64,000 bases of DNA, from NCBI GenBank assembly GCA_021018995.1, contig CM037585.1, positions 120,178,331 to 120,242,330 on the forward strand. Direction: 5' to 3'. The DNA comes from Chloranthus sessilifolius (lineage: Eukaryota; Streptophyta; Magnoliopsida; Chloranthales; Chloranthaceae). This document shows, piece by piece, positions 1 to 64,000 of this stretch. The notes beneath the pieces are model-generated. The model was not told the origin of the DNA. It saw nothing but the letters and a program-made list of their open reading frames with translations, and made no database searches. The translations under genes were made by a program, and so were the position numbers. How positions within the stretch are numbered: position 1 is the first letter of the stretch; the number at the start of each line of letters is the position of its first letter.

Positions 1-17
1 CCATTAGAGCTAACTTT

Positions 18-950
18 ATGGACATGATTCAGCTTTTTTACGAGACGGGGAAGGTTAACAAATGCATGAACTCATCTTTCATAGCGCTGATTCCAAAACG
101 GGATGGGGTGATAGCTCTAACTAATTACCGTCCGATAAGTCTCATTGGGAGTGAGCACAAGATTACTTCTAAGGTTTTAGTGAACCGTCTAAAGGGCGTT
201 ATTGATCAGCTAATATCCAACGTCCAAGGGGCATTTATTTCGAGAAGACAACTTATGGACATCGTGGTGGCAGCCTCGGAAACTATTCACTCTGCCAAGA
301 AGCGCAATACCAAAGGCTGGATTTTCAAGATCAACATGGAAAAAGCCTATGACACAGTGCAATGGGACTTCTTAGACTATGGCTATAGAGAATGGGTTTC
401 GGAGAAAAATGGAGGAAGTGGATGAAATGATGTTATGCTTCGGCACGCTTCTAGTGCTGGTCAATGGGACGCCGCATGGGTATTTCCAAAGTAAGAGGGG
501 GTTATGGCAAGGCGACCCTTTATCACCTCTACTTTTCAACTGTGTAGGGGAGGCCTTACACAGGTTGTTTAACAAGGCTGAAACAACAAATCTTATAAGA
601 GGACTCACCACAACTGATGCAGGGCCAGCGATCTCGCACCTTCAGTACGCAGATGACACGATTGTTTTTTGTAATACCGGCAACGGGGATAGGGAGCTAA
701 GGGTAATCAAGGATGTGTTGACAATATTTGAAGCGCTCGCTGGTCAACGAATCAATCTTCAGTGGTCCAAACCTATCTGAAATTAATATTCTGGTGGAAA
801 CCACTACAAGGGTCGCTGCGGACATCGGATGTATTACGGCGGCACTACCAATCTCCTACTTAGGAATCCCTATGGGTTTCGAGAGGAGGAGGGCAAGGTT
901 ACGGGATACGGTTGTTCAGATTTCAGCAAAAATTGGCGACTTGAAAAAGT
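18..950 (+). pseudogene. LINE ORF2 reverse transcriptase domain (broken)
   Basis: The protein copies LINE RNA into DNA at the nicked target. Visible in order are the NYRPISLIG block near 126-155, the motif-A block KINMEKAYD at 327-353, the RGLWQGDPLSP block near 496-530 and the YADD catalytic box at 646-657. In motif A the first catalytic aspartate, normally in LDxEKAFD, reads asparagine (codon 333-335). The reading frame shifts between 380 and 425 and again near 730-780, so no continuous RT is encoded. The downstream connection region continues to about 950 in a third frame. Family assignment is firm; activity is excluded by the frameshifts and the lost aspartate. Confidence 0.9.
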
Positions 951-1210
951 AAAATGCTAAGCTACGGAGGAAGGCTTACACTAATCAAATCTACGTTGGC
1001 TTCGATTCTTATCTTTATGATGTCCTTCCTTGCTGCCCCGATGTGGATCATAAAGAAACTTGAGAAAATCGTTAGGGATTTCCTTTAGGAGGGAGCTGGG
1101 GAACGGAAGAAGTTTCACCTCGTCGGATGGGACCAATGTTGTGAAACAAAAGACCATGGCGGGCTCGAAATCAGAAACCTTCAATTAGTCAACAAAGCAC
1201 TGTTAGCAAA

Positions 1211-2140
1211 GTGGGTCTCCAGAGGATGGGAGAGGAAGAGAGAGACAAATTATGGTATCAAATTGCGGTGGTGAAATATGGTATCCCAAATGATGACATT
1301 TCCCACCCCAATCAAAGATCGTCGTGGTGGAAGGCTATTAAAGGATGCACACAAGAGATCATAGAAGGAACGACTTTCAGATGGGGGGACGGGCGAACAA
1401 TTAGATTTTGGAAGGACGTGTGGGTCGGAGAACGGCCGGTGAACACGAGGTTCCCATCTATCTTTGGGCTCGCGATTTGCAAAGATGTGGTTGTCAGGAG
1501 ATATGTCCAAGGGGCCGAGGGAAATAGGGTCTGGAACATTCCGTTAAGGCGACGCTTGTGGGAATGGGAAAAGGAGGAATATCAGGAGCTCTTGACTGTC
1601 TTGGGGGACTTGATGCCAAACGTTGGTCAGGCTGATATGAGGGAATGGAAGCACAATGCAAAAGGGCGCTTCACGATCAAGTCTTGCTATAACAACCTGA
1701 AAGCACGAGATAGATTGATGTCACGAAACAACATGTGGGCTGGGTACCGGAAAGTCAAAATGCCACCGAAGATTAAATTCTTTGCTTGGCTGGTGGCTAA
1801 AAGGAAGATCCTCACAAGGGACTAACTCATTAGGAGAAACATCCTGATGATCAATAAATGTATGCTATGTATGAGGGGGACTAAATCGGTGGACCATATT
1901 TTTGTGCACTGCTCCTTCACCCGAGCGATTTGGAGCAAGATTTTTAAAATATTTAAAATGGAGTGGGTCCTTCTGCAATGGCCAGTGCAGCTGATGGAAA
2001 GGTGGAAAGAGATCAAGTTTGAGGATCAGAGGAAATATCTATGGCCTTTGATGATGTATGCAGTTATCTGGGTGATTTGGCTTAAAAGAAATAGCAGAAT
2101 TTTCAATCGCAAGGCGAAACCTCTTCTAGCTGATTATTAG
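1211..2140 (+). pseudogene. LINE ORF2 C-terminal zf-RVT region (broken)
   Basis: This is the C-terminal part of a plant LINE ORF2. The segment around 1640-1825 reads as the WKHNAKGRFTIKS ... PPKIKFFAWL pattern that precedes the reverse-transcriptase zinc-binding domain. It is followed after a TAA near 1823 by the cysteine/histidine part (CMLCMRGTKSVDHIFVHC) at about 1858-1911 and the terminal WVIWLKRNSRIF pattern near 2070-2106. The same layout recurs in two further LINE fragments at 56.0-57.4 and 57.7-58.0 kb. The function in the LINE is thought to be nucleic-acid binding. Stops show it is a relic. Confidence 0.85.
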
Positions 2141-2466
2141 AGATGCGAGGGACCTAGTTATTAGCTGGTACTCATGCAAGTTAAGGATTTTCAATGATAG
2201 CCTTCAACATTTTCTTAGACTCTGGGAAGACTGTTGCCTTTAGCATCTTGCACGGCTCCTTTCCCCAGGCGATGGTGCTCGGGACTTGGCTCTCTTAGAC
2301 CTGTCCTCTCCCGGGCTCAGGTGGTTTTTGGGTTTCTTTTCTTTACTTTGTTGTGCTTTTGTTGGGTAGTTCCTTACTACCCGCCAAGGTATGTAGCATG
2401 TAATCTTTTCTTCCTGTCGCTTTTAATATATAGATCTTTGTGACCATTTAAAAAAAAAAAAAAAAA

Positions 2467-4230
2467 TACTCTACCTATGACAAGAACTTCTATACGGTCG
2501 TCCGATCTCTTTGGTATTGGAAGCATTACCTTAGGCCACAAAAATTTGTGTTGTTCTCCGACTATGAAGCCTTACGCTTTCTTGCTTCACAGAAAAAGTT
2601 GAACCCAAAGCACGCAAAGTGGGTCGAGTACCTTCAAGGGATCACATTCGTGTTAAAGCATAAGGTCGGTGCTGAAAATAAGGCTGGTATTGCACTTAGT
2701 TGTCAAGAGGCGACCTTGTGCACAATGAGCATCAAGGTCGTCGGGTTAGAAAGGTTTAAGGATGAGTACCCCGAGTGCCCAGATTTTTAGGTTAAGTACA
2801 TTACTCTCCTTAGTGACCCGACCAACACACACCCCATGAACACCATCCACGATGGGTACTTGTTTGCAGGTAATCACCTTTGTATCCCTCACACTTTATT
2901 GCGTGACTTTCTCATTTGGGAGTTACATGCTGGAGGGATGGCCGAACATTTCGAGTGTAATAAGTCCATTGCGCTCGTCGAGGATAAGTTCTTTTGGCCT
3001 GGCCTAATGAAAGATATCACCCGGGTCATTAACATTATCGTACTTGCCAAGTGTCTAAACAGAGCAAATAAAATACTGGCTTGTACACCCCGTTACCCAT
3101 GCTACACACACCGTGGCAAGACCTCTCAATGGACTTCATGGTTGGACTTCCCAAAACTCCGAGGAAGCACGATTCCATCTTAGTTGTAGTGGACCGATTT
3201 TCCAAGATGGCCCACTTCATACCGTGTTCTAAGACCTCCAATCCATCTCACATTGCTAAATTGTTCTTCGTGGAGGTAGTACGTCTTCATGGGTTGCCCA
3301 AAACCATTGTGTCTGATAGGGATGTCAAGTTCACTAGCTATTTTTGGAAGACCCTTTGGCACATGATGGGCACAATGCTTCAATTTTCAATGGCTTATCA
3401 CCCTCAAATGGATGGCCAAACCAAGAGTACCAATAGGAGTTTGGAAATCTCCTTCGTAGTCTTGTCAGTGATCATGTTAGGACCTGGAATATCATTTTGT
3501 CCACAGCTGAGTTTACTTATAATAATTCTGTTAATGGGTCCATAGGCATTAGTCCTTTTGAGGCAGTACATGGTCATAGGCCTAGGACACCACTTGATTT
3601 GATCCCCATGTCTACATCCCATAGAGTGTCAGAGTCTACAGATGCATTTGCACAACACATTCATAGCTTGCATGTCGAAATTAAACAAAGGATTAATTCA
3701 AGCAACAATCAATATAAGTTATCTGCAGATGCCCGCATGCATTTTAAAAAATATCACGTGGGAGATTATGTGATGGTCTGGATTAGGCCTGAGCAGTTCC
3801 CATCGAATTTTGCAAAGAAGCTCTAATCTCGAGGCGTTGGACCTTTTAGAATTTTGGCTAAGAGTGGTCCTAATGCATACGTGCTTGAGCTTCCTCTAAG
3901 TAAGGGGGTTAGTTTAACGTTCAATGCAGAGGACTTGGTTGCTTACTTAGGTTTCACCCCACCTCCTGAAAACCAACTCCTGTCGCCTCCTAGTCTCAGC
4001 CCCTACCCAACTTTGTAGCCTGTACCGCTCCCTTCCCCAAGCAGACAGAGAAAGGATGGCATAGAAGATATAATAAGTGATCATGTCGTCTCTACACATA
4101 ACGGGGGATTCCAGAAGTATTTTGTTAAATGGGTTGGCAAATCAGAGTCCTAAAACACTTGGATCTATGAGAATGAGGTTTGTCGTTTAAACCCTGATTT
4201 GATCGACATCTACCACCAGCGTTTTTCATC
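2467..4230 (+). pseudogene. chromovirus pol: RNase H, integrase, chromodomain (broken)
   Basis: The RNase H end (YDKNFYTVV, then VLFSDYEALRFL) lies at 2467-2720. An integrase zinc-binding region with WELHAGGMAEHF is at about 2920-3010. The integrase core runs 3090-3450 with [20 protein letters not shown], the second catalytic aspartate in VSDRDVKF, and [11 protein letters not shown]. In the last motif the catalytic glutamate normally found in DGQTE is lysine (codon 3423-3425). A GPF/Y-type region follows near 3835-3930 and a chromodomain (FQKYFVKWVGKSES, then ENEVCRLNPDLIDIYHQ) at about 4055-4220. In-frame stops occur near 2788, 3824 and 4151 and the frame changes at least three times. Chromodomains in this family are thought to steer integration to marked chromatin. 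It is non-functional. Confidence 0.85.
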
Positions 4231-4365
4231 GGTGATGAAACCTTTTTGGTCCAGGGGAATTGACGGGGACGTCGAGTACATGGACATCAGTTTTAGACTA
4301 TATCGCTTCTACCGGTGTCGAAAGAAGCGAAGAGGTAGCCCGAGTAGCCTGAGTGCTTTAGCTTT

Positions 4366-4385
4366 AGGGGGGAAAAGGAGGCAAA
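4366..4385 (+). other. polypurine tract of the chromovirus
   Basis: A 20-base run that is nearly all purine (AGGGGGGAAAAGGAGGCAAA) sits directly before TGACGACATC. This is the expected plus-strand primer next to a 3' LTR, and it fixes the start of that LTR at 4386. Confidence 0.7.
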
Positions 4386-5259
4386 TGACGACATCAGGCG
4401 ACGAACGTCCGTAGGCCCAGGACGGACGTCCAAAATTTGGAGTGCTCACTGTTTAGTGAGCATGGATGTCTGTGACCATCACGGACATCCGTGACCACAG
4501 GCGACGGACGTCCATGGTCACCAGGACGGACGTCCGTGGACGTCGTGCCTCGAGCGACAAAATTTTCCTATTTTTGCGAAAATTACCTTTTTTCAATCTT
4601 TTATTATTATTAGGACTCTTTAATTCGAGTTATTAAGTGGCTGCCAATATAAGGAGGCTTGTAAATACTTTTTAATTAGTTAATGAATAATTTGAATGCT
4701 TTTATGCTTGAATATTCTTCTTCCCGAGATGGGTTTGGTGTGAGGCCAAGGGAGTGATTTTCAAAGTTATCTTTTTATCTTTTCAATTATCTATCTCTGT
4801 TTTCTCTTAATCTTTCACCTTTATTGATCCCAGATTTCTAAACCCTAATCTATTAGTTTCTTGATCCCAAACCCTCAACCCTTTCTGGAACCCTAAAGTA
4901 AACAGAACCAAAACCCTTTTCTAAACTATAAACCTAAACCAAACCATAAGCCTATTACAAAACCATAAAGTTATTTCCACAGCCTAGTTCGGGCCCATGA
5001 ATCTACATAGAATCGAAGATGAACGCTCAAGCCTAAAAAAGTTAGAGTTTTATCTCTATGTCCGATCCCGCCTCAAATTTAACGGGACTTGCGCATTGGA
5101 TTGGACCCTAATTGAATCTAACGTGATTTGCCTATCAGATTTCTCAAACCCTAAGGTATCAAGTTAATTTTGAGATTAAGCTTGATTTAATTTTATTTAA
5201 TTTTGACAAAATAGCATAAAAATCATATTCACGCATTATAGGGTTACCATCCCGTGTCA
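4386..5259 (+). repeat. probable 3' LTR of the chromovirus with GGACGTCC word array
   Basis: It begins with TG after the polypurine tract and may end with GTGTCA at 5259. Its first 165 bp (4400-4548) are filled with GGACGTCC, GGACATCC and ACGTCC words, many palindromic, plus a perfect 8-bp-arm hairpin at 4443-4462 (TGCTCACT/AGTGAGCA). The rest is AT-rich with repeated CCCTAA-like runs (4800-4930). Only the start is well supported. Confidence 0.5.
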
Positions 5260-6098
5260 GGTAGCTCACATGCGTCTATAAGAGGTGGTTGTGATCATAT
5301 TTGAAATTAGCTCAGGTACCAGATGAACTTTTATGGAGAAAGCACAAGGTGTTGAGCAGCTAGTGTGCTACAGGTCATATTAAGTTACACTCTTAGGTGA
5401 AGGCACCAAAGCACTAAGCTATGAGAGCGCTACATATCAAATGTAAGCTAGACCCTTGGGTGAAGGCAAAGTGTTGAGGACTAGAGTGATGCAATGCACG
5501 ATGAGTTCCATAATATCGACCTTGATCGACGATGGGAGCATCGAAGACATGATTTGCTCATTTCAATTGAAGCAACTAACAAGAATGATGTTATGGATAG
5601 GTTTGTTTCTAATTTGTATGAGATATTGGATATTAGGGCATTCCTAGGTGAAGTGTAGACAACGCTGAGTAATGAGGACTATCACCTAGGTGAAAACACA
5701 AAATGGTTGAGGTGCTGATGCAGAGGCATGAGATGAAGATTGAAGTAGCTCGTCATGAGATCAATGGGAATGTGCCTAATAAAGAAGAATGAGAGTATAA
5801 ATGGTACTTATACAGATGCCTGAAATTGAGACTAGTGACGCTTGTCGTGGGTTAATATGAAATTGTCTAGGTGATGACGAAGTATAATAGTTGGGGGATT
5901 GAAATAGATACATGACACAAAGACAACTAACCATTCGAGATATTGACATGTGCGTAAAAAAATGAAGGATAGTAATTTCAGCTCTGATGCAGGCAATGGG
6001 GGTAAAGAATGAATTTTAGTTGAGGTAATGACATAGGGATTGTGACATGAAGACGAAGTGTTGAGAGACTTACACATTGAGTTGGGAGGATGTGAAGT
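5260..6098. other. stretch without recognisable gene
   Basis: No coherent protein is visible. Phrases such as CTTAGGTGAAGGCA and CCTAGGTGAAG recur (5393, 5454, 5645, 5688), suggesting a decayed repeat. The last five bases (GAAGT, 6094-6098) form the left target duplication of element A. Confidence 0.4.
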
Positions 6099-7145
6099 TG
6101 ATCGGGGCATCAGATTCAAGTAGCCTCCAGTGATGAATCGAAGGCGAAAGAAGAACATCAAAGTGATCAGAAAGAAAAACAAGCTCAAATTTAAAGGACT
6201 GAAGAAGCACTCAATTGATCGATTGACCCCAACCTTCGATCGATCGATGGTGGATAGTGGACACATATTCTAAGCATATTTATGTTTCTCAGTCGATCGA
6301 TCGATCCAGAATTTTCAGTCGATCAATTGTAGTCAGTGGCTTTGAGCAATTTAATTATTTCCCAGTCAATCGATCGACTCCAGAATCGATCAATCAATCG
6401 ATCGTGCGAATTTTGACGGGATTTCATTATTTTGGTCAAAAAATTTCTACTTTAGTGTTTTAGTTGTTTTAGGACTTTTCTAATTTCATATTAGGGTTTA
6501 ATTAGCCTATTTAAAGGCTTGTAAAACAACATTATGATGATGATTAATGAGTGAAAATTGAGACCTTGCTTTTGTGTAAACCCTAGAAAACTTGTGAAGA
6601 GTTTTCACCTGAAAGAGCGAATCTTTGAAAACCTGAGGAGTGAATCTTCATTTCTCGTGCGACTTGGTGCGAAGCAGATCTACAGCCTTGGTGTGTAGCC
6701 TCGAAACCCTTGGTGTGAAGCCTTAGATCTTATCCTTATATTTTATCTTTTCTGTCACTATTGTCTGGTAATATCTCACCTATTTGCTTTAATAAAATCT
6801 AAAAACCCTAAATCTTTATTAATTTAAATCTTTGATCCTACCCTTTTATTTGCCTTAATCCTTCAAGCCTTATTTATTCAAACGCTAGAGGAGTCAAGAA
6901 ACGATACCATAATTGTCGTTTAGTGCCCAAAACTAGATCGAAACTCAAGTCCTTCATCAGATCCGTTTTTCTAGATCGGGAATTAATGCATGCACACGCT
7001 AAATAGAATTAATTTAATTGTTATAATTGAATTCATTGAATTATTTTATGTGTTTGGGTGATTTCGAATATTTTCATTATTCAATTTTAATTTGGAGTTA
7101 ATCCCAAATTCGCATCATTTAGGGTTTAGCGTTTGTTCCACATCA
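6099..7145 (+). repeat. 5' LTR of element A
   Basis: It runs from TGATCGGGGCATC to CCACATCA and aligns along its length with 24933-25954. Positions 6210-6410 hold CGATCGATCG-type palindromic words. The TATTTAAAGGCTTG stretch near 6508 could be the promoter TATA region, and repeated GGTGTGAAGCC phrases lie at 6670-6725. It ends five bases before the primer-binding site. Confidence 0.85.
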
Positions 7146-7149
7146 AATT

Positions 7150-7160
7150 TGGTATCAGAG
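7150..7160 (+). other. primer-binding site, tRNA-iMet type
   Basis: TGGTATCAGAG is the complement of the 3' end of plant initiator tRNA-Met and lies just after the LTR end at 7145. It fixes the orientation of element A as plus. Confidence 0.85.
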
Positions 7161-7260
7161 AACAGTTTTAGTTTATGGTTGTCGATATTCATATAGGTTT
7201 TAGGGTTCATTCATTTTATTTTATTTTGTCTTGCATCATTTAGTTTTGTTTTGCATAGTC

Positions 7261-7474
7261 ATGAATCTCAGTAAGATAGAAGCCTTACTTAAAGACCTTA
7301 CGTCTAAGTTGACCGAGAGTCAAACTGCCCTTCAAGCCTAGATGGCCGAACACCATGATCAATTGCAACAACAGTTGCGTGATCAACAAGCCTGATATGA
7401 GGCTTTGGAAACCCATGTTGAAGAGATAAATGAGTTCATAATTGAAAATCACAATAGAGTCAACACCACTGACC
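7261..7474 (+). pseudogene. element A gag, N-terminal piece
   Basis: From the ATG at 7261 the frame reads MNLSKIEALLKDLTSKL, then a glutamine-rich, coiled-coil-like stretch (QLQQQLRDQQA) with stops near 7339 and 7393. It is cut at 7474 by insertion of solo LTR B. The next piece of the same gag resumes at 15273. The role would be capsid formation for the element; the in-frame stops make it a relic. Confidence 0.65.
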
Positions 7475-7640
7475 GTAGGTGTAACGACTCAGATTTTTCA
7501 TATCGTTAATACACCTAAATTATTATATGTGCTTAATAAGGTATACACCACACACCCAACTTTTCAAAACCTTGAACTAAAAGACACACATTTTGGCTCT
7601 CACAACCCCTAAATTTATTTCCCCCCACAAATTGACACAA

Positions 7641-7760
7641 GTGATGAGGTAGCCTATTGGTTAAAAGCTTGAATTATAGGCAAGATAACTAAGGATTAAA
7701 CCTTGGCATTGAATATTGAACCCTTATTTTTGGACCTTGAGGTATGGACCTATACACCCT
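7641..7760 (+). other. tRNA-like (SINE-head-like) stretch inside LTR B
   Basis: GGTAGCCTATTGGTTAA resembles an RNA polymerase III A box, and about 35 bases later GGATTAAACCTTGG resembles a B box. This spacing and wording recall tRNA-derived SINE heads. It may be a decayed SINE caught in the LTR or chance similarity. No tail or target duplication was found. Confidence 0.25.
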
Positions 7761-8249
7761 TCCTTGGTGTGTCAGACTAACACCGGATGACTTCTAATAA
7801 GTTATAAAGGGGTGTCATACGTAGAGCCTTAAATCATAATCTCTCAGAGAGTCCTTAAGAATAGACTTCTTAAGAAAACCCTAACCGCCTCTTTTTTTCT
7901 CCTTAAGAAAACCCTAGCCGTAATCACTTCTCCCTCAACCCTTCTTCAAATCACTCAAAAATCTTTTGAGTTCTCAACTACAAGTCATTGTGATCCATCA
8001 AGATCAAGGAGAGTGAAGCGAGAGACCTTGGACAACGATAGTGTGGAACGTCGGTCTCCTCAACCAGATCGTCGTAGAATTGTTGCTCATGCTTCCAAAG
8101 GTAGATATCATCATTATTGGATTGTGCATCTCTTAACCGCAGAGATTATCTTTTAATATAGATATGATTTTCGAGCCTTAAATCGCCTAATTTCATTCTT
8201 ATTTTCAGATCTAGTCTCAAACATTGATACTTCTGAAAACAGCAGTGAC

Positions 8250-8805
8250 AACTCGTTGTGGGGATACTCACAGCTCGCTGCCATTAGTGACAGCCCGATG
8301 TGATAATATCCACAGCTCACTGCCATTGAATGGAAACCAACATCGTTGACATTGCTTTTCGAACATCGTACCAAACCCTCAAAACAAACTCACTACTTGC
8401 TGTTACAAGGGGATAATGACCTGTCGTCGGGAGAATAAGAAATAGAACCCAGCCACAGCTAGCTGTTGGACATGACAACTAGTTGTGTATTCGACCAAAA
8501 TCAAGAAAAGAAATCCACAACTCGCTACCAGGAAAGACGTAACTCGATGTGGATACAAACAGAAAAGAAATGAATAACGAAAACGATGATCAATCATGTC
8601 ACCGTCACATAACAAGCAACGAGCTATGAATACTTAGAACAAAGAAATTGTCATAGCCACAGCTCGCTGTCATCTCAAACAATGAGCCGTGAATACCAAG
8701 AACTGAGAATTCTTTACAGCCACAACTCGCTGTCTTATCATAGCAGCGAGATGTGAATACTACCACAGCTCGTCGTCACCTCGCGACAGCGAGCTGTGAA
8801 TACAA
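8250..8805. repeat. ACAGCTCGCTGT / ACAGCGAGCTGT word array in LTR B
   Basis: About a dozen variants of CACAGCTCGCTG and its reverse complement GCGAGCTGTG alternate at spacings of roughly 20-60 bases, often followed by AATAC. The clearest pair is at 8761-8802. The truncated relative at 48829 keeps the last word (GAGCTGTGAATAC), so the array belongs to the LTR family. Confidence 0.8.
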
Positions 8806-9486
8806 AAAAGTAGAGGAATTTCTTCAAATAAATCTTTCCTCTTTCGATCAATCGACCATTGATGTATCACTATTGTATGCAATGTAAAAGGGAGAATCGG
8901 TTACTACTGATAGACATCATCCCACTTCCTTCCTGCAACGCCAGTACCCGAGGTAGGGGAATTTCAATGATTATTTCGTATTGTGTAGTTCTGATTCATA
9001 GTTGCTTAGTGATGTAATTACTCCAAAAATGGTCTCTTTACTGTTAGAAGTAGAGCACTGAAAAAACCATGGATTGCTATACGATTATTGATTTATTGAA
9101 ATTCATAGATTATAGTGAACACATTAAATAATGTGAAACTCATTGAATGTTGGACACTCATTGAATCATCAAAACTCATCAAATGTGGTACTCACATTAA
9201 ACATCGAAAATTCATCGAACATCGAACTTTGAACTATTTATAAAATATGAACACTATATTATGTTAAAAGATGCATGTGATTTAAAGCAATTCCATTGAA
9301 CCGGATCTTGTGCGATGACGCCTTTTGAAAATTCTGAACCGTTACGACGACCCTTTTGAAAATTCTGAACCGTGCTTCGGTACACATTGAATCATGATGA
9401 CGGCCCATTGAACCGTGCAAGTTTTCTCACAAGGCAGGGGCTTGAGCACATTGAAAATTGTTCTTAAACAACGATGACTAGGATCC

Positions 9487-11916
9487 TGTAAAGACCCGTA
9501 TTTTGAACCCGAGTTAGACTGACCCTGTGTGTGTATTCGGCTCGGCAACCGACGTCACCATTTGTTTTGGATTTTTATCTAGATGTGATTGTGCAGACAG
9601 ATTTTAATTTAGAGCCCATTTGGACCCTCGTGCGAAAGTTGTGCACCGACCTCGGTGTAGCCGCTCAACACCGGACTTGAGTTTTAAAATTAGAAGTGTA
9701 TAATACATAAGATGTGTGTGTGTGTTTTACTTTGTGAGCAATCCTATTATAAGAAGAAATTGCATTCCCGTATTATACTAGGTTTTGTTAAGAGAGGATA
9801 GTTACCCAACCATGTGAAACTCCTTCTTCTCTCTTCTTCAATCATCGTAGGAGATCGGTTTAGAAAACCTCCTTCTCTAGAACCCTCTTTGTTGAAAACA
9901 CTTAAACCTTAGAAAGAACTTGAATCAACCTTGGATTCGTAGTTGGCTATTGGGAGAGGTTGAGATCATTGGGGGCATGTTGGAGTTGTCTCTGTGAACT
10001 CGTGGGATCGATCGCGGCGCGAATCGTTGAGGAAACCCGTCGGTTTCGTTCCGAAGCTCCATTCGCGTGACTCATTTCTAATCTAGGAATCCTTAGATTA
10101 AAGGTACGTTTTAATTAAACTTTTTGATCAAATCATTAGATTAGTCATGGGTTTTGCTTTGGGATGTATGGGTTTCAATTCGGGTGAAAACCAGCGAAAT
10201 CGCGTCGCTATAGCTCGCTCGAACGAGCTATTATCATCGCTCGAGCGAGGTATCACCGAACTCCGATATTGCCTTAGTAGTTTAGTCATAACTTTTTATC
10301 CCGAACTCCTATTGAGACGATTCTTTTTGCGTTGGAAAGCTAATAGAAAAATCTACAACTTTCATATTTTGACCAACTCATGGATCAATCGTCTTGATGG
10401 TAAAAAATATATGAGAATGTTACGTCAAATCGCTCGAGCGAGCTATTATCATCGCTCGAGCGAGGTATTGCCGAACTCCGACATTACCTTAGTATTTTAG
10501 TCATAACATTTTATCCTGAACTCCGATTGAGGCGATTCTTTTTGCGTTGGAAAGCTAATAAAAACATCTACAACTTTCATGTTTTGACCAACTCATACAT
10601 CAATCGTCTTGATGGTCAAAAATATATGAGAATGTTACATCAAATTCTAGGATTGGCACAACTTGCCTGTTTTGACTTGTTTTTTAGGAAACGCTTAAAT
10701 AGGTCTATATTATTAGTAATTAGAGTTTATCTTAATGCATGAACGTATATTGTGATGTAGATTGAAGGCGAGAGGCCATCAATAGGACTTTGCTTGACTT
10801 CGCATAACTCCGAGTTTTTGGTAGGAGAATCTCATCTTTACAGTATTTTATTTTAATTCGCATGGATATTTTGAATTAAAATCTTTGAACTTGCATATGC
10901 CATTAAAATCACATCTGTAAACTGAAATTGATATGAATGACTGAAAATCTAAATCTACCTGAATCCTGAAACCTGAATCTGCTTAAGCTCTGAAAATCTG
11001 AAATCAAGAACCTGAACTATGTATAAGAAACTCGCATCTGATTTATATTAGTATCTGCATTTGTTTTATAATTGACCTGAACGACCCCTCAAAAATTCTT
11101 GAACAATTTCCTGGCACAAGTTTCCCTCATTACGTAGGGGCTTGTTGCATCCTGAAAAAGGGTTCATGAACGACGATGGTAGGTAGGGGTTCCCATCGGC
11201 TATATTCCTGCTCTCGAGATATAGTTTACTCGGGAGGTATTTTAAGTTGAGGGTTAAGTCATGAATTACTGAACTTTGCATATAGAAGTTAGAGAAACTA
11301 AGACATCAAACACCAGACCGTTTGAAACTGTTTTCACACATTTAGAAATAAATCTTACATATGATTTCCGTACCTAAATTCAGTTTATTATCTGCTTATA
11401 TGTTTGACAAGCTATATTCCGATATTTGTTTTGAAACCATGTTAGTTAAAGTAAAATGCCGTAGATGTCTTTCTTCTACTGAGCTTTGTTGGTTAGGTCA
11501 CTCCGACTATACGTCACAGGTTCAGGTATTGACATGGCTATTCAGGGCTGTGAGACTGATCCTGACTACGTTCCTAAGGAAGAGCTTGAGGTTCCTCCTG
11601 AGGAGTTTTTCCCAGTATAGAACTTACTGATTTTCTTATTTGTGGTGAGAGTTAGACTTGAATTTGTGGGCCCATTTTAGTTGGATACTATAGTTTTATA
11701 TTTGACGTTGATTTCTGTTATGAGCCATGTTTCGATGATGGTCGGCCATCATCAGTGGTTCTTTACTTTTAATTGCTTCCGCATTTATTTTAGCTATGGA
11801 TATTTATTACGCGTTACTCTGATATGTGCCCTGTTTGTCCGGCTTATCGTTTATTCGATAGGTTGGCGAACCGGCCTTTCCTATACCTGAAGGATTGGAA
11901 AAGTCGGGTCGTCACA
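9487..11916 (+). mobile_element. Element D: solo LTR inserted in B
   Basis: It runs from TGTAAAGACCCG to CGGGTCGTCACA with a perfect 5-bp target duplication GATCC (9482-9486 and 11917-11921). At 2430 bp with no internal domain it is a solo LTR of a Tekay-like family. TACTGAGCTTTGTTGG near 11478 suggests plus orientation. It contains a 215-bp tandem duplication built around a GCTCGAGC word pair. Confidence 0.9.
10214..10645 (+). repeat. two-copy 215-bp tandem repeat with GCTCGAGC words
   Basis: Each copy begins with two CTCGAGCGAG-type words around ATTATC, then carries the stretch containing GCGTTGGAAAGCTAATA and ATCTACAACTTTCAT. Copies start at about 10215 and 10430. A related version of the second part, without the words, lies inside solo LTR G at about 52290-52450. 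Confidence 0.85.
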
Positions 11917-12295
11917 GATCCCCATCAGCTACCATCGGCTTTAGCGCTATATCTACATTAGATATTTTTAAGTTATTTTATTTAAGTTGTGCATGAACAT
12001 CAGAAATGAACATGAAATGGATAAAAACGTCAATATAAAGCAACGTATTAGAATATGTGCTTGAAATTTTCAATGGACTCTCTGAATATGATATCTGAAA
12101 TCTATCGAAATTGATGTTATTAAATTTGAATTGTTACTTAGAAATAATCATCTTAGAATGTGAATTGTAATGACTCTTATTAAAATCAGTAAGAGCTTTG
12201 TGTTAGAATGACTATGATATGACTGGTTATTGGGACTGCCCTACTAGCTTGTAGATTTTTAGCTCATCTCGACACTTTAGTATCACAAGTACCGA

Positions 12296-14897
12296 TGTGA
12301 CAGCCCAAATTTCCGTGCTCAGAAATCCGTGCCATCAGGATCATACTCTGGATGATCCCCAGGACAAATCATGAAGTGTTTGCTCGTACAGCAGAAACCA
12401 AGCAGACACGGTCCAGCAGTGGTAGATCGAGTCATCACACAAGACATTTAAAATAAATGAATGCAATAAATAAAACATGTATCTCTATATATACCAAAAG
12501 AATACACATTCTCAAAAAGGAACCAAGAAGAACCATTGGTGATGGACATCCATCACCCAAACAATGGTTCCTGATAGTGGTTCCGAGTAGAATGTATAAA
12601 TAATACAATAAGTAAAGTCTACTGAAAATATATACAAAAAGTGGCCACCAAGCACACAATAGTCCAGATATCAAACATGCAAAAACATCAAACTCAAATA
12701 CCCAGGCTACGGGTAGAACTCATCTGCCTGGATGTCCGTTTCCTCGTCCTCACTCCTGGTCCTGGTAATCAAGGTCGCCTTGCTCGGAGCTACAAATTTC
12801 TCGTAACCTATAAATGATTAGAAACAGGGTGAGCTACATCATAGCTCAGTAGAAGAATATAAATTAAAGTTGCATATTAATTGTAAAACATGGTTGCTGA
12901 AGATATGAACAGAACTGAACAAATGCAAACAGATGTGTCAATATGGGGAAATTATCAAAGCAGGCAGAATTTATCGGAATTGACCAAAATGTGATGCATA
13001 CAGTGTATAATGACTTAGAATAATAAACTTAAGTAACTCCCGTGAGTATAGCACGTGGTAGCCAGATTTGGTCCGATGGGTAATCCCGACCATCGTCATT
13101 CACATGAACAATTTTAGGAAATGCAGTAATGTCTCAACTATGGAGTGCCATTGTGCCGAGGATTTTTAAGCAGATGCACGAGTGTACTAGAAATGGATAT
13201 ACCGCCGAGTCGGTGGGATTCGTCAGAGTATTAAACCATAAATCACATGCAGATAAATCTTATTGAACGGGAATCAGATGACAGATATCAGAGTTATCAG
13301 AGTTAGCACACATATGCTAGACATGACTGGACTGTAAAATCGGACTATGCAGTCAAATACAAAAGCTTGATAAAAAATAAATGCAATTTCGAATGGATTC
13401 CCCTACCTTAGGTCAGACCTCTTCTAAGCAAATCCAAAGCCTTTCAGAAAGTCATGGTCTGATCCTTGACCCTATACATAGTATTCTAAGTGTCAGGGAT
13501 GTCAGAACATAAATTGGCACAATGTCCAGTTAAGTTTTATTCACAAAACTAATACATGCAGAAAACAGGGGTGATTGATCGATCACCACTCTTATTGATC
13601 GATCAATCCCTCTTGTTGATCGATCAATGACCTCATTGATCGATCAACACTCTCTTCTCTTTAACAAGCAACAGAGTAAATTGATCGATCAATAGCCTCT
13701 ATTGATCAATCACTACTCCTCATTGATCGATCAACACCTCTATTGATCGATCAATAATCCTTTTTCTTCACACTTTGGCACAACCAAAATTGATCGATCA
13801 CCAACTTGGTTGATCGATCAATGCCCTCATTGATCGATCAATAGCCTAAAATCTCAATTTTCTTACCTTCTGTTCACATTTAAAATTTATACAGATTGAT
13901 CGATCAATACACACTAGTGATCGATCAATGCCTTCATTAATCGATCACCACCAGTCATTGATCGATCACGCTCTTGTTGATCGATCAATACCCAGGATTG
14001 ATCGATCAATGCCCTTCGAGCATTGAACTTCCAGAATCTTCAAGGTTCCTGTTCCCTTATTTGTCCTATACAGATTGATCGATCAATGCCTTTATTGATC
14101 GATCACCACCAGTCATTGATCGATCAATACCTTCATTGATCGATCAATAATGACAAAACTCTTGTCATTAATGGAGGTCATCTACTTCCCTATTTTCAAC
14201 CCATTTTCATTAATGGCTTCTTGCAACCATTAATACACACACAAATACGTATATATGGCTCTCCGTAGCCCAACTCAAACATACAAATTCACCTTTTGTT
14301 GGGCCCTTTTTGGGGTTTCGGTAGATCTATCCGAAAGAGGGTTTCGAATCCGAAACTTGAGTTGTATCGCCGGTGCGACTCCGATATGTAAGTATCAACT
14401 TCCGATTCAGCACGCAAGGGCTTCACACGCACCTAGACCGTACTTGAGTTCACCCCTTTGAACTACACATACCCTTTCTAAGATTTACGCACGATCTCGG
14501 CACCTCTAACCCTATTTCCTCACAAATCACTTTCAATCTTACTTAGCCACAGATCTCTTTGCTCAAGAACTAGAGGAAGAAGAAGAGAAAACACCTCTCC
14601 AGGTCTCTCCCTTCCCTTATAAGCCACCCAAACTGAAATATCTTTGATATTTTAGTTTAGGCCCTCATTTGCACTCCGATGTTAAGCGCGCACACAGTCG
14701 CTACGGCGCAACATGCTACGTTGCCACCTTACACAACTCAGACTTAAGTGAAAATACACGTGTGAACTCATCTAACCATGGTGCTACTTTACGTCAACTA
14801 ATATTAATTATCAATTTTCAAATCAGTCTCATTTTCTGTGTCGGGCACGCATACCGAAACAGTCTGGTTTCTTGTTCGAATTTTTCAGGTTGTTACA
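12296..14897 (-). mobile_element. Element E: solo LTR inserted in B
   Basis: It runs from TGTGACAGCCC to AGGTTGTTACA with a perfect 5-bp target duplication ACCGA (12291-12295 and 14898-14902), 2602 bp. GGGTGAGCTACATCATAGC near 12828 is the antisense of a motif common in Tekay-like LTRs, so the element is in minus orientation. Its relative at 45.19-47.73 kb has LTR, PPT and pol end in the same orientation. Short unrelated ORFs inside are not considered genes. Confidence 0.9.
13566..14155. repeat. ATTGATCGATCAAT word array in LTR E
   Basis: Roughly twenty TTGATCGATCAA or one-base variants are separated by 6-20 bases of changing filler, with two interruptions without words. The 14-base core is a perfect palindrome. 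The same word fills 46500-47050 in the related LTR F, though the fillers differ. Confidence 0.9.
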
Positions 14898-15272
14898 ACC
14901 GAAGTTAATGAGAATCCTGATTTTGTATCGAAAGACGAGGCAGATCTTCCACCCGAGGAGTTTTACCCTTAGAATTCTTCTGGTGATTTGAATGTGGTAC
15001 AATTTTTAAATGATTTTTCTTTGAAACAATTATGACTTATCTCGTGGATATTGATGTAAGTACTATTGTTTGTGTGACGTACGGCCCACCGGTGGTACTC
15101 TTGGGTTTTGTATTTATTTTATTTTATTTTGGACATTGAAGCATTTAATTCGTTATGATGGCTTGATCTCTATTGATACCAAAGAAATTTTGTATTTAAA
15201 TTGTGAATTATGATCTAGCGGCCTGATATTTCTATATTTTCTGATTTAGAAATATCGAGTCGTTACAGTAAG

Positions 15273-15519
15273 AGAGAAGGTCCTCACCGATGTGAAGTCC
15301 AAACCAATCAGGACGACAAAGTAATGAAATCTATTGAAATTGATGCCCCTACTTTTGATAGAAAAAGATAACCTAAAGTCTATCTCGAATGGGTCGCCGA
15401 CATGGAAAACTACTTCGAGTGGTATGCCATATTCGAGGAGCGTAAAGTCTGATTTGCGAAGGTCAACCGTTTGGGTCAAGCTAGAATTTATTGGTTGGGA
15501 TGTGAACGTCGTAGGCAGT
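15273..15519 (+). pseudogene. element A gag, middle piece (left copy of duplication)
   Basis: This continues the gag after the B insertion. The frame reads VMKSIEIDAPTFD, then YLEWVADMENYFEWYAIFEE, then AKVNRLGQARIYW, the usual start of a Ty3/gypsy retrotransposon gag domain. In-frame stops occur near 15369 and 15450. From 15321 to 15519 the sequence is repeated with one mismatch at 23479-23677, on the other side of element C. Confidence 0.75.
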
Positions 15520-17403
15520 TGATAAGTAGTGAAAAATACCATTTCTCACCCCTAAACATGAGCCTTGAAAGACCCTTGAGAGGACTAAATAAGTGCTTTA
15601 GTGTTCATATTGCAGCTAACCAAAAAGACAGGTCCAAATCCGAAAACCATCCTAAAATGATCAAAAAGCTGACAACGCATGTCAAGCTCAAAGAGGGAGT
15701 GAAGAAATAGCCTCAGCAATGGCTAAAAAGGTCCTAAAAGAGCAAGAAAAGACCTGAAGAAGAAGAAGGATCCATTCGCAAAGAAGAATGGAAGCTAAAA
15801 GTCAATTCGCAAAGAACTTATACTATTCGCAAAGAACCTTGAACTTTGCGAAAAGAAGAAAACACTCCTCGAATAGAAGAATGACCTTTGCGAAAAGAAG
15901 AAAACACTCTGCGAAAAGAAGAGAAGTCCTTTGCGAAAAGATCTCCGAAGCCAAAATGGTTTGCGAAAAGATCTCCGAAGCCAAAATACTTTGCGAAAAG
16001 ATCTCCACGAAGCCAAAATGCTTTGCGAAGAGAGCTTCGAGCCAAACTACTTTGAAAAAGCCCTTAAACTATGCGAAATGGCATTCGGGGATTTGGCACT
16101 CGTCCAAGGGTATTTCAGAAACTTTGCACCCCAATGCGTTTTAAAACCCAAGGACATTAGGAAGATTCGAGCACGAACCAAAGGCATATTCCACCCCATG
16201 TGAACACCCAAAGATGAAATTACTGGCGGGAACTTCAGAAGCTCAAGCAGATTTTTGAATTACATAACGAATTGATGCCTCTGTTTCACGATTGGTGAAC
16301 GGATCAAGCATTTCGATTGGCGAGCAGATCCGGATCACGGTGCTCGACTCCTATTGGTTGATACAGATCTATCCAATTCGATTGGTTGATACACATCCGA
16401 AGGCTTAGGAAAAACTATAAATAGACGAACCATTTGCCCAATTTGGGTATCCAGATTTTAGAGTTTTCATCTCTGTTTCATTCCGGTCGGATAGCTTATC
16501 CGAACCCCTGTAATCCCTTCTTGTAGTTTACCTTTGAGAGCCATTGTGAGTGATTTGTACTTCCAAGTTCGGATTCAAGATCAGAATCGAGGGCTCTTCG
16601 AGAAGCTCATCAGAAGTCCGAGGGCTCTCTAAGAAGCCGTGCTCTGTAATTGTAACGTTGGATTTTAAAAGGTTCATGTAATTTGTGTCTTCTCCATTGG
16701 AGTCATGTCGAGGGTTCAATGTTCACCTTAGTGCATTAGACTTCTTTAGATTCACTCATCCGCATCCAACTTCCCTTAATTCATCATCCTGCGAATTAGC
16801 GTTGGTAACCTAATTCAAGCAAAGATTCTGATGATGTTCATGTTACGAACTAAAGAATAGGCCACTAGTCGATGATCTGTGACCATTTAAGTGGATGATC
16901 ACAGACCATAAGTCTAAACCTATTCCTTAATTCGGATTTATTTCTCTTACATCTGTGGTAGCCGAGATGAAGATTGAATCTGCCTGTTGAACTCTGATTC
17001 TCCATTAAAATTCGAGAGGCTAAAGTACATGAAGCTATTATTTCGCATTTGTCTTATTTTAAACACCTCCCCAACTCGGATCCGGATCATGTAGTTAGTT
17101 CTTTTCTTTATTTGCTTATAGTTAAATGTGACACAATCCAACACTCTCTTTTATCTATTCTTTATTTTAGATAATTATAGAGCGGATCTTATACAGATCT
17201 GGAGGTTTATCTCTGTTTAGACAAACTTCTCGTGGACGATCTTGAAATACTTACTTTTAAAACTTGCTACGATCTTGCGGGCTGTTAGCCCCAATGTCTT
17301 GATATCCCTTTCATAAGTTAACATCCATATAACCTAGCATTCTTTAATTCTTTAATTTTTGATTCATAATGCACACAATTATGGCACACTTGGAGCGACA
17401 ACA
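15520..17403 (+). repeat. 5' LTR of element C
   Basis: It starts at TGATAAG and probably ends at GCGACAACA just before the primer site. Positions 15776-16060 hold TTCGCAAAG and CTTTGCGAA words in both orientations. The end is inferred from the primer site, because the other LTR is truncated before it. Confidence 0.7.
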
Positions 17404-17404
17404 A

Positions 17405-17424
17405 GTTTTTGGCGCTGTCGGGAA
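17405..17424 (+). other. primer-binding site, Athila/Tat type
   Basis: GTTTTTGGCGCTGTCGGGAA is a worn form of the GGCGCCGTTGCCGGGG site used by plant Athila/Tat elements (tRNA-Asp-like). It sits where the 5' LTR should end. Confidence 0.65.
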
Positions 17425-20400
17425 GTTTGTTCTAAAATAGATAGACCTATGTTTATTTTCATTTATTTTAATTTTGCTTTAAACGCACTTTGCATTCCAA
17501 GTGCTTGATTAAATGTCTCTGAGCTTTTGTATAGAAAACTTTGTTTCTTGAAATTTTATTTTTATTTTTATTTTTTTTATATTTTTACGAGTTTTATTCT
17601 TTGCCTTCTAGTTATTTGAATAAATGTCACGCCACTCTTTTGTCTTTTGTCAAATTTGGGCGTGCTTTGAGTTTTCTTTTATTTTTGTCAATACTTGAAT
17701 AAGGTACTGCAGCTTTTGGATGTTTGCAGATCTGGAGCACCGTCAACAAGGAGCATCTGGACCAAAGTAGCAGATGCTTGAGTTTGCATCCTTCTCCTTT
17801 GCATTCATTTTCTATTTTTAAATTCTTGAGAACCAGCGATTCTTTGTGTTTAATGTTTGTTTTGATTATAATTTACTGCTTTGTCTTTTAGGCATCTTGA
17901 TTTTTTTACAAAACCAAATACAAAATAAAAGAAGTCAAAACACAAATAGAAAATCTCCGAGAGTTGTTTCTCATTATTTTCGTGATAGTAAATAAGGGCT
18001 CTTGTTGAGCCGGGCTGATCAAAACAAGTAAAAAAAAATTATAATAAAAAATAGAAAATTATAAAACAATATAGATATCTTCCTGGATAATGTTTTTCTC
18101 CATTTGCATCCACTTTTCCCATCTGGACTCTTTGAGATCATTTTTTTTTTAGGAATCATGTAGGATAATGAGTAGTGAATCATAGGTGTTTTGAATATTC
18201 AATGGACCCACTAATTTTATTTTCCTTGAGATTTCTTCATCATAAAGGGTCTCAAATTGTGTGAACCTGCTTTTAATATGTGCTCCCATGCTTCATTATT
18301 TCTTTTTTCATACACATCATCAACAAAGGGTCAATCTTATGAATCTTGCTTTTCCGTATTCCTCGCTAATCATTTTTATAATCACTTAGATTCATAAGTA
18401 TCTCGTGCTTTTGGGTTTGTTTCTTTGGGCTTAGGATATATCATTTGGCATTAGATTTTCTGTTTTAGGAATTTTAGTTTCAAATTTCGCTTTTTAGATC
18501 GTTGATTTTTTTCTTTCTTAGGTTAATGTGTCCTCGTTTCTTGATTTTCGTCATTTTACGTGAGTATAGTTAGTTTATAACTTTGTTTTCCTATTTTGCA
18601 TTCACAAATTCAGTTTTTGTATCAACACTTTTCTTTTTCTTTTTAACTTTGTATTCAGGTCCTTACCTTGCTTTTTTGTTTCTCTGTTATTAGCATTAGT
18701 TTCCTTTCATTTGCATAGTAATCCTTCTATTTGTTAGATTTTATTTAGCAATTCTAGCATTGTTTTGTTGATTTTTCTTGCATTTGTATATCATGTTTTC
18801 CTTTTCCTTGCTCATATCTTCGCTTTTACATTTTTATTTTTCTGCTTGCATATAGTTTAGATTTTTTATGTTCTTAGTTTTTCTTTCTTCTTTTACCTAC
18901 GCCCTAGTCTCTCATTGTTCAGAACATTGAGGACAACGTTCATCTTAGGTTTGGGGATCCATTGAGAAAGAAGGAAAAGGAGATCAAATTCAAAGGAGTC
19001 TGCTTTGTGCAAGGCACTCACCAACTTGATCATCAAGTTCTCTCTCTTGAGACTGCTCCTCTCCTCTTCCACAAGTTACCAAGGTACCTTTTGCTGCCTC
19101 TTTTCTTTTCACCAATTGGAACTCAAACTCTCCCAAAATCAAATATGTATTTTGGGAGATCATCAAACACTACTGTGATTATTTCTTCCTCCTTACAAAG
19201 GAGCAAGAAGAGGAGTCGTTGGTAGTTCTAAACAAAGACAAGAAAGCAATTATCGGACCATTGCCGATTTAGGAGGACTAAACCCAAATTGTATGCATGC
19301 ATTTGTTTCTGCTTCTTAGTTTCATTGCTTCTTAGTTTCGCTTTTCGCCTAATTTTTTTCTTTTCTTTCGGTTTCTGTTTTCATAAATTCTACCATTTAG
19401 ATCATAGTGAGCTCGCTATTTTCTTTGTTTTTCCTTACAACAACAAGTGAGGACACGGTTCCTCTCACGTTTCCCCAATTTCAGGTTGTTACTCACTTAT
19501 TGGGGAATTAAATGCGTAGTTACTCGCCTCCCACACGCATGCTAATGCTACTTAATGACCCATGATTCTCGGGCCATGAGCATTACCAATGCCCCCCATT
19601 CAAGTCCCACCCTTCGGCTTCCCCACCTTACCTATAAATAACCAACCTCTACCAAATTCCCCACATCTTTCCCCACCCTTCCAAAATGGCCGAGCACCAA
19701 GCCAATAAGCCACCACACGCTTTTACCCCATGTGGCCGGACCCACCACCACCGAAGGTGCCAGATCCGCCCAGCCCTCTGGGACTAATTTGAAGAGGTCC
19801 TCGCGATTTGGCCAAAGAAAAGGAGGCCCAACTCCAGCGTCCTCAGAAAAAACAAAAAAATCAACCTTCCCCTGCCACTTCCACCCCTCCACCGCCCCCA
19901 CCCCTCCCTAAAACACGTCCTATTCTGTCTTTATTTTTTCTTTTTTTTTATGTAAAATATTTCTAGTTAATAAACTTTACTTTCTCCCATTCTCCATGTC
20001 ATTTATGCTTTGTTTATTTTTTTCTTCTTATTGTTTCTTTGCTTGTTTCAATTTTTCCAGATAAAGTGACCATGCCACCTTTGAACCAAGTGAGGACACG
20101 TTCCCCATAGGTTTGGGGTGTGGCGGACAAGTCTGCCTAGGAATAGTTAACATAAGGGCAGCAGAATCACCTAAGTAATTAGGAAATGTATTAATTTACT
20201 TTAGAATCATGACAACTAGAAAATTTAAAATTCCTTGCCAAATTTAGACATTCTAAACCTTGCGATATATTCTACATTTCCATGATGATTACACCATAAA
20301 AACATCGGTATCAAAGACGTAGTAAGTCAAAAGGAAGAGAAAAGGTAAAGATATACTTAAAAGCTCAAGGAAAACCATAACCGAGAATTGAGCCCATATA

Positions 20401-21670
20401 TTTTCCATCTCACATTGAAGAGTGGTGAGGCAATTTTTACGATTCAAAGGATTGGTGAGGCATTAGATCCACTAGAAGTTAGGAAACTCCAAATTAAAAC
20501 AAGTAACAAGACTCATGAAACGAGGAAAGATCAAGGCCTTCTTTGGAATGACTTGAACCTAATGAACCAACCAAGAAAAATCTGCCTGTTTGTACCCCAT
20601 TTGAGTCAGAAATCCTACAATTCTTCATCAAAATACTCAAAAGTACTTTTTGAACCTATGGAACCAATTCAGCCTTCCCTCACTCGAGAATTCGGGAGGT
20701 AAAGGAGAAAGAAGCGAAGATGGACCATTTCGGGCAACATCAAGAAAATGAAGAGAAAATACCTCAAAAAGCAGGCAATATGGTGACCGAGAAAGAAGAG
20801 ACAAACAATGTGAAAAGTTGCAAGCAAAAAGGCAAAAAGGGACCTTATGTTGAAAATGCAAGATCAAAGAAAGAACTGATCACTTTGTGAATGTGAGAAT
20901 CTCGAAAAGAAGAAGAAAGAAGCTAAACTCAAAAGGTGGAGTCATGAACCATCTCCGCACTTCCCGAGTTCTCAAATTCAAACCTCTGCTCAAATTGCCT
21001 TTCCTTGAAACTTCACTCCATAAGCCATACAAACAAACCTAGATTAAAAGCCCTTGTGATCCAAAGTTGAGTGAGTCATGTGGAGATGAGAAGTGACCCA
21101 ATCTATGGTGAGGAGATGTCAATGATGCCATTGCCTAAGAATCATGCCTATGCTCATGCTTACTGAGATCCATTTGGGAGATGTAATGCTCTTGAGCTTG
21201 AGTGAAAATGAACCCCTCAACAAAAACAACGATGAGAGTATACCCGGTGAGTGTTTGGGTTGGAACTTGAGCACCTTAAGTATGACTTATAACCTAATTT
21301 TTATCCATAGGATGAGCTTCTCACATTTGTATGATTTTCTATTTGTTCACAGATTGGAAATATTGAAACATTCATGAGGTTTATAAATGTTTAAATTCTG
21401 CAAACAATAATCAAATTTTCATTTCATCATTGATTCAAGAGTAACTAACCTGCTCCTTGATTGCTCATTTGATAATATTGCCTTGATGTTAACTGCTTTC
21501 ATGGAGAAGTTTGTGGGTACCTTCACTGAAAACCCTCAGAGACTTCACTCCTCCTCTAGGGATCACCTAGGGGTTTAAAAGGCTTGTTGCATATGCTAAA
21601 TGCACATGCTTCCTACAAAAGTGGCTCTTTACTTTGTTTTTATGTTTCTTTGCTGGGACTAGCAAAGCTT
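17425..21670 (+). other. interior of element C, no coding domain seen
   Basis: This is about 4.2 kb of T-rich sequence followed by a purine-rich part. Short open frames (for example 18962-19225) have no recognisable motif. A proline-rich stretch at 19740-19915 could be the relic of a gag end but cannot be assigned. Three TTTGGGG phrases (18952, 20110, 21672) each follow a GAGGACA or CTTAGG-type phrase. Confidence 0.6.
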
Positions 21671-21683
21671 AGGTTTGGGGGTG
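21671..21683 (+). other. polypurine tract of element C
   Basis: AGGTTTGGGGGTG directly precedes TGATAAG at 21684, the usual end of Athila/Tat interiors, and fixes the 3' LTR start. Confidence 0.75.
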
Positions 21684-23479
21684 TGATAAGTAGTGAAAAA
21701 TACCATTTCTCACCCCTAAACATGAGCCTTGAAAGACCCTTGAGAGGACTAAATAAGTGCTTTAGTGTTCATATTGCAGCTAACCAAAAAGACAGGTCCA
21801 AATCCGAAAACCATCCTAAAATGATCAAAAAGTTGACAACGCATGTCAAGCTCAAAGAGGGAGTGAAGAAATAGCCTCAGCAATGGCTAAAAAGGTCCTA
21901 AAAGAGCAAGAAAAGACCTGAAGAAGAAGAACGATCCATTCGCAAAGAAGAATGGAAGCTAAAAGACAATTCGCAAAGAACCTCTACTATTCGCAAAGAA
22001 CCTTGAACTTTGCGAAAAGAAGAAAACACTGCTCGAATAGAAGAATGATCTTTGCGAAAAGAAGAAAACACTCTGCGAAAAGAAGAGAAGTCCTTTGCAA
22101 AAGATCTCCGAAGCCAAAATGGTTTGCGAAAAAGATCTCGAAGCCAAAATGCTTTTGAAAAGATCTCCGAAGCCAAAATGCTTTGCGAAGAGAGCTTGAG
22201 CCAAACTACTTTGAAAAAAGCCCTTAAACTATGCGAAATGGCATTCGGGATTTGCAACTCGTCCGAAGGGTATTTCAGAAACTTTGCACGCTAATGCGTT
22301 TTAAAACCCAAGGACATTAGGAAGATTACGAGCACTAACCAAAGGCATATTCCACCCCATGTGAACACCCAAAGATGAAATTACTTGGGAACTTCTAGAA
22401 GCTCAAACAGATTTTTGAATTACATAAGAATTGATGCCTCTGTTTCTCGATTGGTGAACCAGATCAAGCATTTCGATTGGCGAGCAGATCCGGATCCCGG
22501 TGCTCGACTCTATTGGTTGATCAGATCTATCCAATTCGATTGGTTGATACACATCCGAGGGCTTAGGAAAACTATAAATAGACTAACCATTTGCCCAATT
22601 TGGGTATCCATTTTAGAGTTTTCATCTCTGTTTCCCTCATTCCCTCGATAGCTTATCCGAACCCCTGTAATCCCTTCTTGTAGTTTACCTTTGAGAGCCA
22701 TTGTGAGTGATTTGTACTTCCAAGTTCGGATTCAAGATCAGAATCTGAGGGCTTCGAGAAGCTCAGATCCGTAAGTCCGAGGGCTCTCTAAGAAGCTCTG
22801 TAATTGTAACGTTGGATTTTAAAAGGTTGTAATTTGTGTCTTCTCCATTGGAGTCATGTCGAGGGTTACGAATGTTCACCTTAGTGCATTAGACTTCTTT
22901 AGATTCACTCATCCGCATCCAACTTCCCTTAATTCATCATCCTGTGCGAATTAGCGTTGGTAACCTAATTCAAAAGATTTACATTCTGATGATGTTCATG
23001 TTACGAACTAAAGAATAGGCTACTTAGCGTGATCTGTGACCATTTAAGTGGATGAGATCACGACCTATAAGTCTAAACCTATTCCTTAATTCGGATTTAT
23101 TTCTCTTACATCTGTGCTGGTAGCCAGATGAAGATTGAATCTGCTCTGTTGAACTACAGATTCTCCATTAAAATTCAGAGGCTAAAGTACATGAAGCTAT
23201 TATTTCTGCATTTGTCTTATTTTAAACACCTCCCCAACTCGGATCTGGATCATGTAGTTAGTTCTTTTCTTTATTTGCTTATAGTTAAATGTGACACAAT
23301 CCAACACTCTCTTTTATCTATTCTTTATTTTAGATAATTATAGAGCCAGATCTGGTAGCACAGATCTGGAGGTTTATCTCTCTGTTTAGACAAACTTCTC
23401 TGTGGACGATCTTGAAATACTTACTTTTAAAACTTGCTACAATTGGCCCTGATCTTGCAGGCCAGTGTTAGCCCCAATG
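21684..23479 (+). repeat. 3' LTR of element C, truncated
   Basis: It aligns with 15520-17303 and then stops at ...CCCCAATGT. The remaining about 100 bp present in the 5' LTR (17304-17403) are missing. The first 260 bases are almost identical between the LTRs; beyond that, many 1-4-base indels separate them. The word array is at 21935-22200. Confidence 0.8.
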
Positions 23480-24834
23480 TAATGAAATCTATTGAAATTG
23501 ACGCCCCTACTTTTGATAGAAAAAGATAACCTAAAGTCTATCTCGAATGGGTCGCCGACATGGAAAACTACTTCGAGTGGTATGCCATATTCGAGGAGCG
23601 TAAAGTCTGATTTGCGAAGGTCAACCGTTTGGGTCAAGCTAGAATTTATTGGTTGGGATGTGAACGTCGTAGGCAGTCCCAGGGTCTTCATCCCATTTTT
23701 ACTTGGGGGGAAATGAAGATCCAATTGAGTGAGAAATATGTTCTTCTATCCTATGATGAACGTATTCTCGATCAATGGCAATCATTGCGCCAAGGAAATT
23801 CATCGGTGACAGATTACATCGATAAGTTTGAAGATCTGATGACCCAGACCAATGTGGATGAGCCAGAAAGAGTTATCCTATCCCGATTTCAAATGGGCCT
23901 TCACCCAGAACTATAGAGGGAGTTCATTCCATACCTTTTTATCGATCTAGAAGAATATTTCTCTAGAGTCGAGGAATTAGAGAGGTATCTCCATGCCCCC
24001 GCCAGTGATCGATCTAAATCCCCTAATCCTGATTCTCGACCTAATCCTACTGAAATGGGGAATAATACCTATAGCCAATCCTCGAAACCTGTGAATCCTC
24101 ATTTTGACAAAGGTAAAGGATAATTAATCGAGAACTCTAAGAGCGCACCACAATAGTGTTATATGTGTTAAAGCTTTGATCACTTCACATCTCAATGTCC
24201 CAGTAAAACCCAAACCTTAATTATTCAAGAGCATCCCGAGAAACAGAACAATGAGTTAAAAGAAGAAGTGTACGGACTTATTGAAATGCTCAATGACGAG
24301 GAGGATGAAATTCCTGTGAAAACCGTTAGTTGTATTAGGAAAGATTTTATCGCCGAAGAAATTTGTAATAGTGTGTCCATACCACATGAGTTGTTAGAGT
24401 CGATAGAAACCTGTTAGCATTTTAACTTGCATGGGATTAATGAGAAGATTTTATTGAATGATGAAAATACGCAGGATGTCATTAACACAATGAATTTGTT
24501 TAATGAGCTTACTAATGACAGTTTTGTATTAATCCATGATAGTCCTGAGCATGTAAAAAAAAATTCGACCTAGAAAAGTGGTAATGATGGAAGTCTAAAT
24601 TTTTCTCTAGATAAGGATAATCATCTGATAGTTGCGGTGGAAGATCTTACACCTATTTTATGTCCTGTAACTGTATATTTTGACTCATTCCTTATTCCCC
24701 AAACAATCAAGCCGAGCCCCTTAAACCAATTCATAACCTATACCCTACCTGTGCGATATGAGAAAAGGTTGAATAAGGAGGTTCTAAAGTTTTCAAACTT
24801 CACTACCAATAAAGATAAACATTAGGCGTATCTC
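23479..24834 (+). pseudogene. element A gag, right copy, with zinc knuckle
   Basis: It begins with the second copy of the 199-bp gag block and continues as retrotransposon gag: QGLHPIFTWGEMKIQLSEKY, then DQWQSLRQGNSSVTDYIDKF, then FQMGLHPEL. A CX2CX4HX4C zinc knuckle follows at 24157-24198, with a TAA between the second Cys and the His. After it comes an acidic region (about 24230-24500) without protease motifs, and the frame decays up to the 3' LTR. The gag would bind RNA and form particles. There is no pol, and stops at about 23915, 24121, 24169, 24416 and 24571 disable it. Confidence 0.8.
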
Positions 24835-24932
24835 ACAACGTGGAAAGGCAAGCTAGGTGTTGAGCACTCAAAGTGCACTATACATGGGTTCTACAACTCA
24901 TCGGAGATGAGTTCTTCTAACCCGAGGAGAGT

Positions 24933-25954
24933 TGATGGGGAAATCAGGTTCAACTAGCCGCCAGTGACATATCAAAGGCAAAAGAAAAATATGAAAGTGA
25001 TTAGAAAGAAAAACAAGCTCAAATTCGAAGGATTGAAGAAGCACTCAGTCGATCGATCGATGGTGGACAATGGACACATTCTAAGCGTATTTATGTTTCT
25101 CAGTCAATCGATCGATTCATATTTTTTGGTCGATCCATTGTAGTCAGTGGCTTCAAGCGATTTAATTATTTCCCAGTCGATCGATCGACTCCATAATCGA
25201 TCAATCGACTGATCGTGCGAATTTTGACGGGATTTCGTTATTTTGGTAAAAAAATTTCATTTTAGTGTTTTAGTTGTTTTAGGACTTTTCTACGTTGGTA
25301 TTAGGGTTTGGTTAGCCTATTTAAAGGCTTGTAAAACAATATTATGATGATGATTAATGAGTGAAAATTGAGAACTTGCTTTTGTGCAAACCCTAGAAGA
25401 CTTGTGAAGAGTTTTCACTGGAAATAGCAAATCTTTCAAAACCTGAGGAGTGAATCTTCATTTCTTGTGCAACTTAGTGTGAAGCTGATGTACAACCTTG
25501 GTGTGAAGCCTCAGAACCCTAGGTGTGAAGCCTTGAATATTATCCTTCTATTTTATCTTTTCTCTCATTATTGTCTGGTAATATCTCTCCTATTTGCTTT
25601 GATAAAATCCAAAAACCCCAAATCTTTATTAATTTATATCTTTGATCGTACCCTTTTACTTTCCTTAATCCTTCGAGCCTTATTTATTCAAACCCTAGAG
25701 GAGTCAAGAGACAATATCATAATTGTCGCTTGGTGCCCTAAACTAAATTGAAACTCAAGTCCTTCATTGGATCCGTTTTTCTAGGTCGGTAATTAATGCA
25801 TGCACACGCTAAATGAAATTAATTTAATTATTTTAATTGAATTCATTGAATTATTTTATGTGTTTGGGGGATTTCGAATATTTCCACTATTCAATTTTAA
25901 TCTGAAGTTATCCCAAATTCGCATCATTTAGGGATTAGCGTTTATCCCGCATCA
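24933..25954 (+). repeat. 3' LTR of element A
   Basis: It runs from TGATGGGGAAATC (after the purine-rich CCCGAGGAGAGT) to CCCGCATCA. It pairs with 6099-7145, including the CGATCGATCG word block at 25040-25215. The right target duplication GAGGT follows. Confidence 0.85.
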
Positions 25955-25959
25955 GAGGT

Positions 25960-26190
25960 GATCAAGCCCGGTGCATAGAAGAATATGACATGATTAGTAT
26001 GAGGATGAGGAATCTCAACGCTAGAGTATCACAAAACAAATCGCCGACCCGTAATATCTCACGGCTACCGGACACACCGTACTATTCTCGTCGGGAATCT
26101 AACCACCGACGGTTTTCGCGTGCCAGAAGTCATGAATCTCGCCGACGGCGATGCTCACATGAGGGTAATTAAATTTTTTTTTAATTTTAT
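25960..26190 (+). other. unassigned stretch between element A and the CACTA-like element
   Basis: An open stretch from 25990 to 26170 is rich in Arg, Ser and His. It could be a fragment of a gag or SR-like protein, but I do not recognise it. It may be the target into which element A inserted. Confidence 0.3.
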
Positions 26191-27282
26191 ATAAATTTTA
26201 TATAAATACTCCTACGCCGACGGCTCATGCCGTTGGCATAGGTGTTTTAAAAAATATTTAAAAAATATTTTATTTTTTTTTGCAAATTTTTTTTGGGGGG
26301 GGGGGAGGATTTGATGGAAACTGATCTTGCCCCGATCACACAATCAATTTTGGTCACGGCTCTAGTGTCATGCGAGAAGGATGCGCCTCTCACCCCAATG
26401 GCATTAAGAGCCAGCCAATTCCACTGTGTGCCCCTAAAAAATACTGTGAGCTTTGCAGAGATCCCACTTGAACCCAAGAAGAGAACTCATTATCGCGATG
26501 CTGGGACCAGGCAGGAACACTGTTAGCATGAAGAAAATTATAATTGCTATGATGATCTAAAGCAATGAATAATCTCCAAACTACTGTAAACACCTTGATG
26601 CCTGGGACCAGGCACACATTCCTACATTATGAGGGAAAATATAATGCTATGATTGTCAATACCAAAGGAATAAAAGATGCTTTTTGTAATAAAATTTGTT
26701 AATTAAAGAATAAGAGAAGTTGACTCACTTCTTGGTGGACCCTGATTACATAAAAAGTTCCTTTGAAGACAAGACAAAGATGCTTTTTACAGATACAGTT
26801 ACTCCAAGAAATCCATGATCCATGATATAAATTTAAAGAAACTTAATGTTATATTGAAAATAAGGAAAAAAAGTTACATTAAGAATAGGGAAAAAAACAT
26901 TTCAAGGCAGATAAGGCATGAGGAGGAGATTGTGCAAACTTTTGAAGCTTTAGTTTTTCATTACTGCAGAATACAGCATTCAATTTTTAGCAAATTATGA
27001 TCTCCCTAGCGATAGACTAAATGGAAAACTTTATTCGTAATAGAAAATACATTCAACCATTTAAAATGCTTCATTTGAGACTAGTTGAGTTGAGGAGGCC
27101 ATCTATAGGATACATATTTGCCTGTTAGAAATGCTTCCACAAAGTATCCATAAAAGCATAGTACACATTTCAGTTAGATTGGCCAAAATAAACATATTTC
27201 AATATATTTGTAGAGTCAACAGCACATACTATATTCAAACACTCGTTGTGGGTGTTTGGAAAAAATAATGAAATTTATGGTG

Positions 27283-27400
27283 ACGAGGTCCATATATTTG
27301 ACTCTACCAAATCCCTACAGGAAAATGGCAGTTAACACCACCATTTTCGGTGGATATAGAAATAACCTAAAATTTAATTATCCAAATATATGGACCCTCG
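27283..27400. repeat. imperfect fold-back
   Basis: GACGAGGTCCATATATTTG at 27283 is mirrored by CAAATATATGGACCCTCGTC at about 27382-27401, with a loop of about 80 bases containing no gene. It may be a small MITE or a conserved intron hairpin. Target duplication was not resolved. Confidence 0.5.
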
Positions 27401-27859
27401 TCTGATATCCTTGGAAAAAAAATCTACACCCTCCGCCCAAGGCAGTTGAACTTGACCAAGATTTCAAAGCATTAAAAATTTGTGAACCCATATGTTGGGA
27501 AGGATCTAAGGGTATCCTGAATTTTAAGAACCTAGGCCCTAATAAAACAATGATTACTTCAATAGAAATGCATCCACCATTAGATCATTAAAATCAATCA
27601 CTTTCACTTAGTTCAATAACAAATAAAGAAGAAAAAGTTCACAATTGCAACATAACTAATGGCTCTGAAGAATACGTGTACCCACATGAGACCCACTCAA
27701 ACCACAACTAGAACTACTTGTGAATTGGAAACAACTGGAAAAGCAAGTATGTTGGAATAGCAAGTTAGGCGGAAAACTACTACTCGTAAGGAGTACAGCT
27801 TGATAAAGAAATTTGGATGACATTCGATACTCAAAATAAAAGCATGAAAATGGCCATAC

Positions 27860-28263
27860 TGATTCAATATCCTCTCTCATGTGTCTCAGCTTTACATTGA
27901 AAATACCAAGCCACTCATCCATGTCATCAACACAAACAGTTGCTGATTCTAGTCCCTGTAAAACCTGCATCATTCACAACAGTAAGAGGCCTGCCAGCAG
28001 CTCAGACCACATGGAATTTGAAATAAAAATAAAATCAATAGAGCACTCTTGCAAGAGCTGTATATTTAGAGAACTAGATTTACAGTCAGTAAAGTGATAT
28101 TTCACCTATAATTACAATAACTTTTAGTGTATAACGGCTATGTACCTCTGCTATAAATGGTTCACTTTCCAAAATTGCATGCACATTGGCTGCTTCCAAA
28201 GCAAGAAGTTCTCTTTTCAATCTTTCAAAAAATGCCTCTGCTTCACCAATACCCATGACATAC
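27860..28263 (-). pseudogene. SEC3: two exons of exocyst subunit SEC3 (captured fragment)
   Basis: Exon 28263-28146 encodes [19 protein letters not shown] followed by [14 protein letters not shown]. Exon 27964-27860 encodes [18 protein letters not shown], then [17 protein letters not shown]. The two join in phase 0. Acceptor AG and donor GT signals flank both, and an intron of 181 bp (27965-28145) separates them. This is the conserved middle of plant SEC3, a subunit of the exocyst complex that tethers secretory vesicles to the plasma membrane. The rest of the gene (some 20 further exons) is absent, so it is a fragment. The retained intron means it was captured as genomic DNA, not as a processed copy. 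Neither exon has a stop. Confidence 0.8.
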
Positions 28264-29069
28264 CTGCATAATTATGTGATACTTAATATTATAAGAACCG
28301 TTTTATGATTAGATTTTTCAATCACAGTAAAGAATAGAAATATCACATGCAGAGGAAAATAAAGAACACAACAAAACAGTGTCAAGGCGGAACCTATAAA
28401 AAAAAAAGAGTCAAGGGTGACTATATGTGCCTAAAAACAGGAGATTCATGCCCAAGCCAACTGCTTTACTATTTAAATGTTAGATAGTACAAATCACATT
28501 GATAGCCTGTAATCTTCTATCATTCTATAGACATGTGCATAAGCCTCTCATTGCCATGCAAGCAATTTATATTTAACAACATAAATTTCAAATAATCATC
28601 TAGTTCATCGTCATTCATCTAGCTCATCGTCATAAATTTATAACTTTCTAACATGGCATACATCTAGTTCATCGTCATTCATTTCATGATAATCCATACT
28701 CAACGACATAATAATTGAAATCAAGCAATCATGCATACACATCAAGGAATCCATGAATAATGTAATTATGACATTTATACAGACATATGCGTATAGTTAT
28801 AAATATATAGTTTCACTTATGTCACATCATCACCATCTACCGATATAGAGATGATCTCCTCACAAAACCTAGTCGATTGTTGACGTTTTATTTCATGCAC
28901 CAGACATGTCACATCTTAAACACCATCTTATTTTTAAATAAGAATGTCGCGCATATATTGATACATGAAATTACTGCAACCATGGATGGTATTTTGTTTG
29001 ATTCCATGAAGTATCGAAGAAAAATCTTTCAGAAATAAACAAGATTTAACAATATTTAATTTAACTTAA

Positions 29070-29160
29070 ACCTACCATGTAAACTCGGCATTGAAGTTGT
29101 CAGCATAGTCCTCTGAAATAAACAAATCCATACGGCAGTATATCTGTACCTGCAATCAAT
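29070..29160 (-). other. possible additional exon, unidentified
   Basis: Between an AG at about 29153 and a GTAGG at about 29083 the minus strand reads open as IYCRMDLFISEDYADNFNAE. It lies between the ARF and SEC3 fragments. I do not recognise the source. Confidence 0.3.
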
Positions 29161-29546
29161 TGTTTATCATATTTATCAGTCAGATATTTCAAGCAGACAA
29201 CAGGCAATCAATTGTTCATTTAAATCATTCATGCAGATATCAGTATATTGATTGTTGGGCTGTAATAAAGGGTGATTCTAACACCATGTGAGCATTCATT
29301 GCTATCAGTTCGATTAATTATCTATGGTGATAGGAGGTGTGGCCTATCGCCTGCAGAAAAATCAGAACATGATCTCTTACTTCCCATAACTATTCAATCC
29401 AAGTGGATGGTGATTGATTAGTAGCTCAAAAAATGAAGAATTGGTTTCATATGAAAATTAATTATTTTTTTTCAAGATTATTTCTACGAGATTAGAACAT
29501 GTACGATATGCCAGCAATTGAAATGGAAACATAAATAAAATCTTAC

Positions 29547-29795
29547 CCGAATGGTTCATCTCCAGCATTTTTAAGTGTGCCCATTGCATCACGGTAAAGC
29601 ACATGGGTCAGCATCTCGGATCTTTCAATCCCAAACATGTTGGCCAACCTTCTGTAAAGCTCTTCATACGAACCAAGGACCGAGAGATCAAGGGTTCAAC
29701 CCACATCTTTAGACTCCATAAATACCTTACAATGCCCAGTCTCCAAACTGAGATCAACCGCTCGGCGATCCTTGCACCACATAAGCCCTTCGCTA
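29547..29795 (-). pseudogene. auxin response factor C-terminal (PB1) fragment, ARF10/16/17-like
   Basis: The minus strand reads VDLSLETGHCKVFMESKDVG, a TGA, then TLDLSVLGSYEELYRRLANM, FGIERSEMLTHVLYRD and AGDEPF, followed by a GTAAG donor at 29546. This is the start of the PB1 (domain III/IV) dimerisation region of clade C auxin response factors, transcription factors for auxin-responsive genes. A TGA replaces the Arg of the usual DVGRTLDL. Only this exon end is present; B3 and middle regions are missing. It sits upstream, in the same orientation, of the SEC3 exons in the CACTA-like element, so transcripts could join the two. Confidence 0.75.
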
Positions 29796-29849
29796 GATGA
29801 ATTCTCTGGCGGGCTGTTGTAATGATTTGTGGAAGGAGAAAGGGATTTA

Positions 29850-30015
29850 GGGTTTGAGCGAGGATGATTTGAGCAAGAGGGATTTAGGGTTTGAGCGAGA
29901 GAGATTTGAGAAAGAGGGATTTAGGGTTTGAGCGAGAGGGATTTAGGGTTTGAGCGAGAGAGATTTGAGCAAGAGGGGTTTGAGTGAGAGAGATTTAAGG
30001 TTTGAGTGAGAGGGA
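29850..30015 (+). repeat. GAGCGAGAGGGATTTAGGGTTT minisatellite
   Basis: About seven imperfect copies of a 20-28-base unit built from GGATTTAGGGTTTGAGCGAG lie near the right end of the CACTA-like element. Further GGGAGAAG repeats follow at 30025-30080. It is the kind of subterminal repeat such elements accumulate. Confidence 0.7.
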
Positions 30016-30221
30016 ATGAGGGGATCGAGAAGGGAGAAGGGAGAAGGGAGAAGGGAGACGGTTTGAGTTCGGGAGAAGGGAGATGGAAAAACGCAGTTAT
30101 GTAGTGGCCCGATTGAAGGGTCGTGGGCTTAAGTGGAGTGGTCGGGGGTTGGCCCAAATCCTCCCCTACGCCGACGGCATATTAATTCCAGCCGTCGGCG
30201 TATCCGGTAATTTTTGTAGTG

Positions 30222-32070
30222 GTGTTGACGTACAAGGGTGTACAACAAGTTGTCGATTGGCGTGCTAAGGAGTGACGTGCACCTCATGGAATGCATGGCG
30301 TGTATGGGAGTGATGGTGCGCCTTGTTGGCAAGTAGTGTGGCACCTAGAGGTATCTCATGGGGTTTGGCATTGGCACATTGGGCTTGTTGTTGGCAAGTG
30401 TGGGAATTGTGAGGCTTTGGAGGTGGGACACCAGCATGTCGCATGGATATGCTCTTGAAGCTACAACATACACACTATGCCGCAACGGCTAGAGGGCGTG
30501 TTGATGGTCTCCTAAGGCTATAAGGGGACAGTACCACAATAGTACTGCAGTGTGTCACCATAAGGGGGTTGGAATGTCTTGATAACTATACTAGTAGAGG
30601 TAAATACAGGTGACACAGACCGCCAAGCATGCTCAGGTTACATTAATGACTGACCTCCAAGGAGGTCTAGTGTTGGCATGTGGGTTAGACTCCTCTGGTT
30701 AGACGGGCATGCGTACAAAACAAAATGGGATGTGCTCCCTTACAAAATATCCATTTAATAGCATGGCAGGCGCAGGGTTGGGTCATGGCAAGTCCAGGCT
30801 AGCCTCATGGACAGCACTTACGGTAGTGTTACAGAGATACACTTGAGAACTATACGTGGAAGCGCGATGCACGTTGGGTTGATTGTCCACAATGAGTCCA
30901 ATAGGCTTGTGGCTCGACGAGGAGTGTCAAAGTTCCAAGTGATGCACCTTGATGATAAAGTAGTGCCAGTCGCTTGTGCGATTTGGTTTTGCTTGTGCGA
31001 TTTGGTTAAGTGTGGTTGGTGAGATATGTCATAATGGAACAACATGGGAAGTTGCATGCCACTGTTGGTTTTGAGGTACCACTAGTGCACTAGGCATAGG
31101 GTGAAGCAGGTAGGCCAAGCATGCTTAGGTGAGAGTTTGAGGGACAGCCTCTAAGCCACCATGACACAGAGGTGTTGGGATGTCCGACGGATGGGTAGGC
31201 ATGCAATGACTGAAGGTCGTGGCACGGCAAGCGATGTCATGGAGTTGCTCAATGAACAAATAGTTCGAGTTCCTGCTTAAGGATTGGTGTTATCAAAGTT
31301 AGATGAGGTGTACGTTGGCTTCAGTATAGAACTACTGGGGCGCCGCAAAATTGCGTACCGAGGAAAAACTGTGGTCATGTGATAGTCTCTAAGCATAGGG
31401 GCACGCATCAGTTGATGGTAGTAAGGAGAGTCAATCTTAAATTGATTTGGCAGTTTGGGCACAATTCAAAAGTTTTAGTCGTTAGATGGTTCATCAATCC
31501 TTTTTTAACACCCATTCTAATTTGATCTCAACTAGTTCATCCTTTTTGTACTAGACTATATGCAATCTACAATCCTTGTACATAACTGAAATACAAACCA
31601 TCTGTTTAGTGATGGCAATAAAGAAAAACAAATACCAATGGGACTAGCCCTAAAAAGAACACTGTTTCCACCAAGGCTTAGTTAATTTCATTAGAAAATA
31701 AAAGCTTGAGAACGAGAAAAGAGTGTGTAGATTAAATTTTTCATCACTCTTAAAAAGAATCAAAACAGGATATGAAGTAACATTAACAAATTTAAATAGA
31801 GAACGCCAAAGAATAAACCACACTACCCTATACCACCATTACTCTACTGCCGTGCAATGTCTATATGCAAGTTGTTTCAAAACCAACAATCTCCTACCAT
31901 CATACTATTTACTAACAGAGTAGTTCCTCATAGTACACAAACAGATATAAAATATAATATAGACAACACAATAGTCAAAAATATTAAGATCTTGAAAACA
32001 AATGAATAATGTAAGGAGTTAATTATCGAAAGAAGAAGAATAAACTAAAGAGTCTGGGAATTTTGAATAC
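30222..32070. other. no recognisable gene; possible LTR-like debris
   Basis: The sequence to about 31260 is moderately GC-rich, with many GTGGCA, GGCATG and GACATG words and a hairpin GACCTCC/GGAGGTC at 30651-30666, similar in style to 63.3-64.0 kb. The rest is AT-rich. No protein motif was found. Confidence 0.4.
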
Positions 32071-32075
32071 AGGAT

Positions 32076-32910
32076 TCACTCGTTAATTATCGAAAAAATC
32101 TTGCAACTATCTATCGAGTCAAGCTCTGAACTCGGTATCTCATGGAATTCTTCGTTTCCCACATCAAACGAAACAATGATCTTACCGAGCACCAAAGTCG
32201 GATCGTATGCCGTCCAATGAAAAGCTCTGTTCAGGAACGTGTTACAATGGTGACTACGGTCCAGCGAGTAAGATGTAGTCCCTTTACTTCTCCAATATCG
32301 GGTGCCAACCGTACATACCTCGACGTGTTCTATCCTAATCCCATCAAAATAATCTGGAATCATTTTCACCACCTTATATTATTTAGTGTTTGAGGCGAGC
32401 CTAAATCCCAAAACCGCATAATAATGCCTTTTCCTTGGTTGTTGGGCCAAGTGCGGCAACACCATATATTGCCCTGTGATGGTATTACAGACATACACCA
32501 CAACAAAAGCAGAGGTTTCGGCGAAACAGATCAACCCGTTATACGACCTCGAGACTTTGGGCCATGGAAAGTTTCCAATTTATCTCATTGGAAAATTTGA
32601 AAGTGCGGGGGTCAACAAAAAACATTTTATTTGCGGGTCAGGAAATAATGGAAGTTCTACACCAGAGATCGATACCCGACCAAGTAACAGTGGAATGGGC
32701 AAACTGGGCTTCGGCGAATTGGGGGTCCTGGACGATTTTGAGCCAGGATTTGGAGACGCACTTGCATTGGAGTAGGGAAGTGATAGGTAGTTTGGAGAGG
32801 ATGGTGGAGATGATTTCATATGAGAGTTTATCGATTTCAGCACTGGAATTCTCTTGATTTAGTTGGGTTCTTATTTTTTTCCCACCTTACCTTTTCGATC
32901 TTCATCTTCT
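32076..32910 (-). pseudogene. F-box protein with FBA domain, broken
   Basis: On the minus strand an ATG at about 32909 is followed, one frameshift later, by LSYEIISTILSKLPITSLLQ and CKCVSKSWLKIVQDPQFA (32820-32700), a clear F-box that would bind SKP1 in an SCF ubiquitin ligase. A stop follows. Relics of the middle region (VKMIPDYFDGIRIEHVEV, about 32370-32315) lead to HWTAYDPTLVLGKIIVSFD and EFHEIPSSE (about 32225-32135), an F-box-associated interaction domain that would bind the substrate. At least two frameshifts and several stops separate the parts. Length and order fit a normal single-exon plant F-box/FBA gene of about 270-400 residues. It lies just left of MULE-1 and is not part of it. 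Confidence 0.8.
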
Positions 32911-33245
32911 CTGGATATGGTTTAGAAAACGGGTGAGTTTATATAGGAAGAGGAGAAACTGAAAAGGAGAATAGACAATGAGCGGCTGTTGGGTTTTAAA
33001 ACGTGGGTGGGAAAAGAGGTTTTCTCGTGGACTGGTCGGGTCGGGTAAACTTTTAGCTCATAAATGAGAAAATGGTCAATGCCCGACCCGACCCAATGGG
33101 GAACCAGAATTTATCTGTGGATAATTAAACTACAGAAACCATTACCTTTGTACAAATTCTAACTTCTCTTCAACCGAGTCTTCATATGCATCTTTCTTTG
33201 AAAACTCTTTAAGGAGAGGAGTCCTGAATTTATTTGTGTCCATAT

Positions 33246-33254
33246 AAAATTATA
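33246..33254 (+). other. left target site duplication of MULE-1
   Basis: AAAATTATA is repeated exactly at 41422-41430. Nine bases is the standard Mutator duplication length. Confidence 0.95.
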
Positions 33255-33363
33255 GGGAAATTTGCACTTTCGACCCTATATATTTGCGTATTTACATAAA
33301 CGATCCTATAATTTCAATCCTTGCATAAATGGCCAGCTCCAAGCCTAGCCGCCTGCACGTCAG
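33255..33363 (+). repeat. left TIR of MULE-1
   Basis: GGGAAATTTGCACTTTCG and the following about 90 bases pair with the complement of 41304-41421, including GGCCAGCTCCAAGCCTAGCC. A few mismatches and a short insertion separate the two arms. Confidence 0.93.
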
Positions 33364-33589
33364 ATATATATATGCTTCTCTATGCAAGCATTGAAACTAG
33401 AATTTCTCTATCATTTTTTAACACTTTCTTTCTCTCTTGGAAAACGATTTCGAGATTCCACTACAGTTCGTATAACATAGAGAATACAACAGGCTAGGTA
33501 AGATATCGAGTACAATATCTTTTTAAGTTATTGATTTCCCAATTTTTCAAAACATTGTAGGTAGTCCAAGATATGTAAGATCTCGACCA

Positions 33590-33850
33590 ATAATTTAAGA
33601 TATCGGCCGATATCTTAGGATATCGACCAATAATTTAAGATATCGACCGATAACTTCAGATATCGATCGATATCCTAAGATATCGGCCGATAGCATAAGA
33701 TATCGATCGATATCCTAAGATATCGGCCGATAACTTATGATAGGGTTTTTTTTAAGGTTTTGGTTTATGGTGTATGTTAAAAGTCCATCGGCCATATATC
33801 TTAGGATATCGGCCCGATATCTTAGGATATCGAGCGATATCCTATGATTG
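33590..33850. repeat. GATATCGGCCGATATC word array, MULE-1 5' side
   Basis: More than ten 10-20-base palindromic words are built from AAGATATCGG/CCGATATCTT and ATCGATCGAT. One is the perfect 20-base palindrome at 33597-33616. The array lies between the left TIR and the transposase start, where a promoter or 5' UTR would be. Confidence 0.9.
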
Positions 33851-33972
33851 ACTTTTAACGCTAAAGTTTTCATTCCTTTCATTTTTTAATATTTTTAAAT
33901 AATTGTAGCGCTAAGTCAAGTATAACTCTTTATAAACAACCAATTTTAATTTTGTAAATATTGTAGGTTGAA

Positions 33973-36660
33973 ATGGATGTTCCCCTTCTTTCCCATTTTG
34001 ATTTCGTACGCGTGGGAGATAATACTTATAACGGAGGACATCGGAGGATTGTCACTGTCACGGAGAATATATCATTTGATGAGTTTATAGAGAAAATGTA
34101 CAAAGTCAGTCAGACACGACCGGAAGAACATTCTATTACACTTACTGTTTCATTACGCATAAGGAATGAGCTTGTATTTGCCGAATTGTCTGACTCTGAT
34201 GATCTTACAAACTTATTTAGAGCATATCGTATCGGTGATGGTGTGATAAATATTTATATCGAAAAATCATTAGTCACTACCGTAGCAGAAATTTTACCGT
34301 TTTAGAAACATTTCAACCGTTCAAGGAAAGAAACGAAGATGATCATGGTGTGGGAACAGAACATTTGATTGAAAATCAAGAAATACGGTATGAAGAGGAG
34401 AACATTGTTGCACCGATGATAGTTGACGATGATAGAAATATGAATATAGGATTTCGCCCCTACAGTAAGCTTCTGGAGCAACCCTCTTCAGACATTTCAA
34501 TGAGTGAAGGCGATGAAGATCAAGGATATTGTCATCAAATGAATCCGATGCATGATACATCTCAGTTCAACTTCGATACGGTAAATCAGTGGGAAACGTT
34601 TTTAGTCGGCCTTAGTCCATATCAATGGCCTTCTGAACAAATAGCTTTGAAGCCAACGATAATCGAGTCTTCAACAGAACAACCTCTCATACATCAAACA
34701 TTCCCGTATCGGCCAACATCAACCCAAACAACTACACATCAACCAAGCGTACATCGACGGGCTCAATCCCAATCACATAATAACCATCCAGTCGATGACG
34801 GTGATAGTGATCCTGAAAATAATGAAGCTCCGCCGTCTCCCACTTCGCGTATTGATACTAATAGAGGAATTGATCAACCTCTGGTGGACGAAGACTACCA
34901 GCTTAATGACTCGAAAGGAGAGTATATGAATTCAGACGATGAGGAACTATATGAAGGGGGAATAATTATCATTGGTCAGGCATTTAGAAATAAGAAATCA
35001 TTTCAAAAAGTTCTTAAAGAATTTGTAATGACAAATAATTTTTAGATTAAACCAATAAAAACCAGTCCTCTTCGAGTTACGGCGAGGTGTGTTGAAGTAG
35101 GATGTGCTTGGCGAATACATGCATCAAAATTAGTAAGCGTAGACACGTTTGCTATGAAAACTTTCCACCCGGAACACACGTGCGAAATGCCAGCTTTTGG
35201 AAGCGGACATCGCCAATGTACGACATCGTGGAGAGCTTCATTCGTGAGAGATAAGGTATTAAAGGGCTTTGACAAGACTCCTGCTTCAATAATTTTTTAT
35301 ATTAAAAAAAATATGGTATAACAGTAGGTTACTGGAAAGCATGGAGAGGAAAAGAAATGGCGTTGAATGACATCCGAGGTAACTGGAATGAGCAATTTAA
35401 GATGTTACAGTCATATGTTGCCAAATTACAGCGGGTCGATCCAGACGTACAGACCGAATTGTATCTCGAGCCTGATAATGCATTTCAGAGATTCTTCGTG
35501 ACATTCGGACCTTGCATTCGAAGCTTTCGTAATACTTTATGAAGAATAATTACGATAGATTGAACGCATTTGCGTGGACGATATAAGGGAGTGTTGTTAA
35601 TAACTACGGGGATAGACGGGAATAGACATTTATTTCCTATAGCGTTCGGCGTTGTACCGAAAGAAAATGAAGACCATTGGATATGGTTTCTTGATCTATT
35701 AGGGAGACGTGTAATCGATGAATTTAAAGAACAATTTGTATTGATATCAGACAGACAGAAAGGTTTGATGGAAGCAGTGAAAAAAGTTTTTCCTAACGCC
35801 TTTCACAGCTACTGTATGCGACACCTAGCTCTAAATCTGTTTGATAAATATAAGGATACAATCTCTAGACCGCTTTTCTGGGTTGCTGCCCGTGCATTTT
35901 CAGAAGCAAAATTTAAAAGAATTATGTGAAAAATAGAAGACGACGCCCCCCCGGAATGTACAAAATGGATTAAAGAAATTGGTGATTATTTCTGGGCACA
36001 CGCTTATTTCCAAGGGAGGCGTTATGATATGTTGACAACTAATATAGCTAAAAGCATAAATAATGTGTTGAAAATATCGAGGGAGGAACCGATTGTGAGC
36101 ATGCTAGAAACTATTCGCACAAAGGTAGCCGAATTTTATCTCCGTCGTCAGGAGAAAGGAAATAAAATGACACATGTGTTAACACCGATGGCAGAAAAAT
36201 ACATAACAAGAAATTCAGGATGGGCCCATCGAAAAAACGTCATACCATATGGTCGTGATATATTTCAAGTTAAACGTGGTGATTACACTCACAGTGTCGA
36301 TCTAGAATTGCGAACATGTACATGTAGGCGTTGGGCTATTCTTGGATTACCATGTTCACATGCGATCGCCGCATTATCGCTCCGAAACAGAGAAAGAGAG
36401 ATCCCCCAATTTTGTGAATATTGGTTTACCAGTAACTTATTTAGGAAAACTTATAAAGAACACTTTGTCCCGACCGTTGACAAGCGCCAATGGACTTCGC
36501 AAAGAGACGACCTTCAAGTTTTGCCTCCCCTCAAAATACGTCAAGCCGGCCGTCCGAAGAAAAGGAGAATAAGATCTAAAGGCGAAGTTCGACCACTACG
36601 ATGTAAAAATTGTAACAAGTACGGCCATAACCGTCGCTCGTGTAAATTTGTTAATATTTG
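33973..36660 (+). pseudogene. mudrA-like: MuDR-type MULE transposase (broken)
   Basis: The protein would bind the TIRs and cut the element out. An N-terminal PB1-like part runs 33973-34305. An acidic, Ser/Thr-rich linker spans 34350-35040. A MuDR DNA-binding part (SPLRVTARCVEVGCAWRIHA, HPEHTCE) is at 35043-35190. The catalytic core follows: NWNEQFKMLQSY at 35380, HLRGRYKGVLLITTGIDGNR at 35567, second aspartate in LISDRQKG (codon 35750-35752), CMRHLALNL at 35815. A SWIM zinc finger (CTCRRWAILGLPCSHA) lies at 36317-36365 and a CCHC knuckle (CKNCNKYGHNRRSC) near 36602-36643. Stops or frameshifts occur near 34303, 35043, 35330, 35540 and 35927. The small deletion just before 35567 removes the first catalytic aspartate of the usual DGTHL motif. 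It is inactive. Confidence 0.9.
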
Positions 36661-37049
36661 AAATTAACTTATATTACTTTAAAGTTTGAGATTGAGAACA
36701 GATTGAGATTAGATTGGACCTAGTGGCGATCGAGCTTTCAAATGATCTCATGATCGAAGAGTTTTTTTTTTTTCTCTTTTTCTTTCCTTCAACATCAATA
36801 GATTGGACCTCAATAAAAGAGCGATCAACATCCTTGCCAACATCATCTTTAAATTCTGATTCTTCGTTTTCAATTCCACTCTATAAGGGTGATAATTTAT
36901 TAATCGAGTTTGCCGCCAATTGATTAATATTTTTTTTTGGACTAATAATTTCGTTTTGGAATTGTGATTGAGATATATTGTTGTGCTTAATAAATCATTC
37001 ACTCAAAAAGGATTTAAAGTTGCCAAATTCGCCTCTAATCTACTAGTAA

Positions 37050-37514
37050 ATCAACGGAGCCTTCCTCTCTCGAAGCAATCATATTTGACTCTTATTGAAG
37101 GCTTAGAGATTGTGAAGTTCGATCCTTTTTTAAAGAATGATTGGCATAGAGCCCTACCAAAGATATCTAGCTTCACAATTCCAATCGGTCGATGACTTAA
37201 GTCATCGAACAATATTTTAAGATATCGTCCGATGACTTATGTCATCGACCGATGACTTAAAATATCGGCTGATATCTTAAGCCATCGGTTGATAACTTAA
37301 GATATCGGCCGATGACTTAACATATCAGTCGATGACTTAAAATATCTGCCGATGACTTAAAATATCGGCCGATATCTTAAGTCATAGGGCGATATCTTAA
37401 ATCATCGGCCGATATTTTAAGTCATCGGCCGATTGGAATTGTGAAGCTGGATATCTTTGATAGGGCTCAATAAGAGTCAAATATGATTGCTTCGAGAGAG
37501 GAAGGCTCCGTTGA
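37050..37514. repeat. large inverted repeat between the two convergent MULE-1 genes
   Basis: The left arm 37050-37192 contains CGGAGCCTTCCTCTCTCGAA and CAATCATATTTGACTCTTA, then AGCTTCACAATTCCAATCGG. The right arm 37426-37514 carries the same text inverted, lacking about 50 bases. The loop (37193-37425) is an array of ATCGGCCGATGACTTAA-type words. A transcript from either gene running past its end would form a long hairpin here. Confidence 0.85.
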
Positions 37515-38934
37515 TAAATTGGGCAAGGTGAAATCTAAACATTAGATAAAAAATTGTTTATAAGTAATTGTTAGACAATTACGATAAATTGATAACAACG
37601 AAAATGAAAATTATACAAGTTGATAAAAATTATTTACAATTTCATCAAAAAACATATTTACAAAAGTCTAAAAAATTTTACAAACATATTAATGTTTAAC
37701 TCTTCTTCCCAAACGTGCACATTAGATGTCCGATTTCGGCTCTAAATTGTTGCATATGTTTTTCTTCGAAATCAATAGGCCGATGTTGGGAGAAGTATTC
37801 TATATACTTTAAAACGTATACACCGCAATCCCAACCGTTTTTGGATCAGGAGAACGACACTGTTGAACGCCGATACCTTCCACTGGTGATCGAAAGTTGG
37901 CTTCAAACCGACAGTGTAAAGAAGGCGCGGAAGGTGATTCAATAGACATCCTTTAAGCGCTTCAAACCTTCTTGAGCACTCTCGGTCTGCTGGATCTATT
38001 AACTTAATTTCTCGATCAACTAATGAAATTATAGCCAACGCCCAGTGGCTATGTTTTTGGCTATGCATCGAAAGATAAATCTGGACATAAACAAAACCGA
38101 AATTTTAAATAATAAATTTTATTTAAAAGTCGTTAACATTAAATAAAGCGAAGTTTAGTATTAAAAAACGTACCGTTCCACAGTCGACCACGTGAATTCC
38201 ACGATTATTATTTTTTAGTAGTGGTTCCAGCGGCTTTGAATTGTGACGAACCTACCATTCGTCACAATAGGCCTGCCACTTCTCGAAGTCGCTGAGCGCA
38301 GTATACCTTCATTGTCGATAAATTTTTCAAATTTTTTCTCGTCTGCCATAAATAAGGTCTGAAACAGGATAATATAGTAAGTAAATAAATTAGAAGAAGT
38401 GAATTAAGAGTCGTTATTGAAAAGACAAATAAAAGAAACAAACGAGCTTCCAATAAATAGTTGAAACCTTACCAGGGCAGACGCAGAAGCAAATCAGCTT
38501 TTTTCGGCATTGGCCGTAAACATTGAATCGTTTATAACTTCAAGGACTCTCGAGTACGCGTCGATGACTTCATTGTTGAGCCACGAGCGTCCTTTGAGAA
38601 CCTTCAAAAGAGCAACTGTGATGTCAACACCCATGATAGTATTGACGATCACATTGTCCTCGTTCTCCGACCGGTTCCAAAAACTAAGCATATATTTTTG
38701 CTCCATTGAGTTTGGCTCATCCTCCTCCTCCTCCACAAACAATCTTGGTTTTTTTATTATTGCTTTACTGGTCGGAGACTTTCTCTTCTTACGAGCACGC
38801 AAGTCATGCATATCCTTCGGCTTCATTTTTTGCAGTTGATAGTTTCACTATAATTGATTTTAGTGATGCCGGCTGTGACTCACGAGAAGGCTGCGTAAGA
38901 GGAGCACCATCATCACCCACATCCACCAAGGGTT

Positions 38935-39195
38935 GTTTAGTAGGCTGAGGAGCAGTGGGTTTTGGGGCAATAGGTTTAGAGGCAGTAGATCTATGGGTAG
39001 GTTGAGGAGCAGTGGGTTTTGGGGCAGTAGATTGATGTCTTGGTTGAGGAGCAGTGGGTTTTGGGGCAGTGGACTGATGGCTTGGTTGAGGAGCAGTGGG
39101 TTTTGGGGCAGTGGGCTGATGGCTTTGTTGAGGAGCAGTGGGTTGAGGGACAGTGGATTGAGGATAAGTGGCGAAAGGAACAAACGTGTCAAATA
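38935..39195 (-). repeat. minisatellite coding for the Pro-rich repeat of the Ulp1 gene
   Basis: A unit of about 54 bp (GGTTGAGGAGCAGTGGGTTTTGGGGCAGT...) is repeated about four times with shorter partial copies. On the minus strand it gives the TAPKPTAPQP repeat; the open frames on the other strand are by-products. Confidence 0.85.
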
Positions 39196-39289
39196 GCACA
39201 GAGGTTAGAATATTATCCTGCATAATTGCAAAAAAAAATACATCTTTATTGAACTTTCATTATTTTACAAAAAATAAAAAAATTAACAA

Positions 39290-39450
39290 CCGCATTATCA
39301 GACGATAATTTACATTATCGACCGATAATTTAAATTATCGATCGATAATTTAAATTGTCGTCCGATAATGTAAATTATCGGTCCAATAATGTAAATTATC
39401 GGTCGATAAGTTACATCGTCGGACGATAAGTTACATCGTAGGACGACAAG
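39290..39450. repeat. AATTATCGATCGATAATTT word array in probable intron of the Ulp1 gene
   Basis: About eight words of the type ATTATCG(A/G)(T/C)CGATAAT are separated by TTTAAAT or TTACAT. They lie between two coding blocks of the Ulp1 gene, so they are probably transcribed and spliced out. Confidence 0.8.
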
Positions 39451-40934
39451 CTAATTTTGCATTAATTTGTAAAGAATTAATTTTTTTTAAAATTTGAAAA
39501 GGCTTGGTTTGGTACCTTTCTCAAATGAGAGATGATCGCATTAAGATCCTTCCGTATTACTTCATTTTCTTCTTGTAGGGCCTTCTTATCTCTCCCGAGT
39601 TGTTCAATGGTGAGTGCTTGCCCTTTGAGCAACGTAAATGCACGCCGAAATTCTTTTTTCATCTCTTTTACAGCCATGCGGAGCGTCTTGCATTCTTTTC
39701 TAAGCTCCGTTACTTCTTTGGTTAGGTGCGGTTGCCTAACCGGTCGTTCTCTTGTTGGCTGGGGCCTAATATCCGGTTTGCCCTTTGGTTCAATATGTTA
39801 ACGTACAACGACCTCAAAATCATCATTTTCGTCGCTGTAATCATCGTCATCCTCATTGTCGTCATCGTCGTCATCTCGGCTAATCGGCTCTTCGGCTCTT
39901 TCTTCCGGACGTGTCGCATGACTTGGGATATCATCATATTCATATATATTTTCTTGGGAGTAAGGCTCTTCTCTTTCCTCGGTCTGTTCCTTCTTCCTTT
40001 TCATCTCTCTTCGCATCAAAAAGTATCGAACCGATTTATGTTGTAATTCGTGCTTTTCAGCTTCAAGCTCTAAAATAACTTTAGACTTAAGAAAATTTTC
40101 TCGATATAAATTAGGATTACGGCTGAATTTCGAGCCTTCCCATTTCATTAGCCTGGGAAATGGTTCTTTAAGCCCAATAGGAGCAGTGGCGACTGCAGGA
40201 AAGTGCTCAAACGCCCAAATCTGTAAGGCGATAGTGCATCCGTAGATGTTGTATTGCCCCTTTTCTGACCTTTTCACCATTTCCCTTCTGCCGCTCGCTT
40301 TTAATATGCTATCTAATAAATTATTATAAACTATCAGGCCCCACGGTAATTTGTTGAACTCTTTAATGTTATCTACTAATTCTAAGTACCGTGTATCTAC
40401 TTCTTGGTATGTGTCCGGAAGTAAAAAAGAACATACGAAAAACAATAATGATAGTTTCAAAAAATCATCGTTGGATAAATCAGCACTGCCAATAATTTCT
40501 TCAATACGAGATCTTTTCGTCGACTTCCCCCGAAAGAATTTGTATCGAATAGTTGTTTCCTCTTACACGGCCACCTTCTCAGACTCAGGTTCCGTCAACA
40601 TGTTGAGGCCTAAAATCAAGGCTATATCGATCTCTTGCAGGAGTACATTGGTGTTCTTGACCTTGAAAACATTATCTTTAATCCAAAAACTTAAAATAGC
40701 GTCAACCAAGTCTCCAACGAATCCTAATTTCTCATTAATCCAAAATAGATGACCGAATACTGAATCATCTAGTATTTTCTTTCTCTCTTCGTTACAGTGC
40801 ATGTAAAATTTCTTAACACCAACTCCAGAACATTTTCCGATGGGCTTTAGAGTCATGGTCATTTTCAATCAATTAGTAGGAACTGCAATATAAATAAAAC
40901 CCAATTAATTAACAAAAGAAGTGATTTTGAAAAA

Positions 40935-41040
40935 ACTACCGATAACTTAAGTTATCGCCCGATAATTTAAGTTGTCGATCGATAACTTAAGTTATCGATC
41001 GACAACTTAAATTATCGGTAAGTTATCGGTAAGTTAGCGA
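40935..41040. repeat. CGATAACTTAAGTTATCG word array, MULE-1 3' side
   Basis: Palindromes such as CGATAACTTAAGTTATCG (40940-40957) lie just upstream of the Ulp1 gene start, mirroring the array upstream of the transposase. Confidence 0.85.
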
Positions 41041-41303
41041 ATTAGGTGGGAAACATTGGGGATGACTAAATGTGTTTAAATGTAAAAAAATAAATTACCT
41101 GGAAATTTAATGTGACCTTTATGACCTTTTTCCGCTTTGTCGCCGCTAAGTCGCCGCTCTCTTGGTTTTTTCAGAAAAGTTAAACGTAAAAGTAAAAGTA
41201 ACAAATGAAAAGTAAAAGTAACAAATGAAAAGTAAAAGTAACTTTAATACTGTATTTTAAAGGGCGGTGCAAAATTTCAAATATTCTATAAAATAGGCCC
41301 TTG

Positions 41304-41421
41304 CTGACGTGGAGCAGGCAGAGTCGGCTAGGCTTGGAGCTGGCCATTTATGCAAGGATTGAAACTATATGGCCGTTTCTGCAAATACGCAAACGTATAG
41401 GGCCGAAAGTGCAAATTTTCC
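41304..41421 (-). repeat. right TIR of MULE-1
   Basis: Inverted copy of the left TIR; the outer end is GCAAATTTTCC, followed by the target duplication AAAATTATA. Confidence 0.93.
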
Positions 41422-41430
41422 AAAATTATA

Positions 41431-41868
41431 TTTTGTTTTTCCTTTCACTCTCTACTGACGGAGAAATACCTGCACACTTTCTCTAAGCAGAAGCTCCCCT
41501 CTACAGCCCATGGACATGAAACAGAGTTATAATAGAGAGAACATGGCACGGATTCTTACTTTTATATTAAATGCAACACATGTTTAATGGTTTTCTAGTC
41601 AATTGAGGCATTGGTCTTCAATTCAACACATATATAGCTTGATAAAGTGCAGGTTCCGGCGCTTAGTGTTCCTACCCAAGTAAGCCATAAGATCCATCTA
41701 GGTCTCTTACAAACTCCATCATACAATTAAGTTATTCCAATATAGAATGGCCATAGAGAAAGGTTCCATTGTCTCTAATGCGGGCATTATGTTTAGTATG
41801 GATTTTAATATAATTTGGGACTCAAATATTACCCAACAATGATAGGTGACTATTTTTTATTTTCTAAA

Positions 41869-41904
<36 letters not shown>
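41431..41904. other. AT-rich spacer ending in (AT)n microsatellite
   Basis: No gene was seen. Positions 41871-41904 are a pure AT dinucleotide run that abuts the inferred left end of MULE-2. Confidence 0.7.
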
Positions 41905-41906
<2 letters not shown>

Positions 41907-42129
41907 CGACCGGGGATATGCGCCCAGGCGTAGAGATATTTGCACCTATTAATAGGAGCTTGACACGTAGCGCCTCTATCACTAGTGCGACATTCGCTAC
42001 TTTTCCTCATTTAACCCTACTTTAACCATGATTACGACTGACAGAATCAAAAAGGCAAAATGAGGCAAGGCGCAGGGTGTGTGTGCCTGATATCGTGATT
42101 TGGCCATGATTACATTCGAAAAGACATTT

Positions 42130-43320
42130 AAAAAGAAAACCTTCTTCGAAGCGCTTATGCTTCTATTCTTTGAAGCGCTTGCGCCAATATCAAGAAGCAT
42201 AGCATTTCGGGCAACGCCCACCAAATGACATGAAGTGACGTTTGATGTAATATCATTTATTATCATCGTCAGAACATTAAATAAGAAGCGGTGCATGACA
42301 TCGTGATTTTGAATGTGCATCATTACAATTCGAAAATTATTATTTAAAGCATTTCCGCTCCTTGCGCTTACGCCTCAGTAAGAAGCATTTGCGCTTTATA
42401 TAAGACGAACAACCACTTATGCACTAGACGCTAGCGCGCCTATATCGAAGTGTCAGCGCTTCATATGACACATAACACGTTTAAGTTGGCATGTAGCACT
42501 TTTTGTGCGAAGCGACGTCCGACCTTACTTCATTTATTACCATAATCAAAGCATTAAATGAGAAGCCAAAATGACTTCGTCGATTTCAATGATAATCATT
42601 GCCATTTGAGATGACTATTTGAGGCACCCCATTGGGGAGACCATTTATTTGCCGAATGTTTAGCATTTATTGCTCAAATGTTTAGCATTAATGGCGCTTC
42701 TGTTAGACCAAGTTTGGCTCTAAGTGAGAAGCGCTAGTACTCTGGTAAGAAGTGCTAACACTTTCTTCTGTTTGCGCTTGCGCGAGTAACAGTAAGCATT
42801 AGCGCTCCATATATGACACGAAGCGCCCCAAAATGTTGCCACATAGAGATAGTAGCAGTTTGTGCGTGTGCGAAGAGTTGCCTGAGTGGATGTAATTTAT
42901 TACCATTGTTAGAATAATAAATGAGGAGTTGGGCAAGGCGGATGAGATTACGAAGCCTGGTATGGTGGTGTGCAATAACCATCATTCTCATTCGAAAAAT
43001 ATATTTAAGGCGGTAGTTTTATGAATCACAAATTCAAAAATTACTTTTCACGTTTGCCCTCCCAATTTTCATTTTCTCGGAGTGCAATAAGATACTTCAA
43101 AGCGGTGAAACCTTATTTCTTCATCTAAGAAGAAGGTGAGTGCCATTTTATTTCCGTTCTATTTCAAATATAGTAAATAAAAGCGTCATCCCTTCCATAT
43201 ATGAAGCGTTTACGCCTCATATAGGGGCGCGGGCGCATAAGCTTTTGAAGCCTCGGCACCCTATCATTTGAGGCGCTATAGCCTGTACATGAAAGCGACA
43301 CCGCTCCTTCTCTAAATTTC
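42130..43320. repeat. GAAGCG / CGCTTC word array upstream of the DUF1985 gene
   Basis: Words such as GAAGCGCTT, GCGCTTCT and AAGCGCTTGCGC recur every 20-80 bases, in both orientations, on the 5' side of the gene. Further clusters of the same word lie at 44400-44560, 45120-45175, 50540-50665, 50800-50940, 54820-54965, 55060-55110 and 55330-55410. Confidence 0.8.
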
Positions 43321-43342
43321 TCCTTTTTTTGTTTCATATATT

Positions 43343-45040
43343 TTGAAGATGGTTGTCAAGACTTCAGTGACTAAGTGCACCATCCACAGGTGCTGGATCA
43401 TTTATGACAAGGCATCTATGAGGAGAAAAAATTTGCTTAAGGACTCGGTCTTCCGATTATTCTTTGTGGCTCTAGAGGGCGTGATAAGCATCAATAACCT
43501 CCTGGACGGAATCATCAAGTTCTGGGTCGATGGCAACAGTTGAAATTTTGGGAAGAGCACTATCAAATTTCGGACTCTTGATTTTACCTTAATAATTGGT
43601 CGTCGAATGAGCGATCTCCCAAGTTACCCTATGAAGGTGGAGAATCTCAAATAATAGACCATTAGAGATAGATTTTTTAGGGGCCTAAAAGATGTAAATA
43701 GGGGACACATTATTGAAGTCATTAAGAAGTCGAGCAGGATGCTGACGTGGGCTTTCTGAAACTCTGTCTGTTGTTTGTCCTCGCCACCGTCCTCTTCCCA
43801 AACACAAAACATATCATCGAGGACTCCCACCTCGACCTTGTTGATGATCACCCCAATTTCAACGAATATCCATGGGGCAAGTTTGCGTACAATCACCTTC
43901 TAGTGTGCGTAAACAAAACAAAGAGGATGAGGGATATAGCTGAGAAATCGAAGGTAGTGCAGGATTATAATATTTACGGTTGTACTATTTCCCTACAAGT
44001 AATGTCGTCTCCCAGAATGCCCTATTTTATTTCCTATGAAGCGTAACCGATTACAGAAGTCACCAATTTTCTTTTGCTCAGATCTGGGTGTACTAGATTA
44101 ACCACAGGTGTGCCCTAGTGGAGGTTGTTGACGACAACGTCCCCCGCTTCCCAAGGCTATTCAAATGGACTGTGAACAACAATATGAGGAAGTTGTACAT
44201 CACGGACTTTGAGAACAAGGTAAATTCGATACAAGCACTACAAAAAATAAGACTATTAACAGCAATTTTTTGTTGTAAAAAACTGCCACTATTAACAAAA
44301 ATGCTATTAAGACTATTAGCGGCAAGGGTATTAACGACAATTTTTTGTTAACAGCGGCAATTTTTGGCTGTCGCTAATAGTCTTATTTTTTGTAGTGGAG
44401 GCAATATCGCTTTATTCTTATAGGCGTTTCCGCTACAATGCACTTCTTTATAGAAGCGATGGCGCTCTAATATGAGGTGACATCGCTTCCAAGTATAGAC
44501 ATTGTCGCTATGATGCACTTCTTTGTAGAAGCGCTATCACTTCCCAAATAAGCGATGGCCCGAACCTAGGTCGACTTGCATTGCCTACCCGAAGGGAAGC
44601 GACTGCCTCGAGCCCTAACCCCACCCACAGCCCCAACCACAACCACAACCACAGCCCCAGCCCCATCTACAGCCCCAACTCCAACTACAATCCGACTTTG
44701 AGCCCCACCCAAACCTCATCCTCCTACTCCCTCCAAACTGGAAGCCCTTACCATATCGAAAGTCCTACCTCAACCACCACCATCGCCTATTTTGTATCAT
44801 GATGAAGGTCTTGAGATGCCTCTTACGCAACCATGTACTGAGGAGAGGTCTTCGATGCAAGAAGAAGACGAGGACAATGAAATCCCATTTCGCTTCAGGA
44901 GAAGTGAGAGGAACCGGGCTAAATGCCTCACGATTCTTCTCTCACAAACTTCTAAAAGAAAGGGAGACCTGGTTTCCCAACCTTGTAAAAAGAAGGCCAA
45001 AGCGGTGGGGGACCCGGCCGGTGATGCATCACCTTAGGCC
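43343..45040 (+). pseudogene. DUF1985 gene of MULE-2 (broken, Ulp1 part not seen)
   Basis: The plus strand encodes DKASMRRKNLLKDSVFRLFF and LLDGIIKFWVDGN (43350-43540), then LCLLFVLATVLFPNT, FNEYPWGKFAYNHLLVC and DYNIYGCTISLQV (43750-44010). These match, in order, the DUF1985 blocks of the MULE-1 gene. A CACTA MITE interrupts the gene at 44236-44397. A His/Asn/Pro repeat (SPNHNHNHSPSP) follows at 44620-44740, then EMPLTQPCTEE (44815), comparable to the Pro repeat and PLTQPSRE of the MULE-1 protein. Stops and frameshifts are frequent and no protease triad was found downstream. The function of DUF1985 proteins is not known; they travel with Ulp1 in plant transposons. Confidence 0.75.
44236..44397. 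mobile_element. 162-bp CACTA-type MITE
   Basis: The termini CACTACAAAAAATAAGAC and GTCTTATTTTTTGTAGTG are perfect inverted repeats extending over 23 bases. Two GCAATTTTT blocks inside are partly palindromic. Flanking AAG and GAG could be a worn 3-bp target duplication. It has no coding capacity and must be moved by a CACTA transposase elsewhere. Confidence 0.85.
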
Positions 45041-45187
45041 TATATGAATACTATTTGGGAAAAGCCTAACAGAGAGAATGAGTAAGTAAATTCCCTCCAT
45101 AAAACTTTTAACATGCCGTTTGAAGCGTCAACGCGTCGTTGTCGAAGTGTCGTCGCCTTTAGGTTAGAACGTCAGTGCTATGACTAC

Positions 45188-47729
45188 TGTGGCAGCCCGA
45201 ATTTTCGCACCCGAAAACTCGTGCCAGCAGGATCATACTCTGAATGATCCCCGGGATAAACCAAAGAGTGTTTGATTATCTAGCGGAAATCAGAGCAGAC
45301 ACTGTCAAACGTGGCAGATCGAGTCGTCATATAAGGCTCTAAAAAGAAAGAAAATAAAATAATGTATATATATATCCAAAAGAACATACATCCTCAAAAA
45401 GGAATCAAGGAGAACCACTGGTGATGGACATCCATCACTCAAAACAATGGTTTCCAATAGTGATTCCTATAGAATGTATAGAGCTACATCTAAAAAAAAT
45501 CTATAGTATATAATACAGAAAAGCGGCCACCAGTCGCACAGATAATCTAAAATATATATATCCAGACCCTAAAACAAAACTAATACCCAAGCTGCTAGTA
45601 GAACTTGTCAGCAGGGGTGTCAGTATCCTCCTCCTCAGCCTCAGCCTCCGACTCGGGCTGATAGTCAGGATCGCTCTCCGTGCCAGGTGCTCTAGCCTCA
45701 GAACCTATTATATAGAAACAGGGTGAGCTACCATCTAAGTTCAATAGAAGAAACTCAAATAATTTGCATCTAAAAATGTAAAGCATGGCTGACAGAATAT
45801 AACTCAGACAGATAATTAAGACAGACTGCAGACAGATGATCAGATATATAAAAAAATCAGAGTATAGAACTTTTAGAGAACAGAGCAGATGCAAGGTATA
45901 GGGACAAACTTTAATCTCAGAGTGATCAAATGCATGCATATAGTAGTTATTTATTTAAATTCTATATACTTAAGTAACTCCCGTGAGTATAACATGTGTT
46001 AGCGAGATGTGTGCCGATGGGTAACCCCGACCATCGTCGTTCAATGAATAATTTAGGATATTTGTATCAAGCATCTTCAAAGGAGAGCAACTTGTGCTAA
46101 GGGTTTACAAATCAGATATATGAATATTTCGCTGTGCCGGTCATGGGTATCCTGCCATGTCAAGGGGATTTGTCAGATGAAACTTAAAATCAATACCCAT
46201 AAGACCTCAGAATTACATAGTAGAAACAGATGGTAGAGACAGATAACAATGCTTTTCAAACTAAAGAAAACAGATATAGATGCTTAGAATAACCGTGCAG
46301 TCAAAATCAAATACAAGTTAAGTTGAATTTCTCCTACCTCAAATCAGACCTTTTTAAGCAAATCCAAAGCTCTTTAAAGCATCACGGTCTCTTCCTAGAC
46401 CACAACAATAGTATAATAAGTATCAGAGATGTCAAGATATCAACTGGTACAACGTCTAGTAGTATTTTCCCCATAAAACCCAAAACAACATAAATAGGGC
46501 ATTTGATCGATCAATCTCATATTGATTGATCAAACCATTACATTGATTGATCAATCCTTCATATTGATCGATCAATCTCATATTGATTGATCAAACCATT
46601 ACATTGATTGATCAATCCTTCATATTGATCGATCAATCTCATATTGATTAATCAATTTCCTTATTGATTGATCAAACCATTACATTGATTGATCAATCTC
46701 ATATTGATCGATCAATTTCCTCATTGATCGATCAAACTATTACATTGATTGATCAATCTTTCATATTGATTGATCAATCTCATATTGATTGATCAATTTC
46801 CTTATTGATTGATCAATCTCATATTGATTGATCAATTTTCTTATTGATCAATCAAACCATCACATTGATCAATCAATCCTATCGGGCATGAACTTCCAGA
46901 AAATATACTTGTTGTCTCTATAATAGCATATATAATTTGATCGATCAATCCTGTCTCTATAATAGCATATATAATTTGATCGATCAATCTCCTAGATTGA
47001 TCGATCAATTCCAAATTTGATCGATCAAATACCTAATTTGATCAATCAAATATGGCAATTTCTGTCATCAATGCCGATCATTAATCTTGACCTATTTTCA
47101 TCCAAATCATCGTTGATCTTCGATCGATTTCGTGACTTTAAGGATCGTTGTCGAAGAGAGTTTTGGAACGAAACTTCCAGATTTCCATGGCGAATCCACA
47201 AAGATAGATCACAATATGTTCAAGATGAAGTCGTCAATGATCCATGCATACATTTCAACCTTCTCAATGCTCGATTAATGATCGAGAGGTGGAACGTTTC
47301 TTGAAAGCCGGGTTTTTAAAGAAAAGGGGTTTGAATGGCTTGAAGTTCCTGGATCTCTAACGATTGAAATTCACAAAAGGCAGACACTCAAGCGATGCCG
47401 GCGTCATGTGCTTTGCAAAGGTTGTGGAGATTGCGGTGCAGTTGCGATCGAAATCTCACGGTTTCTCATGAGGGTTCCATGGGGAAGAATCTCTCTCTCT
47501 CTCTAGAACTCCCAAGCATTACAACGGTGTTGAGCGGCATACGATGCGTTGGTGCATGGCTTTCACACTAAAGGCCCAAACACATTTAAACCTTAATCCG
47601 TTTCACACAAAGTTATCATAATATTATTTAATGATTTATTATTATATAAAAATCCATGGTGACATTGGTCACCGTGCCGGACCCACACAAGGGTTCAATC
47701 TAGTTCGGATTTGAATTTTTCGAGTTACA
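45188..47729 (-). repeat. LTR F (Tekay/Del-like), same family as E
   Basis: It runs from TGTGGCAGCCC to TTCGAGTTACA. The first 400 bp match LTR E block by block (CCAGCAGGATCATACTCTGA..., the AACCACTGGTGATGGACATC block), and 46500-47050 carries the same TTGATCGATCAA word. On its right is AAGAATTTTTATCCTCGAAAA, the antisense of the pol end that precedes a Tekay 3' LTR, so the element is in minus orientation. Only this 3' LTR and scraps of interior remain. Confidence 0.75.
46500..47050. repeat. TTGATCGATCAA / TTGATTGATCAA word array in LTR F
   Basis: More than twenty-five words are spaced by about 8-12 bases. A higher-order unit (ATTGATCGATCAATCTCAT then ATTGATTGATCAAACC) is itself repeated with a period of about 65 bases between 46510 and 46700. 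Confidence 0.9.
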
Positions 47730-48828
47730 TTCTTCCTACCTTAAAGAATTTTTATCCTCGAAAATCGACGTGCTATGTTCAATAATGTACAAGTACGATT
47801 CAACATTAATGAAAATAATCAAAGTTATTACATGCACCCCTCCTCAAAGAAATTTTTGCCCTCGAAAACGCAAAACATACCTAAACAGGTTTACGGTAAT
47901 CCCTCATCCTAACAAACGTTCATAATAAGGCATAATCAAAACAGTCATAGGTCCATAGAGAATGGATCACAATGAGGTAGGTTTTACCAACCATGTTTTT
48001 CAAGGGACGGGGTCCCGTAGTAATCTGGATGTACTTCATGTGGCATCCCATAACACCATAGAGGGGTTGCATCCGTACATGGACACCTACATTTCAAGTT
48101 TTACTTGCTTGGGAAGAGAAACCCCATCATGACTCAAACTTATCACACATATCTCTTACATTTTCTTATTAGATAGTCACGTACATTCTAACAGAATTTA
48201 ATCTGAGTTTGGAAATAATTTACCTGCCTGATAACTCATAGAATCACAACCAACCACAAAGTCTACAAAAATCGAAGTTCACATACGCATGCCAATTGAT
48301 AACTCTCATTGAAAATGAATAATAGGTACACATACACGGAACCTCACACAGGTTTAAACAAAGCAGTGATAATTATGTTACAAAATTTTATTGTATAATA
48401 GTAATAGATAAAGATAGAACAGCTAAGTTATAAATTATTATTGCCAATAATATTATTATAAAATTTTAATTTATCTCGATTTTCGTATCAAGCACGCATA
48501 TCAAAACAGTCGAATTCTATTCAGAATTTTAGGGTCATTACAATATCCCCCCCATAGAAATTTTCGTCCTCGAAAATGTCTAACAGACATTAACAGTTCT
48601 AACCCTAGCAAATGTCCACAGAACATTATAATGAATATTTGGTTAAAGGGACATCAAATGCATCCCCTTCTGGTGCAACATCAGGCTGTGCCCCCCCATC
48701 ATCTGGTGCTTGCCCGTGTCAGGCACCTCCTCAACTGGAGTTGGTGGTAAAACCCCCTCCTCAGGTAACCTCTTGACCAATAGATTATAGATCTTGGTCC
48801 AGTCCTTGAGCTTGAAAACTTTAGAGCT
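47730..48828 (-). other. scrambled interior and LTR-end pieces of Tekay-like elements
   Basis: Three times (47730, about 47832, 48543) a TTACA end is followed by the antisense of the pol end, with ATCCTCGAAAA, GCCCTCGAAAA and GTCCTCGAAAA. The piece 48480-48542 matches the last part of LTR E (AGCACGCATATCAAAACAGT). From 48543 to 48828 a degraded pol fragment is likely. It looks like stacked truncated copies or recombination products, all in minus orientation. Confidence 0.5.
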
Positions 48829-50383
48829 GTGAATACCAAAAACGGAGAATTTTCCTTAATTAGATTTTCCTTATTCGATCGGTCGATTTTGGGCAGAATC
48901 AATTGGCCCAGTTACATTTACTTTAAATTCTGATCAATCAACCATTGATATGTCACTTGTTTAATGAAATATAGAACAGGGAAGCGGGTGGAATTAACAA
49001 GGATCGTCCCGCCTTTCAATACGACATTAAGAAACGAGTTAGGAAAATTTCAATGCACATTTGTATGTTATACTTTGATTCATAGACAATTAATTAGCTA
49101 ATGAATTAGCAAATCATCTTCTGATGACTAGAGTTAGAGCATTGAAATCCATTAAATATTACACTATCATTGAATAACGGAAATTCATTGGATATTTGAA
49201 CTCATTGAGCATCATACCCCCGTTGAGCAATTGAAACCCATTGAACAATATCATACACATTGAATTGAAACTCATTGAGCATTGTACTCTCATTGAACAT
49301 TTGAAACTCATTGAATATTGTACTCTCATTGAACATCTGAAATTCATTTAACATTGAACTCTCATTGAACATTGAAATCTGAAATTGAATTATGAATTAC
49401 CTATGAAGTATGAACACAATATTATGTTTTAGAATATGCATGTGATTTGAAGAGTTGATCTGAACGAATCCTGTGCGACAATACCTACTGAACCGTGCTT
49501 CAGAACCTACTGAACTGTGCTTCGACACCTACTGAACCATGCTTCAACACACTCTGAACCATGATAACGACCTTTGAACCGCACAAGTATTCCTCACAAT
49601 GCCGGAGCTTGGGCACTTTGAAAAATTATTCTTGAACGACGATGGTTAGGATTTCCATCGGCTGCCATTGGTTCTAGCACTATATTTGCGTTAGAGATTA
49701 CTTAAGTTATGATTTAAGTCATGCATGAACATAAAAATCTGCATTTAAAATGTAACGAGGAATATGATAAATAGGCATTCATATGAAAATAGAAAATATT
49801 ACATTGGAACATTATATTGGACTTTATCCCTTGGACTTTCTGAATATGAACTTAAGACTTTTCCTACTATTGCCTTTAATCAGAAAAATTGAAATGATCT
49901 TTGAAACTATGTGTTGAATGTATAAGATACGATTGGAATTGAGATTTTCCTACTGAGCAAGTGGATTTTTAGCTCACCCCGACACTATGTGTCACAGGTA
50001 CCGACATTGGCAAGGATCCTGAATTTGAAGAAAATCCTGATTTTGTGTCGGAAGACGAGGAAGATCTTCCACCAGAAGATTACTAACCTTAGGAAAATTT
50101 TCAAGATTTGGACTTGGTATAGTTTAAAAGATATTCCTTAAATAATTGTCTATTTGTCTCCCCGTACTTTGATATAGGTACCACTATTTGTGTGACGTAC
50201 TGTCGTCATCGGTGGTATTATTAGATTTGTATTCTTCATTTTAGACGTTGAAGCATTTATTTCAGTTTCTTTTATAATTTGATTTCCATTAATACCAAAG
50301 AGATTATGTACATAGATTATGAACTATGATCTAACGACCCGGTATTTCTATATCTTTCGACTTGGAAATTTCATATCATTACA
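48829..50383 (+). repeat. truncated LTR of the B family
   Basis: From GAGCTGTGAATAC to CATATCATTACA it follows LTR B (8793-9486, 11922-12295, 14903-15267) in order, including CGACACTATGTGTCACAGGTACCGA and the final GATCTAACGACCCGG. The 5' portion is missing. Its left neighbour belongs to another LTR family, so the junction near 48828 is a deletion fusion, and no common target duplication is present. Confidence 0.75.
49150..49380 (+). repeat. CATTGAACATTGAAACT short repeat
   Basis: About twelve copies of a 17-22-base unit ACTCATTGAACATTGAA lie inside the B-family LTR. A shorter version is at 9110-9230 in LTR B. Confidence 0.8.
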
Positions 50384-51049
50384 AAACTTGATAGAAAGAA
50401 AAAGAATGAATAAATATTTTAACACACAAAAACGTTTTCTATCAACTCGCTTTCATAAAATTAAATAAGTGTGACTCTGTGAAACCACACTTTCCATAGT
50501 CAATCCAGAGGAATGCAAATACACCTGTGATCTAATAGGCGCACAAGATTCTTTAAAGAAGCGCCCACACTTCAAAAATTGAGCGACGTTGCTTCTGCAA
50601 GAAGCGCCGTCGCTTCTTCCCGAAACGTCGTCACTGCTCAAATGAGGCGTCGTCGCTTCAAAATGATGGTCACGAAACGTTAAAATCAATCCTTAAATCG
50701 AGAATAAACACATAAAAAAAAAAAAATTCAACACATGAAAATATTACCATAGGCAATCCACATGATTCAAAATACAACTCTGGTTAGATAGTCGCAGAGG
50801 CTACGTAAAGAAGCATCAACACATCGACAAAGAAGCATCAACGCGTAAATGATATTGCGACGTGCCCACACTTCCGAAACGAAGCGACCACGCTTCGAAT
50901 GTAAAGCGCATGCGTTTCCTACGCGAAGCGATTGGGCTTTTCATAAAATTGAATCAGTGTGACTCTATGATACCGCACTTTTCATCGCCCCCTGTTCTAT
51001 TTGGCTCTGTCCAGTACTAGCAGTCATCATCCTGACCCTCTTTAGCAGG
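50384..51049. other. middle of MULE-2, GAAGCG words and a 44-bp direct repeat
   Basis: CATAAAATTxAATxAGTGTGA occurs at 50454-50497 and again at 50941-50984, bracketing GAAGCG/CGCTTC word clusters. No gene can be read. The second copy adjoins the 3' end of the transposase. Confidence 0.5.
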
Positions 51050-51219
51050 CAAGTTGTGATTTTATGACCCAACCCAACTCACTACAATCCTTATAATGAC
51101 ATCTCTTCTTTTTTATTGTTCAAAACCAACCTCCATTCTACACTTCATTCTATCATTGTTGCTTGACTTATCTTTAGTGACACATCGTATTAGATCTCAC
51201 ATTGTAATGTTGGCATGCT

Positions 51220-52660
51220 TGATCGATTTTAAATGTAACCCTTGCAAGTGCACAAGATCTATTGCAGTATGGCAAGAACAAAGGTGTCGAACCCACAGGG
51301 AAATCTTGAATTTTAATTAATTCTTTCAGAGATTTAAAAACGTCCCCAAGGAAGTACCAAAGGGCAGATTCAATTTAACCAAAAATTTATCACTTTTTCT
51401 AAATGCAAGAAAATAAATTAATCTAAACAACTAATTACTGATGAATCTAAGAATAATATTTAAATAAGATCAAGAAATATGCTACCTCAGATTTGTACCC
51501 CCCTTTCATTAAAGAATCATTCACACCATCACCATCATTCATTCATAAAAATGATTTGAAATAAAGTATGATCATCAATCCGGCATACCCTATCTAAAAA
51601 CAATGACTCAGCCTATCATTGCGGTATGAGTCATGTAAGAAGCATAGCGTATCTCGTGATATGTAGATCAAAACAATAAAAACATTAGACTATGGTATTA
51701 ATCATAAATATGGGTACTTATCTGGGGATCGCATCTTTCCCGATCTACTGATTTAGCCGCTCATCTTTGGTGTATGATCTCCTTGTTCATTCAAAGTCAT
51801 TCCTCTTTTTATTTCTTCCAAAAATCTTTGGTTACAATGCCTTTTCCTAAATACAATCTATGCTTTTATGAACGTAAAGGAAAAACAATGCAAATCCTAG
51901 GTACAATCTACCCAGATCAATCCCTAGAAGAAGGAGAAAAGAAGAACTTTTAAAAAGATGCTCAGAGGAGTCTAAAATCAAAAATAATAATGAATAATAA
52001 TCTTCTAAAAAATTCTCTCCAAAAACTCTAAAAAAAAAAAAGCTAAAACTAACTCTCTAATTATCTATCTCTAATTCCTCCCTCTAATTCCTATCTCTAA
52101 TTCTTGCTCCAATTCTTCCCTAATTTTTGCTCTAATTTTTGCTCCAATTTTTGCTCCCCTTTTTTCGAAGTGTTTGATCCGCTTTAAATAGAGCCGAAGT
52201 TTCCCAGCCGCAGAGGTGTTCCAACTCGAAAATTTAGAGTCAATTAATTGACCCAATAGGGTCGATGCATCGACCTCCCAGATTTTCGTGAATTCCCGCC
52301 GAACTTTACATCAGACACTGCTTCAGTATTTTGGCCATAACTTTCTGTCCCGAACTCAGATTGAGGCGATTCTTACTCCGTTGGAAAGCTGACAGAAAGA
52401 TCTACAACTTTTGTGTTTTAACAATTTCATAATTCGGCCGTCTTGAATATCCAAATTGAGCTACAAGTCACACCAAGTTCTCGATGACCCAAAGTTGCAG
52501 TGTTTTGACATTATTTTCAGAATTCTTGGGCTGTTTTCTGCACTTGGCTTGTATTTACCTGAAACACTTTAAATCTAATAATTCTTATCAGATAGCCTTC
52601 ATCGGATAGCTAAATATAGGTATCTAGGGGTGAAATATCATCATATTTCACTACTCATCA
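51220..52660 (-). mobile_element. Element G: solo LTR (Athila/Tat-like) in the transposase
   Basis: In plus-strand text it runs from TGATCGATTTT to CTACTCATCA, with a perfect 5-bp target duplication ATGCT (51215-51219 and 52661-52665), 1441 bp. Read on the minus strand it starts TGATGAGTAGTGAAATA, resembling the start of the element C LTR, and ends with the GGTTCGACACCTTTG ... GCACTTGCAAGGG text usual for Athila/Tat LTR ends. A hairpin GTGAAATAT/ATATTTCAC (52630-52651) sits near its start. Confidence 0.88.
52239..52274. repeat. two perfect 14-bp palindromes in LTR G
   Basis: GTCAATTAATTGAC (52239-52252) and GTCGATGCATCGAC (52261-52274) lie eight bases apart. They are followed at about 52290 by the GTTGGAAAGCT/CTACAACTTT module also found in LTR D. 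Confidence 0.9.
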
Positions 52661-54965
52661 ATGCTCTTGTAATAAAATTCTTTAACTAGTTCCATTCTAA
52701 TGGCCTCTACGCCTTCTAATAGTTTCATTATCACTTCCAATATGTAATTCACCAAGCGATTTAATTCTATCCCCAACTGAATTAACTTCAGTCCGACTTC
52801 TCTCACCTTCTATATTTTCATCGTAGATATATAATTGAAATCCTCTTTCTCACTAACCCCCAAATATATAGTACTGGATCTAGAATCTTTCGTCCATCGA
52901 GGTAGAATGTACTTAGAAGAAATTTAGTCTACCTCTTCCTTGAAGTAAACATGAAAGATGTGAGAACACAACAAACACTCTGTTTGGAAGTGCTTGCAAT
53001 CACAAGTGGCAGTGACATCTCCACATTCTAAATGAACTTTGAATGTTTGACTACTATCCTCTATGCCATCCCCAACACTTCTACACATTTACAATAATCG
53101 CCCCAACTTCCTCTTCGACAACCTTTTGAGACTTAAAAGAGGTAAACTTTTGAAACTTAAAGTGAAATCTATCGAACATGGTTCTCGTATACACAGTAGC
53201 GGCATGCCTCTCGAATGAATTTTTGAACAAAAGCTCCGGGGTCATGGACATTGAAACGAGAACCTTCCTATTTTTTTTATCATGACGAGACTGGATGACA
53301 AGATCGTGTTGCTTGATAAATTTCGTCAAACTTGTGTGGGCATTGATATAGGTATCAAAGAAAGAATTTATACTTTCTCTGTATTGCATAGTGGTCATGC
53401 CGACCCAAAAGATATCTCTCTAGTAGCATGGAATCTATTCCCTTCTAAGAGCATGCATTTATTTGAACCAATCATTGTTTGCAATTGAAACTCCTTGGCA
53501 AGTTTTGCCCATCTCCTTTCGAAATCATCAACCGTTTGACTTAACTTACATTGATTATACTTTCTCTCAAAATTCTTAAACTTTACCCTCAGCTGACAGA
53601 GATGGTTCAATTCATTCCTCCCTATGTGCCATATGCAGAGACGATGCGTGGTCTCCGAAAGAACTTCAAAGATGACCTTGCTCATCTCATTGCATTAATC
53701 GGTGATGATTATATTAGGTTTCTTATCACCCATACACTTCAGCCACATGTTAAAAAACCAAATGAATGTCTCCTCTGTCTCATCTGTGAGTAACGCATAT
53801 CCAAAAATCATCGTCTGCCAATGATGGTTGACCCCTATGAATGAGGTGAAAGGTAACAATAATTTATTTGTTTTGTAAGTGGTGTCGAATACGATCACAT
53901 CACCGAAATGCTGATACGCCATCCGTGACCTGTGATCAACCCAAAATATGCTACGCATACAATATTCTTTGTCTAATTCGACTTCAAAGAAGAAACCATG
54001 TTCTTTATGCTACCTATCAATGAAGGTCTTGATCACGGTCATACACATTGGATGGATGCTACTCTCATTTCTTATCTTCTTTAAGTAATCCTGAGTTTGT
54101 TGAGGGCCTACCGTCATGCCAGCCTCGCAATCAAAACTCAATAAAATAGTAGAAATCTTCAAAAGAGGAATTATGTCATCAAATGTTCCTATCAATGATT
54201 TACTTACCCCGCTCATCTTATTATGTGATCGCAGTTCCTTCACCTTCGTAGGTGTATATAATTGATGATTATGCGTCTCTCTAAATTTCATTACCTCTCA
54301 CAACTTATGGCTGTCGATCCTAATCTTTAACCTTGCCTCATAGCCATATCTGTTTTCTCTTGAGCACATTATATCAGCGTGTATTTTGCGCTCGTCAGGT
54401 TGCTTGAACCCTTCGAATGGGCATACATATTCTCTTTATAATCTTTCCCTTTACAGATTTGTAGGTGTTACTTTTCCTAGCGCTGAAACTAACTTTCTTC
54501 GCTTATAAATTATATGCGAAACTAACTTTCTTCGCATATAAATTATATGCTTCGTCTTTAGATTAAAATTTCAAGCCGATATGTGGCCTCCATTCTTCGC
54601 TGGTATTCTCGGCGCCTCCGCAAGAATCTAGCATTTTGATATCCCAATCACCACCAAGTAAAACTCCTTCTAAAGAAACCGTCTTAGGGGTGAGATTTAA
54701 ATCAATACCACCTACATTGAATCCTCCAATCGAGTCCATTGCTGCCCCTGCATTAGACGAAAAAATTAATTAATAATGGGCTAATAAAAAAACCGATTCA
54801 TAGAGAAGTGATGACGCGACCATAAAGAGCGTCATCGCTTCAAGTTAGAAGTGATGACGCCTTTAACTCATCGCGCCGTTGTTTCGTATCGCTTCAAGTC
54901 TGAAGCGATGGCGCTTCTAACTCGTCGCGCAGTCCCTTCGTATTGTTTCACATATGAAGCGTTAG

Positions 54966-55320
54966 CTTCTACGTCGAGTATAATTTATATATTTTCGAAT
55001 ACTTATAATTTTATGATCACCATATAATGAGATCCATCAACTAAGAACAGATGACGATACCGCTTCACATACGAAGCGACGACACAAATCATACGAAGCA
55101 CCATCCCCCCGGTGCAGAAGCAGCGACGCATCTATGACCGACATTAACTCTTCGCAGAAAAAGTGTTTGCCTCGATTATAACATATATATTTGAATGCCT
55201 ATAATTTTTGGCATGTAACCAGTAAATAATACATAGAAAGGAGCTGCAAAGCGCCAAACTTACCTCAAATGCCACTCTTTTGCCCTTTTATCCAGTTAGA
55301 ATACCATGGAGAAAGAGAAA
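54966..55320. other. upstream region of the FAR1-type transposase, GAAGCG words
   Basis: AT-rich sequence with clusters such as CGCTTCACATACGAAGCGAC. It is the expected promoter side of the minus-strand transposase. Confidence 0.4.
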
Positions 55321-55707
55321 GTTGTCTCAGCGCTTATGCTTTTCCACAGAGAGCGCTTCTATCTAGTCAGAGCTCCAGAGAGAGGCACTAAGTGTACAGA
55401 GCGCCCAACTTTTTCACAGAAAGCCTCACAGATAAGCGCAAGCGAGAGAGAGGAAATAAAACGAGAGAGAGAAAGAATCTGAAGAGTGTGAGAGACAGAA
55501 AAGGAACCCGTAGCAAGATTTTGAATTATTTTACCGCCATCTTCATGACGAGACATTCCCCTTGGAGTCTGTGCTACCTACATTACCTACCATTGTCAGA
55601 AGGAAGCCCCGCTGTGGCTAACCCGGGTTAGTGCAAAATCACTTTCCATGTGTCCGTTCCCCATTGGGGGGGACGTAGAGAAGTCCTTGGGCGCATTTTC
55701 CCCTTTG

Positions 55708-55710
<3 letters not shown>

Positions 55711-55772
<62 letters not shown>

Positions 55773-55953
55773 TTGATCCGCTCACTCGAGTCATGAAATA
55801 TATTTTTACGACTCTAAAAATCATTGGCTGCATCACATCAGTTTGACTTGCATCACATCAGTTTAACTTTTTAAGTTACCTGATGTGACATGCAACCAAT
55901 TGGAGTTCGAGTCATGTGTTTATCTCCCATAACTCGAGTCATATAATCATTTC

Positions 55954-56016
<63 letters not shown>
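55711..56016. repeat. (AT)n - fold-back - (AT)n, Micron-like
   Basis: AT runs at 55711-55768 and 55956-56016 enclose a 187-bp block whose halves are imperfect inverted repeats (CTCGAGTCATG... with ...CATAACTCGAG; GCATCACATCAG with CTGATGTGACATGC). A direct repeat of GCATCACATCAGTTT is in the middle. This recalls Micron-type MITEs of grasses that sit only in TA microsatellites. Confidence 0.6.
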
Positions 56017-56025
<9 letters not shown>

Positions 56026-56039
56026 ATGATCTGTATAGA

Positions 56040-57420
56040 ATTGCCATCAACCAAGATAGTTGTGTGGTCGAGAATGTCAATAATGAAGTGTTTGAGATGT
56101 TATGTTTAAATGCAACATCAAGGATGGGGAGATTGATCAAGTCGTTAGCCTAATGAATATCTTAAATCTGTTCAAAGAAATTCAACTGGTAGAGATTTGA
56201 GATTATGGGTCCCGCGTTCTAAAGATTTTTTGCAAGAAAAATTCCTCCACTCTTTAGGGTGTGCTTTCTCAGGGTCCAAACCTCCTTGGGTAAAGGTGTG
56301 GGAAATAAAGGTGCCCTTGAAAATCAGGTTTTTCGGTTGGAGTGTAGGTTGGGGAAGGATCCTAACATTATATAAGTTGAATAAAAGAGGTCTTTGCTTG
56401 AGAAATAGATGTGTAACATCCCTTCAAGAGGAGTCTGTAGATCATTTGTTGCTCCATTGTTGGATGGCTAGAAAAATATGGTCTTCTATTCTCAGCAAGG
56501 AAGCACATATACTCTATTTTTGGCAATGTATCCGTATCGGATACCGATACTTGAGGGATATGGTTGCATGCTGTTTCCCGATCAAAAAATTAAAAGAAGA
56601 AGAAATTAGACTGTGAGTTTGGGATTTAGGATTTTTCAGGAACGAATAAGAAAAAGAAATCAAGGAGCCTACCTGAGAGCTTACCAACATGCAGCCTACC
56701 TATTTGAAATCATTCTCTATTAAGGTTTTTTTTGTTTGTTTTTTGTTTTCATCTTCTTCTTTTTCTTACGTTTATTAACTTAAAATATATCTAAAAATAT
56801 ATAAAAATTAGCTTTTAAATACATACATCTCTCCGTATCATATCATGGTTTTTTTTATAATTGTCATATTGCCATACCCGTATTGCATCATACCCGTCTC
56901 CCCTACCCATGTTCGTGCTTCTTATGTTCTCAGTATATTTGGGGTTTGTTGGGTGTGTTGTGTCCTAAATCATGTGGGGATCTAATGGCTGCTTGGGATG
57001 GTGTAAGTCTTGATGCTGCTATGGGAAATATTTGGCACATTGCACCTATGGCTGTAATGTGGGCTATATGGACTGAGAGAAATTCAGTTTTCGGAAGAAT
57101 TAGAAAACCCATTGATCTGATTTGGAAGTTTGTTAGGGATCTTGTCTTGGATTGGGTCCTTCTTGCTCATGTTCATGGAAATTCGACGGAAAATGATTAT
57201 GGCGAACTGTCGCGAAATCTCATTACTATCCTTTTTATCCTCGCATTGGGCTTCCCTTACTTGGCTTCTATAGGTTGGATTGAATCTTTTTTCTAGATTT
57301 GGGGTTGGGGTTGGGGTTTTTGCAATTTTCCAGTTCCTCGCTGGTTTGTTTTCTTTCATTTATTTTAACAAATTTCTCTTACCGATAAAATAAAAAATAA
57401 TAAAATAATAAAATACAAAA
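56040..57420 (+). pseudogene. LINE ORF2 C-terminal fragment (zf-RVT), interrupted
   Basis: Text around 56100-56510 reads GEIDQVVSLMNILNL, then WVKVWEIKVPLKIRFFGW, LRNRCVTSLQEESVDHLLLHC and WMARKIWSSI, the zinc-binding tail of plant LINE ORF2. After an insertion of about 370 bp (56512-56890) it resumes as WGLLGVLCPKS, WHIAPMAVMWAIWTERNSVF and DLVLDWVLL (56935-57165). A 3' UTR with GATAAAATAAAAAATAAT (57383-57415) could be the worn tail. It is dead and 5'-truncated. Confidence 0.8.
56512..56890. other. insertion inside the LINE fragment, type unknown
   Basis: It starts near the palindrome GTATCCGTATCGGATACCGATAC region (56528-56550) and ends near CATACCCGTATTGCATCATACCC (56872-56895), with ATATCxCAT-like text at both sides. 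It has no coding capacity. It could be a MITE or SINE. Confidence 0.35.
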
Positions 57421-57739
57421 AGACTTGAAATTTTTAGAACTTGTCATCAGGTGTCCAAACCATCTAAGCCCTCTGATTTGAATACTATGATGTAAAGATC
57501 TTTGGTGCCAAATATTGGCATGAAACACAATCTCTGTCATCTGTTTCAACACAGTAAAAGTCCATCATTTTATTCAGTGGTTGACTATGTGGGAAGAACT
57601 GGAAGAATTGGAAAAGGTGGAAGAAGAGGAAAAGAAAGAAGAGTTTATGGGCCTGCTTTAATGGACTGATTGTCAGTCCATGACAGTACAGAAACAGGGG
57701 CTGATAAGTTGTATTCAAATCTCCAATATTCGCCTCTAT

Positions 57740-58015
57740 CACCCTCATCTACATCCCCTCCCAAGACGCTAATAGATCACCACAAGATTCCAGAAAAAAA
57801 CACAGGCAATACCAAACCTCTGAAGCACTACGTTCCACACCTCTTTAGCAACCCAACAATACTGAACTAAGTGGTTCATAGACTCTTCCTCCTGGAGGCA
57901 CATCACGCACTGTTCCTCAACCTCATTCCCCTCCAGTTTAACTTATCAATCGTAAGAATTCTGCCCCAACCAAAGCTATTGACAATTGCAGGGTATCACA
58001 AAGAACAAGGTGCTT
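57740..58015 (-). pseudogene. LINE zf-RVT fragment, opposite strand
   Basis: The minus strand reads WLGQNSYD, then KLEGNEVEEQCVMCLQEEES, MNHLVQYCWVAKEVWNVV (57960-57830). This is the same zinc-binding region as in the LINE at 56.4 kb, with frameshifts. It ends less than 50 bp from the stop of the PPR gene and so probably lies in that gene's 3' UTR or terminator region. Confidence 0.7.
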
Positions 58016-58058
58016 CCGCGGGCTCCAAGTTCCGAAGCTAATGAGAATTTCCACCTTT

Positions 58059-59549
58059 TTATCTCGTAGCCTCTACCCAACTACATCCCACATCTTTCTT
58101 CAATCCTCTTTCCTTCATCAAGTCCCTCAACTCGCCAATCTCGCCCCACATACCAACACTAGCATACAAATTTGACAACTCAACATAGATACCTACATTA
58201 TCAGGATCCAAAGCGAGAGCCCTTTCGGCTGCCACTTTACCCATCTCAACATTCCCACAATCCCTACAGGCACTAAGCAATGCACCCCACATGGTAACAC
58301 TACTACTACTCTCTACAAAGGGCATATCACTTATCAACTCCCAAGCTCTATCCAACTCCCCCGCCCTGCAAAGCAAATTAATCACACAACCGTAATGCTC
58401 CGGTCCCGGTATCATCCCAAATTCTTGAACCATTGATTCAAAATGCACAAGGCCTTGGCTGACTTGACCTGCGTGGCTGCACGCCGAGAGGACTGCCACA
58501 AATGATATCGCATCTGGTGCCACCCCTTCCGACAACATTTGACCATAAGTTTCAATTGCATCTTCAAATCTTCCGTTTCTACCATACACAGAGAGCATTG
58601 AGGTCCACAAAACAAGGTCTCTCTTTCTCTCTCCTCTGGTCCTCCCGGCTAAATTGAATACCCGTCTGGCATTCCCTACAAGGCCACACTTTCCATACAT
58701 CTCCACCAAAGAGCTTTCGAGGAACACATCACCTTCAAAGCAAGCGATCCTATGTAATAAGTAGGCATGGACCTGCCTCCCCAATCCAATGGCAGATAAC
58801 CCAGTGCACAGACCCAAGATTGTGGATAACGTGAACCGGTCAGGGTCCAAGCTCAATGTGTGCATCCTATGAATCAAATGTAGGCCTTTGTTCCAAAGCT
58901 TGGCCTCGGCACACCCCGATAACAATGCATTTAGGCACACAATATTTTTCATAGGAATTTCATCAAATACATTATAGGCATCCTCGATTGCGGAAGATTT
59001 TGCATAGAAATTGATCAAGGCACCTCCCACATAGATACTTGAACACCAACCAGATTTTTCCACATGGGTATGTATCTGTTTACCAAATTTTAGTGTTCGC
59101 ATGGAAGTGGACGCACTTAGCGCGCTACATAGAGCATAAGTGTCTAAGGGGAGATTGGTTTTGTGCATGTGAGAGAAGGTTTGGAGGGCAAGAGAAGGGA
59201 AACCCTGTTGAGAGAAACAAGAAATGAGGGCGCTCCAAGTAAATGGGCTGGTTTGGTTCATAGAATTGAGAAGTTTGGTGACATAGAGACGCTTGGCGGG
59301 GCATGTAGCGTAGGTTAAGATGAGCTTGGTGTGAAGGTTAAGGTAAGTGAAGAAGAGGGTTGTTCTTAGAAGTCGAGCGTGGAGGATCTTGGTGGCTTTA
59401 AGGTTTTTGGTTAGAAAGCACTGATGTAAGCGGTGATTGAGAGAGTGGATGATTTGAGGAAATATTGACCGCTGTTGTGGCTGTGAATTGGACATGAAGG
59501 GAAAACAAATTTCAAACTTGAAAGTAGTTAAAAATAGTGAGAATTTCAA
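58059..59549 (-). CDS. pentatricopeptide-repeat protein, PLS class with E domain
   Basis: This single open frame of 496 residues without introns is typical of plant PPR genes. From about residue 85 it consists of tandem 31-36-residue PPR motifs: TWSALISCFSQQGFPSLALQ, YVGGALINFYAKSSAIEDAY, CLNALLSGCAEAKLWNKGLH, LESSLVEMYGKCGLVGNARR, LWTSMLSVYGRNGRFEDAIE, YGCVINLLCRAGELDRAWEL. The end (MWGALLSACRDCGNVEMGKV ... YVELSNLYASVGMW ... GLKKDVGCSWVE) is the E region, and no DYW deaminase follows. Such proteins bind organelle RNA base by base and commonly serve C-to-U editing. An N-terminal targeting sequence is plausible. The ATG at 59495 (MSNSQ) is an alternative start. It is short for the class but has no stop or frameshift. 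Confidence 0.93.
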   Translation of the reverse strand: MKFSLFLTTFKFEICFPFMSNSQPQQRSIFPQIIHSLNHRLHQCFLTKNLKATKILHARLLRTTLFFTYLNLHTKLILTYATCPAKRLYVTKLLNSMNQTSPFTWSALISCFSQQGFPSLALQTFSHMHKTNLPLDTYALCSALSASTSMRTLKFGKQIHTHVEKSGWCSSIYVGGALINFYAKSSAIEDAYNVFDEIPMKNIVCLNALLSGCAEAKLWNKGLHLIHRMHTLSLDPDRFTLSTILGLCTGLSAIGLGRQVHAYLLHRIACFEGDVFLESSLVEMYGKCGLVGNARRVFNLAGRTRGERKRDLVLWTSMLSVYGRNGRFEDAIETYGQMLSEGVAPDAISFVAVLSACSHAGQVSQGLVHFESMVQEFGMIPGPEHYGCVINLLCRAGELDRAWELISDMPFVESSSSVTMWGALLSACRDCGNVEMGKVAAERALALDPDNVGIYVELSNLYASVGMWGEIGELRDLMKERGLKKDVGCSWVEATR

Positions 59550-59559
59550 ATTGTTATTG

Positions 59560-59886
59560 TGGACGTGGGCTGTTAATGGGTCGGGTCCACCTTATAACCA
59601 TCCTGCTCAACTCGGGTTTTAGCTGGTTTGGGCATATAAACTTTACCTGTCATGTTGGGTTGGGTCAGGTATGGCATGAGGCATCTGACCCGATCTTCAA
59701 ATCAGATTCGGTTGGGTCTATTCAAAAGTCGGCTGGGGCTAAGCAAAAATCGGGTCGGATCAACCAGACAGAAGAATATATATATAAAGGGAATAAGGGG
59801 GTTTTGAACCAACTAGGGTCGGGTGTTATGGTTATGGGTCGATTCGGGTCGAGTTTTCAAGTCAGGTAGAGCATATACCCATTGAA
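59560..59886 (+). repeat. GGGTCGGGT-rich repeat, copy 1
   Basis: A 100-bp part at 59787-59886 (GGGAATAAGGGGGTTTTGAA to CATATACCCATTGA) recurs at 62979-63068. It holds many CGGGTC words. It lies just upstream of the PPR start on the minus strand, so it may overlap that gene's promoter. Confidence 0.7.
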
Positions 59887-59907
59887 TAATATATATCAAC
59901 CTGGCGG

Positions 59908-59911
<4 letters not shown>

Positions 59912-59970
<59 letters not shown>
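59912..59970. repeat. (AT)n microsatellite
   Basis: Pure AT dinucleotide run; ORFs through it are artefacts. Confidence 0.95.
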
Positions 59971-59975
<5 letters not shown>

Positions 59976-60549
59976 TAGTAAACATGCACGTGCAAATACA
60001 CGTGGATCTTAGGACTATTAAATGATTGAACTTGATTTTTAAACATCTATCGAGCATGACAACTATAGTTTGAAATATCACCCGAGAAGAGATATTTCGG
60101 GTGATGCGTTTCGCATCTCAGCACTCAACGAGAAGAGAAACAAACGCCTTCTTGCCACGAGACGTACTAATACTCAAAGTAGAATTTGTAAAGTATGCTT
60201 TATTAGTACACGCACAATAAAATGTACTAATTATCATTATTGAGATGTGGCACTGTTTTCACTTAATGGATCTAATTTATGTTATGAGTCTATGAAGGTT
60301 ATCATGTTTCGCGCAAATGATTTCCATCATCTGAGTTAAAGTTGCCAACAAATTTTTTTCTTTATCAAAGTGGGGTGGCTATAACATATGGCGGTGTAGT
60401 AGTAATAAAGCCATAAAAATAACTATTTTATTTTTTTTATGCGGTCAGTAATCGACATTGTGCATATGCACATAGCACCTAATGGCGCAACTTGCTGCAC
60501 CTTCGGCATCTATTATAATTTATCTTTTCATCAACATCTCTAAAAAATG

Positions 60550-61650
60550 GCCCTTCAATTATATGGCACACATCACACTCAAACATGAATTTATGACAAT
60601 TTTTTGGGGATCTGCGAATATGGAAAAAAAATTGACCATCTGATAGGTCGCAGTGATTTCAAGATTTATTGTATGGAATATTGGGGTGAAACATAAGCTC
60701 CATCATCTGATCCGACGCAATTAATGGTTTTCAAGGGGTCTAAAACGTGAGCGCTTTCAAAGAATGCATGATAGATGTACCCAATCATATTTGAGCGAAA
60801 TGTGTGCCACCCAATTCTAAGGTCACTTTTGGGGATGTGGGGATGTGCGCCACGCGAAATCAGAAACTAAGTTTCAAATGGCACAACTATGATCTCAAGA
60901 TCCATTGTGTGGAAGGTTGAGAGGAAAAATGATCTCCATCCTCTAATTCAAAGCCTTCAATTCATGCTCGCCGAGGGAAATTGGGTGAGGTCACAATTTC
61001 ATGGGGTGTAAACAATGGGTAACCAGAAGAATAGGGTACCTCTATTAGCACCGACCCAATCTCTAAAAGTGCCCATGTCGGAGAAACCCCTTCAAAATCA
61101 TTGATTGCTTCGGATCAGAAGATGGAGATCGTATTTTACCCGATCTTCCACACAAAGGATCTTAAGATCATATTGCACCTATCCAAGAGTCATTTTTTTT
61201 ACTCCAAATGTCACAAATCCCCAAAAAATACCCCTTGAATCATATGGGATACATCACACTCAAACGTGATTTAAAGGCATTTTTTGAGGATTTTGTGACA
61301 TGTGGGATAAAATGTTGACTGTTTCATAGGTGCGACATGATCTCAAGATCCATTTTGTGAAAGATTGGAGTGAAACACGATTTCCATCATCTGATCGGAA
61401 TCAATCAATGGTTTTGAAGAGTTGCACACGTGAGTGCTTTCAAAGATTGCATGGGCACTAATAGAGGTACCCAAAAGAATATTAAAAAAGGGTAGGTTAT
61501 TCTCACCCGTTTAATAGTAGGCATGACAGTTTTTTCACCGACGGAAATCATTAATTGTTTTGAATCAGACAATGGAGATTTTTTTTCTAATCTTCATCAC
61601 GATAGATCTTAAAATCATGGCGTATCTATCAGACAGTCAGATTTTGATTT
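60550..61650. repeat. direct and inverted repeat modules
   Basis: A module of 240 bp (ATGGCACACATCACACTCAA ... TTTCAAAGAATGCATG) at 60550-60790 recurs in direct orientation at 61224-61475, with a partial copy at 60879-60950. Its middle part (TGATCTCAAGATCCATTGTG ... CTCCATCATCTGATC) appears inverted at 61094-61192 and 61544-61649. No gene is present. Confidence 0.8.
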
Positions 61651-61914
61651 CACATAGCACACATCCTAAAAAGTGACCTAGATCACAAACAACCCGATAC
61701 AAAATTGTATCTTATAATTCTTATGCCTATAACTATTGCCTCCACATCAGAGCCAACAAAGATAATAATATAAAGATATGATCATTTTAAGTGAAATAAC
61801 TAATTCATATCCCTAATTGATAAATAAAAAATAAAAAACATATTATCCCAAATAGTTAATCTCATAACACATATAAATAAATAATAAATAAATAAATATC
61901 CACATTCATTTAAC
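61651..61914. other. AT-rich stretch, nothing recognised
   Basis: Only simple A/T-rich text with TAAATAAATAAATA near 61870-61900. Confidence 0.5.
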
Positions 61915-62255
61915 CCGAATGGAAATCTAATTATATCAGGATGAATAAAAAAATACAAAATTTTATATCAGATTCATGTCATCAATAAAACATAAAATTG
62001 GTTAAAAATAAATCAAAGCAAATTAAGAGACATAAATAAAACAAAAACATATAAACCTAAAATTGGGAAAAAACGATGTGTTAATGAGAGACTACTTGCT
62101 TAACGAAAACCTATGAAAATCTAACTATTTCAGGATGAATGAAAAAACACAAAATCTTTTATCAGATTCATGTCATCAAAGCAAATTAAGAGACATAAAT
62201 AAAAAACAAAGACTTATAAACATACCTGAAATCGGGAAAAAAATGATGTGTTAAA
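61915..62255. repeat. two-copy tandem repeat, period about 190 bp
   Basis: GGAAATCTAATTATATCAGG... (61920-62090) is repeated at about 62112-62255 with small deletions; shared blocks include ATCAGATTCATGTCATCA and CAAATTAAGAGACATAAATA. Confidence 0.85.
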
Positions 62256-62907
62256 TAGAGGCTGGGATATGAGTTCCAACATATGCACATCGTGCATTCG
62301 AACCAAGTGGGGCTCACATGACACTCATATAGGGGATTGGGTGTGAGGATAACTTGGAGATGATAACTTAAAATTTAATAATAGAACCTCCCCACCTCTC
62401 CAAAAAAAAATGGTCTCCAAACATTGGCACACGGTATGATCTTTGGTACCAAATAATGTCCTAGAGATAAGATGTCTAATGGTACACACTACACTAACTG
62501 CGCAACTGACAAGTGTCAACTCATTGTCTACAATGAACAGTCGCGCATTTTAGACAAATTCGAGGGGGTTGATGCACGAATAATTTTTTGCTGCGGGCAT
62601 CTTCTTATTTAGGGTCAAGAAATTTGCAGAGAACGCATACCTAAGAAATCAGAGAAAAAGGCCTCCGATAATGGCGGTTACTTCCCATTTGTTATCATGA
62701 TCCAAACAAGCACCTCTGTGAAAGAAATCTCATTAGTATTGTTTTATGGGCTATTTTAGAGTCTTAGTTTAATTAGAAAATTTTTAGAGTCTTTGTTTAA
62801 TTAAAAGATTTTACAATTACAATTGGGAGAGGGGTAGCAACTCTTAGAAGCATTTTAGGTATAAAAATATGACTGAAAGTATGTTTGCTTTTATATAGTA
62901 GTAAGGA
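62256..62907. other. no gene recognised
   Basis: Short open frames have no motifs. The 62780-62830 stretch TTAGAGTCTTxGTTTAATTA is a small tandem duplication. Confidence 0.5.
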
Positions 62908-62926
62908 TCTCTCTCTCTCTCTCTCT

Positions 62927-62978
<52 letters not shown>
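62908..62978. repeat. (CT)n(AT)n compound microsatellite
   Basis: A CT run at 62908-62927 is followed by an AT run to 62978. Confidence 0.95.
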
Positions 62979-62982
<4 letters not shown>

Positions 62983-63120
62983 AATAAGGGGTTTTGAACC
63001 AACTAGGGTCGGGTGTTAGGTTGATTCGGGTTGAGGTTTGAATCCAGTAGAGAGCATATACTCATTGACCTGACGGGTAGTCAATCTTTTGGCCTGACCC
63101 GACCCGGCCCATTGACAACA
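62979..63120 (+). repeat. GGGTCGGGT-rich repeat, copy 2
   Basis: It matches 59787-59886 and extends further with CCTGACCCGACCCGGCCCAT. Both copies adjoin AT runs. Confidence 0.75.
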
Positions 63121-63299
63121 CAAGTGCTAGGAATAGTTTGCCCCTCAATGAGAGAAAAAAATATTGGGTACGGGTTATCTGGTTCGCATAATTTTGTGTT
63201 CGACTCTTTTCGGGTCATGGCTGGGGAATAATTCATCAAGAGAAAAATGTAAAAAATAATCTGAAGAAGAACTCACAAAAACATTTCGGCTGTTAATAG

Positions 63300-64000
63300 G
63301 CCGGGCTATGGCCAGGTCATGCTTGGCCCTAGCCAAGGGGTCAGCCCTATGTGACGGGACCAATACTCGAGCTTGCAGCATGGTGCGTGTGGCACGACAT
63401 ATGGTGCCAGGAGGGCACGCGACATGGGGCCATGTGGGCCTGGCGACGTGGTCGCACTGCGAGGACGCGACACAGTCGCATGGGGTAGGACGCGGGGACG
63501 TCACGGTTGCGACACGGACGCAACATAGCCAAGGTGGGCTAGCGATGCAAGAGGCGTTGCGGTATGTCAAACCAAGGGGTTTGAGGTTCTCCTGCCATTC
63601 TGACTGAATGACTGTTTTACCCTTATATAGGGGAAGGGAGCATGAGAGCTATTCCTCCGCACACCGGGCCTTGCGTTGCCAGAGGGGGTGGAAGTGTCTC
63701 CTAGGCCTGAAAGGGTGGGCCTAGGACGTCGACGCAGCGATGCCGTGTGGCACCCAAGGGAGGTTGAAGTATGGCTCCGGACTACGCGTCACGGTGCATA
63801 CAGTTGGGCAACCTCGTGAGGACACTAGTGCTGCGTGGGACTCAGTTGAGCACGATAGCATGTGGGCTAAGGATGAACGTGTGCTAGTAATTCGGAATGC
63901 ATACGAAGGCAAGCTGCGTGAGACTCAGTTGGACACGCGAGCGCAAGGCACAAAGCTGTGGGCTTGGTTCGACAGATGAGCAAGACATGGTGGCATGGGA
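63300..64000. repeat. GC-rich array of GCGACAxGG / CATGTGG words, runs off the window
   Basis: The sequence turns markedly GC-rich. Words such as GCGACATGG, GCGACGTGG, GCGACACGG, GTGGCAC and CATGTGGGC recur at short intervals. Open frames on both strands follow from this composition. It may be part of an LTR continuing beyond the window. No protein motif is visible. Confidence 0.5.

Follow-up and report, generated by a model that had tools for sequence, protein, structure and literature searches.

We identified arrays of short words, most of them palindromic, in the noncoding DNA of most transposable elements in a window of 64,000 bp, which is the whole stretch of DNA analyzed and the source of every array copy described here. 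The arrays are real, and each word is nearly private to its element. We consider it likely that they are private sites for dimeric DNA-binding proteins. In the MULEs these proteins would be encoded by the element and would act against silencing, and in the LTR elements the sites would be cis-regulatory; the binding and methylation steps are ones that we infer.

CpG palindromes of at least 12 bp were counted with (AT)n masked and with 30 dinucleotide shuffles as the control. The window contained 46 against 3.5 ± 1.8 expected (shuffle maximum, 8), and 45 of the 46 lay inside blocks counted as arrays (8,279 of 64,000 bp). Element E contained 14, F 9, MULE-1 11, A 6, D 3, and the chromovirus and G 1 each. 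The B, C, and MULE-2 blocks contained none; their words have an unpaired center. In a second test, the best of all palindromic words (center gap, 0 to 4) in each real block was compared with 200 shuffles. The result was 0/200 for 15 of the 20 blocks: both A blocks, both C blocks, MULE-1 a to d, MULE-2 a and d, and the chromovirus, B, D, E, and F blocks. It was weaker for MULE-2 b and e (3/200 each) and MULE-2 c (15/200), and shuffles were as good in 101/200 for B2 and 142/200 for G. Of 14 blocks submitted to motif discovery with no symmetry requirement, 11 yielded a palindromic matrix (P < 0.05); the chromovirus (0.33), M2a (0.26), and M2e (0.99) gave none. The preliminary description had proposed shuffled controls, and the words exceed them in most blocks. 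Its claim of an array in each family held for most elements, with D reduced to four sites and G to two palindromes. The LTR element features were as follows; arrays carry no strand.

4404-4545: chromovirus 3' LTR array, word GGACGTCC, 6 sites about 21 bp apart
6214-6408: element A 5' LTR array, word TCGATCGA
25048-25204: element A 3' LTR array, word TCGATCGA, as in the A 5' LTR
8246-8798: element B array, word ACAGCTCGCTGT in both orientations, 17 sites, neighbor gaps of 20-22 bp or longer
10214-10462: element D array, word TCGCTCGAGCGA, 4 sites (at the score threshold used), two pairs 22 bp apart
13574-14149: element E array, word ATTGATCGATCAAT, 21 sites
46503-47049: element F LTR array, word ATTGATCGATCAAT as in E, 24 sites, CpG partly decayed
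15772-16080: element C 5' LTR array, word CTTTGCGAA, opens with three inverted copies, gaps of 19-22 and 29-32 bp
21937-22220: element C 3' LTR array, LTR-pair partner of the C 5' array
52239-52276: element G palindrome pair, GTCAATTAATTGAC and GGTCGATGCATCGACC, centers 22 bp apart

Two host LTR elements could be classed, and by their domains both are Ty3/gypsy; B to G have no diagnosed coding domain. The chromovirus is not Ty1/copia because its RNase H (2452-2787) precedes integrase (3072-3542), which is followed by SH3_Tf2-1 (3827-4015) in the Ty3/gypsy order. Element A is not Ty1/copia because it encodes Retrotrans_gag (PF03732) at 23611-23913; its LTRs (6096-7145 and 24930-25954) are 87.4% identical. 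A TATA-like box lies about 90 bp downstream of the chromovirus block (TATAAG) and of the A 5' block (TATTTAA), and about 340 bp downstream of the C 5' block (TATAAA). Element B is a probable solo LTR (7482-15267) with D and E inserted within it, and its first TATA-like box is at 409 bp. No TATA-like box was found for D, E, or F in the stretches scanned downstream, and no accessory gene was found in the few LTR-element pieces scanned. Element D is a solo LTR (9488-11916; TSD GATCC) whose sites lie in a 215-bp tandem duplication. Element G was rejected as an array.

The families had been described as unrelated. This is incorrect for D and G, which share a 136-bp block and the same architecture, with different words. 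It is also incorrect for E, a solo LTR (12296-14896; TSD ACCGA), and F, because their LTRs are homologous (66% identity) and form one family. This pair supports the claim that the word is conserved while the fillers change. The consensus word is identical and the fillers have diverged, with cross identity of 0.91 in the 12-bp word and 0.35 outside it; 8 of the 12 word positions had been used for site picking, and the other four average 0.74. The LTR pairs of A and C do not settle this point because their LTRs diverged only after insertion. CpG decay was lower in the arrays than in the rest of the LTR pair for A (7/38 versus 19/48) and C (2/34 versus 16/92) combined (CMH p 0.013) and was not significant for either pair taken singly (p 0.057 and 0.15).

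The words are nearly private, with the caveat that each had been chosen from its own element. The exceptions were ATCGNNCGAT (4 copies in A and 1 in B2), CTTTGCGAA (1 copy in MULE-1), and GAAGCG (12 copies in other segments, 6 of them within 1-4385). A core shared across element classes had been proposed. The core GATCGATC does recur in A, E, and F, but these are all LTR elements, and MULE-1 has only the related ATCGATCGAT. Most blocks are palindromic or contain their word in both orientations, as first described; the word of C is oriented, with three inverted copies. Filler length is often fixed rather than variable. Among neighbor gaps of 13-32 bp, 93 of 112 were 19-22.5 bp, a count that omits the 41 of 153 gaps outside that range. 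Periodicity was significant (P < 0.05) in 9 of 16 arrays and not in the other 7 (both A, both C, and three MULE-2). The pitch was 20 bp in nearly all gaps of MULE-1, and word spacing was irregular in MULE-2.

MULE-1 has both ends and the following features. Strand is given for genes.

33255-41421: MULE-1 element, both ends present, TIRs of about 100 bp
33967-36660, plus strand: transposase region with MULE, SWIM, and PB1-like (below cutoff) domains, split over several ORFs
37699-40868, minus strand: VANC/KIU-like gene with DUF1985/PMD, proline-rich tandem peptide, and Peptidase_C48
33572-33850: array a, TATCG-NN-CGATA, upstream of the transposase
37180-37438: array b, between convergent genes, 13 sites at intervals of exactly 20 bp
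39292-39450: array c, flanked by two ORFs of the VANC-like gene
40936-41036: array d, upstream of the VANC-like gene

The element is flanked by a 9-bp TSD, AAAATTATA, at 33246-33254 and 41422-41430, and its ends show an inverted match of 111 bp at 87%. It encodes a MULE transposase domain (PF10551; E 5.9e-18). The DUF1985/PMD region of the second gene is at 39801-40562 (DUF1985, E 1.3e-7; PMD, E 1.7e-9). The DUF1985 match scored 32.2 bits, below the Pfam gathering score of 35.1, and PMD was above its cutoff. The proline-rich tandem peptide is at 38807-39256, and the Peptidase_C48 (Ulp1) end is at 37699-37845 (E 1e-8; 35.7 bits versus a cutoff of 20.7). Array b is the center of a 466-bp imperfect palindrome, and array c likely lies in an intron.

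MULE-2 is interrupted by F, a B-like LTR, and G. It contained the following features.

41905-55709: MULE-2, proposed extent, each end adjoins (AT)n, TIR degenerate (17/24)
43726-44043, plus strand: DUF1985 piece, E 2.6e-7
52654-54435, minus strand: transposase region, MULE domain PF10551, E 4.7e-19, broken
41974-43275: words AAGCG-N4-CGCT / GAAGCG, upstream of the DUF1985 gene
44390-45188: words within and after the DUF1985 gene, weak block tests (3/200 and 15/200)
50550-50960: words in an internal noncoding block
54800-55360: words upstream of the transposase, block test 3/200, motif discovery not palindromic

Its terminal identity (17/24; P 0.0004) was missed as a TIR by unanchored local alignment. 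The DUF1985 match scored 31.1 bits, again below the gathering score of 35.1. No C48 domain was found in the two pieces of its second gene that were scanned. DUF287 was not seen in the MULE ORF pieces scanned, which are pieces only, of broken genes. The word given earlier for MULE-2, GAAGCG, has the fuller form AAGCG-N4-CGCT, and the words at 41.9-45.2 kb are additional to those first described. Symmetry fails in 2 of the 3 MULE-2 blocks given to motif discovery. The DUF1985 pieces of the two MULEs are 42% identical over 90 amino acids, and their array words differ. In both MULEs the words are concentrated in noncoding DNA, in line with the preliminary description. MULE-1 contained 18 copies of ATCGNNCGAT in 2,526 bp of noncoding DNA and 0 in 5,641 bp of coding DNA. 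MULE-2 contained 28 copies of GAAGCG in 3,464 bp and 3 in 3,022 bp, respectively.

Sites for dimeric proteins were the best fit of the four roles suggested in the preliminary description, with binding itself inferred. Each array would offer a series of sites at which a DNA-binding protein docks, as a dimer, on the palindromic word. In most families neighboring sites are about two helix turns apart, which would place bound dimers on one face of the DNA. In the MULEs, the most likely reader is an element-encoded protein of the VANC/KIU type, with DUF1985 and, for MULE-1, also an Ulp1 domain. This protein would recognize the private word in intergenic DNA, introns, and promoters and would remove silencing marks only from members of its own family. 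The LTR arrays may be Sirevirus-like cis-regulatory boxes in U3, and their reader would be a dimeric factor of host or element origin. The words would spread inside an element by tandem duplication and be replaced between families.

The arrays could instead be selected as RNA or single-strand hairpins, for example as small-RNA templates, as proposed for Sirevirus palindromes. Small RNAs are reported in excess over Sirevirus palindrome clusters (PMC10760457), and 16 of 17 array blocks here folded at z <= -3.1 relative to 30 shuffled versions (-27.9 for MULE-1 b with arms, -13.3 and -11.2 for E, and -9.8 for F), with four control stretches between -1.8 and 1.2. These z-scores do not discriminate because any palindrome array folds well, and the B block at 8240-8540 reached only -0.6. 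Many MULE blocks are also found between ORFs or in gene upstream regions. Two of the roles first suggested, hairpin selection and palindrome copying, predict matched arm changes. Of 14 tests (11 arrays plus C 5', C 3', and pooled MULE-2), 13 showed no covariation of the left and right arms, which argues against both roles, and we regard hairpin selection as very unlikely.

An origin as functionless minisatellites, with replication slippage giving palindromes as by-products, is unlikely but has some points in its favor. The E, F, C, and MULE-1 arrays are tandem repeats, and a mutated word in F was amplified mostly in one orientation (11 TG versus 3 CA). Of 23 unrelated tandem-repeat loci in the window, 6 likewise have periods of 19-22 bp; against that rate, the 5 of 8 independent families at this spacing give a P of only 0.03. 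However, B and the chromovirus keep their spacing without being simple tandem arrays, the same word occurs at four noncoding places of one MULE, and palindromic words recur in unrelated families. The E/F word has also outlasted its fillers. The MULE words might also be binding sites of the transposase itself, like the TNPA subterminal repeats of CACTA elements, whose motifs likewise vary by family (PMC2613891). Arrays do lie near both ends of MULE-1 and MULE-2 in both orientations. Equally strong arrays lie mid-element or between accessory-gene ORFs (37.2 and 39.3 kb; a weaker one at 44.4 kb), where such a site is not needed, and we think this role quite unlikely.

Besides the preferred reading of private dimer sites, we entertain, as a long shot, a broader one in which PMD/DUF1985 proteins would be one cross-class family of dimeric word readers that includes transposon proteins and host MAIN/MAIL1. 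The MULEs would use the VANC branch, and Ty3/gypsy elements would use their own or a borrowed PMD. The gypsy LTR arrays, with the same two-turn spacing, would then be anti-silencing targets. Should anti-silencing proteins read the LTR arrays as well, plant transposons in general, and not MULEs alone, would have a sequence-specific way to escape silencing. The window also contains a pair of related DUF1985 proteins whose words are unrelated and well defined, which provides material for studying how such proteins change specificity.

The window brings together, in one genome, the literature on anti-silencing of DNA transposons by VANC and that on palindromic boxes in Sirevirus LTRs. The words differ and the form is common: a palindrome, usually with CpG, often at a pitch of about 20-22 bp. 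The preliminary description knew of no standard feature class for the arrays, but both literatures provide precedents, in VANC arrays (PMC5735166 and PMC13317346) and Sirevirus RM boxes (PMC2829016).

In VANDAL MULEs, VANC proteins target motif arrays (PMC5735166 and PMC10398659), the VANC21 motifs lie in introns and in intergenic and upstream DNA, and the variable parts of VANC proteins often contain tandem peptides (PMC5735166). KIU-type VANC proteins have an Ulp1 domain (PMC13317346). By analogy, MULE-1 and MULE-2 appear to have this published anti-silencing layout. They combine a MULE and a DUF1985 protein (with Ulp1 in MULE-1), tandem arrays of a private short motif in introns, intergenic DNA, and upstream DNA, and related proteins with different motifs. 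VANC21 sites share one orientation (YAGTATTAY), and the motif description in that paper gives no palindromy (PMC5735166). In contrast, the word of MULE-1 (TATCG-NN-CGATA) is palindromic and that of MULE-2 (AAGCG-N4-CGCT) occurs in both orientations, with CpG in each half. We therefore say only that these arrays may work like VANC targets, and we call the protein genes VANC/KIU-like. MULE-1 also differs from classic VANDALs in its long TIRs (about 100 bp) and 20-bp pitch, and some elements grouped with VANDALs are reported to have TIRs.

CACTA subterminal repeats are bound by TNPA (PMC2613891) and are likewise family-specific repeated motifs bound by an element protein. They are only subterminal, whereas the arrays here also lie mid-element, and their hosts are MULEs and LTR elements.

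Sirevirus LTRs contain palindromic RM boxes (PMC2829016). The LTR arrays here resemble them in having a family-specific, CpG-rich palindromic word in many copies in the LTR, with a TATA-like box downstream in three elements (chromovirus, A, and C). At 4527 the chromovirus word reads CGGACGTCCG, which closely resembles GTCGGACGTCCGAC, the RM published for Usier (PMC2829016). The CGG-CCG core occurs at 2 places in the chromovirus block and 8 in MULE-1 a and b, and 0 times in the blocks of elements A to G; the published RM of Tnd-1 also has no such core (PMC2829016). The RM was called Sirevirus specific among the Ty1/copia elements compared by Bousios et al. (PMC2829016). Sireviruses are Ty1/copia, whereas the chromovirus and A class as Ty3/gypsy.

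The palindromic word arrays, rows of one family's short palindromic or two-orientation words with filler DNA between them, are real. Its element and gene content marks the window as plant DNA. Nested transposable elements densely fill the window, as judged by self-comparison and inspection of element ends.

Transposable elements of the window
From 4386: LTR of a chromovirus-like 3' end (Ty3/gypsy), with RNase H, integrase and SH3_Tf2-1
6096-7145 and 24930-25954: LTRs of element A, 87.4% identity, with a Ty3-type gag
7482-15267: element B, probable solo LTR, inserted in A and itself interrupted by the D and E solo LTRs
9488-11916: element D, solo LTR, TSD GATCC
12296-14896: element E, solo LTR, TSD ACCGA
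15520-17306 and 21684-23489: LTRs of element C, 93.4% identity, also interrupting A
33255-41421: MULE-1, a DNA transposon with ~100-bp TIRs and the 9-bp TSD AAAATTATA
41905-55709: MULE-2, a DNA transposon, proposed extent; both ends adjoin (AT)n runs; F, G and a B-like LTR interrupt it

Four of the 17 ORFs listed in the C internal region (17307-21683) were scanned and gave no Pfam domain. Element C is thus probably non-autonomous, and no PMD-type extra ORF was seen among the four. In self-comparison, C was bounded by a 203-bp direct repeat (15317-15519 and 23475-23677, 99% identity), which far exceeds the normal length of a target-site duplication. With the (AT)n borders as anchors, a choice made only after those ends were inspected, the MULE-2 ends agree at 17/24 bases (P 0.0004). 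Unanchored local alignment of the ends gave no match (score 22 versus a shuffled maximum of 27). A long ORF at 58062-59591 on the minus strand resembles a pentatricopeptide repeat protein by eye. The Rfam scan had no matches at the gathering threshold. The PDB sequence search returned nothing meaningful (best E 0.017, to an acidic stretch), and one integrase-end piece searched against viral contigs returned three stretches and no relatives.

With (AT)n masked, the window contained 46 CpG palindromes of at least 12 bp, versus 3.5 +/- 1.8 in 30 shuffles. The count without masking was discarded, since (AT)n runs raise it artificially. All but one of these palindromes (45/46) fell inside blocks counted as arrays, and none was in B, C or MULE-2. 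The shuffled control proposed in the preliminary description favored the arrays. In 15 of 20 blocks the palindromic word count was above all 200 shuffles, with the same maximization over words for real and shuffled sequence. In the remaining blocks, some shuffles reached the real count: B2 (101/200), the MULE-2 blocks M2b (3/200), M2c (15/200) and M2e (3/200), and G (142/200). G contains only two palindromes and is not retained as an array; the D array is reduced to four sites in a 215-bp duplication. Motif discovery free of any symmetry requirement yielded palindromic matrices (P<0.05) for 11 of the 14 blocks tried, the exceptions being chromovirus, M2a and M2e.

In 9/9 blocks compared, with B outside the comparison, the array had a higher CpG observed/expected ratio than the remainder of its LTR. 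The values were 1.26 versus 0.66 for chromovirus, 1.60 versus 0.78 and 1.72 versus 0.69 for the 5' and 3' LTR arrays of A, 1.27 versus 0.76 and 1.12 versus 0.60 for those of C, 1.94 versus 0.92 for D, 1.10 versus 0.71 for E, 0.92 versus 0.78 for F and 1.35 versus 0.62 for G.

One correction is that E and F are homologous (66% identity). Their cross identity was 0.91 across the 12-bp word, 8 positions of which are biased because sites were chosen by core with at most two mismatches, and 0.35 outside it. The four remaining word positions had cross identities of 0.95, 0.71, 0.50 and 0.80, and CpG decay or variants within E affect the two lower values. Consensus letters agree at 14/14 positions of ATTGATCGATCAAT versus 5/10 filler positions. 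The claim that words are conserved while fillers change is supported between E and F. The A and C LTR pairs, in which words were chosen by likeness, were set aside as a test of it because both LTRs diverged after insertion. CG was kept in 14/14 exact-armed E words; F words at the same site had CG 9 times, TG 11, CA 3 and TA 1. Outside CpG, words and filler decayed equally in the A pair (4/46 versus 10/122, p 1.0). In the C pair words decayed less than filler (0/82 versus 12/207, p 0.022), with no such difference from the remaining LTR sequence (p 0.11). CpG decay was lower inside the arrays than in other parts of these LTRs (A, 7/38 versus 19/48, p 0.057; C, 2/34 versus 16/92, p 0.15; combined, 0.013). 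This is weakly consistent with local protection from methylation.

Neighboring words were 19-22.5 bp apart in 93/112 gaps of 13-32 bp from all arrays, a count that leaves out 41 of 153 gaps falling outside that range. The fractions were 3/4 in chromovirus, 10/10 in B, 2/2 in D, 16/16 in E, 21/21 in F, 3/5 in A, 28/30 in MULE-1, 1/5 in MULE-2 and 9/19 in C, where the others were 28-32 bp. Periodicity was significant (P<0.05) in 9/16 arrays (chromovirus, B, D, E, F and MULE-1 a-d) and not in seven (A5, A3, C5, C3, M2a, M2d and M2e). Gaps within the tandemly repeated E, F and MULE-1 arrays are not independent of one another, and the B and chromovirus arrays weigh most as evidence. A scripted control tally, which speaks against a special spacing, found periods of 19-22 in 6/23 other tandem-repeat loci of the window. 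Against that rate, the spacing rule in 5/8 independent families had a P of 0.03. The spacing would correspond to two helix turns.

Hairpin selection and palindrome copying, both proposed as roles, predict arm covariation. Right arms were permuted among sites, and complementary positions were counted and compared with those observed. In 13/14 tests permuted arms matched as well as observed ones, which argues against both roles, with low power in near-invariant arrays (P 0.985 for E, 0.78 for F, 0.999 for B, 0.72 for chromovirus, 0.85 for A5, 0.98 for A3, 0.17 for D, 0.94 for M1b, 0.40 for M1c, 0.71 for M1d, 1.0 for C5, 0.74 for C3 and 0.95 for MULE-2 pooled). Only M1a had a signal (P 0.03). Fold z was -3.1 or lower in 16/17 blocks; strong folding must be expected of any palindrome array. 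An imperfect inverted repeat of 466 bp (37050-37515) surrounds MULE-1 array b, with a fold z of -27.9 (37040-37520). It is a possible source of small RNA.

D and G share a 136-bp non-coding block (10262-10397, 10477-10612 and 52311-52446) with 76-78% identity. In both, it adjoins a site pair with centers 22 bp apart; the words differ. A pattern scan of viral contigs found no match to the block. It is similar to a block often seen in plant LTRs.

The MULE words lie mainly outside coding parts, as had been proposed. MULE-1 words are of the TATCG-NN-CGATA type and occur in four non-coding blocks. Exact ATCGNNCGAT occurs 7, 7, 3 and 1 times in these blocks and not at all in the 5,641-bp coding span. 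GAAGCG occurs 28 times in the 3,464 non-coding bp of MULE-2 versus 3 times in its 3,022 coding bp, and the remaining 57,514 bp of the window contain it 13 times. Further MULE-2 words lie around its second gene, beyond the locations in the preliminary description. A small MITE-like inverted-repeat element, starting CACTACAAAAAATAAGAC, is present in that gene region (44236-44397).

In the second gene of MULE-1, DUF1985/PMD is accompanied by a proline-rich tandem peptide and a C48 end. The DUF1985 piece of MULE-2 has 42% identity over 90 aa to that of MULE-1. Alignment between the transposase pieces, which cover partly different stretches, is weak (29% over 58 aa, E 3e-4). It is unlikely that the words are binding sites of the transposase itself. 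One MULE-1 transposase piece had no match in viral contigs, and none of 226 candidates scored in a protein search with the MULE-1 DUF1985 piece.

Both MULEs closely match the description of VANC/KIU, the anti-silencing proteins of VANDAL MULEs (PMC5735166, PMC13317346). According to Hosaka et al. (PMC5735166), VANC proteins contain DUF1985; the private short motifs lie in introns, in intergenic DNA and in terminal non-coding sequence, and tandem repeats and tandem peptides also occur. A 2026 review states that KIU VANCs bear Ulp1 and act solely on their own kind. MULE-1 and MULE-2 differ in having palindromic CpG words, and MULE-1 in having long TIRs. DUF287, a VANC region, was not seen in the MULE ORF pieces scanned.

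The LTR arrays resemble the RM boxes of Sirevirus LTRs (PMC2829016) in symmetry, CpG richness and, for chromovirus, A and C, their place upstream of TATA-like boxes. No such box was found for D, E and F in the stretches scanned. A CGG-CCG core occurs in an LTR word. The chromovirus block contains CGGACATCCG and CGGACGTCCG, the latter at 4482-4491 and 4527-4536. The RM of the copia-type Sirevirus Usier nearly equals CGGACGTCCG (PMC2829016). The same word in copia and gypsy elements would favor a shared host reader for it. A difference from Sireviruses is that chromovirus and A are Ty3/gypsy. Maize Ty3 elements are reported without an obvious peak of such structure (PMC10760457). By titles and abstract starts, none of the literature matches listed concerned palindromic word arrays in gypsy LTRs; insertion into palindromes appears to be the subject of PMC6911290. 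Some gypsy elements are reported to carry PMD proteins, the sole indication that a reader of LTR arrays might be element-encoded. None was found in the LTR-element pieces scanned.

We infer all functional steps for the arrays from copies within the 64-kb window. No standard feature class had been thought to cover them, and two known kinds, VANC/KIU target arrays and Sirevirus RM boxes, explain most of the observation. Here these known features reach Ty3/gypsy LTRs and palindromic VANC-type words.
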